Positions 1 to 64,000 of a stretch of DNA of 64,000 bases are shown in pieces. Numbering within the stretch: position 1 is the stretch's first letter; the number at the start of each line of letters is the position of its first letter. The translations under genes and the position numbers were made by a program. Under the pieces are notes generated by a model, which was given only the letters and a program-made list of their open reading frames with translations, made no database searches and was not told where the DNA came from. This stretch comes from Branchiostoma floridae (Eukaryota; Chordata; Leptocardii; Amphioxiformes; Branchiostomatidae): positions 20,646,894 to 20,710,893 of the forward strand of contig NC_049992.1 of NCBI RefSeq assembly GCF_000003815.2, read 5' to 3'.

Positions 1-2
1 GT

Positions 3-245
3 GAAACTTGCGTCCTCACTCCGGTTGGTTGCGACCATGATAGACATGCCGTCGTCTTTGACAAGTTCATGTCTACTCTATGTGGAATGAAAATTTCGGA
101 GCGGACTGAAAGTGATCGTCTTGAGACCAGTGGGAATTTGTTAGAAATTACAATAATCTCTACTCTACTTCACTCTTGTTATTATATTGGATCGGTAAGC
201 TCCCAGACGTGTGAACGCCTGCCGATATACAATGTAATTTGTTAA
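3..245 (+). CDS. possible C-terminal or internal exon of an upstream gene (partial)
   Basis: An open frame of about 80 codons enters from the left window edge and stops at 243-245. It encodes a plausible mixed-composition peptide (cysteines near residues 3, 10 and 32). A donor-like GTAAGC at 195 would end an exon in phase 0 after codon 64. I recognise no family. It lies about 2.4 kb upstream of the promoter of the large gene, so it would belong to another transcription unit. It could equally be a chance ORF. Confidence 0.2.
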   Translation, partial: ETCVLTPVGCDHDRHAVVFDKFMSTLCGMKISERTESDRLETSGNLLEITIISTLLHSCYYIGSVSSQTCERLPIYNVIC

Positions 246-1956
246 TTTTCCAATCGGCCCAATATCCGGTCTACTGATGAATTTTACCAGGTTCGTTTCT
301 TTTAAAGAAAAATTAGTTTTTGTACCCACCACTAGTCAGTATCTTCCATAGCGCTTGGAGGGGACAGTAAGACGTATAGGTTTTGGCGCCCGTTCGTTTA
401 CGTTGGATAATTTTGAAGCTTTTTAAAAAACAATTTGAAAGTACCTTTTTTTAAAACTGCTAACTCTATATCTTCTTTATCAATTCAAATTGGTGCAGAT
501 GTTATCTGTATTGCATCATACAATGGACATGACCAACTCAAACTGATTACTAGTACTAATGTCTACTCTGTAGTTACAATGTGTATTGCCGATTGACTCA
601 TATCCAAATTTTCCTAATAGTAATACTACATTCTATGTAAAGTCTTTTTGACACTATGCGCTGCCGATCTTGTCTATTCCTGGGGTCTCACTACAGCCTC
701 GGGACACTGAATGAAGCACAATATCGGTGAAGAAGCCACACGTAGGTTGATATTTTAGGTCTTCATTTTATCACCAAAATTAACTACATAGAATTCAATC
801 ATTCAGTTCACCTTGGATCATTAGTTATGTGCCCAGCTATGAACAGAACTTCGACTGCTAAAGAAAAAAAAAAGGAATTCCTGAGCCTTCATTGATCGAA
901 ATGTAACTTTTGTAAATTTTACAGTTGTCTTTTCATGTCATTATTTTGTGTTTTGGATGGGCATGGGAGTATGGTAAGGTGAAAGACGAAAGACAAACCT
1001 GACAGACCACACTACGCATAACAATAGCACCAGCTGAGCCCCGGTGCAAGTGTCAATTACTTATAATTGCTTCTCAATGAGGTGCTAAATAAGCTAAGTG
1101 ATTAGGCTGTCAGATTGATTGGTTGGAGAACATGCCTCTGTAGGTAAGATTAATAGTACAAACTTTAAACCATTTTAAAGGACTATAGTAACCTTTCAGG
1201 AAACACGAAAATAACGTTAGATGATCGGCCATGTCCTTGTCTACTCTAAAAACAGCCAAAAATCTAGGAAAATGATTGCGTAGATTTTATATAAGCCAGA
1301 AAGAAAAGAACTACCCTAAAATATCCATCAATAATATAGACAAATAATGCTTTTTCAGGAGAAGGAAATATAGTATCATTATAATCACCCAGTTTCTGTC
1401 CAAAGGTAAGTATTAGCAGCTATACACAAAAAAACACAAGTATTGAACTTTCGGAATGGTTCTTTAAACTACATTTTCTACCCCCAAAAATGACTTTATT
1501 AATTTACTAAAACAAACAAATTAATACAATATATCAATACGAAAATTACTTAGACGCAATGATACACATCTAATCTAACTCTCCTGCAAATTTGAGTCAA
1601 TTTGAAATGTGTATGGCTGACTTATACCCATTTTCACTCCGACCCCAAGTGATAGCTGTAACATGGCCTGGACCACCTTAGTTACATAGAGATTGTGCAA
1701 GAGCTCTTGTTTGCCAGTTTTATTTAAAACTACGAGGGAAGTGTCACACTGTGACAACATGTTCGGAGTTTATACATGCACTCGGTTTTCGAGCGGGACG
1801 TAGTAAAGTCGTGTTAAGAGAAATTACCATTATGATGACGGTCTGTAATGTCAAACCTGACTACACATGGGGACAGCTGGCAGAAATGACCCAGGGCCGC
1901 CGAAGATAGATAGGGCTTGTTCGTGGCCTATGCACTAAGATAGGCAGTAGGCCTAC
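246..1956. other. intergenic, nothing recognised
   Basis: AT-rich sequence with frequent stops in all frames. I see no convincing coding exon, RNA gene or repeat here. Confidence 0.5.
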
Positions 1957-1960
1957 TTAA

Positions 1961-2203
1961 GGCCCCTTTCCACTAGGACGGCGATCGTGCTGCGCTCTCA
2001 CTGCGACCTAAATAACACATGCGAAACCTTCGCTTTCACACTGGGTATATCATACAAAACGAAAAAGCGTGATTGAGAAGACAACAAAACATACAAAGTG
2101 TAACAAGATTCGTTTATTTTCCATACAATTCGTTGAACGATGTGTCAAATTATAGGTCGCAGAGAGAGCGCGGCGAGAGCGCCGTCCTAGTGGAAAGGGG
2201 GTA
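1961..2203. mobile_element. palindromic MITE, TTAA-flanked
   Basis: The left end CCCCTTTCCACTAGGACGG (from 1963) is the reverse complement of the right end near 2182-2200. TTAA flanks both sides (1957-1960 and 2204-2207), which suggests a piggyBac-type target duplication. The interior is rich in GCGCTCTC and AGAGCGC motifs. Related terminal sequence recurs at 19358-20353. It has no coding capacity. Confidence 0.7.
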
Positions 2204-2667
2204 TTAAGTAAAGTCTGGAATCTTACTGTGTTTATTTTGGGTTCCATGTTGTAACATTATTTTTACGCTTTCAATAAGCGCCTTCGTATGAATGATTTTC
2301 TACAGCAATAGATTGGCATGTTTTACTTTTTCTTTGCCCAAATCATCTTTTATTCCAGCTGGAAAGTTTCAAAGTCGGCACAATTTAATGTCAAGTCAAA
2401 GATAACAGTCCGGACTGCCATTGTAATTTTGATTCCTATAAACATCGCTTTGAAGTGTCTATCTGAAAGAAAACAAACAGCTGCACGCAGTGATAGTGTT
2501 TGCTTATATTGTAAGAACCAAAGGTTGAATGTTCGTGAAAATGCTGACAGAGCTGAGAGGGTCGGTTGCGTATTGACTCCTCCTCCGGGCAAAGTCGTCC
2601 AACCAGGGGGAAAGAAAGTTGACAAGTGTGAAATATTTCATACAACACATGTCCATTTTAAGGGATG

Positions 2668-2715
2668 ATTGGTGTTAGGACAGTATAAAACCCCAGACAG
2701 CCTCCCCGGTTCTTC
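2668..2715 (+). promoter_or_regulatory. TATA-type core promoter of the MACPF-FReD gene
   Basis: A TATA box, GTATAAAA, lies at 2683-2690, preceded by an inverted CCAAT motif (ATTGG) near 2668. A start site would be expected at about 2712-2720, followed closely by a splice donor at 2778. Seen: the motifs and their spacing. Inferred: that they drive the downstream gene. Confidence 0.55.
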
Positions 2716-2777
2716 GGTCTTTCCTGAAGACGTTGCGGGAGAACGAATGCAGCTGGCACTTGGTAACTGTTGAAACT
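2715..2777 (+). other. non-coding 5' UTR exon 1 (predicted)
   Basis: The short stretch between the TATA box and a consensus donor (GTAAGT at 2778). The next acceptor is the strong pyrimidine tract ending TTCTTCTTCAG at 3448, fifteen bases before the ATG. The 5' boundary is only estimated from TATA spacing. Confidence 0.45.
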
Positions 2778-3448
2778 GTAAGTTCTGTACCTGTACCTAT
2801 TCATTGATCTCTCAGTGTTGTATCGTATTGTAGTATCAGAAAGATGCATGTTCGTTTCAAGGGGTGTTTTTTTTTTCAAAGTGAGTTAAGAACAAATGTT
2901 TATTATAAATGTGTGTTTAATATGTTCCGTTGTTAGGATAAAACAATGGGCATAACTCAGGCTTGGGGAGTAACTAAAATCATGAAGCGTTTTGTTGTCC
3001 TTTTAACTCAAATTATTCTTATTAGTTTAATTTTGTTGGTGGTGGTGTAAAAATGTTGCAATGAAATAATGCTCGGCATGCGATCACAGTTAAGTGTGTG
3101 CTTATGGTTTTAGGTTATGAATAAAGCCGACTGTCAAATTCTAGGCTTTGTTTAATTACAAGAGAAACTTTAACCGTTTCAAGAGTAAGAATTTGACTTT
3201 GGAGGTTAATTTTTTTATGTATTCTTCAAAACTCGCATGAAGTAAATATGTGTATTCAGAGCTGTGTCGTTTTTTAAACCTATTTAGGCCCCGGTCTTTA
3301 CCGTCATCTCATATCATTGCGTAATGTTAGGCTTTTATAGACGGTGTTGCGGTTTCTTAAATACTCTATTTTTATAATTTTATATTTGTCAGCAATTCTA
3401 TTTTGCTTTCAAATATAGTACTTTCGTTGTTTTTTTCTTCTTCTTCAG

Positions 3449-3512
3449 GTTAAAAAAAATACCATGAAGCCATGCCTACTGTTTCTCGCCATTGCCCTTG
3501 CCGTAGTTGCTG
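3449..3512 (+). CDS. exon 2: start codon and signal peptide
   Basis: The ATG at 3464 sits in a favourable context (ACCATGA). It opens [17 protein letters not shown], a classical secretion signal: one Lys, a hydrophobic core and small residues at the end. The donor GTAAGT at 3513 leaves phase 1. The acceptor is an excellent pyrimidine tract ending at 3448. Confidence 0.85.
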
Positions 3513-6500
3513 GTAAGTAGTGACTTATCATTTTTTACGGTAACGTTAAAAATAACACGTCAAGGAATAATGATTATATAATACAGAGTAGTTACCCGCA
3601 ATCTTCATTTGGTAAGGTTACATTTCTTAATTAAATCCATTTAATAAATAGCCTTAAAATCAAAACCAAACAAACTGAGAGAAAAAAAAAATCTATTACC
3701 AGTACTTGATTATGATATCCCAACACAAATTTTCGCAACCGTTGGAAACTACCTTTATGTAGTCCAGGGTAACGCTAAAACATTTCGTAAATAAAAAAAG
3801 TGTGACAAGCCTCGCAATTTATAATTAGAACGGATAAGATGGTTGTCTTCACAGATATAATTTACATTTAGATCAGATGTAGTCAGACCAAAGTGTGACG
3901 GGTGAATGAACTTGTACAACTGATGTCCATGCTACGCATTAGTTCTTTTCATTCCCTTCTTCGACGGGATTTACGTTACCGATAAACGTCGCTTACAAAA
4001 ATACATCTTTCTACTTTTTTCAATGTTATATTTTGCTAAACTTACGACAGAGAATTTAAAATCTGAACATTGGAAATATTAAAATTATCCCCGGAGTTTT
4101 CGCCCACTACTTTTCATTACCATGTGATGTATCTTGGAATTTTAGACCGATCATCACACTTACATTCATAGGAATAACAAGCGTCTATAGATAATAAATT
4201 GTATGCATAGTTTACATTCTAATCACTGATACTTCCAAGTTTATGTATCGTTAAAATGGTTACATAAATATGTCTCCAAGTAATGCACGTTAGCATGTTT
4301 TTTCTTCGGAATGTTAGAACTATTTTAAGTCTCAAAAATTCACCTCACACGCACAAAGGAAAAAAAAAAGGTTGTGGCAAGAAGGTTATACCGTTAGTTG
4401 AGCATGTTGAAAAACAGTATTTATTTAGACAGTATTCTACCCGATTTTCTGTTAGCATGGGCAATGGGCAATTTTCTTATCGAACAAAATGAATTTGTTT
4501 TAATTTTTGGTTTGTTTTTGTTTTCTGTAATGTTTATACAATTTGTCTTGCCATCCAACAGGCGGAAAAATCAATAAAGATACCCGGGCATCACCGAAGA
4601 TAGATGACGGCGGAGGGAACCAATCCAGCCCCAAAGTAACCAAACCTGTTGACATTGTCAATGAACAGACCATTACAACGGAGAAATCCAAACCACTCGG
4701 TAAGTAGAAAATTTTCTTTACTATTTTCTTATCTATTGTTTAAAGCATGGGAGTACTGCTGCTTGTTCTGCATGTTCAGCTTTTACCTTTCGATGTGAAT
4801 GTATAGATATTTGGTTTGTGGATAGGTCTTGGTGAGACCTGAAAACGATAAGAACTACAAGGTGCCACTGATATCTGTCGGAGGCGGCGAACTGTCCGTA
4901 AGGATGCTAAAGGTCTTCCGTGTTGTCTTTAGACTGTCATTCTAGCGTAGCATGGGACTTAGACTGTCTGTTTATTTCTGGGTTAGCACTCTGCCTCCAT
5001 ACTTGTATAACTCAGTTAGTATGGCATCATGGCACGCTATGTGCTTTCCTACTGGCTGGCGGCCTTTTTGGTCATCGCTCCAGGATATTGGCTCGTTCTG
5101 TGATGAGTGTTGTCCCATGAGCACAGAGAAGAGGAGAGAAGCTGTGACTCTGGGGTCCGTAGAGGGCTCTGATCAAGTCATAGAATAGTAGACTGGTTTA
5201 TTCGTTTCACAGAAATGTAAATGACACGAAATAAAAGCAACCTTGCAGCCGCCAGAGGAGGCTGAATTGTGCAGCTTTTCAATCACAATAGTGGCTTAGA
5301 TGCAAACACAATTTATAACTAAAATTACGAGTGCGATTTTCGACAAGTACATGTACACGAGTTACTGCTAGATACATATTTATCATATACGAACTATGTC
5401 ACTTTTAAAAATCGTTTAAAACTATTTACATCGGAATATAATATTGTACAAACACTGTCAGTTATTCACTGCTGACAATCGACAAGGGTACAGAAAAAAT
5501 CTGAAGCACAGTTCAACTTCAGTGTTACTTATAGTGCGTTCAGAATGTTCAAAATTGAAGGCACTGGGCTAGTGAGGTACCGCTTAGTACCAGTTGGCAG
5601 TTTGTAGGGCCGAGTGCGCCTGAGCTGCATGATGTATGGCTGGTTGCGGGCTGGGGGCAGCCAGGGGGCATACCTTGCAGATTTGGATACTGCAAGGGCA
5701 AAGTCCTGGCACAGAGACAGTCTGCGTTCTGACAGGCGTTGGAGGCCAAGTGTGATAAGGGCTTCAGAGTACGACAAGTACTGACTCCCCAACATGATTC
5801 TGCAAGCCCGTTTCTGGATTCTTTCTAGACTGTTAGATTGACTTTTTGTGAGCCCTGCGTTCCAGCACGGAGCAGCATATTCCAATGTAGGTCTTATGTA
5901 TCCACAATACACGGTGATGAGGTCAGCGCAAGTGAGACCCAATCACGGTGATGAGGAAGCGCCTCGAGTCTTTCTTGACTGCAAGGCTTGTATTTAATCG
6001 GGCTTCGTGCTGAGCCTGTCCTTGTGAATCATCCCGAGTCAACATTGAATTTATTTCGCATGTTCATAAAATCTGTTTTCTTAGTAGCAGATGCAGGGTT
6101 ATTTGTAACAAGTTTGTGAAGGTGATACTTTTTGGCCAGTCGATAAGAGATCTGTTGATCTTTTTCGTCAAATCAGTCCTGTTTTATTCTGATATGTTGG
6201 GCCGGGTCTACCGAAAGTGCGAAAAGGAACGAAAAGGAACGAAAAGGAACGAAAAGGAACGAAAAGGAACGAAAAGGAACGAAAAGGAACGAAAAGGAAC
6301 GAAGTATGAAGCAAACTAAAATAAAATCAATGATAATATAAGGAACCGGTACTGCGGGCGTTAGAAGCCTATGAAACGTGTTTTCTTTTACTCAGAATTC
6401 GGCAATATCAAATTTTACGGGGCTGTTTTAGGCTGTTGTGTTTGTGTGGCTAAATTATTCTCTGAAGATCAGCGAAATACAAGGAAACATAACTGAGATA

Positions 6501-9500
6501 AGAAAGTAAGGACTAAAATTCAGTTACTGGTGGGTGATGGATAAATATCGATTAATATGCATTTTCAGAATGAGGAAAGATTGTAGCGTTGTTGTTGTAT
6601 TTGGGTGGCTTCTGTTCTCCCAGGATGGGAGCGCCGCATGCAAATGACCTGCGATTATTTACGTCTAATAGAAGTCCCCAGGAGCATGACAACTCCCTTC
6701 AACAGGGCCCACAACATGGTTTTCTGGAGACTGGAGACATATCTTTTTGCTCGTTCACGACAAAAGAAAAGCTGTGAAAGGATAGACAAGTATACATTGT
6801 ACCAAGGAGTTTTCTTCACGTTGTACCATGAGTATTAATAATTTTGCGGGAAGAAATGGCCAACGTGAGGAATTTGTGCAAAGGATATTGGGAAACTACG
6901 GAGAGATCTGGCGGGCGACTCACGTCTCCCGTGCAGGTTCGGCAGAAAAGGTCTTTGGAACCAGGCCTCAAAATGAAATCAACGCGGCGTCCCGATTGCC
7001 CGGGACCACTAGAAAACGACTTTGTGACATTTTTTGGGACCGTAGAAAAATAACCTACACCAGAATGTCAACCCGTCAAACGTTTTTCTAGCGTGCTACT
7101 CAGCGGCTTTCAACCCCCCCCCCCCTCTCCCCATTTGATCTGAGACAGCCCGCGTGGGAACCCGGGACGCACTGATTCGTGACTCCGCCCATCGCCTTTG
7201 ATTTGTCTTTAGCTATTTCCACGCGTGCACTTTCCCGCCGGTTCGCCGTTGAACCATTGGAGCTCTAGGAATTTCGTGGAACAAGCCACAAAATACAAAA
7301 ATAAAGTCCATTTCAAATGCATTTGCCGATCACAGTACCGTTACCTTATATTCCCATCGATTTTATTTCACTTTGTTTCATACTTCGTTCCTTTTCGCAC
7401 TTTCGGTACTTTCCTTTTCGTTCCTTTTCGTTCCTATCCAATCTTTTCATTCCTTTTCGTTCCTTTTCGCACTTTCGGTACTTTCCCTTTCGTTACTTTT
7501 CGTTCCTTTTCGCACTTTCGGTACTTTCCTTTTCGTTCCTTTTCGTTCCTTTTCGCACTTTCGGTACTTTCCTTTTCGTTCCTTTTCGTTCCTTTTCGCA
7601 CTTTCGGTACTTTCCTTTTCGTTCCTTTTCGTTCCTTTTCGTCCCTTTTCGTTCCTTTTCGTTCCTTTTCGCTCCTTTTCGCTCCTTTTCGTTCCTTTTC
7701 GTTCCTTTTCGTTCCTTTTCGCTCCTTTTCGTTCCTTTTCGCACTTTCGGTACACCGGTTGGGCCAGGGTGTCCCAGAGGTGCTGTGTGGATTGTATTCT
7801 TTAGAATAGATCATCGTTTTCTACAGAAGCGTCTCCTATGTGAATGTCTTTCAGTGTGCTCCTAAAGTCAATGTCAAAGCAGGTTCTAGTTCCGTCCTAC
7901 TTGAGTTTTGTGGTGTCAAGTGTCTTACGGGTCTTTTCCCTTTGTTTTCGTCTTTTGGGCCGGAACGTAGTTTGACTTTCGACAGTTTTAGCCAAAGAAA
8001 GCTCAACGTGTTTTACATAATGAAGAAAAACAACGTCGTTTTCATAATGGGCAATAAGCAAAACTTAGAAAAATAAACTAAACATAGCAAAAGTCTCTGG
8101 TGTAAGACGTTTTACTATGCTCAATTCTAATGATTGAGCATACGCGCGTGTAACTGTGTCTAAATAGGTTAAAAACTGAATAAGCTCTTGTCAGACGCAT
8201 CATTGGGTCGGTGTGGCTAACTCCGTGTGTCTAGCATGGGACTTGGAACCAGGAGGACTCGGTGTCGATAATCACAAAGCCCCAAACTTGGGTCCTTGGG
8301 AAAGCCATAAGTCTTTCCTTGAACGTTACGTTGCAATGGCCGAATAGAATACAGCTCGCTTTGTATTGGGGAGGTAGCACCGGGTTATCAAAAAAGTACA
8401 AACTGCAAATGTGCCTTACACAAAAAAGTGCCTGAGACCGAGATAGGCATCATTCTTATTTATCTTTACAGAGGCGTGGTTTTTAGGTTCAAACTGTTAT
8501 ACTTATGGCACGATCGTCAGCGCGTTGGTCTCAGGCCCGAGAGGTCCGGGGTTCAAATCCGCTTGCCGTGTCACCGATCTTGTGCCCTTGGGAAAGGCAC
8601 TTTACACGACTTTCCCCACTAAACTCAGGTGTGAATGAGTACCTAGCTGCGGCTAGTGGCAGTGACTAGCCTTTGTGGTGGTGACAGGCCATAGGGGCAT
8701 GTTCGGGCATGACGCACCCGCCATGACACATGAGTCAGGGGTAGGAGGAACCCCTTGCATCCTTGGTCGGAAGTCCTCCTAGGAGACGGAGACTCCAAAC
8801 AACAAACCTGCATCTGCTGGGGCCGTCTTACACGTTGCATACAGTTGCCCCTGTAGGACTAAGTGCGCCAGTAGACGAGAGGGTGGAGAAGGAAGTGCAC
8901 ACCCCTTCTTCACCTTAAAAACCCAAGCGCCTTAAACCCACCCTGTCTGCCTACCATTGTCTTCCGAGACAGACGGATGCCAACCAACAACTTATACAGC
9001 TATACCGGCCGCTTCCTACCTCTCTGTTTATTTTTCCTTGACTGACTGATCAGTTTCTGAAATGTACGCGTCGTAACAGTTGAACTCTTCACACTCGAGA
9101 CTATAGGTGGTCGTGGCAGTGGCTTTGAATAATGGTATATTTAGGACGATACTTAGAATGTACCATTTTGTGTCTGGGGGAGTTCAAATCTGACCGAAAT
9201 TGGAGGAAGGGTAGCGTGATTGGTCGGAAATGCGCCATTGTCTCCTTAACTTTTGCACCATATTGCTTACTGATCGTTATAGCTGAAAATAGACTTGTTT
9301 AATTTCCTGAAAATCAGAATTACTCTGTTGAACTAATAAGGCGGCCCTGGCACGCTCGATTTGTGTTCTAGTTCCGTCGCGTGTCCCCTTGTCCAGCCGA
9401 ATTCGAACAGTGTTCCATGATGATCCATTACGTAATTCGAACCTAACGCGCGTTCGAATCTGTGGTTATTTGCGACTTTTTAACGTAAACAGGTACCGTA

Positions 9501-12500
9501 AGAACCCTTTATCCTTAATGGGTGTCTGTGCGGTCAAGTTATGACATTTACGGCTTAATGCCCAGCTCAAAATAACAGTATTGATCTTCATAGTACTCAA
9601 GTTTTACTTATTATTCATTTCTTATCAAAATAGTCCGAGGGGATTTTGTGTATTCATTTAATGTTCTTAATGAGTTAAGATGTCTAGTTCACAGTCACTT
9701 GTTTAACATTTTCACTAAGTGTGGGATCGAAGAGTTTTTATGTCGATTGGTACGACGTAGTGGAGCATTCAGTTTGTTTGCTTCGAGTGTTTCGGCCGGA
9801 GATTTCACCCCTCGACAACGGAAGCCAGTCCCTGAGCGATGATGTCAACAGGGCGACTTTGCAGAATTAAGGCACAACTGTTCTCTCCTGTCTGCCAGCG
9901 AAGTTAGTCCGAGGTTTTGAAGGGCGTGTGAGTAACCAGAGTAGGCGTTACAGAGTATGATACGGCATGCGCGCTTTTGGACATGTTCGAGTTTCTGTAC
10001 TTGCTACTTGGTAAGGCCGGGGGTCCAGGCTGGTGCCGCATATTCTAAGATTGGCCTGATGTACCCGGTGTAGATTGTTATCAGGTCATTGGTGCATTAA
10101 AACGTCTATGTCTTTTAAGGAGTTGTCTTAGAGGCCTTTTCTACCAGGCCTTTTGCATACCTGAACTTGAACGTCCCAATGTAGGTTGTTCTGGATGTGC
10201 AGACCTTGAGGCAGGTAGCGACAGCTAGCGGTGTGTTGTTGATGTGCAATGGTGGCAGCGGAGGTAGGTTCCGAACGAACGTGATGTGCAAAACGAGGGG
10301 TTTAGAGCCATGTGGTTACTATTTGAATATTGGCATATTTGATCCAGATCTGCCTGTAGGGTAGAAGGTTACTGAAGCCGTCTCGTTTGTAGCTTGTTCA
10401 TGTCGTCTTCGTACTTCCCCACTGAGCTGGTGGTTTCAAACGCAGCGTCATCGATAAGTTCGAGGAATAAAATCGGGCCGAGCAAACTTACCCTACTGAG
10501 AGACATCCAAGATAACGCCTGTGCGTTTTATCTTTATTTTTGCAAAGGTATTTGGTCGGTCAGCGAAGCGGAACCATTTTTGTATCAGTGCGCTGCGACG
10601 GTGATGCGTTCTATTTTCGCCTTACGACCTAAATAGCAGCGTTTTTAATGCGCTTTCAATGAATTTGCGTTTTCGGAGATTGAAAAAAAAAGTTATAATA
10701 TGGATTTTTTTTTTATTTGTATTTTAGCTTTTCGACGCTTATGCCGTTATCCTGGGAAAATTGATTTTGTAAGCTTGTTTGATAACAGAAAAAAATTCAC
10801 AACATATTCTTCCCCCCAAAAAGATCTACAAATTTCTTGAAAAAAGCATGGACTGCTTTCAACCGTATTAATTAAGTTTCGTGTCTTACATTCCTTAGCG
10901 GAACTGTAACCCTTTGGCCCCATGGTTTTCGCAAACCCCCAAAGTCGTAAAAAGAAACTCCCGTTCGAGGCCTGAATGTTGTTTGGGCTTTATAACTATG
11001 GAATTGGATTTTTGTGTACCCCTCAAACATCATCATCATCATTGGCCTCCGTTCGTATACATTATTACCCCTCAAACAGGAGGGATAGTGATGTTTGCTT
11101 TCTTATCTTAAGTTAAATGAGCCCGAATCAAAATTAGAGCATTAGAATTTGAAATTTTATGACTAGGAATTAAGGGTCAATGTTACAGCATCCCTCCTAC
11201 ATCCTGGCAAACTCACAGACCTAAACACATATGATATGGAACTAGAGTTCCACGACCCCATACCTTCGCAAAATAAATCTACCTTTTACAACTTCTTTAT
11301 TAATAGTTCTCATTTTTATAAACTAGAATTCCACGAACACATACCTTTGCCAAATAAACAAAGTTTGTTATGTAGAATGATGTCTGTAGACATAGGTGTG
11401 TTAATCATTATATTTTATTTCATATGACTGAAGTTGGTCTATGTAATAAAAATTCGCCGTAAATCATGCAAATTAGATCCCAATTAACGTAATTAATATT
11501 AAATTGTATCAAGCATTGCTTAAGCTATCAGCATACCAAAAATCATGATGATCCTTTCATCCCTTGACTTATTGTCTTTCAATGTCTGAAACTAAACCGG
11601 CTCCTGTAGTTCCAAAAAAGACCCCAGGGGACCCAAACACACACCTCTAACTGTCTGCCCTCTTTCTCAGATCTCAATAATAAAATATGCAAATGAGGTC
11701 GTCAATTGCATAATTGATATCTATCGACATTTCTCTCCTTCCTAGCTAGTGACAAGTTTGAAAGTCCTGCCATAGAAGGCATTGGATTTATAAACTTTCC
11801 TCATTAATTATACAAATACGCTTTTGATTTGCATAATCAGTATTCCATTATGTTCGTCTTCACTCTTTCTATCTACATATTGAAACTCATGATGATCCGT
11901 CGACACTTTGTCGAGCTATTCTCGTCCGAAGTGTGAAAGGAAACTGACGCCTGCAGTTAATAAAAAACCTCTAGGGGGCCCAAACTCACAGCACACTTTG
12001 CCCCAAGGGCTATCTGCTACCACTCAAAATCACGACCACAGCATTTCCAGAACACGAGATATAAAAAAATTAAGGTTCCGCTGCAGTATCTTAGCGAGCC
12101 ACTGCAGTACCGTAACTGGCCGCTAGGTAGCCCGAAATTCCCACATACCGAATTTTAATACAATCCATCCAGGCATTCTTGAGTTACGTTGGTCTTCTCA
12201 ACCCACACCCCATACGGACGCTACCCAAAATATAGCCTTCTTGGCGAAGGTAAAAAAAAACAGGACTAGTGTGGTTCTCTAATTAGGCATTGTCTTGTAT
12301 GCAGAACACATTGTTTCAAACAGTATATTTGATAATTTTGTATACTTCTTACTATGCATTGATTACAACCTTTTTGAAGAAAAAAACACAGTGACATTGT
12401 GATCTTTCTCTAAAATGTACAATAATTACCCCCCCCCCCTCCCCCCATTGCATACAGGTACGGGACCTGAACACAGGCGCTGCATGACCCGCAGCATCCA

Positions 12501-14262
12501 CAGACTATAACCCTTGTCCAGCATCTTTCTTTTGAAACAAACTAAAACAAATTCTTAATTAAGGGTGGTATATCTGTGACGGAAATAAACCTAGTGATTG
12601 TTTACGGTCTACTTAATTCCTTTAACGATCCATAACTATTGTTTTTCCACGCCCATTTCAAATCCCCGGAATTTGGATGTTTAGCTCCCGTATGCGCATT
12701 ACACTTAAATGTCACCAATGGAAAAAGTCACATTTACACGAAAGCTATGTAACTAAATCACCATGTTCAAAGCACACAAATCCCTTAATCTCAAAAAATT
12801 GAGGCTAGGCAGTATGAAAGAAGAAGAAGTATAAGTCATGAAATAAATTAAATGTTATATCAAAACATTTAATTGTTTTTATCAAACATAAATATTTTAC
12901 CATGAAGGATCGGAACATGGAAAAACAAGACGTTCGTCCAACAGCTCTAAAAGGAACAAAAGGGCTGTTCCTGCATTTCTGGCTGCGGCAGCGAAAGAGC
13001 TAGGAGGAAAAGTCATCAGCAAACTTGGTGAAAGGATCGCGGAAGGTGTATTAGAAAACCACCAGGAGAAGGTGGTGAGCGGTCTACAAAACTACCTGGG
13101 GAAACAGATGGACAAGTTTGACGATGAGTACAAGGACCTGTTGAAGGAGACCAGTGGACTGGCAGCGGGTTTGGGCCGTCAAGTAGAGGAGGTAGGTACA
13201 TGGTTGGCACATGTTATAAAATGTTATGTTGGTATATACGTTACAAAGTTAAAAAAATACTTCTACAGAGCTGTTGTAATATACCAAGTCCCTAAAATTT
13301 GAAAGAACATAATCTTTCAACGTCTGTTAACCCTATTCAGATTGCGATTTTGTATCAATCTGGGGCGGGAGGGGGTTTTTGATCTGGTAATATGGTCCAT
13401 CATTTTTCATGTCGGACGATAAAGTAATTAAGTTACCATAACTAATGAATATTTAATTATGAAAGATATACATAATAACGTTAGATTTTATTCATAGATT
13501 TTATTCATGAAACAAACAATAAAACATTGTTCGAAGGGAAATTAACGATTTGAGTCAAAACGCTTTCAACAATCGTTTGCAAAGGCAACGAAAAATCAAA
13601 CTAATATGGATAGTATATTAACCAAAAAGGTTGCCACCTAAACTCTTCAAAAAGTCTTCAGTTTTGGTAGCTGTAACGCAAACCGTGCAGGTGTTATGCG
13701 GCATGAAAAGTTGCATGAGTCTCAACCCCCATCTAGAAAAGGACCAAACGTGTACCTTACAAAATGTTGTTTGTAACCTCAATTGAAAGTGGAGGTATAG
13801 TTTTTGGTGTGCAATTCTGTGTGTCGGTCTGTATTTATTTCCAGATATTTTTGGTCAGCATAACTCAAGAACCTCTGGATGGATTGTTATTACACACGGT
13901 TTGTGGTTAGATTTTAAGAAGACAAATGTCAAGTCTATTTGGGCATCTTATGTGATATTGATACTCTAGCAGAACCTGGAGATACTATGATCTTGATTTT
14001 TAGGTGACAGATAGCTTGTGATATAATTTAAAGGTGGTGTGGGTTTGGTCCCCATAGCAGCCTGCACTGAATGTGCGGGGTATTTTCGTCAAATCTTCCT
14101 CGGAACAAGCTATAGATTTCCCTGATATTTGTTATGCAGGTATCTTTGGCAGAGATGTGCATAATGAACGGCAAATTATGCAATAATTGAATTAATTCTA
14201 CATACTTAACCCTACCTAAAAGTGCCCGCGCCCACTTTGACATCGTGTAAGTACCGAACGAC

Positions 14263-14299
<37 letters not shown>

Positions 14300-17200
14300 T
14301 ATATATATATTGCGGATTTTTTGAAATATCACGTCTTAACGATACCAAAATTACTGAAAATATAAAACTCGACGAGTACACTATGCCAGCAAACTTGGTG
14401 ATCGTAACCCAAGCCGTTTTGAAATAACGCAAAAGAGCCCTCCCCCCCCCCCCCCCGTCCCAAGTATTAAAAAAATGGCCGGTCTAGATAAGGTTAAAGA
14501 TAAAAATCTATATTTGCAGTGTTTGCCATTATAGGACTCAAATACGTGTAATATGTAGTTTGTGGCAGGTGGAAGAAAAGCAGATATCAACCATGCACAT
14601 AAATATCTAATTTGCATAAATAATGTAAAGGAGTCCTAATTCTTTTTAGTAAATGTAGCTAATTGTTGTTAACTCAATTGTCAACATTGTGGTATGTGTA
14701 AGTTAGTTTAAGGTGTACATAACCAATCATTGATTATGCAAATGAGCAAGCCACTTGCATAATCAAAATATTCCATGGAGTAATAATGTCTTCAACCCTG
14801 TCAACAATCATGACGACCTGTTTTTTTTCATCATTAGGCAGACATCCAGCTTCTGTCAAAGCCAGGAGCCGCGATGGGTAACATGTATGCACCACCAGGC
14901 TGGGAGATCCGCCATAAGTACAAGTACAAGGATGACAGGTTTGTGTATTCACTACACGATGGGTAACATGTATGCACCACCAGGCTGGGAGATCCGCCAT
15001 AAGTACAAGTACAAGGATGACAGGTTGGTGTATTCACTACACGATGGGTAACATGTATGCACCACCAGGCTGGGAGATCCGCCATAAGTACAAGTACAAG
15101 GATGACAGGTTGGTGTATTCACTACATGATGGGTTACATGTATGCACCGCCATGCTGGGAGATCCGCCATAAGTACAAGTACAAGGATGACAGGTTGGTG
15201 TATTCACTACACGATGGGTAACATGTATGCACCGCCAGACTGGGAGATCCGCCATAAGTACAAGTACTGGGATGACAGGTTGGTGTATTCACTACACGAT
15301 GGGTAACATGTATTCACCACCAGGCTGGGAGATCCCCCATAGTAGAAGTACAAGTACAAGGATGACAGGTTTGCATACAGCTTATTGGGAACCTGATGAA
15401 GGATAATACATTGTGTAATTTTTTTTAAAACTAAGTTTAATTACTGCGGTTTTTGAGCAGAAAACTCTCTTATCATAAACATGAAGCATTGTTTGGGGCA
15501 GTAAACCCTGCTTTATAGTTGCAACTTTTTTTAGCAAATGTCCCTGGCCATTCTTTTCCTAATGGTCTAGCTGGCTAAATGTACATTAGCTCTTTGCATG
15601 AGATAAGGGACACAAGCTATTTATAACGTCTAATTACGACCATGAATTCTGTGTATCATAAGAAGTAATGACAGGGGCAGCTCCAGCGGACAGGCCGCAG
15701 CCTTCACCTACCCAGCCGGACTAGGACCAGTTCTGATGAACGGCTGCTTCGGTACCGGCTATAAGAATGGGGACCCCTGCTTTCAGGCCAAGATTCCACG
15801 GACAGGTTGCCCTGTAAGTTAAATTTATCATCATTTATTGATCCCGAAGAGTTACGCTGTTCCCAATCCATTATGACAAAATAAGAAGCTTGCATCATGG
15901 GAAAGCATTCGCATTTTTGTTTACCAGATCCACTGATCTCTAGCTTGCAGAGCAGTGAACACTTATAGAAATCCTCATTGGCGATAATGTTAAAATTAGC
16001 AAGTTCAGGGTGTCATAATCTCATCCGTGAACATTCCAGGTCATAAGAACTCACCCCACACAGCAGCCCGCTATCTCAATTGTCCAAAAGTCTAATATTT
16101 AAACTTTCTGACCGGTGCAACTATTCCAGCGGTCAAACCGTTATCACCAAGTACAGTAGGGGCATCTTCTCTGGATAGTTTTAAAGAACGCTTGCAGTTA
16201 GATGTGCAAAAGTTAGGTGTGACGGATCGTTCAGTGTAATATAACCAGCTGCTGCCGCGCCGCGTGCCTGCGAAGCTGGTGTGTTACGCCGAATGGCGGT
16301 TATACCGGCTATATAGATACAGATACAGATACAGAAACCTTGCCGCCATCTTGCTTTTCATGACGTCATTTTTGGGACTCGGCACTTGAAATTAGGGGTT
16401 AGCACAGGCCGAAAAGATGGACCAAAACCTAGTTTTTTTGCCGAATCTGAACATCTGCAACCTACACTGTCTCACCAATATGAAATGTACTTACATTTTC
16501 CTGCTAAAAGTCGAAATTAGGCTAAAATACTGTATGGACTCGTTTTGGGCCTTCTGCGCCTGCGTCAATTAGGGTCATTGCCCTGCAACCATTAATTACA
16601 AGGAGTGATGTCTAAATGTATCTGTATCTTTATAGCCGGTACAACCGCCTTTCGGCGCTAGCGTAACGCACCAGCTTCACAGTGCTATCGTAAGGCACAC
16701 CAGCGTCGCAGGCACGTGGCGCGGCGGCAGCTGGTAATGTTAAAACGACCCGTCACACCTGTGCACATCTATTTGCAGAAAAGATACCTCTACTGTACTT
16801 GGTGATGACAAATTTCACTATACGATAGTTCTGGGAAATGACGAATTTATCATCAATCCTAGGTGGGTAACTCTGGTCCGTTTGTAGGCCTTATTTGCTT
16901 CACTTGTTGGTTCAATAAAATTGAGATCTTCGTCCATACTTCAAACCAACTCTAAAAAAATCTGTACTCATAATGAGTCATATCTATTCAATTGCTTACA
17001 CAAATTCTGTAACCTGATTGTGTGTCATGCGTAGAACCTTATCGATGGAGCAACCTACCTAGGCGTCGGGTTTGACGGAAGAGGCGTGTATTCTGCTGAG
17101 TCTAGGAAGAAAAGCATCATCCAGAGATCATGCAGTAACCTCCAAACGTAAGAAACGTTCACTAATTCTATTTGACATTTTTTTCCTAGGTGGCTATCAG

Positions 17201-20200
17201 TGAGCCTGAAATTGGATACTTCACCTTCGGATCTTAATCTGAGCAACAAATCACATATAATACTTAATAGAAAATTTTATCAATTTTGAAATATAGCAAT
17301 TCAATACAGTATCAAGGCTGAACGCATATCGTTTTTATATTCTGTTAAATATCGGCTGCTTATCCAGACTGGTTTCTTCAAAGGTGTGATATGTTTTTTT
17401 AACCCTATTCAGACCGGGGGGGGGGGGGGGGGGGTTTGAAGCCCGCGCCAACTTCGATGTCCTATAACGCCAGAACGCCTTACGCTAAAGCCACCAAATT
17501 TGGTTAGTTTTCCTTAAAAATTGTTAGCAACAAGTTTACGAAGTTTGACAATTTTTTTTTTCATTTTTTCGTGTTGCCATGGCAACCGTTTGCTGACAGG
17601 CAGTCTTGCCTAAAATCACTATTTTTGGTTCTAACAATGTATTTTTCACATTTATTTGCTATATTACTGCTATTTTGTTACATAAATAAAATCTTATATT
17701 ATTAAGCATATCTTTCATAATTATATATGCATAAATTATGCTAATTTGATGACGTCATCAGCCCAAAATCCAAGATGGCGGACCGAATGGCCAGATCAAG
17801 AATAACAAGCTAATCATCCCTTAACATTTGCAACTACCTGGTATTTTTTCATAAAAAAAACATCTAAATGAATGGATTTAGTCTATTTCCATTGCCCTTT
17901 GTGATTATTTGTTGCAAAAAAAAGTAGTTTTAAAAGTTCAAGGTAGTGGATATAATATGACGGAGCCTAACTCGTATCTTAGATGTGCATGACGTCATTT
18001 TATGACGTCATTATGACGTCAACGATGTTGCTATTGGCAATACAAGTCGTAATAAACATTATTATTCTGTTATCTGCACTTGTTGTTACATTTTTGTAGT
18101 ATAATTTGAAGTTGTCTGAGAATACCCTTTTTTCATGGGTCCGGCCAATATAATCAAATTGATGACGTCATAATTACGTCATCTTACGTTAACGTAACGT
18201 CAAACGCTTCTCAGATATTATGTCGATATAATGTCCTGAAAATTTCGTGGCCCTACGGCACGTCGTTCAAGAGTTAGAGGACTTAGAAGTGGAGGGTCTC
18301 AAAAGCCCCCCCCCCCCCGGTCCAGAGATGACATGGTTTGAATAGGGTTAATGTGGACGTGATTTGACTCTCCTCAAAACGGGGAGCTTCCGTTTCACAT
18401 CCCGTTCAAAGGACGTCCCGATCAAAGTTATGTACCAAGTTTCACCTCAGTGCGATGCTAGATACTCAGTCTCACCTCAGTGAAGTAAGAGAATGAATGT
18501 CGATTGCCTTTACTATGGTCAGATCATCGGCTGCATATCACGGGACTCGACCGTCAGTACGTCCGGGTCCAAGGCCAAACGCCACAAGTTTTAAATCAGC
18601 ACGGTGTCCTGAATTGTAGCCAGAGAATTGCAAGTGACAAACACGATAGAATTCTAGATTTAAGAGAAGACAGAAATATATAACACTTATCAGAAAAGTG
18701 TCTGAGTTCGCCATTGCCTTAATCATGAATTAAAAAATGGCAAAGTACAAAGTACAACAAAGCTACGTCTTTTTGTAGTCAAAATATAGTCCATTGATCT
18801 ACCTTCTTTATTTTACTTACTATGGGCAGATACGGTGAGAACGAGGTTCCAGACTCCATGACCGTTCAAGGCATCTATGACACCAACGTGGAGTCATACA
18901 CCTTCAGCTCAACAGAAGAATATCGGCAGTACCTAGCGGAGAAGTCGGCCGTTACGTCTGCCAAGGCGATGTTCCAGGAGGAAATCAACAAGGCGTCTGG
19001 ATATGGAGCAGGGGGCGGACCTTTTGGTTTCCTGTTCTGGGCAGGAGGGGGCAAATCCAGCCAGAGTGGCACATCTAGCAAATCATCAGGATTCACTGCG
19101 GCCTCCGGTGCTCGTGCCCAGCTAAGCGAGCAACAAACACAGACATTCATGGCTATGTTGGAGATGGACATATTTAGGTACTAAGAGGCCCACAATAAGA
19201 ATATTCTCTTCCATACATCTTGAAAAAGCCGATAAATGAAATATGGAAATTAACTTTTATTAGTTACAGTAAAAGCCATTCTTCTACGCAGAGTGACCAC
19301 AGTCGTGTCAAAACTCCTTGTGTTTACCTCTGCTATCTTGTGCACTCAGACCAGTTATACCCCCTTTCCACTAGGACGGCGCTCTCTCTGCGACTTCAAA
19401 TTGGGAATAGCGCGGTTAGAGCGCAACGGGATCGCAAAGGTCGCCATGGGAGCGCGCAGAGAGCGCCATGGTCGCCATCACCTCCGCGACTGTTTTGAAC
19501 CTGCTCAAAACAGTCGCCGTGAGAGCGCCGTGGACGGCGATCCACCGATGAGCGCAGAGAGAGCGCCAAGAGAGAGCGCAGCGAGCGCCGTGTGCGCCAA
19601 CAGAGCGCACAGCGAGCGCGGTGAGCGCAATAGGTCTCAACAGTGGTTTATGATGCCAATTTAGCTAGGACGGCGCTCTCACCGCGCTCTTTCTGCGCTC
19701 TCAGCTGCGGTTTGTGAAGAAGTATATTTGACATATAGACAGAACCCGGAGAAATGTCCAAATTGTACAGATGATGAACAATTAAACAAACTGAGATGGA
19801 ATAAGCAAGGTTTAAAAACAAAGGTTTATCATTTCTCAATTAATTTTTGAATTTCAACATGATGACATTTTCTTGTTCTCCATCTGTACATGTAGATTAT
19901 TGAAGTCCAATTTTCAATTAACTATTTCGGTGTTGTATGATTTACACAAATAACGTAGTATGATAAAGATATTTATGGTGAAGAAGCTACGTGACAGATT
20001 TAAGAAAAAACAGCAAGAGAAACGTGTATATTTCAGTCTGAGTGACTGTGCAGTGACCAAAATTGGATTTGTTTACAGCCTTGATTTTATCCTTTAAAAG
20101 TTATGTAAGACGTGAAAGATGACTTCAAAGATACCAAAATACGCTACACGTCAAAAGATTCGTTCTTTATCTCTGAAATTCGTTGAGTAATCTTTCGAAT

Positions 20201-23200
20201 CTTTGCTAGTTCATAAAAAGATGCTGACATTTGCGTTTTTTGTCGCGGAGATTCCACTAGAGCAGCTTTTTCTGGCGTCGCGGCGCTCTCACCGCGCTCT
20301 GGCCAATTTTCCATCGCAGCGAGAGCGCCGTGAGAGCGCCGTCAAGTGGAAAGGTGAACGCCTTAGTGAACGCCCTACTTATAAATATTAATGAGCTTGC
20401 CCTTATATGGGCAGTAAGCCGTTGGGGATCGGACATAGGAGGATGGAGCTATGCAATACGTAACATGATTGGTTGATAGCTTCCCAGCGGCCTTTGTGAG
20501 ACAGCTTGCGACAACAAAAAGCCCAAGAAAAACCTATTTTCTGATTAGTTGACAGCTGGTTTCTGGCGACAATCATAATAACCACTGATAGGGCATGAAA
20601 TATCAGGGCCCTATAGGCTAATGCCGTTGGGGATCGGGCGTTAGGAAAATTGAGTGAAAGCGCATTTCGTACAAATATCCGGATGGTTGAACAAAGCAAA
20701 GTTATTCAGCTGGACCATACCACCACAGGATTTTGTGTTTCCTGGCATTGTTCGGTTATCCGCTATGAAATTAATTGGCCTCTGCTCTACTAAAATCCGA
20801 TTCTACAGTTGACTGGAATTTTTTTTCAAGTCCTTATTTGGCTCGCGGTATTAGCCTATGAGCATGGTTTATCATCATTTTCTTGTTTCAACTTAAGAGT
20901 TTTAAATTTTTCATTCACATGGTTTAACGAGATTACACAGGGATTTGACCATCTGTTCTATGCTAGAAATATGTTAAAATATTTAATAATCCTCGTCAAC
21001 ACGATGGTCAGCAAAGGCTGTACCTGTTACGGGTATTAAAGAGACATGGTCTAGACNNNNNNNNNNNNNNNNNNNNNNNNNNNNNNNNNNNNNNNNNNNN
21101 NNNNNNNNNNNNNNNNNNNNNNNNNNNNNNNNNNNNNNNNNNNNNNNNNNNNNNNNNNNNNNNNNNNNNNNNNNNNNNNNNNNNNNNNNNNNNNNNNNNN
21201 NNNNNNNNNNNNNNNNNNNNNNNNNNNNNNNNNNNNNNNNNNNNNNNNNNNNNNNNNNNNNNNNNNNNNNNNNNNNNNNNNNNNNNNNNNNNNNNNNNNN
21301 NNNNNNNNNNNNNNNNNNNNNNNNNNNNNNNNNNNNNNNNNNNNNNNNNNNNNNNNNNNNNNNNNNNNNNNNNNNNNNNNNNNNAGCCTGCATGGCAGAA
21401 CCTCAGGTCTAAACACCAGATAACACAATTCCACTGTAGAACGGCTAGGTACAGAAAGACTACACTGCCGTACCTTGTCGACTTGCTAAACAGTTCATAG
21501 TGCTAGAGGTACAAATAAGCTTTGGATGTATAAAATGTATACACAGTTATTTTAAAAATGATTATTGTTGTGTTTTATAATGTTTGGAATTGTGCATCTC
21601 TATTGCTTCTCATTTTAATTGCAACATGTGTAAATCATACTGCAATTCAGCCGAAAAAAATGAAGGCTGCCATTGTATGTTATTGTTTGTCGCTCGATGC
21701 GAAATAAAACCATTCATTATCATTTATTATATTTCCTTTGCGTAAAAACATATGATTCTAGGTATGAGATCTTCATGGACGACGTGACGCCAGACCGGCT
21801 GAATGTAGGCTTCCTGCGAGATTTTATCTCACTACCAGAATCCTACTTCTCTCCTGGAGCAGAAATCATCTTCCGTAAGTAAACATTCGTATCATTTTAA
21901 CAAATTGGATATGAACGGTTCGTTGGTTTTGGATACAATAATTACCATAACTCTTGAAATGGATGGTGCAGAGAGACAAATTTTACAAAGCAAAACCACA
22001 CGGAACACCATGAATGTGTGTCTCTTTAAAAAAAATAACTATAAATGAAAGGTTTGACTTCAACGAAAGGCTTATTCTCTGGTCATTTTCAGAATATTTA
22101 GGGATACATGCAGACTGGTCGAAAATTTTGTGTAGCATTTGATTTTCTTACTCAAAAGCCACAGTTTACAGTGTGCTCTAAGACATAGAAGAAATAGATT
22201 ATAATGTCCATTATCCTGCAATTTTCTGTTGACCAAACAAAACTGTTTTGTCCCACAACTTCAGAAAACTTCTACCTCCGCTGGGGAACACACTACATCA
22301 AGTCAGCCAAATTTGGAGGCCAGCTGAAGATCATCAAAACAAAACAAGCTACGAAGGACCTGACGATGTCTGAATTCGCCACGAGAGCTGAAGCTGACTG
22401 GAAGATGACCATGAGCACCTTCTCAGCTCAGGCGTCACAAACCAAATCCAGCAGCTGGTTCCATGAGCACGAGACGAAGTCTGAGTCAAAACAAACCACG
22501 GGACAGACGGATGTTGATGAAGAGTCTGAGGCAAACAGACAAAAAGAGGAGCAAGAGTAAGTTTGTTTCTTTAGGATTTAAATATGGAAGTTAGGACAGG
22601 AATTCAAATACTCCTAATATCTCGATGTCAGTGCTTATTGGGCCTCCTTCGAGACAAGAATCTTTAAGTTTGCAGACAAACAGTTGGCAGTAGGAGCAAG
22701 TGTATGTAGGTTTATTTTATGTAACCTAGACGTGTAAAGATAGTTGATATTCCTTCTATAGCTTTAGATTAGCATGTTTACATAATAAGTTTACATAATT
22801 GCTCTTAATCTTTATCTCCTTTTAACTTGCATCTTATAATATTACAGCAATGTACGTTATATTTTACTACGAGTAGTGGACATAATGGAACGAATTTCCG
22901 TAAAAAAATGGATGACTGAGTAGAATGATTGGTAAAACCCAAATATGCGTCTAAAATCACAGCACAAAGCATCATCATATCATTCGCTGTTTTTCAATGC
23001 CTGTGACAGAGTCACTGTAATATCTGTATCCACTGTAATTGGATGCATATGGAACCAATCCGTATGATAACAAACATCATCTTCAGAAGCTGAAGAGAAA
23101 GAGAAGGAATGACAGGTAGAGATGGAGAAACTGCAGTTAGAAGGTGGAAAGATGAAGTTAGAAGCTGAGAGGTTGAAGTTAGAAGCTGAAGAGAAAGAGA

Positions 23201-26200
23201 AGGAACGGCAGGTAGAGATAGAGAAGCAGAAGTTAGAAGCTGAAGATAAAGAGAAGGAACGGCAGGTAGAGATGGAGAAACTGAAGTTAGAAGCTGGAAA
23301 GCTGAAGTTAGAAGCAGAAGTTCGAAGCTGAAGAGAAAGAGAAGGAACGGCAGGTAGAGATGGAGAAACTGAAGTTACAGGCTGGAAAGCTGAAGTTAGA
23401 AGCAGAAGTTCGAAGCTGAAGAGAAAGAGAAGGAAACGCAGGTAGAGATGGAGAAACTGAAAGTTACAGCTGAGGAAAAAGAGAGAGAAAAGCAGGAGAA
23501 GGAAGCNNNNNNNNNNNNNNNNNNNNNNNNNNNNNNNNNNNNNNNNNNNNNNNNNNNNNNNNNNNNNNNNNNNNNNNNNNNNNNNNNNNNNNNNNNNNNN
23601 NNNNNNNNNNNNNNNNNNNNNNNNNNNNNNNNNNNNNNNNNNNNNNNNNNNNNNNNNNNNNNNNNNNNNNNNNNNNNNNNNNNNNNNNNNNNNNNNNNNN
23701 NNNNNNNNNNNNNNNNNNNNNNNNNNNNNNNNNNNNNNNNNNNNNNNNNNNNNNNNNNNNNNNNNNNNNNNNNNNNNNNNNNNNNNNNNNNNNNNNNNNN
23801 NNNNNNNNNNNNNNNNNNNNNNNNNNNNNNNNNNNNNNNNNNNNNNNNNNNNNNNNNNNNNNNNNNNNNNNNNNNNNNNNNNNNNNNNNAGTTCATTGAG
23901 GCATGTGCCACAGACTTGGCCACTCACCTACGAGAGCGAGCCCCGCAGTCCATGAAAGAGATGGCAGAGATGGCTCAGCATTTCCGAGAGGCTCATAAGC
24001 GGGAGCTGGCAACCCGGGTGGACACGGTGGAAGTTAACAATCCCGGAGGTGCCCGCGTTGTCAAGAAGTGCTACAACTGTAACAGCCCGGAGCACTTGGG
24101 CAGGGCCTGCCCGCAAGTGAGACAACTGATGGGGCCGTCCCAAGCGACGTCATTATACGCCAGCAACGGAAAAGTGACAGGGTACGAGTGCGACGGAGAA
24201 GTCGAGGGAACACCGATGACTATGTTGTGCATCCATGGGGACGTGCAAAACTATCCGACCGCAAGAGTCACTATCAAGGTGGGGAGTACAACCTATGCAG
24301 TTAGGGCCAACGTGAGCCAAAACCTGCCAAGACCTGTCATCCTCGGACGTGACATCCCGAACCTGGCCAAGCTTGTACAGACAGCTCCAACGCAAAAGTT
24401 CGATCAGGAGACCACATCCGCAGGGGACTGGAGGATAGCCTCCACCAATAACGGACCAGCATTCGGTTGCCATGGAGACGGAGGAGGTCGCGGGGTTACA
24501 GGCGGGACGGGGAATACGAGCCGAGGATTCACGTATGGAGGGAGCCAGCCTGGCTTTGGCCAGCAGGATATCGTGACATGCACAACCATGGTGGCGGCCG
24601 GGGGCCGGGGAGCAGGAAACGATATGGCCCGCCTGTCCGCACTAACTACCGCCTGATCGTGAAGAACTTGTCCAGTCGCTGTAGCTGGCAGGACTTGAAG
24701 GATTACATGCGGCAAGCTGGAGAAGTTACCTTTGCTGATTTGCACAAGCAGAACAGGAATGAGGGGATTGTGGAATTTTCCACCTACCCAGACATAGAGA
24801 ATGCTTGACGGGACTGAAATCTATGGTTGTAAGATCAAACTGGTGGAGTCTAAGCCTGCATGAAGCACTACCGATATGGTGAATCAGCAAGGAAAAGTAC
24901 TGATGAATATGGGCTTGAGAATTGTAACTGCATGGAAAAAGGACTGATGAATACGGACACTAGAGTAGCCTTGCCTGTTAAAAAAAAAAGAAAAGAAAAG
25001 AAAAGGGTAGTTCTGAGTTATTAGACGTTTAACTTTGTTATTAGATATTCTAGGTCGCCGATGTTTCGAACGGACACTTGAACTTTAGTTTGATGGCAGT
25101 AGTTTTGTAATAGTAGTTTGTTTTGTTAATGTCTGTATACAATGCATGCCTACAGGACTCAGACTGCAACATAGGAAGTTTCTTGGAGTAGTTAATGATT
25201 GTAACGAGTGTATCAATGAAAGAAGCGGGGACAGATGTGACAGAGTCACTGTAATAGTTTTAGTCATGCCCAGGGCTAACTGCGCATGGGCAGGGATGAG
25301 GGGCTCAGGAGACGGAGAGGTTGGCAGTGTGAAGTCCTGCTATGTAGATTTAGAGGTTTCGTGGATTAAAAGAGCAACATCGGAACAACAGCGTCGGTCT
25401 ATCTTGTGACAATGCCCCTTGTCTGATTTTTATTTTATGTCTCTAGGTTTGCCCAGCCTTGCTGTGGTTAGACAGTCAAGTATTTTTTTTTCATCTTATA
25501 AATATGCACATTTACTAGGTTATATAGAACAAGAATAAGAAGACTAAAGAAATGTGTGTTAAGTATGTTGCGAGGCTTCAATGATCTTTTCTTTTCAAAC
25601 ACATTGCAGGTCATCGCAAGACTACAGCAACGAGATGTTGGTGGTGCAAGGCGGAGACCAGCAGATTGCCGCGGCCATCACGGAGATGTACACGACAGCC
25701 CTAACAGCAGAGCTGAAGGACTGGTTAGAGTCTATCAAAGACTACCCAAAACCCTTCTCCTTTGTGTTGCGACGAGTAACCGATGTACTGAACATCCCCT
25801 CTGACTCGCTCTTCCCTGCAGGACAGGTGGACTATGGCTGCCTTGGTAAAACGTAAGTTACCCAATTGTAATTTTAGAATCGATGATTTTAAACCTGTCG
25901 TTGAAAAATGATTTCTGGATAAAATCTAAAATCTAGGATTTAAACTTGGCGACAGTGTAATCGAATTCTTATTTCTTCTTCCTAGACATCTAAAGACAGA
26001 AAAGGGGACGGGCAAAAAGTACTACATACAAACAACAACAAAGAACAGCGAGGACAGTCAACACAAAACGATGAATACAACAAGCATGGACGATTCAACA
26101 GTGACAGTCTCTGAGATTCGCTATTGCAACTTCGCCGACCGCAAAGCCCTTGAGGAAAGCATGAGTAAGAAGAGGATGTCACTTGACCGTGCAGTAACGG

Positions 26201-29200
26201 TGTACCTGGAAGAGGTAAAGAAACTATAATTATTCTTCAAAGCATGCCAACTAAATTACATGGATGGGAGGTAAAGAAACAAAAATATTTACAAAATCTG
26301 AAGGGAGAGCGTGTCATGTGTGGCGTGTGCACCAGAGCCCATCCATCTTCACTCATCCGAGACGGGGGCCGATACCGACTTTCAAGCACTTTTGAACCTT
26401 TGCTGACGTCAAACTTCCGGTCTGGATTTAAAACATAGACTTGAGGTCATTGCATCTTAACCCTATTCAGACCGGGCTTTTTTGGTCATCCCTGGCCGGG
26501 GGGGGGGGGGGGGGGTGGCGTGGGCTTTTGAGGCCCTCCACTTCTAAGTCTTATTATAATAACTCTTGAACGACGTGCCTTATAGAACCAAATTTTCAGG
26601 ACATGATATCGATGTAATATCTGACAAGTGGGACCGTGTACCACGATCGTCAGCGCGTTGGTCTCAGGCCCGAGAGGTCCGGGTTTCAAATCCGCTTGCC
26701 GTGTCACCGATCTTGTGCCCTTGGGAAAGGCACTTTGTACGACTTTCCCCACTTAACTCAGGTGTGAATGAGTACCTAGCTGCGGCTAGTGGCAGTGACA
26801 GGCCTTTGTGGTGGTAAAAGGCCATAGGGGCATGTTCGGGCATGACGCACCCGCCATGACACATGAGTCAGGGGTAGGAGGAACCCCTTGCATCCTTGGT
26901 CGAAAGTCCTCCTAGGAGACAGAAACTCCAAACAACAAACCTGCATCTGCTGGGGCCGTCTTACACGTTGCATACAGTTGCCCCTGTAGGACTAGTGTGC
27001 CAGTGGACGAGAGGGTAAAGAAGGACGTGCACACCCCTCCTTCACCTTAAAAACCCAAGTGCAGGCCAGGCAGACGGGTCGCCTTAAAAACCCGTCTGCC
27101 TACCATTGTCTTCCGAGACAGACGGATGCCAAGAAAAAAAAAAATATTGAACGTTTGACGTTACGTTGGCGTAGGATTACGTAATTATGACGTCATCAAT
27201 TTGATTATATTGGCCAGACCCATGAAAAAAGGGTATTCTCAGAAAACTTGAAGTTATACTACAAAAATGTAACAAGTGCACATAGAATAATAATGTTTGT
27301 TACGACTTTTATTGCCAATAGCAACATCGACGACGTCATAATGACGTCATAAAATGAAGTTATGCACATCTAAGATACGAGTTAGGTTCCGCCATACTAT
27401 ATCCACCACCTTGAATTTTTACCTTTGCCAGAATGGCTAAGGTTATGTTTTGGGCTTGTGAGTCTGTGTGTGTGTCTGTGTGTGTGTGTGTTAACAGCAT
27501 AACTCAAGAAGTCTTGGATGAATCCCGATAATATTTGGTAGGTGGGTAGGGTTCGGGAAAACGAAGGTCAAGTTCGATAATGGGCCCCCTAGCGGCTTGC
27601 TAAGGTACTGCAGCGGAAACTCAATTTTTTATATCTCGTGTTCTGGACATGCTGTGGTCATGATTTATGGGTGGTAGATAGCCCACGGGGCAGAGAGTAT
27701 GTGCTGTGAGTTTGGCCCCCCTAGCGGATTTTTGGTACTGCAGGCGCCGGTTTCCTTTCAAACTTTGGACGAGAATAACTCTGCAACGTGTTGACGGATC
27801 TTCATGATTTTTGGTATGTAGATAGAATGAGTGTTGACTTACATAATTGAATACTAATTATGTAAATCAGCAGCTAATTTGCATAATTAATGAGGAAAGT
27901 TTATAAATCCACTGCATTCCATGATAGGACTTTCAAACTTGTCACATATGTAGTTGAGAAGGAGAGAAATGTCAATATGATGGCCTCATTTGCATAATTA
28001 ATGAGAAAATTTGAACATGTTGACGGATCATCATGTTTTTTGGTATGTAGGTAGCGTAAGTGAAGACCTACATAATGAGATACCAATTATGCAAATCAAC
28101 AGATAATTTGCATAATTAATGAGGACATTTTATAAATCCACTACATTCCATGATAGGACTTTGAAACTTGTCACATATGTAGCTGAGAGGAGAGAAATGG
28201 CTATACATAATTATCATGCAAATGATGATCTCATTTGCATAATTAATGAGAAAATGTGAACGTGTTGACGGATCGTCATGATTTTTGGCATGTAGATAGC
28301 CTAAGTGAAGACTTATATAATGTGATACTTATTATGCAAATTAACAGCTAATTTGCATAATTGATGAGGAAAAGTTTATAAATCCACTGCATTCCATTAT
28401 AGTACTTTCATCAAAGTTGTCACATATGTAACTGAGAAAGAGGGAAGAGAGTAAGAGGTGTATTTAAAGACTTTGAAAGAGAATAAGTCAAGAATGGATC
28501 AAAGGATCATCATGATTTTTGGTATGCTGATAGCTTAAGTTATGCTTGATACAATTTGATATCAATTAATTGTAACTTGGGATCTAATTTGCATAATCAA
28601 TGCCGAAATTTTATAAACTCCAAGCATGTGATTATGAAGAAAATGAAATGAGTAACGCATTTGTCTACAGACATCATTCTACATAACAAACCTGGTTTAT
28701 TTGGCAAAGGTATGTGTTCGTGGAACTCTAGTTAAAACTACTTTTTTGTAACAAATAATCACATAGGGCCATAGAAATAGACCAAATTCATTCATTTAGA
28801 TGGTTTTTGATGATTAAATACCAGGTAGTTACAAAGTTTATGGGATAATACGCTTGTTATTCTTGATCTGGCCATACAGTCCGCCATCTTGGATTTTGGG
28901 CTGATGACGTCATCAAATTAGCATAGTTTATGCATATATAGTTATGAAAGATATGCTAAATATTATAAGATTTTATTTATGTAACAAATTAGCAGTAATA
29001 TAGCAAATAAATGTGAAAAATACATTGTTAGAACCAAAAATTGTGATTTTTGGCAAAACTGCCTGTCAACAAACGGTTGAAAAACTTCGTAAATTGTTGC
29101 CAACAATATTTTAGGAAAACTCATCAAATTTGGTTGCTTTAGCGTAAGGCGTTCTGGCGTTATAAGACATCAAAGTTGCCGCAGGCCTCAAAAGCCCCCC

Positions 29201-32200
29201 CGCCCGGTCTGAATAGTGTTAAAGGGATCACCGGACAGATCGAAAGCTTGTTGGTAAGAGCTCAATTTTCGTGTTCCCTTTAAAAGTTTAATAATTAGAA
29301 TTGTATCATAATGTTGATTACCGTCACAGATAAACGTACTTGATGTTTTCTTCGTAGGGTCGTATACTTAGCTCAGACTTCCTCCTGCCCGCCGGAGAGG
29401 CAGGCTGTGAAACCGCCATGTTAGCCTTCCTCCAGGGGGACAACACCGGCGTGCCAACATGGGAAGACATGACCGGGGGGAAGGAATTCACGGTCGTTTT
29501 TGACATGCCCTACGACATCCCTGGCATCGTTCAGGCACAAGACGTGCTGGAACTGAAGTTCTTCCGTCATCTGTGGTTTTCCAGTAGGAGGGGGTTCGTG
29601 CCTCATCTGTACGATGGCTACGAAAACGGAGAAAGCAATGATATTCAAAGAAAGAAGGTACCATTTACAACATCATTTTTTATTAACGTCATTATTGTCA
29701 TTTGCTTTATAAATATATAATAGCATCAAGCTATATCTTCTATCATTAGGGATAAATTTGACTGATTTTGCAGGTAAGCGTGTTTGGCCTTGTGATGACG
29801 TATGAAGAAGAAACCGGTCTCTTCCATGTGGCAGATGACGACTTCAATGCCTCTAAAGCATTCCTACCAGAGTTACCAACATGGGTAAAATATCGCAGCG
29901 TAGCCAGAGCGGAGTACAAGAAATTACTCAACCACCTGGTTCAGAAACCGTGAGTAATCTCAGTTCCAATTATTTCTAACATGGGATCAGGTAGAGTTCT
30001 AAACATTGTTATTTGGGCGAGGATGGGGGTAAACCCGATGGTATAGCAATGTGTGCAGTCTAGAAGAATTCTAAAGATTGCACAGGGACGTGTCCACAGG
30101 GTTGCTAGTCTACAAGATGTGTGTGTTGTCAATTTCCAAGAAAATCTCTACAGAAGATCTTAGAACATAAAGAAACTGAAGAAAATGTTTAATCTTCTTC
30201 CATTGGAATTGGCATTGAATAAATTCATTTCAATAAAGTCAATAGAATAATTTGCTGTGTATGCAACCCGTTCTTCATATTTTACAGTGATACAGTTGGA
30301 GACGTCCCGTGTAGCATCCATTGGTCCAATGCGCATCGCTTTGACCCGACCGATGGAGGAAAGTGCATCCACTTCACTGCCGCGTCAGAAGGAGACATCT
30401 TTGTTGTGTTCGCCAGCATCCCGCAGAACCATGAGACTTGGGTGTACATACAGATATCGCCAGAGGGAGTTGTATTGTACAAGGTGTAGCGCACTCATAT
30501 TTCTTAATTAAAGCACTATCAGTCAGTTATAAGTACTGATACATGGTAGTTTTAGAAAGTCGCGTTTTGTGGTTACCCACCTTCAAAGACGACTTAAAAT
30601 TGCTCTGACGTTTGTATCCTGAGCGTCGCATGTTTTATTTGGAGTTCAGTCTTGGTCAATTTCGTACATTGACACACACAAAATACGCGGCTTTGCCCCT
30701 CCTGACGAGTAATTTAAGTCACTTCTCTAGCAGACTCAAGCCATTTACGGCGACAGCCTGATTGGGTACCCTAAGGTTCTTTTTTCACAGTGCTGATATT
30801 GTTTTTGCTAATTAGGAAACCGCAATTTTAGATGTTTGCTAAAAACAAATGAAAAAGTCAGAGGAACCAATACTAGTACAGAGCACATCAATATAGATAA
30901 ATTTTATACGATTTCGTAGTAAAATATCCCTAAAGTACCATTGTATATTATGGCTAATATTTAGAATGCACCTGTTTAGGCATTGCGGCTCCAGACAACC
31001 CAGCTTAGGGACAACGCCGGTGGTCTTGGCTCTGCAATCCTGTACCAGTCCTACTTTGTCTGTGTGACTGAAGATGTGGAGAAAAGGACCACAGTCATTC
31101 AATACGGGAAGACGCCTGACAATGAGGTTTGTTTATAACCTGAGATGCCCTTACACATTAGGTTCCCTTTTTACGCGCTCGAACTCACTGCGTTAAATTG
31201 GTGTTCTGTGAGTGATCAGGCTGGGATGAATAAGTTTTTAACAGATTTACCTAAATAACATACTTAGACAAAAAATGCAATCATACTATTAATTAGAAAA
31301 GCAAATGAAATGGTTGATAAGAAACCCGAACAAAGAAATAAGCATAAACTACAATTGTTTACCAAAGAAGTGTGGCCATAAAGGTAGAACAGGAACGAAT
31401 GTCATTGTGCCAACAGAAACGAGCTGAGTGTTCAACTCGCTTATTTTTGTGATTCTTGCCCTTCTAGTCTTTATAACTGATTTGTACAATCTAGCTTAGA
31501 GATTAAAACTACGCAATGGGCATTATAAGATACCACATATGTACACGTGTTTTTTCGTGAGATAAATTTCTCCGAAATTACTCGTTCGGGTGGCGATGCA
31601 CTGCTGAAATGTCTGATACAACTTTCATTTACAGCGTATATATCTTTAAGGTTACTTTACTGGTTTAATTGCGAAGTTTCTAGACATTTGGGGGGACGGG
31701 GGTATTTAATACAAGTTTGGTCGTTTCGCCGCGGACCAGTGCCATCGCCACTTTCTATTTCTTACAATAGGGTTATATTATGGCTTGTATTATATTGAGG
31801 TTCACCTAGTCTCTACCAGGCTCCCAGGTCGCAAATATTACTCCTCGGCCAACCAACTCCTCTGGTGTGTTTTTTGTCTATTTGGCCAATTCCTACTATT
31901 TTCCAGAGACCTGGAGTGCCTGGTAGAGGCTAGGGTTCACCAGTTATGTAGGAGTTTCGGTCGGCGCTTTGACAAATATGCTCAGTTGTCCAGATTAATA
32001 TACGATAATTGTTTGTTGTTTTACCAAACACTGGTAATAGGAGAGACCACATGTCTGGCTGAGTTTCACATTCACTGAGCTGGCGTCCCTTCAGTACTAC
32101 TCCTTCGGCAGCGGGGAGTCTCCTGTGAAAGTCATGGGACTGTCTCTACTGGACAGGTCGGCAAAGGACTTCATCATCTGCCGAGAAGGGACGGAAATGA

Positions 32201-35200
32201 TTAACGGGGTGTGTCAACAGAAATGTCACTCCGAGTGTACAGGTGAGTTTTATTACACAGGGCTCGAAAATACTTTTCCTCTGCATCCCTGGACTGGTGC
32301 GGGTAACATTACAAATAACATGCACCAGACACATTTTAACTGCACCACTCTGGATTTAGGAAGTATTGATCATACTAAAATTGCTCAGGAACAATTGCTA
32401 TTTTCACTTTTATACTTTATAGGTGATAACAGTTAATTCAGGTAAAATCAATCCACATCCACCTGCATCATAGGACATTTATGTACTATAAAACCCAGTA
32501 CATGAACTAGTGCAGGTTAGGTGCAGGTAGACACCAGAAATACTTGCACAGCTTCAATTTTACCTGCACTAACCTGGTATTTCAAGCCATGTTACATAAT
32601 CTATACAGTCTTTTATATCCTGAAATTGTCTAATTGACAATATCATAGAATTTCAATAAAGTTTGATACAATACCAGAAGACGCTCCCGTCATTAAAGAG
32701 TGTAACATCAATTTAGATTGATATTTGCAACATTATTGGATTGCTTAAACTATCTTTATCATATTTGCCAAGAAGGTTTGTTTTCGTCAGCTTCCATGTG
32801 CTTTTATTTCTATCTTGTACCTTTGCGTCATTTCGGGCTTCGAAAGATACTCAACGAACTTCAGATGTAAAGAACGAATTTTCTTTGTTTTTGTTTATTT
32901 TGTTGTAATACTTTTACGTCTTACACAATATCTAAATTATTAAAAATTGGAGAGAAAACAAAACAGTAACGCAGTGAACGAACCCCGTAGTGACGCAAGC
33001 TTGACACAAGTGCGGTGGGAGCGCACCTTTACAGCACTTCTGGGCTAGAAGAACATCTGAGATAGGCCTGCAAAATGGATATCGTCCTGTACGTCCGGCA
33101 TTAGGACTGGGTATCGGTACAGTGTACCGGTACAAAACCGTTTTTCTTATTGGACCGGTCCAGAAAAACCGGACCTGAAAAAATTAGGTGGACCGGATGT
33201 TGGACCTTTTAGAAAAAGAAAAAGATTATTTGATCAGGCATTCACACGTTTTGGCGCTTGCAGGTGGAAGAAATTAACAAGAGCGAAGCAGATTAGAGTT
33301 TATAGTCATTTCTACCAAGTTTTACTGTCAATTGTACAGGTGCACTTAGCGTTGTTAGATTTTAAAACGCCAGTGTGAGTCTAATACTCCACCAAGCTGA
33401 TTTCTTTGTAGTAAAATGGACCATTATTATGATTCAGACTGAATCAGGTCCAGGTTCAGGTCCGGACCTGGACCTGATCCTCTGGACCTGAACCGGACCT
33501 AAAGTTTCTGTACCGGTACCCACTCCTATCCGGCATACATTTTTATAATTTTTTTGTGCAAATCTGTCTATGTCTTTGTTTTCAGCCAGTAGACAGTCTT
33601 GGATTAAAAATAAATGTGCTTATAAATGTCTATTTATCCTCCAACAGCTGGGACGGTCACAGTAGGGCTATGTGAAAATGAAAACTTGAGTATTCCGTAC
33701 TTGGAGCACAAAAGAGTTTTGTTCAAATCTTGTACACAGGTTGTCGAACAAGTGGATCAAATTCCCCAATGGACTGCATCGCCTGTAAACATCTGAAGGT
33801 GCCTTATCCCTACACGGAGGGCCCACCCGACGCCTTTAAGTGTGTCGCGCAGTGTCCTAGGCATTTTGAACCTATCAATGTTTTAAAAACCTGTACATGT
33901 AAGTAAAGCATATTACAATGCTTTTGTGTCTTGGAGTTTAAAACTTTCAGGATGAATTTGGGTGTTTTGTCATTCATTGTTCTGAATAAATGTCGTAGCA
34001 CACTCTTAATGCAGGCTTTGCTCATTTTGTAAAATTTCGTTTTAAAAAGTAATTAGTAGTATTATGATAAAGAATAGCAGGGTTTGCTTACTTTATCAGG
34101 TACACTGTATTCTAAAATAAAAAAAAGAACTACTGTTATCTAACACTCAAATTATTTTGCAGGTATCAAAAGGATGGAGGAGGCCCGCCCTGATGGTGTT
34201 GTGGACTGTGTGACAGAGTGTCCCCTGACGCACTTTGATGATAACAAAGTCTGCAAAAGTAAATAGACTAACTTCCCTTATTTATAGTGAATTTACCGGG
34301 CACTGCTAAGTTAAGGCATAAAGCTTAACTCTGCACATTTCAATTAAATGTAAATCTTTATGATATAATCATGCTCGTTATCATTGAAATGTACAAAGTA
34401 GCGATTTTAGGTTAGAAAAATTAATTAGTCAATTCTCAGTCAAAACTGCTTGACTGTTTGGGAAACTCCTCTTTTAATCATAGCCATAAAATGGCAATAT
34501 ATTTTATTCAACCAAATAGCTAAGTATTAAAGGGCAGGTATCGTCTGTTACAACAATAATCTCTTTGCCCTTTTTCTTCGGAATAATACGTTGTACGAAG
34601 GACCATAGGGACAAAACCAGTTTTAGCGGAGGAGCTGTGTGCTCACAGCGAAGGGACTGCATGCTCGGCGAAGGAGCTGTGTGCTCGGCGAACGAGCTGT
34701 GTTCTCACAGCGAAGTGGCTGCGTGCTCGGCGAAGGAGTAATAAGACTGAACATAGCTACTCATTCAGATACCGATTCGACAAAACTGAAATTTCTTAGA
34801 TTCGCCCCAAAACGTCCATGCATGTCAGATATTGTTTCAAGTGATCTGTAACAACTCATTAAATGTAAATTCAAATATAGATGATATTAGAAAGTATTAA
34901 GTATTTCAACTATTAAGTGCAAACTAGATATTGGCAAACGAAACCTAGCGACAATATCATGAACTACGTCCAACTCACTAGCAGAAAACAAGTCAGGTCT
35001 TGCAAAATCCTACATTTTCACAATACCAATCAAATTTTACCGGATTTAATTAACGAGCCACAGTGGGCCTAATTGATGATTAGTAATAGGAAATGGGCTA
35101 CAAAATCGGCTGCTAAACAGGACAGCACTCATCAGCAGTACAAAAGTAGCTTGCCAGACACCGGCATCAGAGTTGGTCCATTAGTTTTTAATACCTTGTA

Positions 35201-38200
35201 GAAAGTAAACAATAATTTTCAGTAGTCAAATGGCTTTCCATTTTTCGTCGATAGATTTTACTATGAAATTCAAGTGATTAAAACCCTCAAACACCCGAGT
35301 GGGGTCCATTTGGACCCCAGGCGTACATTTTGAAGTGCCATTTGAACATTTTTGATCTGAAGAAAAAATCCTTCCGTGACTTTGTCAGTCAATATGTCTT
35401 ATACCTTCTCCTAAGTTTTCGCAAAGATTGGTACAATAATGTGGAAATTATAAAGAAAGTTTGTGTTCAGTCCCTCTGGGGTCCAAACGGACCCCAGCAA
35501 AAATGTGCAGTTTTTAAAACAAACTTTGGAGGCTAACTCCTTAACCACTTACAGTATGACTACCAAACTTTTAGACAATAATAAGAATGTAAACCTAAAT
35601 CATCACAATAATTCCTGTGTCATCAACATGTAATGTGACGACATTATGGCGTCATTTGCCTAATCAGGGCGGCCATCTTGGATTTTGACCAATGACGTCA
35701 TAAAATTAGCATAAATTATAAATTTTTAGTCATGAAAATTACATTTAATTTCATAGAATTCAATTGTTGTCAGAAAACAGGTGTAGTTTACCAAGAAAAC
35801 CTTGTTTAAATTGAAATTGTCAAATTTTGGCAAAAATATGCCTGTTAGAATATGGTTGCCATGGCAACCCCCAAAAATGATAAACTTACTTCATTGACCA
35901 AAAACGTTTGCAAACAATATTTTGTGATAAATTACCAAGTTTCGTAGCTTTAGCTCTAGCCGTTCAGGAGTTATGCGACATAAATGTTGCTGAGGGCCTA
36001 AAAATTCCCCTATCTGGTCGGAATAGGTTTAGTGCAAAACGTGGTCCTTCTGAACTTTTGCATAAATTATGATAATGAGTTGGAATTAGCAACACCTTAA
36101 CATCTCAAAATCTTCCTCTTACATTGACGAAGCAATGTATATACAATGATCGCCGATAAGAAATGGTACTGAGATTTTATGAACAAAACATTTTGGGGTC
36201 CGTTTGGACCCCACTCGGTCATTTTAGTCGCAAAAAAAGGTCGGGTGCTTGAGGGTTAAAGTGACGCACAAGTTTAACAGACATCACAGCGTTATGACCT
36301 CCGTTGCCATTAAGTAGACATATGCGGTCGGGAGAAAGACGGAGCGGGTTTTCCATTCTATTGACCCAATCAAGCGATTAACAATAAACTTATCATACAA
36401 CTTTGACTGTATCCAATGATACAAGAGTGTGTATGCTACGTAAGATTTTTAGACAATAAACTAAACATACCACTTCAACCAAAGTCTTTTCATTTGCACT
36501 GGAATTGCTGCGTTACGTACTTCAAGTCACAAATTTAGTAGACACCCAGGCGTGGTGATGTCAGGGTGCCATAAAGTTGACATATAGGCAATCAAAGGTA
36601 ATTTTATAGTCAAAAGGAAGTCAGGTTTTTTTTTTTTTATACACGGGGAATCCGCTAGCTCCTGTCTCCTAGAGGCGATAATTAACCCAAGCCGGACGCT
36701 CAGACCCGGGTTCTCCAGATGGCCCCCGTGGGTAGAGTGATTAGCAAGCCCTCTGCTGCGTGCACACAGCCCGGATCATTCGCTGTGAGCACACAGCTCC
36801 TTCGCCGAGCACGCAGCCCCTTTGCTGTGAGAACACAGCTCTTTCGCTGTGAGCACACAGGTACTTCGCCGAGCATACAGCCTCTTCCCTGTGAGCACAC
36901 AGCTCGTTCACCGAGCACTCAGCCCTTTCGTAGTTGAAGGCCATACTCTGTAAAGAGCAGTTTTAAAGCTGACGACTTTGTTGACAGAATGCAGCAGCTT
37001 TTGTTCAGACGTCAGTAGTGAGGGGAGAAGAGTCTGCTCAGGCCCCGCTTCAGCAGACTGTGACACGTGTAAATATCAACATGGCGGACAGTGTGTGGAA
37101 GGTTGCAGTCCTGGGCAAAAGGCTGTCAGAGGTTTGTTATATCTTTACAAATAAAACATTTATTGTTAAGGTCAATTAATTACATTTTTTTCAGATAGTC
37201 CAATAAGATAAAAAATTATACAAAGTCAAGACAGTGTTCCATCTGTTGCTTGTCTATCACATGTAAATTATGACTTAAGCATGTTCCGAGCACCGGGTTT
37301 TATAACCAAAAGCTCTGCTGCAGTACCTAGGGAAGCCGCCCTGGAGGTTCCAAGATTTTTCCATAAAAACTACCAACACACCAAATCTTAAACAAACCAA
37401 TTCAGCCTTCCTTGAGTTATCTTGTTGACAGGCAGACAACTAATACTAAAGGTATATACAACATCACATTGATGATAATTTGAAATAATTCAATGGAGGA
37501 AGAGTTCAAGTTATCTCCAAGCAGATTCCTTATTGGCAAAAGACAGTAACATAAACTGAGGCCTTATGCCACGGAGGAATTTGCTTGGAGATTAGAGTTC
37601 AAATGCTTGAACATCTGAACAATTTTTGTTTCTGACAGGTATTAGTATGAGCTTCTCAAATGTTTGCGGTATATATCTGACAAACGAAATATTCTCAAGG
37701 CAGCCTGAAAGAAAACACCATTTCAACTCAACATGATTGCATGACATTCTTTATTCCCGGTTCATTATTTGTCCATAAGATAATTTTGTGTTATAATTCT
37801 TCCCAATTACAGGAGAGGACGGGTCTTTTAACTGTCACCAATGTCGGTCTGGCTATGAGTGTAAGCTGGGGGACGAGAATGAAGACATCTGCCCAGCCGG
37901 CAAGTACAGTAACGAAAACAGAACAGCGTGCGAGCAGTGTCCAGCAGGAGAGTTTAGCGGCAACCCAGGAGCGGCGTCCTGTCAGAAGTGTCCGGCAGGG
38001 GAGTACAGTACAGGCGGGGGTTCAACTTCATGTTTAGACTGTCCAGCTGGGAAGTACAGTAACGACGGTAGTACAGCGTGCGAGCTGTGTGCAGCAGGAG
38101 AGTTCAGCAGCACTCCAGGAGCGGCGTCCTGTCAGAAATGTCCAGTTGGGCAGTACAGCACAGGAGAAGGGTCTACAGAATGTTTAGATTGTCCAGCTGG

Positions 38201-41200
38201 GAAGTACAGTAACGAAGGAAGAACAGCTTGCGCTTCGTGTGCAGCAGGAGAGTTTAGCGACACACCTGGAGCGTTGTCTTGTCAGAAATGTCCAGCCGGA
38301 CAGTACAGCACAGCAGAAGGGTCAACAAAATGTGTCGTCTGTCCAGTGGGCAAGTACAGTAACGAAGGCAGGACGATGTGCAAGCCGTGTGCAGCAGGAG
38401 AGTTTAGTAACACTACCGGAGCGGAATCTTGTCTAAAGTGTCCAAGGGGGAAGTACAGCCACGAAGGCAGGACAGCTTGCCAGCCGTGTCCAATAGGAGA
38501 GTTCAGCAGCACTCCGGGAGCAGCGTCCTGTCAGAAGTGTCCAGCAGGACAAAGCAGTAAACCGGGATCATCTGACTGCAAACCACTATCAGGTGCATAA
38601 AACTAATGTGAAAATTATGTGGATTTTAAGCAAACTTCCATGAAAATGTGATACAATGCAAAATATTTTGGTTCAGCAGCATCACATTTTATAACATAAG
38701 TTGACATATAATCACATAAAATAACACGTCACATTTTTGACAGGTGGCACAGAAATTCAGCTTTATGTAAAAAAAAAATGTTATTAGTTTGTATCACATT
38801 TTTTCACATTTTTCCAAAACGGTCTGGAATAATCACACTTCCAAATGTGAAAACATATAACGTGAAATTGGCAAGGCACCTATTATGTGAAATTATGTGA
38901 TTTTTCATACACGTTTTCACTTGTACGTTATGATTTTTATATGAAAGGGGCTCTTGATGCAAATAAATGCATTTCTTATACCTGGATAGTTAAGTAGAAA
39001 AAATACTTAAATCGGCACCAAACGCAATAAAATATCGCTCTACACGATACTAGATAATTTGTTTGAAAAGGCCAGCTTCTACCAGGTCTCAGTGGGAATT
39101 TAACTTCAGGTCTATCCGGTTTATGCCATAGGCCAAGGAATGGTCTTTGAATCGTCCGTGCTGAACTGCCCGGATTGTTGATCCGAATGTGACCCAAATG
39201 AAGTTCTTGACGGCGAGTACCGACAGATGCCAAAGGTGTGTACCAGAATCTGAAGGTACCGAAGGCACCAGAACGCCGGCGAAGTTAGCCAGCAAGATTG
39301 TATATCTTGCAATATGAAAGTCACTAGCAATATGTGGACTGACCTCTGCTCATTACTGACCCTCTACATGGTACTTCGAAATAAATTGAACATAATCAAA
39401 CATTGCATAAACGCAAAGCAAGCTCTTCGTTCCCCATAGAGTGTAAACGAATTGAGCCGTTCCACATAGCTATAGCGAGGTCGCCCGGCATCAAAGTAAG
39501 CACTTCCTAGTTGGGGATATAGGGTCGGCCCGCAGGCAGTCGTTCTATCTTGCTGCTAGGCAAGCACACGCAGTCTCAACATATGAAATATAAAACACAA
39601 CATGTTCGATAAGGTGCAGTCATTACCACGGGCGTATGCTAAAGGTCAGGTCAACCCCTTACCCATAGATTAGAAAATAGAAACATACATTCTGTGCAAT
39701 GGTACCATGCTGACAAAAGTCCGTAGGTACTATACATAAATGTTCAGCGATGTTCTGAGTCAAGTTTGCTGGCAACATTAGGCAGGTGGCGTCAAAAGTC
39801 CAGTTCCAATGACAGATCGCAAAGTTCAGGGCGTCGGAGTCACATCTAACAGAGTCCGGGCGTCAAGCAGATATGACTTCTACGGTTGGGAAAGTTCATC
39901 GGCGAAAAGAAGACCGGAGAGATCAGGCTGGAGTCGGCTTGCAACAGCACGATGAACTGGGTCTGTGCTGGTCCGAGGGACAGGATTGCATGGGTGCAGT
40001 CTCAGAGGACAACCGCATGGCGGGATGGTCTCGGCACATGGCGGCGGTTTGTCGGTAGCATAGCACCGTGGTAGCGGCTGGACGGCATTGTCCACGATCA
40101 GTCGGTGTGGCGGTAGTGGTCTCTGGGCGAGTTTGGCGGCACGGTGGAACGTCGGGGCGAGGCCAGGGGGCGTCGTGGCACGGTAGCAGGGCTTGCTGGA
40201 GGTCTTGTCACCAGGCGAGTCAGGCGACATGGTAACGGGGCAAGGGATGGCAATAGGACGGGGTCCGGCCGCTCCTAAGCGTCACCACTATTACATATAT
40301 AAGAGGAACGTCTTCTCTATGAAGAACGTCCACACTAAGTCGTGTCTTGTCTGAGACTGATTTAGGGAGATCCGGCTGCCCTTCTTTATTATTCCTCTCT
40401 TCTATACTAAAAAAAATTGCCTCATCATATTCTCTATCAACGTCTACTATATATTCTCTATATACTCATATCTACGTCGATGGCTACGCCCTTTATTCTT
40501 GTCCCCATGGTCGACCCCATCATCCAGTTTAGTTAAGACAGAAATGGCAGCAAGTCAGAGGGACCTTTACGTGGTTGTGAAATGCTAGAGATACATGGCT
40601 AGTTAGAGTTAACTTATTAAAGACCAAACTATTTTCCGTTAGAAGATATCGGGAGCCTTAGCTGCAAACGCTCCAATAATCCATGAATGGTGATGTGCTA
40701 CAAGAGAGAGACTTCTTTCGCCTACTCGGTCTTACCCTCTCCAAAAAAAAAAAAAATTCGGGACAAGTTACAAAGAATATACATTGCCAAATCTGCAGCT
40801 ATGAAAGTCTGTTCACTTCTCTAAGCCAGGCTCTTACTCCGGACATAAAACTCCATCTGTGCAAATCAACTATCGGCCCATGTATGGAATACTGCTGTCA
40901 TCCCTGGGAAGTTGCCCCTAAGGGATGTCTGCAACTCCTGAAAACAGCATTTTAAGAAGAATGTGTATGCCTATTGGCAATCAGTTAGCATTTAAGCTTG
41001 ACCTTCTCTCCCACAGGCGAAACGTCGCATCCCTGTCCCCTTTTTACCGGTACTTTCATAGCTTTTGCTCCTATGACCTCATACTACTTTTCCCGTCGCT
41101 GAGAACCTTTCAGCGAAACACTAGGTTCTCGCATCACTATACCGTCAAACCTGTATTAGCGGTCACCTCGGCATCGAAACCACCTGGCCTATGCAATCAA

Positions 41201-44200
41201 TTTTGTCCCTTGGATTTTTACCGTTGACCTAAGCATTAAGAAATAGTCTATAGCGGCTACATGTACAACGCGGCCACGGTCACACGATTTCCGGTCCTGT
41301 AGATACAGAAACACTGCCTATTGCGACCGTACGGAGGCTGTATGTCACCTTTCGCCTAGTTTAGATCGTAGTTTGCGAGGATTTTGAGTTCACACATGGT
41401 CATGTTTGCGTCCCGCGTGCCTTGAACGATAGAGCGCAAGTCTTTTTCGGCGAATTTACCAACATTGCGCATCGAAATACCAATCATTTTAGGGAGATTA
41501 GACTTTGGCAGGGTCAGTTGGATTGAGACGGTCGAGACAATGAAATTTAGACGATCGAGACAATGTTACTCGGCGAGAAAGATAAGTGGGTACTGAAATA
41601 ATGTGTAACTAGAAAGGCCGACATTTGCTTGAGAGCAAATACAGCATATTTCAGCCATCTCCCTCCCCATGCAACAATAGACTATTTCAAAATCACCCAT
41701 TTGAGAAAATCACTTTTACTAATGACGGTTTAACCCAAAAATGAATCTTACAAAATTCCCCCGTTCAAGAATGGACTCCAGTGCACCCTATGTGAATTTG
41801 CACAATAGACCAGTCCAGAAATACTCCCACTGAAACCTTGGCCTTTTGAATAAGAAACCAAATCCAAAATTGAATTTAGCAAAAAAGGTCCCAGTGCATG
41901 AAAAGGTATAATAGACCAGTCTAAAAACACTTCCACTAAAAATTGAATTTTGAATCATCACCCGTCCAAACTGAATTTGAAAAAATCCCCCTTCCGTGTG
42001 CAAAAAATGGACTCTTCAATGTTAAGTAGAGCAGTCCAAAAATACATCCGCTAAGATAGGACTTTGACATAATCACTGAAGTCCCAAAAATAGATTTTTA
42101 AAAAAGCCAATGGATTTTTTAAAAAATCCCCCCTCCATGCAAGAATGGACTCTTCCAGCACACCCATTTAAAATTGCACCAGTCCAAAAATAACCCTACT
42201 GAAAGACTTTGACAAACTAGAAGTCACCAAAGTCCAAAATATGAATTAAAAAAAATCCCCCCTCCGTGCGAGAATAGACTCTTCCAGCACACCTTCTGTA
42301 AAACTGCAAAATAGACCTGTCCAAAAATACACCCACTGAAAGACTTCACCAGTCTGAGGATGAATTTTAAAAAAAAATGAACCCCTCCGTGTAAGAATGG
42401 ACTCTTCCAGATAACACCGGACTCGCTGATTGGCTGTCACCCCCCCCCCCCCTCTTTAGGATATAGATTCAGGCTAAGTGATTGGTTACCTATCTAATTA
42501 GATTAAATAGACATATATGCCGGAAGGTGCAATCTGCAGCTGGGGTCAACGACCTTAAGGTCATCGACCCCTCTGGCTATCTGGCTATTGGAAAATGACA
42601 AAAAAATCCCCAAATATATCATTTTGACGTAGTCTATGACAAAAATTATACATGTGTCATTTGAATAAATATCTAGTGCACCATTTTACCAAAATTTAGG
42701 TCACTTGGTTTTAAAACCAGAGCACAAGAGCCAAAAGTGTACTTTTTGGTCATAAAATGGCCAAATAATCGCAAAATTAAGCATTTTGTTGTACTGTATG
42801 CCTCAACTGTTAATGAATCCATGTGCGCATATGTCTAGGGCACTCCTATACTAAATTTCAGGTCATCCGTTTCTAAAACCAAGGTACAGGAGCCAAAAGT
42901 GTCCTTTTTTGGTAAAAAAATGACCCCAAAATCGCAAAAACAAGCATTTCGTTATACTGTACACCAAAAGTGGTATTGAATTTTTATGGGGGAATTATCA
43001 AGGCACATCTGTGCCAAATTTCAGCTCATTCGGTTATAATACAAGGGTACAGGGGGCCCAAATATACAGTTTGGGTCTTAAGATGACCAAAAAACCTTAA
43101 TAAAATCATTTTAAAGGCAGATATGAAAAAAATGAAAAAAAAAAACGTCTGGGGGTATTGGCCCACTCTACCCTTGTGTCAAATTTCAAGTCAATCGGTT
43201 CAGGAACAACGGAGATACCGTGTTCCGAAGATTTGACAGGAGAAAGAAAGAAGAAACATTACGAATACAATATATTTCACCATACCTATGGTATGGCTGA
43301 AATATAAATAGCTCGTGGTCAATTAATCAGCATTTTTCGATAGTGGCAATCTGTCTAGATCTATAGTGGCTATAATTTTCCATTCCCTTGAGTGGCCGAT
43401 AATGTTTGACAGTACTGTTCAACTTTTTTTCGGTTTCCAAGTTCTTCTACAGCAACAATTTCTTTCACCGGACAATTTTAGTGTTTCCTCATTATTTATG
43501 TAAATTTTGATATGTTTTATCATGGCTTATGTCTAATAAAGCTCACCGTCATTAATCTTAATGATGTAAGTATGGAGTTCCTATCATTCGCCACTGAGTC
43601 CATAATTTTCTAAAGAAATATGCAAAAGAGTATTAATTTTCAAGTTTATGTTGAGTAAATAAAAAAAAAAGAAATAAAAAAGCCGCTAGAGCTGAAGGCG
43701 GTGGGGCAACTGACAGAATTCTCTTCCCCAAGAGTAATGTACCGCTGAAAAATCACAATCACAGCATGTAAAGAACATGAGTTATTAACAATGGAAGTTT
43801 AAAGACCAGAAATCTGGACGCAGGGCACGCAACCATAAAAGACTATCTCCTACCAGGATGCCAGTTGCCAAATTGACTCCTCATGTACTCTTAACATTAT
43901 AAATGGCTTAGACCCTGCAGGAGATCTCTATCCGTCTGCAAGCTGGATACTAAAAAGAAAGGCTTGGTATTACAGCAGACGACAAAAAGAAATTTGCATA
44001 TTAACTGACATCGAGATTTCAAAAGTCCTGTCCAAATTTTTTCAAGAAATCATTTTAAGACACAGATTAAAGACCCAGATAGTTGCTGAAAGCATAGAAC
44101 CCAATGTAGTACAGTTTAGGTGTTCATAACTTGTTTTCACAAAAGAGCTGGGGCATTATGTTGTAGCAGGGCCTTCTGTTTGAAATCCTTGTTTGAACTA

Positions 44201-47143
44201 AAAGATCAGCCCCTGTCAGGTATGAACTACATAATTTTTTGTAACATGTAACTGTCTTCCCTAGAGCTTTGATATCTAGTAATATGGCTTGTGGTTACAT
44301 TTATAGTTATATTCCAAAAGAGACCAGTGTAGTAGACTTGGACTCCTTAGGACTGTACAAATTCTATCTGGGTCAAAACACTTCCAGGCAGACCATGGCC
44401 AGCTATACTTTATAATTTTTGTAAGCTGACTTGTGAAGCTTTGCTGAATTTTTGTAGTCATACTTCAATTCCTTATCAGTTCAAGACTCCAGGCTTTTAA
44501 AAATAATGTTTTAAAGAGTAACTCCGATGCTTGCTAATCTGTATTAGCCTTCCTCCACTGAACAACATTGTGGTTGGGACCAGACTGGGAGCTTGTAGTT
44601 TAGGTTAGCCGAATTTATTGGGTAATTTTATAGTACAACCTTGGTCTTTAACTGCAGTACCTTAGGTAGCTGGTCTGAGGCACCTTATCTAACTTGGTCT
44701 TCGTTTTTTTAACTCCTACCTGCCTACCAAATGTCATCAGTATCCATCTAAGGCTACTCGAGTTATGCTGTTAAGACACACACACAAAGAGACAAACACG
44801 CCCAAAAGATAACCTTCTGGCAAAGGTAATATCCTCCTGGCGAAGGTATTAAATAACAGTCAGGCGTTACCTAGATGTTCTACAACCTTATTATCATGTT
44901 GTAACCGTGAGAATAAAACTGAAAAAAATACCATCTACCCCCAGACTGCCAGGATATCCTCGACATCGACGAGACCACGCCCAGCGGCGTGTACACGTTG
45001 GATCCACGGGACAACCTTGGCAGCTTCCAGGTCTTCTGTGATATGGACACGGACGGCGGCGGCTGGACGGTAAGTATGGCCATTAAACTACTACCGTAAC
45101 ATCAGATTCGGCTAAACTTGTGTACGCTATTGTGTTATGGTATATCCTAGAGTTTTAGCTTTGTTTTCTTGCTCTTGAAGTTGTTCCAGAGACGCCAAGA
45201 CGGAACAGTGGACTTCTACCGGGACTGGGATGACTACAAGAACGGCTTCCCTTCCAACCTGACCGGCGAGTTCTGGCTGGGGAATGACAAATTGTACCGC
45301 CTGGCCGTGCAGAAAGACTACCAGCTCAGGGTGGATATGGAGGATTTTGAGGGGAACACGGCATACGCGACTTACAGCATGTTTGACATCTCACCTGAAT
45401 CCCAGAACTACAAACTCCACATTGGGTCTTATAGCGGTAGTGCAGGTGAGGTAGTTACCGCTTGCAACATATGATCTTGAACCGATACTGTACCTAAAAT
45501 GAATCATATGGTCCTGCCTCTGAATTGAATTTGAACGCGTCGCGTAGATTGGCAAAGAAAGATATGGTACACGTAGATTCATGTCTCCAAACTATTATCA
45601 ATACATACATAACATGCATTGGCATAATACCGGTAGTAAGACTTATACCGGTAGATTAAAAATACTGGAACTTAAAGAGATCTACACATGCAACAATATT
45701 TATTTCTGAGCTGTGCACACTTCAGACATCTAGGTGTCCAATACATCATTTACAAAGCATCGATAACAATGCATTCGAAGACAACAGGGCCGAAAGTTTT
45801 CAGTATCTTTTTCGGAGTAGGCAGCTCGTCGTGGGACGAACACACTGTCACATTCATTGCCAAATTTATAGATCATAATTACACATGCTCACGGCACAAG
45901 ACGAACATGATTCAACAACAATCTTGAATTTCTGTTGGTGACCTACAACTCATGTAAAAGTGTGAAGAACCGTTGCATAATAGCCCGGATCTACGACTGA
46001 ATGGGCAAAATTGAACGTACGCAGCCATTTTCCCGCCATTTTTATATCTACGCAAGCAGTAAAGCGTTACGTCATAGCGGTTGTGACGGACAGAAGTTAA
46101 ATGAAAATTCTTGACAGTATACGTCCGTTTTCTCATGACATTTTGTATGCTCATGCAGGTTTATGTTTTATGCATTTACTGACAGAAAAGGAAGGAGCAC
46201 CAGAGGATGTATAAAGGTGCATAGCGGCAGTTAATTGTGCCGTGTTTCTTCCTACCGGTATTTTTTACCCCCTCCCAACCACGCGTCCGTTCGCCGTGTA
46301 ATTCCGCGGCGTGTTACAATTACAATATTACGCTTTTAGCAGGACAAGAGTGGCAGAAAAGTTACACAGAAGAAGTGGCAAGGGTAACCTATAACAGCAA
46401 CATGTAACTGGAGAAAATGATGCGTTGACAATTTGTCAAAACAGTATGGCTAGAGAAATCGTCGTAAATGTACCGGTATTATGATAATAGATGTTACATA
46501 CATACATACATACATACATAGACATACTCTATCGAGTTATTTGCAGTATTAACAAAGTTCGGCTTTCAATGTGCATGACCTTTTTTATCAATGTTTACGG
46601 TAAAATCGCCATTTTCCATTTGCGCGTTCCAAATAGGTGAGGGGTACTTTGGGAATTGTGGAGCAGCGTTACATCGAAAGAAAACATATTTTGCATAATA
46701 TCGGGATTTTGTGCTAAAGATATGCAATTGCTTATAGAAACATGGATATTGAAGTGCTACAAAATAAAAGACAAGAGATAAGCACCGTTGACAAGTCATA
46801 GCTTATTTCAGTTCGCATATCCCAAAGGATAACCTTTAAAGATAATACAAGCTACGTGAATCAAGCGTTGTTGGATCAATATATTTTCCTTGTCACAGGG
46901 GATAGCCTGTCTTTCCATGACGGGAAACCATTCAGTACCAAGGACAGAGACAACGACAACGCCTGTGCTCAGACGTTCAAAGGTGCTTGGTGGTACAATG
47001 TTTGCCACAAATCCAACCTGAACGGGCTGTACCACCTGGATCCTTTTGAGAGTTACGTTACCGGTGACGGCGTCACCTGGACGCACTGGAAGAGTAACTA
47101 CTCCTTGAAGCGTTCGGAGATGAAAATCCGTCCAACTCCATAA
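3464..47143 (+). CDS. secreted MACPF - Methyltransf_FA - Cys-rich - GCC2/GCC3 repeat - fibrinogen-domain chimeric protein (whole gene, 23 coding exons)
   Basis: The exons listed below join with compatible phases at all 22 junctions. Their lengths total 4830 nt, giving about 1609 residues. Order: signal peptide 1-17; linker to about 160; MACPF about 230-610 with W435-G-T-H-Y439 and G446-G447; unrecognised segment about 610-840; Methyltransf_FA-like domain about 845-1000; furin-like cysteine-rich exons about 990-1140; GCC2/GCC3 repeats about 1150-1398; FReD 1399-1609 with a DxDND calcium-site-like motif. Known for the families: MACPF proteins oligomerise and perforate membranes, and FReDs bind acetylated sugars or microbial ligands. 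Inferred: a secreted, lectin-targeted pore-former of innate immunity. No transmembrane anchor is evident. Weak points are the acceptor of exon 4 and the 8.2-kb intron before it, which could hide another exon. Reading the FReD as a separate gene is unlikely because the phase-1 Cys-rich exons link it continuously to the MACPF part. Confidence 0.8.
3513..4561 (+). other. intron 2
   Basis: An AT-rich intron with no recognisable repeat or RNA gene. It ends in an AACAG acceptor at 4561. Confidence 0.7.
4562..4699 (+). CDS. exon 3: polar linker
   Basis: A 138-bp phase 1-1 exon encoding about 46 polar residues rich in Lys, Asp, Ser and Thr, with a GGGN stretch. It directly follows the signal peptide. 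The donor is GTAAGT at 4700. It belongs to no recognised domain and is probably a disordered N-terminal pro-segment. Confidence 0.8.
5529..5942 (-). mobile_element. LINE ORF2 C-terminal relic (reverse transcriptase tail)
   Basis: A minus-strand frame of 137 residues contains the hallmark end of non-LTR ORF2 proteins: [27 protein letters not shown] and [15 protein letters not shown], then the WLPP motif. The upstream RT core, endonuclease and ORF1 are absent, as expected for a 5'-truncated insertion. The 3' UTR probably runs down to about 5200. The frame is intact, so it is not very old. Jockey/CR1-like clades are the likely source. Confidence 0.8.
6209..6305 (+). repeat. decamer minisatellite (GAACGAAAAG)n
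   Basis: About eight near-perfect tandem copies of the 10-mer, introduced by CTACCGAAAGTGCGAAAAGG. The reverse complement of the same unit and lead-in occurs at 7386-7753, so the two arrays form inverted arms about 1.1 kb apart. The [10 protein letters not shown]-type frames are not genes. Confidence 0.9.
7386..7753 (-). repeat. decamer minisatellite, inverted copy with higher-order units
   Basis: Tandem CCTTTTCGTT units are interrupted at regular intervals by GCACTTTCGGTAC, giving a higher-order repeat of about 43-53 bp. This is the reverse complement of the 6209-6305 array. The long phenylalanine/arginine-rich frames on both strands are by-products. Confidence 0.9.
8205..8400 (+). mobile_element. 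degenerate tRNA-derived SINE (tentative)
   Basis: GTGTGGCTAACTC followed about 40 bp later by a GTGTCGATAATC B-box-like motif and the CTTGGGAAAG core seen in the better SINE at 8505. It is badly decayed, and the boundaries are approximate. Confidence 0.35.
8505..8990 (+). mobile_element. tRNA-derived SINE, copy 1
   Basis: The tRNA-like head contains AGCGCGTTGGTCTCAGGC and the B box GGTTCAAATCC. The body of about 400 bp contains CCTTGGGAAAGGCACTTT and ends GACGGATGCCAA. A second copy with the same head, body and tail lies at 26631-27146 in the same orientation. The head is not a functional tRNA gene, since it lacks a proper acceptor stem and terminator. Confidence 0.8.
9845..10480 (-). mobile_element. 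degenerate LINE ORF2 C-terminal relic
   Basis: On the minus strand, 9860-10110 encodes [19 protein letters not shown], then an in-frame stop, then a KRACRII-type stretch and a SLADRREQL end. Further upstream, 10130-10480 contains decayed RT pieces with [15 protein letters not shown]. It has the same orientation and family as the relic at 5529-5942, but is older, with stops and frameshifts. Confidence 0.7.
11236..12252 (-). repeat. dispersed repeat with ACTAGAGTTCC and CCTTCGCC ends
   Basis: This is the reverse-orientation relative of the element at 27422-28732. It begins ACTAGAGTTCCACGA and ends TTGGCGAAGG followed by TA. It contains repeated blocks with TTTGCATAATTAATGAGG-like and TGATGATCC sequence. 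No coding capacity was seen. Confidence 0.6.
12908..13191 (+). CDS. exon 4: basic cleavage-type site and amphipathic helices
   Basis: In the frame required by neighbouring exons this encodes a basic run (residues about 70-81, ending KRNKR). A hydrophobic/amphipathic helix follows, beginning [16 protein letters not shown], and then a longer charged helical stretch to about residue 157. The donor GTAGGT at 13192 leaves phase 0 and matches exon 5. The acceptor at 12907 is weak. An alternative AG at 12944 is out of phase with exon 3, so it would need a hidden exon. Confidence 0.65.
13765..14800 (+). repeat. dispersed repeat, copy in intron 4
   Basis: Shares CATAACTCAAGAACCTCTGG, GTGTTTGCCATT and GTGTACATAACCAATCA-type blocks with 50265-51035 in the same order. 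It contains a (TA)n tract at 14263-14310 and a C-run near 14440. It is a non-coding interspersed repeat of unknown class and ends about 40 bp before exon 5. Confidence 0.65.
14838..14938 (+). CDS. exon 5
   Basis: The acceptor TCATCATTAG and phase 0 entry match exon 4. It encodes about 33 residues with an [16 protein letters not shown] segment. The donor is AG|GTTTGT (14939), leaving phase 2. The last 66 bp of this exon plus 19 bp of intron are tandemly copied five more times just downstream (see 14873-15370). Only the first donor gives an open frame into exon 6. Confidence 0.8.
14873..15370 (+). repeat. six tandem 85-bp copies of the exon 5 end and its splice donor
   Basis: Units start at 14873, 14958, 15043, 15128, 15213 and 15298, a constant 85-bp spacing. 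The last copy carries a small insertion. Each unit begins GATGGGTAACATG and ends with the donor region GACAGGTTGGTGTATTC. Copies are more than 90 percent identical by eye. Extending exon 5 through the first donor hits a TAA within about ten codons, so the extra copies are not coding extensions. Confidence 0.95.
15675..15813 (+). CDS. exon 6: Gly/Cys segment before the MACPF core
   Basis: Phase 2 entry after ATGACAG, phase 0 exit at GTAAGT. Encodes about 46 residues with [15 protein letters not shown] and two further cysteines. Position and content fit the N-terminal edge of the MACPF region. Confidence 0.85.
16125..16330 (+). mobile_element. LINE 3' end with (ATACAG)n tail
   Basis: A short coding tail ([15 protein letters not shown] followed by a stop) resembles the end of a LINE ORF2. 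A 3' UTR follows with CCGGCTATATAGATACAG and a hexamer tail. The same sequence occurs in inverse orientation at 16612-16835, making a tail-to-tail palindrome. Confidence 0.6.
16612..16835 (-). mobile_element. LINE 3' end, inverted copy
   Basis: Reverse complement of the 16125-16330 fragment: TGTATCTGTATC tail, ATAGCCGGT, TTACGC-type block, CCGTCACACCT and TACTGTACTTGGTGAT. The two arms of about 200 bp are separated by about 280 bp. A third fragment of this tail is at 51075-51150. Confidence 0.6.
17035..17147 (+). CDS. exon 7: MACPF N-terminal core
   Basis: Phase 0 entry, phase 2 exit. Encodes about 37 residues with [18 protein letters not shown] and an [10 protein letters not shown] segment. 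These match the conserved start of invertebrate MACPF domains (GxGFD...S.ESRK...). Confidence 0.88.
17403..18347. mobile_element. TTAA-flanked palindromic MITE (piggyBac-like), copy 1
   Basis: Left end CCCTATTCAGACCGGG and a right end that complements CCCTATTCAAACC are flanked by TTAA (17399-17402, 18348-18351). Runs of G and C lie just inside the ends. The interior carries at least five TGACGTCA (CRE-type) palindromes. An inverted relative with nested insertions lies at 26461-29218. Confidence 0.8.
18360..18500 (-). mobile_element. decayed SINE-like fragment (tentative)
   Basis: Contains CCCGTTCAAAGGACGTCC and TTTCACCTCAGTG-type blocks that resemble the reverse complement of the SINE core seen at 51580 and 56500. 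No clear tRNA head was found. Confidence 0.25.
18830..19177 (+). CDS. exon 8: MACPF with glycine-rich first transmembrane cluster
   Basis: A 348-bp exon, phase 2 in and 2 out. Encodes about 117 residues: [18 protein letters not shown] at the start, a helical stretch (residues about 290-320), an unusual [18 protein letters not shown] insertion, a Ser-rich run, then a second helix. By position it should be the first pore-forming helical cluster (TMH1) of the MACPF fold, which inserts as beta hairpins. Confidence 0.88.
19358..20353. mobile_element. composite of MITEs with the CCCCTTTCCACTAGGACGG end
   Basis: Starts CCCCCTTTCCACTAGGACGG (19358) and ends with the complementary CGTCAAGTGGAAAGG (about 20353). 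Further internal ends lie at 19667 and 20275. It is packed with GCGCTCTC and GAGAGCGC motifs that create long spurious ORFs. It is related to the complete small MITE at 1961-2203. Confidence 0.65.
21057..21384. other. assembly gap (N)
   Basis: Run of 328 N inside intron 8. The flanking exons 8 and 9 join in phase (2 to 2), so no coding exon is required here, though a symmetric one could be hidden. Confidence 1.
21762..21874 (+). CDS. exon 9: MACPF central segment
   Basis: Phase 2 entry after ATTCTAG, phase 1 exit at GTAAGT. Encodes about 38 residues with [17 protein letters not shown]. This matches the MACPF segment that precedes the signature motif (a helix with L..LP). Confidence 0.87.
22265..22556 (+). 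CDS. exon 10: MACPF signature motif
   Basis: The acceptor AACTTCAG gives phase 1. The exon opens with [18 protein letters not shown], containing the MACPF signature [W/Y]-G-T-H-[F/Y]-x6-G-G (W435 to G447 of the predicted protein). The rest is a helical and then very charged stretch (Lys/Glu/Asp-rich, residues about 490-526), the start of the second transmembrane cluster. The donor is GTAAGT (22557), phase 2. Confidence 0.92.
23122..23506 (+). pseudogene. coiled-coil (Lys/Glu repeat) part of a gag-like ORF
   Basis: Repeats of [14 protein letters not shown]-type heptad sequence in tandem. The frame breaks at about 23331 and resumes in another frame at 23448, then runs into the N gap. This is probably the N-terminal region of the retroelement gag polyprotein. 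Repeat expansion explains the frameshifts. Confidence 0.6.
23507..23889. other. assembly gap (N)
   Basis: Run of 383 N within the LTR retrotransposon in intron 10. It hides the middle of gag. Confidence 1.
23890..24656 (+). pseudogene. gag C-terminus with CCHC zinc knuckle and active-site-less retropepsin remnant
   Basis: An open frame from the gap to a stop at 24654. A helical gag segment ([18 protein letters not shown]) comes first, then the zinc knuckle [14 protein letters not shown] (C-x2-C-x4-H-x4-C) near 24070. Retropepsin flanks follow: [11 protein letters not shown] joined directly to [14 protein letters not shown], with VILGRDIP further on. The usual D-[ST]-G catalytic segment between those flanks is missing, so the protease is dead. 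After about 24460 the frame runs through glycine-rich sequence of different origin. Confidence 0.75.
24600..24863 (+). pseudogene. captured SR splicing factor fragment (SRSF4/5/6-type second RRM)
   Basis: In a different frame from gag, 24641-24800 encodes [30 protein letters not shown] and a [12 protein letters not shown] segment. This is the hallmark second RRM of SRSF4/5/6, including the SWQDLKD motif. It is preceded by a glycine-rich linker ([15 protein letters not shown]). About 10 bp are missing near 24803, shifting the frame, after which DGTEIYG and [10 protein letters not shown] continue to a stop. No intron interrupts it, so it looks cDNA-derived. It is probably not functional as it stands. 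Confidence 0.8.
25236..25411 (+). repeat. 3' LTR of the retrotransposon
   Basis: A 176-bp unit starting TGTGACAGAGTCACTGTAAT and ending CTTGTGACA. Its first 20 bp recur at 23002. GAAAGAAGCGGGGACAGA just before it is a plausible polypurine tract. Confidence 0.75.
25610..25852 (+). CDS. exon 11: MACPF second cluster and C-terminal part
   Basis: The acceptor ACATTGCAG gives phase 2. Encodes about 81 residues including a VQGGD turn, an alternating helix [15 protein letters not shown], then W-x-x-S-I-x5-P and VTDVLN, the classical end of MACPF domains. The donor is GTAAGT (25853), phase 2. Confidence 0.9.
25986..26214 (+). CDS. exon 12: post-MACPF linker
   Basis: Separated from exon 11 by an intron of only 133 bp. 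Phase 2 in, 0 out. Encodes about 76 Lys/Thr/Ser-rich residues with [12 protein letters not shown], then a helical [17 protein letters not shown] stretch. No domain recognised. Confidence 0.82.
26631..27146 (+). mobile_element. tRNA-derived SINE, copy 2
   Basis: Same tRNA-like head (AGCGCGTTGGTCTCAGGC; B-box region GTTTCAAATCC), same body and GACGGATGCCAA end as at 8505-8990, plus an A-rich tail. It is inserted inside the MITE at the point corresponding to about 18214 of copy 1. Confidence 0.85.
27422..28732 (+). mobile_element. 1.3-kb repeat with TA target duplication
   Basis: TA (27420-27421 and 28733-28734) flanks a unit that begins CCTTTGCCAGAATGG and ends GGAACTCTAGT. Removing it together with one TA restores the length and sequence seen in the uninterrupted MITE copy near 17940. 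Internal blocks (TTTGCATAATTAATGAG, CATTCCATGATAGGACTTT) are repeated about three times. Relatives: 11236-12252 and 44640-44860. No ORF. Confidence 0.75.
29358..29657 (+). CDS. exon 13: unrecognised segment
   Basis: Phase 0 to 0 after TTCGTAG. Encodes 100 residues with [19 protein letters not shown], a W-E-D-M turn and a [11 protein letters not shown] stretch. No family recognised. It is well conserved-looking (no low complexity) and sits between the MACPF and Methyltransf_FA modules. Confidence 0.85.
29774..29949 (+). CDS. exon 14: unrecognised segment
   Basis: Follows an intron of 116 bp. Phase 0 in, 2 out (GTGAGT at 29950). Encodes about 58 residues: [15 protein letters not shown], acidic ADDDFN and [16 protein letters not shown]. 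It continues the unassigned region of exon 13. Confidence 0.85.
30288..30483 (+). CDS. exon 15: Methyltransf_FA-like domain, N-terminal half
   Basis: Phase 2 in, 0 out. Encodes about 65 residues with [38 protein letters not shown] and [15 protein letters not shown]. These fit the farnesoic acid O-methyltransferase-like (Methyltransf_FA) beta-sandwich, a binding rather than catalytic fold in many proteins. Confidence 0.85.
30995..31126 (+). CDS. exon 16: Methyltransf_FA-like domain, middle
   Basis: Phase 0 to 0. Encodes 44 residues with a LYQSYFVCV strand and [13 protein letters not shown], consistent with the same domain. The donor is GTTTGT. Confidence 0.82.
31806..31933. mobile_element. 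128-bp MITE with GGTTCAC duplication
   Basis: Inverted ends CTAGTCTCTACCAGG and CCTGGTAGAGGCTAG are flanked by identical GGTTCAC (31799-31805 and 31934-31940). The 7-bp (possibly 8-bp) duplication suggests a hAT-like origin. It lies in intron 16. Confidence 0.7.
32080..32242 (+). CDS. exon 17: end of Methyltransf_FA domain and start of Cys-rich region
   Basis: Phase 0 in (after CACTGAG), phase 1 out (GTGAGT). Encodes [19 protein letters not shown], typical of the end of the Methyltransf_FA domain. A furin-like cysteine-rich start follows: [18 protein letters not shown]. Confidence 0.82.
33102..33528. mobile_element. hAT-like MITE with perfect 8-bp target duplication
   Basis: Terminal repeats TAGGACTGGGTATCGGTACA and its near complement at the right end. 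A perfect TCCGGCAT duplication lies at 33094-33101 and 33529-33536. The interior is rich in CCGGACCTG and ACCGGTCC-type palindromes. It lies in intron 17. Confidence 0.85.
33740..33898 (+). CDS. exon 18: furin-like cysteine-rich repeat
   Basis: Phase 1 to 1. Encodes about 52 residues with cysteines in the furin-like spacing: [18 protein letters not shown], then [13 protein letters not shown]. The family is known from growth-factor receptors and proprotein convertases; here it likely forms a rigid stalk. Confidence 0.88.
34163..34258 (+). CDS. exon 19: furin-like cysteine-rich repeat
   Basis: Phase 1 to 1, 96 bp. Encodes [21 protein letters not shown] followed by a DNKVCK end. Continues the disulfide-rich stalk of exon 18. 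Confidence 0.86.
34628..34738 (+). repeat. 20-22-bp minisatellite (GGAGCTGTGTGCTCGGCGAA)n
   Basis: About five tandem, slightly diverged copies that alternate GCTCGGCGAA and GCTCACAGCGAA. The reverse complement array is at 36745-36930, on the other side of the TTAA MITE at 35282-36255. Confidence 0.85.
35282..36255. mobile_element. TTAA-flanked MITE with GGGTCC palindromes
   Basis: Left end CCCTCAAACACCCGAG, right end CGGGTGCTTGAGGG, with TTAA at 35278-35281 and 36256-36259. Subterminal GGGGTCCATTTGGACCCC palindromes occur at both ends. The interior resembles the 17403 family (GCCATCTTGGATTTTG, TGACGTCA, GGTTGCCATGGCAACC). Confidence 0.8.
36745..36930 (-). repeat. 20-22-bp minisatellite, inverted copy
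   Basis: Tandem units of TTCGCCGAGCACGCAGC and TTCGCTGTGAGCACACAGC type, the reverse complement of 34628-34738. The array ends only about 55 bp before exon 20. Confidence 0.85.
36988..37131 (+). CDS. exon 20: cysteine-rich repeat
   Basis: Phase 1 to 1, 144 bp. Encodes [18 protein letters not shown], then [17 protein letters not shown], a laminin/furin-like pattern with eight cysteines. It joins the stalk to the GCC2/GCC3 exon. Confidence 0.88.
37813..38592 (+). CDS. exon 21: GCC2/GCC3 (ephrin-receptor-like) repeat array
   Basis: A single 780-bp phase 1-1 exon of about 260 residues. After a short lead ([15 protein letters not shown]) it holds 14 sub-repeats of 16-17 residues: [33 protein letters not shown] and [17 protein letters not shown] types. 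The first nine form three 50-residue (150-bp) higher-order units; the fourth unit lacks its third sub-repeat. Each sub-repeat carries two or three cysteines. Known for the family: extended extracellular stalks. High DNA similarity between units indicates recent tandem growth. Confidence 0.93.
40683..41170 (+). mobile_element. LINE ORF2 C-terminal relic, frameshifted
   Basis: Two overlapping frames give [31 protein letters not shown] then, shifted, [19 protein letters not shown] and [14 protein letters not shown]. These are the characteristic end of RT proteins of non-LTR elements. At least one frameshift is present. It is from a different clade than the 5.5 and 9.9 kb relics. Confidence 0.75.
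41608..43306. mobile_element. hairpin-ended element, inverted relative to 51972-56398
   Basis: Starts ACTAGAAAGGCCGACATTTG and ends in an imperfect hairpin CCATACCTATGGTATGG. It contains blocks of about 165 bp on the theme CCAAAAGTGTACTTTTTGGTCA and AAATTTCAGCTCATTCGG. It is the reverse complement of 54654-56398. Confidence 0.7.
44640..44860 (-). repeat. fragment of the CCTTTGCC repeat family
   Basis: Contains GAGTTATGCTGTTAAGACAC and ends CTGGCAAAGGTAA and CTGGCGAAGGTATT, which match the start of 27422-28732 in reverse complement. It lies about 80 bp before exon 22. Confidence 0.55.
44945..45069 (+). CDS. exon 22: fibrinogen-related domain, N-terminal part
   Basis: Phase 1 in, 0 out (GTAAGT). 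Encodes [15 protein letters not shown] and [15 protein letters not shown], the textbook start of a FReD (first disulfide pair and the GGGWT motif). Confidence 0.95.
45181..45445 (+). CDS. exon 23: fibrinogen-related domain, middle
   Basis: Phase 0 in, 1 out. Encodes [30 protein letters not shown] and a MEDFEG segment, the standard central FReD strands. All conserved aromatic positions appear present. Confidence 0.95.
46899..47143 (+). CDS. exon 24: fibrinogen-related domain, calcium site and C-terminus
   Basis: Phase 1 in; stop TAA at 47141-47143. Encodes [17 protein letters not shown], then [20 protein letters not shown], and ends [12 protein letters not shown]. The DxDND motif is the known FReD calcium site and the C-x11-C pair forms the second disulfide next to the ligand pocket. 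The domain length (about 210 residues) is normal, so the protein ends with an intact FReD. Confidence 0.95.
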
Positions 47144-47964
47144 CTTTACACATCATATTGTATCGTTCATGTCAATGGAGCTGAAGTAAAATTTGTAAAA
47201 GGTTAGCTGTTAATCTCAGTATCGAGATTTTGATATTGAATGCCTATATATCTTGATGATATATATCCGTTTGTGATATACAATATTGACGGCCTTCCTT
47301 CAACAATATGACCAATAATCAACTTCTAATACTCAACTTCCATTTACTTTAAATCGTACGCTTAAAGCAAAAAAATTGAATCAGTATTTCCAATACAGAA
47401 GGATTATACTAAAATGATGTTGAAATCCATCATAACCTCTGAGATTTGTTTAAGCAAGATAAAAAAAAACTCTTATTGAATTACTTGTCTTCATAGTCCC
47501 AATTTGAAATGTTATGTTCTGGATCTGCTTTTTGGTTATTCTGTATTTTTGGAAAAAAGCGAGTCTAGGAATGGTGGTTTTGTGGTAGAAGTAGACGTCC
47601 ATAGGATATGCATAGCTTTTTCTTTCTTTTTAAATTTTACTTATTATCATATCACTAGATACAGGCACACAATGTCCCTTTGGCGACAGATCAAACCAAG
47701 TTTACGTACGAACATAATCTGACAACATCCGAAAGCGAGTTTGCCTGTGAATGGATGGAAGATATCAGGTCTATTACTGGTGATTCTGTCGTAGAGGTAG
47801 ACGCTGTGCCAAGTAGTTTTGCTATTTTGATATTACTCTAGAAGTACGTAATAATTACAAGTATATGGTCTGTACAGCCAAGTCGTCGGATACTGCCTGG
47901 GCCATGAAGCATTTTGACATCCTTCTAAAATACACAATTGATCTTGGTTATTGAGAATAATAAA
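47144..47964 (+). terminator. 3' UTR and candidate polyadenylation signal
   Basis: The first AATAAA I see after the stop is at 47959-47964. The 820 bp before it are AT-rich with no repeat recognised. The assignment is positional only. Confidence 0.4.
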
Positions 47965-49920
47965 AATAAGTCCATAATAGAAATACTTGACCCTTGCAGT
48001 AATACATATTGGCCATAATTCATAAAGCTGCAGATGAAAACCAGTTGGCTGTACAACAATGATGACGTCACATTCTTATTACCTTATGCATAATGGTTCT
48101 TTTGAGTGATCTCCAGCATCAGTATACCTCTCTTTTTATTTTCTGTCTTTTTTGGCATCATGTGTCTCTCTCCGGTAGTTTGTGTTTTCTCTGCTCCTTT
48201 ATCATTATATAGTTAAGTAAAATACTGATACATCCACACACCCACACCGCTAGCACAGACTTATAGCAATATTAAATTTAGTAGGTTATGAGTACATAAA
48301 CATCATAGTAGGTTGGGAGGATATAAACATCGGAGTAGAGAAACAGACATTAAAGCACATCGATACCAAGCTCAAATTTCAAGATAGCACATGTATCTTA
48401 CTCATGCCCACTACATTATCCCAAGCATGCACAAATCTATCTACATATTGAGATAATGATAATGTTGATGTTCATCATTGAAACCTATATTAGAACGCAA
48501 GATGTATTTCTTTTATCAAACATATATCCGCATATATATAGGTAACTGTAAGTAAACTTAGACCCCAGTTTTTGTGCAGTCTAAAGTCTGATAATTGAAA
48601 AGAGGAAATACTACCTTTACCCTCTTCAGTTAATACCCACGCATAAACTGACCGGGTTTGAAACTTGTGCATGTAGTCAACATAAGATATCATCTTACAT
48701 CCATTATAGGTTAAAGACTTTTGACTGCACGTCAATGATATCAGAGGATATATAGAAACATGCAATTTTATCAGGAAGATTAATGTCTGATGGAGATATT
48801 GAAAAGCTTTTTAAAAAATGTAGTAAGACAACGTGTCATGTGTTGTCATATTACCTTGTAACAGACAACGCACTGATTGAAGAAACGTAAGGGTTATGGT
48901 AAAGATCATGTAAAGGAAAACAGGTAGTAAATGTTGAGCAAACCAACAAAAGAAGAAGAGTGAAAGAGATTGTACGTATCGCATCTATAACAATGAAATA
49001 ATTACCAGCACTGTTATATCTGCTATGTATCATTGAGACTGGAGATGTTAAGGCAAGAAGCTGAATTTTTTTTGTTGATTCTAATAAAGTAAAATTGCAA
49101 CTGCTGAATAAGCTTCTGTGTTCAATAGCGTACCGGTGTCACATGTCGGATGGGTGTGTAAGTATTTGACAAAAAATAAATGAAATGGCACATCTTCCTA
49201 TTGGAGTAAAATAGAATAGTGTGAATGTAATAATATACAATGAGAAGAAAGGATGTGGTGTTTAAGTATTAATGATATTAAATCATGAATTTTATATGAT
49301 ATATATTCACATGAAAAGAACGGTTTGCATGCAAAAAAAGATGACCGAAGTAACCATATCATTCATATCTGGGTCCGTGATACAAGACCAGGCCACCCGT
49401 TATGCTGATGTCTAAAAATGAAACAGCACTATTTCGAAGAACTAAATTAGGTATAATGACTGATTCGAGGAACTTTGTGAAGACACCATGGTGTATGGTG
49501 TAAGTGAACTGAACTGAATGACTGATATTAGTCCGTTGATAACTGCACTTGTGCATTTTGTGCCCGCAGTTTTTCTAGACTGCAATCTGTAAGGTCACGG
49601 TTAGACAGTCACGATAAAAATTATTAAGTTGAAATGCAGTCTAAAAACACATTTTGTAAAATGTTTTACATTATTCAGTGAATTTTATATACCTTTTGCA
49701 TACACACCAATATTTTACACACCATTAGCATATGGTCACCAGCACATGTTTAAGATTGGGTATTTCATACCTAAAGCACACTAACTCACTCACTAGGTCT
49801 ATTTCGCTCGGAATCTCTACTTTGAACATAGCTAGGATTAAAAAAATTGCCTAACACAAAAACCTTTCTTCTTTTAAGGACAGTCACGTGGTAACCAAAC
49901 AAGTTAAACAATTTTCAAAA
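47965..49920. other. intergenic, nothing recognised
   Basis: AT-rich sequence without convincing exons. A second AATAAA occurs near 49083. No repeat family from the rest of the window is evident. Confidence 0.5.
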
Positions 49921-49927
49921 ATGTATT

Positions 49928-49977
<50 letters not shown>
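49928..49977 (+). repeat. (TA)n microsatellite
   Basis: About 22 uninterrupted TA units. Confidence 0.95.
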
Positions 49978-49979
<2 letters not shown>

Positions 49980-50264
49980 AATATATACAGATTTAAGAAC
50001 AGTACTGGTGCAGTTCCACGTCTTGCAAAAAAACGTTCTTGAATTATTAGAACACTGACGGGAAATTTAAATGCTGTTGTAAATTTTTATATGATTTCAG
50101 ACTGGCATGGAACACCCGTCCCTCTCCGCTAACTTCGCGCAGTGCATGATAGAAAAGTGGAACAAAAGCGCCACCTAGCGATCCACATGTTGTCGTGGCA
50201 AAAAAAAAAAAAACTCACCATGTAATAGTTCGTATGGTCCAGCATGGACACTAATAATCTCCAT

Positions 50265-51035
50265 GAAAAATGGAGATATAGTTTTGGGTGTGTCTGTCTG
50301 CCTGTCTGTGTGTCTATGTCTGTCTGTCTGTTTGTGTTTCCGGATATTTGTGGTCAACATAACTCAAGAACCTCTGGATGGATTGCCATGATATTTGGTA
50401 TGTAGGTAGGCCTTAGGAAGACGAAGGTCAATGTTAATCGGCCCCCTGGTATGTGACCTTGGAACTGCAGCAGCCCTGGTATGTGATCTTTGTAACTGCA
50501 GCAGATATTCCGTCCTTTATTTCTTTTGACCTGGATGTGCTATGGTCTTGACTTTTTTGGTGGCAGATAGCTTGTGATGTAATGGATAGGTAGTGTATGT
50601 TGCTCTGGAACTGCAGGGGCGTTTTCTCAAAATCATATAAAGAGGATAACTGGACAAGGGAACGACAAATTTAGATTATATTTTGTATGTATGTAGCTTT
50701 GACAGAGATTTACATATAATCCAGTGCAAAGCAAACTGGCACTTGATTGGCATAATTCATGAGGGAAATCTACATTTGTAGTGTTTGCCATTGTGAGACT
50801 CAAATACCAGTCATATATGTAGTTTGCGGCTGGTGGAACGTTAACAGATATTAATTTTACGAAGTATATCCACAATTTGCATAATTGATGTAAACGTGCT
50901 AGAATTCTTCTGAATGGTACAATAATAATTTTGACCAGTGTAGGTTATCTAAATGTGTACATAACCAATCGTAAATTATGTAAATGTGGAAATCATTTAC
51001 ATAATCAGACTATTTCATGGAGATATGAGGTCACC
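50265..51035 (+). repeat. dispersed repeat, intergenic copy
   Basis: Same block order as 13765-14800: CATAACTCAAGAACCTCTGG, GGCAGATAGCTTGTGAT, GTGTTTGCCATTGTGAGACTC and GTGTACATAACCAATC. It begins near CTCCATGAAAAATGGAGATA and ends TTCATGGAGATATG, short complementary ends. No ORF. Confidence 0.65.
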
Positions 51036-51074
51036 GTAATCTTGTTTGGTCTTTCTAGTAAAGTACTGATCATC

Positions 51075-51150
51075 ATGTACGATCTGTATCTGTATCTGTA
51101 TAGCCGGTATTACCGCGCTTCGGCGTAACACATCAGCTTCGATGAGAACA
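51075..51150 (-). mobile_element. LINE 3' tail fragment
   Basis: TGTATCTGTATCTGTATAGCC followed by a GGCGTAACAC block. It is the reverse complement of the tail at 16240-16330. Confidence 0.55.
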
Positions 51151-51579
51151 TATTCCGTGGCAGCCTGAGGTTTAGGCCTTTGAAAAAACCTGCAAGTAAA
51201 AAAAAAACTGTTAAAACTACATGTCATGTTCAAAGTCCATCCCATGGGTGAGGTGCCAATCTCTGTGTAGCCCTTAGACCACGCAAAAGTCAAGTCCACC
51301 CTGAGTGGTGTGTGTTCAGCTACCACACTGTTTCTCATAAGTACTACATGCTAACATTATTGCTATTGGGGGGCCGACTGCTCTCTTGTTTTCAGCCAGG
51401 GGCTGAATCGTCTGGGCCAAATTGAAAGGGTCTGTAATGACAGCCTCTATACAACGCCTAGTGACCTCAATACGACAGTAACTGCCCTAGTTGCCGCGAT
51501 AGCACTGTCTTACACTTAAACCTAGAAGGTCCCCTTCTATTTGCGATAAGTGCAGAGGATTCGTTTACGTGCTCAAGGT

Positions 51580-51785
51580 GTGGCTTTCGTCATCCCGGGA
51601 TCTCCAATCAACGTCATATCTAACGGACGTCCCACTCATAAGCTAGGCACTCATTTACACCTGAGTAAAGTGAAAAATGTAAAATGGCTTTCCAATGTGC
51701 AGAACATCATGGTTTCTCAGCGGTTTTGAACCCAAAACATTGGGGGGTTGGAGCATTGACCTTACCGATTGCGCCACACGATACC
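51580..51785 (-). mobile_element. tRNA-derived SINE (minus strand)
   Basis: The reverse complement opens GTGTGGCGCAATCGGTAAGG (A-box-like), with a B box GGGTTCAAAACC about 40 bp on. A decayed body follows with an ACTCAGGTGTAAATGAGT block. The anticodon arm is not foldable as a functional tRNA. Confidence 0.6.
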
Positions 51786-51971
51786 ACTGGTGCCAAGATT
51801 GCCATACTTTTCGTCTCCTGACCTCCTAGATACAAGTTGCATATTGTACCACAAAGACCATGAAACATTTAAAAGTCTGTGTTAAATTATTGTTTAAGTA
51901 TTACAGAATATTTTCCTTTCAGTTAACACTACACCACATGACAAGACTGGACAATGACGTACCCTTTTTTT

Positions 51972-54900
51972 ATATTTCAGCCATACCATAGGTATGGTGA
52001 AATATATTGTATTCGTAATTATATTTCAGCCATACCATAGGTATGGTGAAATATATTGTTATATTGCAATCCATACGTAGTATGGGATTGCAATATATTG
52101 CTTTTTATATTGCAATCCATACATAGTATGGGATTGCAATATATTGTTTTTCCTTGGTTTCTTCTTCTTCTCCTGTCAAATCTTCAAATTGATTCAACTT
52201 TTTCATTTTTAGGCCAAATGAGCTGAAATTTGGCAGGGTGGTAGGGATAGCAAATACCCCCAGGTGTTTTTTTCACTTTCTTCATAGAGGCCTTAGAATT
52301 TATGATATTTAGGGTTTTTGGTCATTTTTAGACCCATTATGTATATTTTGGGACCCTGTGCCCTGGTATTACAACCTAATGGCCTGAAATTTGGTACAGA
52401 GGTGCATTGGACATATGACCACAGGACCCCATCAACATTTTTGTCATAGATTACTTAGAAATTAGTTATTTTGGGGTGTTTTGGCCATTTTTGACTAAAA
52501 ATGTATATTTTTGGCTCCTATGCCCTTGTATGGAAACCAAATGACCTGCAATTTAGTACATAGGTGCATTGGACATATGACAACAGGACCACATCAACGC
52601 TTTTGTTATTGATCATTTCAAAAATGAGTTATTTTGGGTTTTTTCGGCCATTTTTGACTAAAAATGTTTATTTTTGGCTCCTATACCCTTGTATGAAAAC
52701 CTAATGACCTGAAATTTGGTACAGAGGTGCATTCAACATATGCTCACAGGGTCCCATTGACACTTTCTTCATAGATCACTTCAAAAATTAGTTATTTTGG
52801 GGTTTTCAGTCATTTTTGACTAAAAATGTATATTTTTGGCTTCTATGCCCTTGTATGTAAACAAAATAACCTGAAATTTGGTACAAATGTACATTGGACA
52901 TATGACAACAGGACCCCATCAACACGTTCTTCATAGAGCACTTATAAAATGAGTTATTTTGGGATTTTTAGCCATTCTAAACTAAAAAAAAATGTATATT
53001 TTTGGCTCCTACATGTATGCCCTTGTATTGAAACCAAATGACCTAAAATTCGGCATGAAGGTGTGTAGGACAAGTGCCCACAGTACTTCATTTTCCCTTT
53101 GAGCAAACATTACTTCAAATTGTTGAATTTTGGGATTTTTTCCAGGATGAAGATGGATTGCAATATGCTGTATTTGCTCCTAAGCAAATGTCGGCCTTTC
53201 TAGTCCTTTGTCTCTTCTCCTGTCAAATCTTCAAGTTGATTCAACTTTTTCATTTTTGGGCCAAATGAGCTGAAATTTGGCATGGAGGTAGGGATAGCAA
53301 ATACCCCCAGGTGTTTTTTTCACTTTTTTGATAGAGGCCTTAGAATTTGTGATATTTAGGGTTTTTGGTCATTTTTAGACAAAATATATATATTTTGGGC
53401 CCCTGTGCCCTGGTATTAAACCCTAATGACCTGAAATTTGGTACAGAGGTGTATTGGACAGATAAGCACAGGAACCCAACAACACTTTCTTCATAGACCA
53501 CTTCAAAAATTAGTTATTTGTAGGTTTTTAGACATATTTGACTAAAAATGTCTATTTTTGGCTCCTTTGCCCTTGTATGAAAGCTAAATGACCTGAACTT
53601 TGGTATATAGGTGTATTGGATATATGAGCAGATGGCTCCATCAACACTTTCTTCATAGATTACTTCATTTCTGGGCCAAATGAGCTGAAATTTGGCAGGG
53701 TGGTAGAAATAGCAAATACCCCCAGGTGTTTTTTTTCACTTTCTTCATAGAGGCCTTAGAATGTATGATATTTAGGTTTTTTGGTCATTTTTAGACCAAT
53801 TATGTATATTTTGGGACCCTGTGCCCTGGTATTACAACCTAATTGCCTGAAATTTGGTACAGAGGTGCATTGGACATATGACCACAGGACCCCATCAATA
53901 TTTTGTCATAGATTACTTAAAAATTAGTTATTTTGGGGTGTTTTGGCCATTTTTGACTAAAAATGTATATTTTTGGCTCCTATGCCCTTGTATGGAAACC
54001 AAATGACCTGAAATTTAGTACATAGGTGCATTGGACATATGACAACAGGACCACATCAACGCTTTCGTTATCGATCATTTAAAAAATGAGTTATTTTGGG
54101 TTTTTCGGCCATTTTTGACTAAAAATGATTATTTTTGGCTCCTATACCCTTGTATGAAAACCAAATGACCTGAAATTCGGCATGAAGGTGTGTCTGGTAT
54201 GTGCCCACAGTACCTCATTTTCACTTTGGGCATACATTACCTTGAATTGTTGAATTTTGGGATTTTTTGCCATTTATGGACTAAAAATGTTAAGTTTTGG
54301 CTCCTGTGCCTATGTATGAAAACCAAATGGTCTGAAATTTGGTATGAAGGTGCGTACAGTATGTAGCCACAGGAGTCTATCCACACCTATGGTGTACATC
54401 AATCAAAATTTGTGAAATTTTGGATTTTTTGCCATTATTGACCAAAAATGTACATTTTTGCTTCCTGTGTCATGAGAAAGCCAACTGATCTGGAATTTGG
54501 TGTTGGGGTACCTTTAGCACTATAAATGGGAAATGGGCCACATAGACTGGTCCATTTTGCATAGATTGGGGTGTTCTGGAAGAGTCCTTTATTGTATGAA
54601 GATGGATTGCAATATGCTGTATTTGCTCCCAAGCAAATGTCGGCCTTTCTAGTATTCGTAATGTTTCTTCTTTCTTTCTTTCTCCTGTCAAATCTTCAGA
54701 ACACGGTATCTCCGTTGTTCCTCAACCGAATGACTTGAAATTTGGCACAAGGGTAGAGTGGGCCAATACCCTCGGGCGTTTTTTTCATTTTTTCCATATC
54801 TGTCTCTTAAATGATTTTATTAAGGTTTTTTGGTCATCTTAAGACCAAAACTGTATATTTGGGCCCCCTGTACCCTGGTATTATAACCGAATGAGCTGAA

Positions 54901-56398
54901 ATTTGGCACAGATGTGCCTTGATAAGTCCCCCATATAGATTCAATATCAGTTTTGGTGTACAGTATAAGGAAATGCTTATTTTTGCGATTTTTTGGTCAT
55001 TTTTTTACCAAAAAAGGACACTTTTGGCTCCTGTACCTTGGTTTTAGAACCGGATGACCTGAAATTTAGTATAGGATCGCCCTAGACATATGAGCACATG
55101 GATTCATTAACAGTTGAGGCATACAGTACAACAAAATGCTTAATTTTGCGATTATTTGGCCATTTTATGACCAAAAAGTACACTTTTGGCTCTTGTGCTC
55201 TGGTTTTAAAACCAAATGACCTAAATTTTGGTAAAATGGTGAACTAGATATTTATTCAAATGACACATGTATAATTTTTGTCATAAACTACGTCAAAATG
55301 ATATATTTGGGGATTTTTTTTTGGTCATTTTCCAATAGCCAGAGGGCCAGCTGCCGATTGCACCTCCTGGCATATATGTCTATTTAATCTAATTAGATAG
55401 GTAACCAATCACTTAGCCTGAATCTATATCCTAAAGAGGGGGGGGGGGGGGGGGTGACAGCCAATCAGCGAGCCCGGTGTTATCTGGAAGAGTCCATTCT
55501 TACACGGAGGGGTTCATTTTTTTTTAAATTCATCCTAGGAATGGTGAAGTCTTTCAGTGGGTGTATTTTTGGACAGGTATATTTTGCAGTTTTACAGAAG
55601 GTGTGCTGGAAGAGTCTATTCTCGCACGGAGGGGGGATTTTTTTAAATTCATATTTTGGACTTTGGTGACTTCTCGTTTGTCAAAGTCTTTCAGTAGGGT
55701 TATTTTTGGACTGGTCTAATTTGCAATTTTAAATGGGTGTGTTGGAAGAGTCCATTGTTGCATGGAGGGGGCTTTTTATAAAATCCATTGGCTTTTTTTA
55801 AAATCCATTTTTTGGACTTCAATGATTATGTCAAAGTCCTATTTTAGCGGATGTATTTTTGGACTGCTCTACTTTACATGGAAGAGTCCATTTTTTGCAC
55901 ACGGAAGGGGGATTTTTTTCAAATTCAGTTTGGACGGGTGATGATTCAAAATTCAATTTTTAGTGGAAGTGTTTTAAGACTGGTCTATTATACCTTTTCA
56001 TGCACTGGGACCTTTTTCTGCTAAATTCAATTTTGGATTTGGTTTCTTATTCAAAAGCCCAAGGTTTCAGTGGGAGTATTTCTGGACTGGTCTATTGTGC
56101 AAATTCACATAGGGTGCACTGGAGTCCATTCTTGAACGGGGGAATTTTGTAAGATTCATTTTTGGATTAAGGTCTACAAGTNNNNNNNNNNNNNNNNNNN
56201 NNNNNNNNNNNNNNNNNNNNNNNNNNNNNNNNNNNNNNNNNNNNNNNNNNNNNNNNNNNNNNNNNNNNNNNNNNNNNNNNNACATTAGTAAAAGTGATTT
56301 TTCAATGGGTGATTTTGAAATAGTCTATTGTTGCATGGGGAGGGAGATGGCTGAAATATGCTGTATTTGCTCTCAAGCAAATGTCGGCCTTTCTAGTT
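51972..56398. mobile_element. nested hairpin-ended elements with about 165-bp internal repeats
   Basis: Four left-end hairpins (51972, 52020, 52062, 52106; for example ATATTGCAATCCATAC...GTATGGGATTGCAATAT) and three right ends (CAAATGTCGGCCTTTCTAGT at about 53202, 54653 and 56398) show elements inserted inside one another. A block of about 165 bp (ATTTTTGGCTCCTATGCC, GACCTGAAATTTGGTACA) is repeated a dozen or so times. The inner unit 52020-54653 is flanked by the 9-bp repeat ATTCGTAAT. Any ORFs are artefacts. Confidence 0.7.
56182..56281. other. assembly gap (N, 100)
   Basis: Exactly 100 N, the usual placeholder for a gap of unknown size, within the outer hairpin-ended element. Confidence 1.
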
Positions 56399-56499
56399 TC
56401 TATTTTCTTTTTGAACAGACAAGGACAATGTGGCACTGCACTCAAGTTTTGTAACTTATTAAAAGTGCCATATACAAAGTACAGACAGAAGGTAAATGT

Positions 56500-56680
56500 A
56501 GTCTTTTACCTCCCCGACCGAAGTCAGATACCCATTTTTACACCTGGGTGAAGTGAGGAAGGTCGCGTTAAGTGCCTTTCCCTTGAGCACAAATTCGGGG
56601 GCACGGCGGGGATCGAACTCAGGACCTATAGATTCCGAGCCGAACGCTCTACCACTTACACCACGCCCGACGCGACTAAT
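56500..56680 (-). mobile_element. tRNA-derived SINE (minus strand)
   Basis: The reverse complement starts GTCGGGCGTGGTGTAAGTGG and contains TAGAGCGTTCGGCTC and the B box GAGTTCGATCCCC. A body with CAAGGGAAAGGCACTTAACG and ACCCAGGTGTAAAAATGGG follows. It is younger-looking than the copy at 51580 and shares its core with the SINE at 8505. Confidence 0.75.
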
Positions 56681-56714
56681 GACTTACCATGCTAGGCGGC
56701 ACCCTGTATTACTT

Positions 56715-56923
56715 GACGTTACTTCACGTTACGTTCGTAGGCCTTCCTCACGTCTGCTGGGTTGTCGTCTGCCGCGATGACTGTAGTATTAGGGTAGTAC
56801 TGGCCCACAGACTTTAGCAGGCATCTTAGGTTGTCATAGTTACATGATGACGTCACAACTACCGTGACTCCGTCACCGATATATATTTGTGTTGATTTTA
56901 TAAACATTATCAATAAGTTTCGC
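56715..56923 (-). CDS. orphan exon resembling a GT-A glycosyltransferase (B4GALNT-like)
   Basis: On the minus strand, after an acceptor-like TGAAATCAG, a frame of about 68 codons encodes DGVTVVVTSSCNYDNLRCLL, then SVGQYYPNTTVIAADDNPAD. This matches the start of GT-A nucleotide-sugar folds of the beta-1,4-N-acetylgalactosaminyltransferase type (V-T-V-V-x-T...YYPN-x-T-V-x-x-ADD). Donor-like GTAACG/GTGAAG lie at the end. No neighbouring exon could be found on either side, so it is a fragment, a relic, or an exon of a gene whose other parts lie in unrecognised sequence. Confidence 0.45.
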
Positions 56924-58213
56924 CTGATTTCAGAAAAAAAGAGAATGTTTTTCCTCTTCAGGGATGATTGGATATACCTAAAAAGACAAACATGATGTGT
57001 TTTAGCCTAATAATCATACTTGTAGAACTGACACCAGGAAGGTGGCCATGACTACAGTTGCAGAAGTGAAAGTTGTTGGATAGTTGTAAAAGTGACACCA
57101 AATATGGAAGTCATGAATGTAGTTGCCAGCTTTGCAAGTGATACTGGTGTACCACACTAGTATCACTTTTACTACACTAGTTCATTTTTTTAATACAGGA
57201 ATGAACGTCGTGTTAGTTGTGATGCCACGTTTTGTCACTTCAAATTAATCCTGCCACGACGTTTATTGTGTTTATTTTGATAATCGAGACATCTCATTAT
57301 TTTGCACTCTGCATAGTGTGTCATCGATAGAATCTACTTGCTGTGGCCTTAGCAAATTAAAATAATGGTAGAGACTCTAATTTAGAAAGTTCAGTTGCAA
57401 GTTTGTTCCCAAAGGCTAATTGCAAGTACACTGTAGAACACTGTAAAACATCGGAGACATACATGTAATAAATATTTTTTTTTTAAATAAAGACTGCACA
57501 ACTAGTGGTGTTAGCTATATCTAGACAGGTTGTGTTTGACTTCTTTTTCTCTAGAAATTGTGAGTTCTGCAATTTTCTGCAAAAAGTGTTTCCGTTCGCC
57601 CGTTTATATTGAAAAGTTAAAGTTGAATGAATGTTGACATAGAGCATTTACATTATTTCTCACGCTGCTAATGTCATATAGTTCTAGGTCCGCTGCAAAC
57701 GTTTAAAAGCCGCATTTAGTCGGTATACGTAGGCCACAGCAAATGAATTTTACGGATGACGTCCTTTTTAGAGTGCAAAAATAATGAATAAGGGGGAAAA
57801 GCTACTATCCAAGGTTAAGCAGAGGTTAGGCTCCGGCTGTTTTTTTAACGTTTTTCACGACGCCCCAGGGGCGAGCCTAATATTATAGTGTGCGAATTCG
57901 TAGGCATGTGAGGAATTTTTACAGCCATGCGTAGTAGTATCATCTGAGTATTCCCCAGGGAATTTGTTTTCAAGAGGTTTTAAGTATGTTTTGGGGGAAA
58001 TGGGTGCCGATCGTGCGCTCCTGCTAAAAAAATGTTAAATTGTGTCTTAATCGTACGATCTTACAATATTCTTCGGTATACTAGTTTGTAGATGCAATAT
58101 CTACTACCGGAATAAGTTTTTTCGTCTCTTCTAGTGATTTCCCTCGTAATACGACGGTATCTAGGTGCTGCCCCCAAGACCCAAGCCGTACCCAAGCCGT
58201 ACCCAAGCAGAAC
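56924..58213. other. 5' flank of the retroelement-like ORFs; nothing recognised
   Basis: Contains a small hairpin near 57140-57175 (AGTGATACTGGTGTACC...TAGTATCACT) and a duplicated ACCCAAGCCGT just before the ATG at 58214. No promoter could be assigned. Confidence 0.45.
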
Positions 58214-60133
58214 ATGGCCGACAGAGGTGACCGTAACGAGCTTTACTCTCTACTTGGAGTGCCTCCTACAGCTACGCGCGATGAAATCATCGATGCATAC
58301 AAGAGAGCAGTTTTGCAGTATGAAGAGGCTTCAACGTTGGGCAGAAAGGACAGCGCTTATAAGGAAGCTGACTCAAACTATAAAGAGGTGAGCAGGGCGT
58401 TCTTTGTTCTTTCTGACGCGTCGCACAGACAAATCTACAATGACAGCGGCGTCATCCCCAACTCTCCCAAGCCTACCAAGAAGTCAATACGGCAGCGAAG
58501 AGACTATTGTGTGCAACATAATTCACAAAGCATAACTATCTATGTACCCCCAAACCTTGCGAAGTCCTGGCTAACTGCCTGTGAAGAAGAGCACGCCACT
58601 AATGCAACAAAATTGACTCAAGGCCACCAAATCAAAACTACGTTCGGTGATGCCAAGTCTGAAGAATCGGTTGGAACCGTGAGCATCACAGTGTATGAAA
58701 GCACTCAAAAACTGTTGATTCAGGGTTCGGCATATTTGCTCTGGTTTTCAGAAGTCTTTCCTACACTTAGGAAGAGAATCAAAGCCAAGTCTGTCAGTGC
58801 TGAAACTCAAACCGAAAACATGGCTTCCGAGGCGGCAGATAGCTCAGAGTCTGTGATTGTTCCTAACCCGTCAATTTGCCAAACATGCGATCAGCCCCTA
58901 TCATCCGATGTTTGCCCTTTATGCAATACTGTACCTAAAGACTTTGTGGATGTGAACAGTAATGAGATCAACACTTCCGCAAACCACCTCATTCAAGACA
59001 GCATCAACAAGCTGGAAACCTGCCTGATAAACTCCATCGCAGACAGAAAGCTGTTTGAGGACTCTATCTCTCAACGCCTCTCTGCTCTGGAAGCCAAACC
59101 AAACTCATGCAAACATGTTTGTGACATTTCATCTACTGTTGAGGGAAGAAGATTAAGGGAGGATATTGTGCGACTAGAGGGTGTAAAGTGTCAGTTGGAG
59201 CGCGAAGTCAAGTCATTGCAGGAAAAACTAGAGGAGTTAGCTAGTTATGTCCACATCCAGTCCAGTAAAACGCCGATAGAACTGAAATCTATGGAAACCC
59301 AGACCACAGATAATCAATCTATGGATCAAGATTCTGATCGTGCTGATAAGCTGATACACGAAGTCGTCGCTACAGTGAACGTACAAAACCGATTTGAAGT
59401 TCTGGATAAAGTCTCTGATCATCCCGACTCAGACAGTTCGCACATGCTGTCGAAACAAGGAGCACGGAGTGTCAATTCAAAGGCAAATCACAGGACCCAC
59501 GCGACCCGCTATGAAAAGGCACCGCCAAAGGACGAAGGAATTAGCACCTCTCAGGGAAAACAAGGCACACAACTCGACATTCTGATTTTGGGGGACTCAA
59601 ATACAAAGGCGCTAAAAGGGGACATTCTATACCCCAACAAAAGTGTGAGAAAGGAGCTAACATATAACTTGACAGAGGCTACCGAATATATCCAACACTC
59701 CAGGTTGCCTGATCCTAAGGTTATTTTGGCTCATGTCGGTACAAATGACATTCGGGACATCCGAGATGCATCGAAAGTGTCTGAAGGCTTCCGCAAGTTC
59801 ATTCAAACCTCCCGTGACAAATACCCACAGACCAGTCTTGTCCTTTCGTCCATTCTACCAAGAGACGCCCCTACCCTACACGGTATCGGAGATGATGTGA
59901 ATTCCTTTCTGAAAGTAGTCGGGGATGAAACGAGCTTCGTCCATATCGTTGACAACACAAACTTTGCCAACGAAGGGGCGATTAAAAGTGCTCTATTCGC
60001 TTCGGACGGCTACCATATCAACAGGAATGGAATTCGCGTTCTAGCTGCTAATATCAAGCGAACAACCAACACGATGGTCCAAAAGGGCATGAAAAATCCC
60101 CACTTGTGGGACATGAATATTGATGATAATTAG
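58214..60133 (+). CDS. degenerate J domain - zinc ribbon - coiled coil - SGNH hydrolase protein (probable mobile-element ORF1)
   Basis: Intronless, 639 aa, with a good context (AACATGGCC). Residues about 7-75 resemble a DnaJ J domain (ELYSLLGVPPTATRDEI, then VLSDASHRQIYN), but the HPD loop needed to activate Hsp70 is replaced by QYEEAS. C222-x2-C-x8-C-x2-C237 is a zinc ribbon. Residues about 260-355 form a coiled coil. The C-terminal SGNH/GDSL esterase has GDSN (S462), GTND (509-512) and DGYH (D598, H601), so the catalytic set looks complete. Known: some CR1-like non-LTR elements carry an esterase in ORF1. Inference: this is an element ORF1 with a J-like head. A host retrogene is the alternative. 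Confidence 0.75.
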   Translation: MADRGDRNELYSLLGVPPTATRDEIIDAYKRAVLQYEEASTLGRKDSAYKEADSNYKEVSRAFFVLSDASHRQIYNDSGVIPNSPKPTKKSIRQRRDYCVQHNSQSITIYVPPNLAKSWLTACEEEHATNATKLTQGHQIKTTFGDAKSEESVGTVSITVYESTQKLLIQGSAYLLWFSEVFPTLRKRIKAKSVSAETQTENMASEAADSSESVIVPNPSICQTCDQPLSSDVCPLCNTVPKDFVDVNSNEINTSANHLIQDSINKLETCLINSIADRKLFEDSISQRLSALEAKPNSCKHVCDISSTVEGRRLREDIVRLEGVKCQLEREVKSLQEKLEELASYVHIQSSKTPIELKSMETQTTDNQSMDQDSDRADKLIHEVVATVNVQNRFEVLDKVSDHPDSDSSHMLSKQGARSVNSKANHRTHATRYEKAPPKDEGISTSQGKQGTQLDILILGDSNTKALKGDILYPNKSVRKELTYNLTEATEYIQHSRLPDPKVILAHVGTNDIRDIRDASKVSEGFRKFIQTSRDKYPQTSLVLSSILPRDAPTLHGIGDDVNSFLKVVGDETSFVHIVDNTNFANEGAIKSALFASDGYHINRNGIRVLAANIKRTTNTMVQKGMKNPHLWDMNIDDN

Positions 60134-62085
60134 ATGCCAGTCACTGTTGTCTCCATTGGAAACTGTCCGTGATTGGTTGAAAACTTAAAAGGCGGGCCGT
60201 AGTAATGTTTATGTTACGATATCTCCCCTGTGTCAACGTCGCTATTCATATGCGTTACCGGCCGCTGTTTCAATTGTTATTACATTAGCACGTTTTAACA
60301 ATACCAATTCGTTGCCTGACTCAAAACCAACAGGATTTTTAGTATAGTTTTGTCCATCTTGTGGTCAAAATACCCAAGGATATTCCATCATTAAAAAAAC
60401 ATATATATATATATATCAGTCAGCTCGCAGCTGGTGAAGTTGGACGATTTACTAGTGCTGGGTTTCGATGGCAAAAGATTCAATATGGCGCTAGTAGTAG
60501 TAAAATATTCCAAACTGAACGTATTTGTAATATAATTTAAACAGCCACCAAGCCACTTTTCAGCGACAAATTATTGTCAGGATACGGTTTGAAAGTTCCT
60601 TCCGATAAAATAGAACAAGATAGCGCAACAGTTGGAACGGATTGGTTGCACCGAGCGCCACTGTGCTCAAATAGAAGACACCATTCTATTAAACTGTCCA
60701 TTGCCAGTCCCAGTTTGTATGTTTTTCTCTCCAATCATTGCCCAGGTTGTAGACCAGCCTTCAAGTTTATTTGTAATCCTGAACTGGCATTTTAGACCTT
60801 TTCAAAAAGGTGCTTTGTAAATTGTTACGAATTACCGACGCCGTCAGTTCTTGACAACAATCATCCCGCTTGGGTAACATCATTTGTAGCAGCATGGGTG
60901 AGTTGTACATTAAAAAAACACAGGCACGATTTATTTTGAGACCAATTATCTAATTGAGTCACATATTCTTTAAAATGTGTTCTGGTCAATTTGATAAAAA
61001 GTCCTGAAATGAATTAACTAACGCTATGTTTAGTTTAATAAAGAAAACAATCCAAAACAGCACGCAACATTTCCCACCACAATACAGTAGACTATCCCAT
61101 TGACCTGAGATGAACCGGCGGGCGCCATGTTTGATTTCCCAAGCGGTCACGAAAACTCGACCCAAAAACAGAATAAAGAAGGAAAAATACACAAGCATAC
61201 ACAAAACACACACAACTTAGGAGGATGAAAACTTAAGTCTGATTCATGTAACCGATGCCCAGAATATAGTTGTGTAATATAATGGAGACAATCAAATCAA
61301 GTTACGGAACGATAGTGAAAAAAAAAACGTGGTTCGTCCAAAACTAGCTTAAAACAAGCAGCTTTGACCAAAACTCATTGCTTGTAACTTACAGGGCTAA
61401 AGTTCTAAATACACACACCAAACGATTTCAAAGACTTTGATTTACAGTTGAAAACCCCGCTCCCAGCACAGGCACAAAGAGGTGATTTGCATGAAAGTGC
61501 CCGCGAAGACAAAGGGGCGCTAATAAGGCTCTGTCATCTATGCCAACACCGCCTCATTATAGCTTCAAAACATCTCTTTTTCAGCGTGGAAACTGTGAAT
61601 AAAGTGCACATTTCATATTTCATCCGATATCTTCCGATCCTACCGATAAAATGAAACAAAAACTACTCCATTTGAAAGAGCAAAAGCCGCCCGCCATCTT
61701 GATTTTCGTATTTGTTTTTCTATCGGTGCGTTCAGGAATTATGGGAGAAAAAAGTGTCGGTAAATAGGAACGGGATTTTAAATGTATCAGACATAAAAAA
61801 ACTACACAGTAGAAATTTTTTAAGTTTTACGTCGTTTCAAGGCTGACATTTTCATTTATCATGTATATACTTTTGTTAATTTATATCATAAACTAATCGA
61901 TCGTAATCTTGGGAAATACTTCTGCTGCTTTCTGTATATATGCCGTGCGGCACTTCAGACCCGCCTGTGGGTGTGGCCTATTAGCATAGCAACGAGAAGA
62001 ATAGCCTAGCAACGGACCAGCGTGCAACCCTCTCTTAGGCCTGGGTCAGTACACGGGCAGGAAGAACCAGCCTGCATTGAACACA
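60134..62085. other. spacer between ORFs; nothing recognised
   Basis: AT-rich, with a short TA run near 60400 and several CATCTTG motifs. No RT-like frame is visible. The last 150 bp (CCTAGCAACGGACC...) are more GC-rich and may be a promoter or leader. Confidence 0.45.
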
Positions 62086-62712
62086 ATGCCAAGCTCTCAG
62101 TACCGGACATACAGAGACGCTGTGATCGGAGTACCGGCAGATAAGACTAGTGCCCCTCCTACTCAACACGGGAACAATTCTCGCCCGTCTCCACACACAC
62201 AACCAGCACGGGATCGGGGACAACAATCACACATTGGGCCCGCCCCAACATCGGGACAAGACCGATCACCTACTTCAACCCATGCGCTAGATGCTGGGCG
62301 AGAACATAACGCAAATGTGCACAGGAGACCACCAGCCGATAACCCACCTAACATTTCAGCTGGTCCTACTTCAGAGAGACTCGAACACTTCTCCAGTACA
62401 CCCTGGAACAGTAACCCTCCCCCTCGCCAAGGACCCGCGGCCCCAAGTTCATCTAAAGCTCCGATGGGACATCCAGCGAACCCGTCCAGAAGCCCAATAG
62501 GGCACTGGAGTCAGCCGCCACCCATCCCAAGTCGTCTCTCCGGACCCTGGGGCCCGCCCATCTTCAACCAACCGGCCGGCCCGTGGGGATTCTCCCCGGT
62601 GAACACTCCTGTCCTTACCCCGCCCGGCCAGTCTCAGCCTCCACGGATGAACCCACCGCCCTGGTCCTGGCATCCTAACATGATGTGGCCTCCGATGTTC
62701 CCGGTGTGGTAG
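62086..62712 (+). CDS. proline-rich, low-complexity protein
   Basis: The ATG at 62086 opens an intact frame of about 208 codons ending at 62712. It is rich in Pro, Ser, Gly, Asn and Trp, with PSSQYRTYRDAVIGVPADK at the start and PPWSWHPNMMWPPMFPVW at the end. It has no known fold and is likely disordered. Position between the SGNH and EEP ORFs on the same strand suggests a second structural ORF of the same element. It could be a host gene. Confidence 0.5.
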   Translation: MPSSQYRTYRDAVIGVPADKTSAPPTQHGNNSRPSPHTQPARDRGQQSHIGPAPTSGQDRSPTSTHALDAGREHNANVHRRPPADNPPNISAGPTSERLEHFSSTPWNSNPPPRQGPAAPSSSKAPMGHPANPSRSPIGHWSQPPPIPSRLSGPWGPPIFNQPAGPWGFSPVNTPVLTPPGQSQPPRMNPPPWSWHPNMMWPPMFPVW

Positions 62713-63072
62713 GACTTCTATACTTAGTCATACAGTCTGTACATTTCGATTAGAAAGACTGTATCCGAGACTACTGCATTAGTCAAAGCTAAGCTATTTG
62801 TAGATACACAGTGATACTAGTATTTAGTTACGTTGGTAGTCATTTTTAGTTTAAGAAATATACAAAATGATTTAGACGTACATATATGTATTTTTTGTTG
62901 TTGTAGTTGTTGTTGATCAATTTTGATTGATTGTTTACTTAGTTTACATTTATCTAAGCTTACCTCAAATTCTCATGTTAAAGCTAGTAAGGTCCTGTGA
63001 GACATTGTGGATCGGACCGTAAAGACACAATTTTTTCTTCTTTTTCCCATTTCATTTAACTCATCCTTGGAT

Positions 63073-63975
63073 ATGAAAGCATTTTCTGGAGGCAACATGA
63101 ACTTTTGTTTCTGGAATGTCCACGGGCTGGGTTCAAAATTAGAGGATTTAGATTTCTTGTATAAAATTGACAAATTTGACTTTATCTCGCTTCTGGAAAC
63201 GTGGAGTACTGAAAAAACAAAAATTAACATACCAAACTACAGTTCTTTTCAACTGCATAGAAAGAAGAGTAAACGAGCAAAACGCTCATCAGGGGGCATC
63301 ATTTTCTTTTTCAAAGAACAATACAAAGCTTTTGTTAAAAAATTACCATCAAAATCAACAGATTTGCTTTGGGTTCAGATAGATCGCAAATTACTAGGAT
63401 TAGACAAAGATCTTTTTATTTGTTCAGTTTATATCAGTCCTAGTGCATCCACAACGCACAAACACACAGTAAACCATGTAATAGAAATTTTAGAGGAAGA
63501 GATATGTAAATACAGTCCTCAGGGTTTCATCCTACTAGGCGGTGACCTAAATTCTCGTCTAAGAAATTTACAAGATTTCGTTGAAGATGACACTTTCTGT
63601 GATAATCACCCGAATAACTTCTCAAACATTACATTAGATAGACAACACATGGATCAAGCTCCCCCCAACAAGTTTGGCAGATTTGTGGCTGATTTATGTA
63701 TTCAAGGAAATCATAAAATTCTTAACGGCAGAATAGCCGGTGATCTACAAGGAAAATTCACGTGTCATCAGCCAAACGGTAGCAGCACTGTTGATTATGT
63801 AATATGCAACCAACCGCTTCTAGAACACATTTTATTTTTTCGAGTTAACCCCCTAACCACATTCTCTGATCACTGCATGTTATCTGTTGTCTTACGTACA
63901 AAATCCTCAAATCACCCTGCCAAAGAGAAACAGATAAGTGGAAACAGCAAACCTCTCTCTAAAAGATTCCATTAG
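63073..63975 (+). CDS. endonuclease/exonuclease/phosphatase (EEP, APE-like) protein
   Basis: Starts considered: ATG at 63073 or 63097; the second begins right at the domain. About 300 residues carry all EEP motifs in order: CFWNVHGLGS (Asn), SLLETW (Glu), ILLGGDLNSR (Asp/Asn), STVDYVI (Asp) and TFSDH (catalytic His). Known: this APE-type nuclease nicks target DNA for non-LTR elements. The frame ends with TAG at 63973, about 30 residues after the SDH motif, and no RT follows in frame within the window. Confidence 0.85.
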   Translation: MKAFSGGNMNFCFWNVHGLGSKLEDLDFLYKIDKFDFISLLETWSTEKTKINIPNYSSFQLHRKKSKRAKRSSGGIIFFFKEQYKAFVKKLPSKSTDLLWVQIDRKLLGLDKDLFICSVYISPSASTTHKHTVNHVIEILEEEICKYSPQGFILLGGDLNSRLRNLQDFVEDDTFCDNHPNNFSNITLDRQHMDQAPPNKFGRFVADLCIQGNHKILNGRIAGDLQGKFTCHQPNGSSTVDYVICNQPLLEHILFFRVNPLTTFSDHCMLSVVLRTKSSNHPAKEKQISGNSKPLSKRFH

Positions 63976-64000
63976 AATGAAACCTCTGCACAAAAGTTTT

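What the first reader, a model, noticed from the sequence alone, without database searches (positions are those of the whole stretch)
3464..47143. One-polypeptide 'lectin plus pore': MACPF, Methyltransf_FA, furin-like, GCC2/GCC3 and FReD modules in one gene
All 23 coding exons lie on one strand and join in phase across 44 kb, so a MACPF effector and a complete C-terminal FReD recognition head appear to be one secreted protein. In vertebrate complement these two functions sit on different proteins (ficolins and C6-C9) linked by proteases. I do not know of a described protein with this exact order. Inference: ligand binding by the FReD may deliver the MACPF to microbial surfaces.
Basis: partly seen in the sequence, partly recalled or inferred. 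Interest (0 to 1): 0.95.

Follow-up and report, generated by a model that had tools for sequence, protein, structure and literature searches.

The report
Pore-forming proteins with exchangeable lectin heads
A lancelet-type animal gene appears to join a membrane-pore domain and a ficolin-like recognition domain in one secreted protein, and its sister genes keep the same pore-bearing body while carrying other sugar-binding heads in the same slot, as if immune weapons were made by swapping aiming parts.

Summary
The gene is real and reads as one unit. I model 21 coding exons (reader: 23), all on +, 3464-47143, giving 1524 aa with signal peptide, MACPF (Pfam 8.1e-14), GCC2/GCC3-type repeats (1.8e-26) and a complete C-terminal FReD (2.2e-72). 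Pfam showed no Methyltransf_FA or furin-like match.

The decisive evidence lies outside the window. In the host genome (513 Mb, lancelet-like) the scaffold recurs at about 28 loci (my grouping). At 11 of 13 loci whose DNA I read, a binding-type module lies downstream on the same strand, within about 9 kb: FReD 2, C-type lectin 4, F5/8C 1, SUEL lectin 1, hevein-like 2, alternating hevein-like/F5-8C 1. The best GCC donor is phase 1 in 9 of 9 loci tested; the best head acceptor in 8 of 9. So the FReD most likely is this paralogue's head, gained by exon shuffling.

No transcript was seen. Lectin-guided MACPF is known (apextrin, PcPV2); exchange of heads on one scaffold is new to my searches.

The parts
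3464..3512 (+). exon 1: start codon and signal peptide [17 protein letters not shown]
   Evidence: ATG, hydrophobic core, donor 6.5 bits, phase 1
4562..4699 (+). exon 2: low-complexity linker
   Evidence: acceptor 4.5, donor 4.7, phase 1-1
12908..13191 (+). exon 3: possible pro-region with RNKR (furin-type site, aa 78) and helix-rich segment; start uncertain (12908 or 12992, same phase; the second would drop RNKR)
   Evidence: paralogue match at C11:17.177M begins only at aa 97
17035..17147 (+). exon 4: N-terminal part of MACPF region
   Evidence: 80-83% identical exon in two paralogues
18830..19177 (+). exon 5: MACPF, first presumed membrane-hairpin region
   Evidence: weak donor (-1.8)
21762..21874 (+). 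exon 6: MACPF
   Evidence: weak acceptor (-4.5) but homologous exon in paralogues
22265..22556 (+). exon 7: MACPF core with WGTHY-x6-GG signature (aa 355)
   Evidence: Pfam MACPF 5.8e-7 for this exon alone; motif
25610..25852 (+). exon 8: MACPF C-terminal part
   Evidence: aligns to C6
25986..26214 (+). exon 9: post-MACPF segment
29358..29657 (+). exon 10: unnamed conserved scaffold domain
   Evidence: no Pfam; 71-87% identical in close paralogues
29774..29949 (+). exon 11: unnamed conserved scaffold domain, continued
   Evidence: no Pfam match; 57-91% identical in paralogues
30995..31126 (+). exon 13: same domain, continued (start 30980 also possible)
32095..32242 (+). exon 14: end of that domain and start of Cys-rich part
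   Evidence: donor 8.9
33740..33898 (+). exon 15: Cys-rich part (reader: furin-like)
   Evidence: phase 1-1; no Pfam match; dN/dS 0.19 against L027
34163..34258 (+). exon 16: Cys-rich part
   Evidence: phase 1-1; dN/dS 0.24
36988..37131 (+). exon 17: Cys-rich part
   Evidence: phase 1-1; dN/dS 0.14
37813..38592 (+). exon 18: Ephrin_rec_like (GCC2/GCC3) repeats, 50-aa units
   Evidence: Pfam 2.2e-38 for the exon; tandem array of 150 bp; phase-1 donor, best donor phase 1 in 9 of 9 loci tested
44945..45069 (+). exon 19: start of FReD; the codon completed across the junction reads Asp of the typical FReD start DC
45181..45445 (+). exon 20: FReD body
   Evidence: Pfam 3.5e-32; dN/dS 0.24
46899..47143 (+). 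exon 21: FReD C-terminal part with ligand/calcium region, stop codon
   Evidence: Pfam 1.7e-23; dN/dS 0.66, altered S1 and Ca loop
38593..44944 (+). intron between scaffold and head, 6.35 kb; no signal-peptide-like first exon with a phase-1 donor found inside

Best explanation
The gene encodes one secreted protein: signal peptide, a possible pro-region with a furin-type site, MACPF, a conserved scaffold of unnamed and Cys-rich domains, GCC repeats as a stalk, and a C-terminal FReD. It is one member of a gene family of this genome in which the MACPF-to-GCC scaffold is kept and the C-terminal binding head is exchanged through phase-1 introns (FReD, C-type lectin, F5/8C, SUEL lectin, hevein-like). 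Most likely mechanism: the head docks the protein on a target surface or matrix by a glycan or other ligand, this raises the local concentration of MACPF, and MACPF assembles into a ring that perforates the membrane; different heads give different targets. Shown here: gene anatomy, family, linkage, phase, exchange of heads, constraint on the coding sequence. Inferred: single transcript, secretion, ligand binding, pore formation, an immune role.
For: Anatomy and domains. Phase-blind test. Scaffold recurs. C11:17.17-17.23M and C2:3.75-3.81M carry the exons from the MACPF region to GCC in order, then EGF plus C-type lectin, with no separate FReD match in the fetched 34-36 kb beyond. C14:20.218-20.228M repeats Cys-rich part, GCC and FReD. 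Other heads in Pfam: F5/8C 3e-10, Lectin_C 6.6e-19 (C2), EGF 5.2e-9 (C11); SUEL 5.3e-23, Lectin_C 1.7e-22 and 3e-7. In the sequences scanned with the head set (E<=1e-3), all matches lie downstream on the gene's strand. Best GCC donor phase 1 in 9 of 9 loci; best head acceptor phase 1 in 8 of 9, searching upstream of the conserved motif only. Chance of a same-strand FReD, CTLD or F5/8C match within 10 kb is 0.4-1.6% from match and candidate counts, which are capped; seen at 5 of 9 paralogues, leaving out the window and its duplicate (4 of 8 if the sister pair counts once, p 3e-8 to 5e-6). dN/dS 0.14-0.24 in four exons including a FReD exon.
Against: No transcript or protein evidence. The GCC exon's frame meets a stop two codons beyond its donor (GA*), so a GCC-terminated product is possible if the intron is not spliced; the donor is moderate (2.3 bits). 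The best phase-blind acceptor of the FReD exon is another one (44953, phase 0). The close duplicate L027 has broken frames in the GCC and first FReD exons, so the FReD-headed form may work in only one copy. One of the 11 close loci (L033) showed no head within 3.9 kb, and distant C18 none; the acceptor phase of the L029 head is unclear. S1 pocket and Ca loop of the FReD are altered. Hevein-like heads are under the Pfam cut-off. Membrane-hairpin amphipathicity inconclusive.
Confidence: 0.68

Rival explanations
1. Two neighbouring genes: a MACPF-scaffold gene that ends at the GCC exon (stop just after 38592) and a separate FReD gene starting between 38.6 and 44.9 kb.
For: In-frame stop GA* two codons after the GCC donor in the window and in L027; poly(A)-like signals from 38962 on; FReDs are numerous in this genome (160 matches, not all listed); moderate donor and second-best acceptor at the junction.
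Against: No signal-peptide-like first exon with a phase-1 donor in the 6.35 kb (one candidate, phase 0), whereas exon 1 is found by the same strict scan. The best GCC donor is phase 1 in nine of nine loci tested, and 10 of the 11 close loci have a binding-type module within about 9 kb downstream on the same strand, which separate genes would hardly give.
Confidence: 0.15
2. One protein, but not a killer: an extracellular-matrix or adhesion protein, the MACPF serving assembly (as in non-lytic MACPF proteins, recalled) and the heads binding matrix or cell-surface glycans.
For: F5/8C, EGF and FReD are common in matrix proteins (recall); FReD S1 site degenerate; hairpin test inconclusive. Apextrin was suggested to take part in apical cell adhesion (PMC9585378, passages).
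Against: Most heads found are carbohydrate-binding types by name. The MAC/perforin domain is among those enriched in dispensable genes of two lancelet species, beside defence domains (PMC12373286, passages). The FReD exon with the ligand region evolves faster than the rest, as expected of a recognition surface, though relaxed constraint also fits.
Confidence: 0.25
3. Prey- or predator-directed venom or egg-defence protein rather than immunity, as in the snail egg protein PcPV2.
For: PcPV2 links a MACPF chain to a lectin chain (PMC3667788, passages).
Against: No lancelet venom or toxic egg known to me (recall); the family is large and head-diverse, which fits recognition of many targets.
Confidence: 0.04
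4. The FReD-headed copy is decaying or an assembly product.
For: Gaps and retroelement debris in introns; duplicate L027 has broken frames; Ca loop shortened.
Against: All 21 exons open, 40 splice sites GT or AG; dN/dS 0.14-0.24 in four exons; the order is repeated in L027 in colinear blocks that include intron DNA.
Confidence: 0.1

Closest known systems
Apextrins (signal peptide + MACPF + ApeC)
   Same: One secreted animal polypeptide with MACPF and a C-terminal binding-type domain; ApeC of short ApeC proteins binds peptidoglycan (PMC9585378, abstract in listing and passages)
   Different: ApeC instead of FReD or other heads; described as a highly conserved architecture; no such scaffold and GCC stalk in the passages
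PcPV2 perivitellin of apple snail eggs
   Same: MACPF combined with a lectin, interpreted as delivery of the MACPF (PMC3667788, passages)
   Different: Two chains, each from its own cDNA, joined by disulfide; tachylectin-like lectin; acts as a defence toxin in eggs
Terminal complement C6-C9 and lancelet C6-like
   Same: MACPF; weak sequence match to C6 (E 0.0032)
   Different: Companion domains TSP1, LDLa, EGF, CCP, FIMAC (PMC11312191, passages), none found here; recruited by C5b, not by an own lectin head (recall)
Ficolins and FIBCD1
   Same: FReD identical to FIBCD1 at 113 of 206 and to M-ficolin at 114 of 204 aligned residues
   Different: Ficolins carry collagen (PMC11312191, passages); no MACPF (recall); S1 pocket and Ca loop altered here
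Ciona Ci-MACPF1
   Same: Secreted invertebrate-chordate MACPF at a barrier surface (PMC6109156, passages)
   Different: Ten TSR and one EGF-like domain, no lectin head

Membership tests
MACPF superfamily | Pfam MACPF above curated cut-off | tested here: met
   52.7 bits against cut-off 21.5, profile 17-199 of 214
MACPF superfamily | signature [YW]-G-[TS]-H-[FY]-x6-G-G (motif recalled) | tested here: met
   [13 protein letters not shown] at aa 355
MACPF superfamily | amphipathic membrane hairpins that form the pore | tested here: inconclusive
   beta-moment no better than shuffles, p 0.39 and 0.10
Fibrinogen-related domain (FReD) | complete Fibrinogen_C domain | tested here: met
   243.9 bits, 4-220 of 221
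Acetyl-binding FReD lectins (TL5A, ficolins, FIBCD1) | S1 pocket Tyr405, His415, Tyr431, Ala432, Trp/Tyr443 (FIBCD1 numbers, PMC3908420) | tested here: not met
   His415 and Tyr431 kept; Tyr405 to Phe as in M-ficolin; Ala432 to Val with a 2-residue insertion; 443 missing
Acetyl-binding FReD lectins (TL5A, ficolins, FIBCD1) | calcium loop Asp393, Asp395, Ser397, Asn399 | tested here: not met
   both Asp kept, loop three residues shorter, Ser397 lost
Ficolins | collagen-like region | tested here: not met
   no such Pfam match in 1524 aa with max_evalue 10
Terminal complement components | TSP1/LDLa/EGF (CCP, FIMAC) around MACPF | tested here: not met
   none among the five Pfam families found
Apextrin | C-terminal ApeC domain | tested here: not met
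   no ApeC match among the five Pfam families found
Methyltransf_FA (PF12248) and Furin-like (PF00757) modules (accessions recalled) | Pfam match | tested here: not met
   no match with max_evalue 10, whole or parts; weak relatives could be lost by HMMER's filters
Lytic pore-forming immune effector | lyses membranes or microbes | not testable with these tools
   needs protein

The most novel reading that the evidence does not exclude
A chordate without adaptive immunity keeps a germline repertoire of aimed pore-formers: one MACPF-to-GCC scaffold duplicated to about 28 loci, with the C-terminal recognition head replaced by phase-1 exon shuffling, so that scaffolds 71-87% identical to this one in exon 10 carry unrelated heads. 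Specificity would evolve by swapping the head while the killing part stays constant, a genomic analogue of one effector with exchangeable variable parts.
Probability: 0.5. Interest if true: 0.87.

Novelty: new variant of a known kind. Interest (0 to 1): 0.75.

Why it matters
Vertebrate complement keeps recognition (ficolins) and membrane attack (C6-C9) on separate proteins joined by a protease cascade. Here both ends appear to sit on one chain, and the family shows the recognition end being exchanged while the attack end is kept. This gives a concrete, testable model of how an innate immune system can diversify targeting without somatic recombination, and a set of natural head swaps on one scaffold for experiments.

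Tried and rejected
Automatic gene finding with recalled vertebrate splice matrices and codon bias: 13 exons with strict settings, 40, 59 and 61 with loose ones, wrong in obvious ways (repeats and retroelement taken as exons); replaced by curation plus a phase-blind test. Two Pro/Lys-rich candidates at 11.5-12.1 kb considered as extra exons and dropped for poor splice sites. A Glu-rich repeat and zinc-knuckle ORF at 23.1-24.6 kb considered as a MACPF insertion and rejected: frames broken, zf-CCHC 3.5e-5, retroelement-like, and the alignment to C6 reads across from exon 7 to 8. Bacterial promoter scan is not meaningful for an animal gene. IMG/VR searches with MACPF and FReD gave no relative. Rfam and tRNA searches empty. 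One search was an empty script and only a wait. Structure prediction was not run, because the spliced protein is not letter for letter in the DNA. One search lists 52 MACPF matches, but the window's own MACPF exon is not among them, so that list is incomplete. Literature: ten searches; MACPF with Fibrinogen_C in one paper only, a cerianthid venom transcriptome, seen as a listing; MACPF with Methyltransf_FA in none. The lancelet immune-gene survey of 2008 (Genome Research, recalled) is not held, so an earlier listing of such architectures is not excluded. An earlier count said 10 of 10 phase-1 donors; the right count is 9 of 9. labels 461 hits as listed; they are match counts, partly unlisted and capped near 150 per search.

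Full report
What is in the window. I read the + strand exon by exon. A curated model has 21 coding exons from ATG 3464 to a stop at 47143, with 20 GT-AG introns, all in phase, giving 1524 aa. It starts with a signal peptide (exon 1). A possible pro-region follows with an RNKR furin-type site, whose inclusion depends on which of two same-phase acceptors is used (12908 or 12992); paralogue similarity begins only behind it, at aa 97. Then come MACPF over exons 4-8, a conserved scaffold without Pfam name over exons 9-14, a Cys-rich part over exons 14-17 (21 Cys), GCC/Ephrin_rec_like repeats in exon 18 (31 Cys), and a complete FReD over exons 19-21. Pfam on the whole protein gives Fibrinogen_C 2.2e-72, Ephrin_rec_like 1.8e-26, NCD3G 1.1e-15, MACPF 8.1e-14 and a sub-threshold TNFR_ELAPOR1_6th 7.4e-5. 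Methyltransf_FA and furin-like did not appear with max_evalue 10 in the whole protein or in the parts, with the caveat that HMMER's filters drop weak matches. In PDB that region showed only weak hits to Cys-rich domains of metabotropic glutamate receptors (best 0.11).

Is the in-phase joining more than chance. Choosing the best-scoring acceptor and donor of each exon without regard to phase, but within the open frame of the curated exon, 16 of 20 junctions match in phase, against an expected fraction of 0.335 (permutation p about 2e-5). The four that fail include GCC to FReD: there the best blind acceptor (44953) lies 8 bases inside and would cut off the first conserved Cys of the FReD that aligns with FIBCD1 and ficolins. 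With acceptor 44945 the split codon reads Asp and restores the usual Asp-Cys start. A scan for signal-peptide-like first exons finds exon 1, none in three other introns, and one phase-0 and no phase-1 candidate between GCC and FReD. The scan is strict and would miss type II membrane proteins.

The genome context. On its fourth try the whole-genome tool placed the window at G000:C14:20646894-20710893 in a genome of 513,431,437 bases and 431 contigs. Size, Mb-scale coordinates for contigs numbered up to 19 only among those seen, and gene content fit the lancelet Branchiostoma floridae; that is recall, not a tool result. MACPF has 52 matches there. The middle of the protein (aa 527-1053) has 92 matches, with 82 of 350 first-look candidates scored, which I group by eye into 28 loci including the window, a lower bound. 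The closest are 71-87% identical in exon 10, at C185, C11:226-232k, C14 at 20.09, 19.59, 0.97 and 6.66 Mb and C12:13.7M, with C145 at 81%; a duplicate of the 3' part lies at C14:20.22M.

What sits behind GCC in the paralogues. I read DNA at 13 loci including the window: 11 of the 28, and two more distant ones (C4:22.4M, C18:7.9M). They were picked by scaffold similarity, except L027, which was picked because of its FReD match. C11:17.17-17.23M (+) and C2:3.75-3.81M (-) carry the exons from the MACPF region to GCC in order. Behind GCC they have an EGF exon and a C-type lectin, and no separate FReD match in the fetched 34-36 kb beyond (Pfam EGF 5.2e-9 for C11, Lectin_C 6.6e-19 for C2). L027 (C14:20.218-20.228M, +) is a segmental duplicate of window 33.7-48.1 kb in colinear blocks, mostly 79-91% identical and including intron DNA, with GCC and FReD; its GCC and first FReD exons have broken frames. 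L028 (C11:217-227k) has F5/8C behind GCC (3e-10). L029 (C14:20.08M) has a hevein-like motif with an apparently broken frame and no Pfam match. L030 (C12:13.71M) has a C-type lectin (1.7e-22) and a WSC-like domain below cut-off. L031 with L035 (C185) has two hevein-like motifs 8-9 kb downstream; Chitin_bind_1 matched one of the two at 0.019, under its cut-off, and the other not. L032 (C14:19.59M) has a SUEL lectin (5.3e-23) beyond an ORF that looks like a LINE reverse transcriptase by eye. L033 (C14:0.97M) has none within 3.9 kb. L034 (C14:6.65M) has a C-type lectin split over two ORFs (3e-7, and 4.1e-4 under the cut-off). More distant, C4:22.4M has alternating hevein-like and F5/8C modules (tblastn only), and C18:7.9M none. 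So 11 of 13 loci read have a binding-type head: FReD 2, C-type lectin 4, F5/8C 1, SUEL 1, hevein-like 2, alternating 1. By position only, same-strand downstream matches also lie near C11:21.23M and C2:6.89M (C-type lectin), C3:34.03M (F5/8C about 7 kb away), and C9:10.8M and three C7 loci (F5/8C 16-20 kb away, one in an F5/8C-rich region). C145 and the other loci were not read.

Junctions. The best-scoring donor behind the last GCC Cys is phase 1 in 9 of 9 loci tested (L032 and L034 not tested; L033 weak at -1.4). The best acceptor before the head, searched only upstream of the conserved motif, is phase 1 in 8 of 9 heads; L029 is unclear. In the sequences scanned with the head set at E<=1e-3, all matches lie downstream on the gene's strand (the stretches L023 and L026 were not scanned). 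From the numbers of FReD, C-type lectin and F5/8C matches (461, capped) or first-look candidates (1704), a same-strand match in a given 10 kb has a chance of 0.4-1.6%. It is seen at 5 of 9 paralogues, leaving out the window and its duplicate. Counting the sister pair C11/C2 once gives 4 of 8, p 3e-8 to 5e-6. The loci are related, so these figures are a guide.

Tree. A tree of 11 loci from exon 17 and the first GCC units (106 columns) joins window and L027 (99/98), C11 and C2 (100/100), and L032 with L033 (97/94); several deeper forks are open. F5/8C-headed L028 and hevein-headed L031 are neighbours with lower support (85/88), so different heads sit on close scaffolds. The FReD has its nearest other relatives (73-84% in exon 20, where that exon is split off in the same way) at loci on C3, C16, C2, C17 and C13, none of them beside a scaffold match listed. 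Scaffold and head therefore have different nearest kin, as expected of head capture. Lancelets are described as having the fastest exon shuffling in metazoans, with 1-1 phase bias and many novel domain pairs (PMC4284660, passages).

Selection. Between window and L027, dN/dS is 0.19, 0.24 and 0.14 in Cys-rich exons 15-17, 0.24 in FReD exon 20 and 0.66 in FReD exon 21. Exon 21 has more nonsynonymous change than exon 20 (p 3e-5 from rounded counts with an assumed share of nonsynonymous sites), with no difference in synonymous change (p 0.67). Exon 21 holds the calcium loop and acetyl pocket. Diversification of the recognition surface, or relaxed constraint in the frame-broken duplicate, both fit.

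FReD binding site. Against FIBCD1 (PMC3908420, passages) the window FReD keeps Asp393, Asp395, Cys401, Cys414, His415 and Tyr431. It has Phe for Tyr405 (as M-ficolin), Val for Ala432 followed by a 2-residue insertion, lacks 443, and has a calcium loop shorter by three. The FIBCD1 authors argue that no residue but Ala at 432 would fit without blocking entry of the acetyl methyl. Classic acetyl binding is thus unlikely, while the fold is complete by sequence.

Mechanism and standing. I hold most likely that the head docks the protein and the MACPF perforates the docked surface, each head setting a target. Architecture and family are shown by sequence; transcript, secretion, ligand and pore are inferred. 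Lectin-guided MACPF as an idea is known: apextrins (MACPF plus ApeC; PMC9585378, passages) and snail PcPV2 (MACPF chain disulfide-linked to a lectin chain; PMC3667788, passages). I found no paper describing MACPF with FReD in one protein, or exchange of heads on one MACPF scaffold, in my ten searches, which cover only open-licence papers and of which I read passages of nine papers and listings of the rest.

Noticed in passing
58085-60130 (+): 682-aa ORF with DnaJ (8.3e-10) at the start and a GDSL esterase match (4.4e-7, just under its cut-off) at the end; an endonuclease ORF follows at 63001-63972 (7e-7, at the window's end). It may be a LINE ORF1 that has captured a J domain.
   Followed up: partly
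23892-25000 (+), intron 7: Retrocopy-like chimera: gag-type segment with zinc knuckle (3.5e-5), then an RRM fragment (1.4e-8) that looks like SR splicing factor RRM2 (recall), then an A-rich stretch.
   Followed up: partly
L027 8756-8995 against window 46899-47143: The ligand-side FReD exon differs far more (68% identity, indels in calcium loop and pocket) than the other exons compared; the duplicate keeps a full-length calcium loop.
   Followed up: partly
L022 1419-5562 (-): Distant MACPF paralogue at C4:22.4M with alternating hevein-like and F5/8C modules downstream.
   Followed up: no
37889-38459: GCC exon is a 150-bp tandem array (3.8 copies); repeat number differs between paralogues.
   Followed up: no
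14872-15371: 85-bp minisatellite, 5.8 copies, 94% matches, in an intron before the MACPF exons.
   Followed up: no
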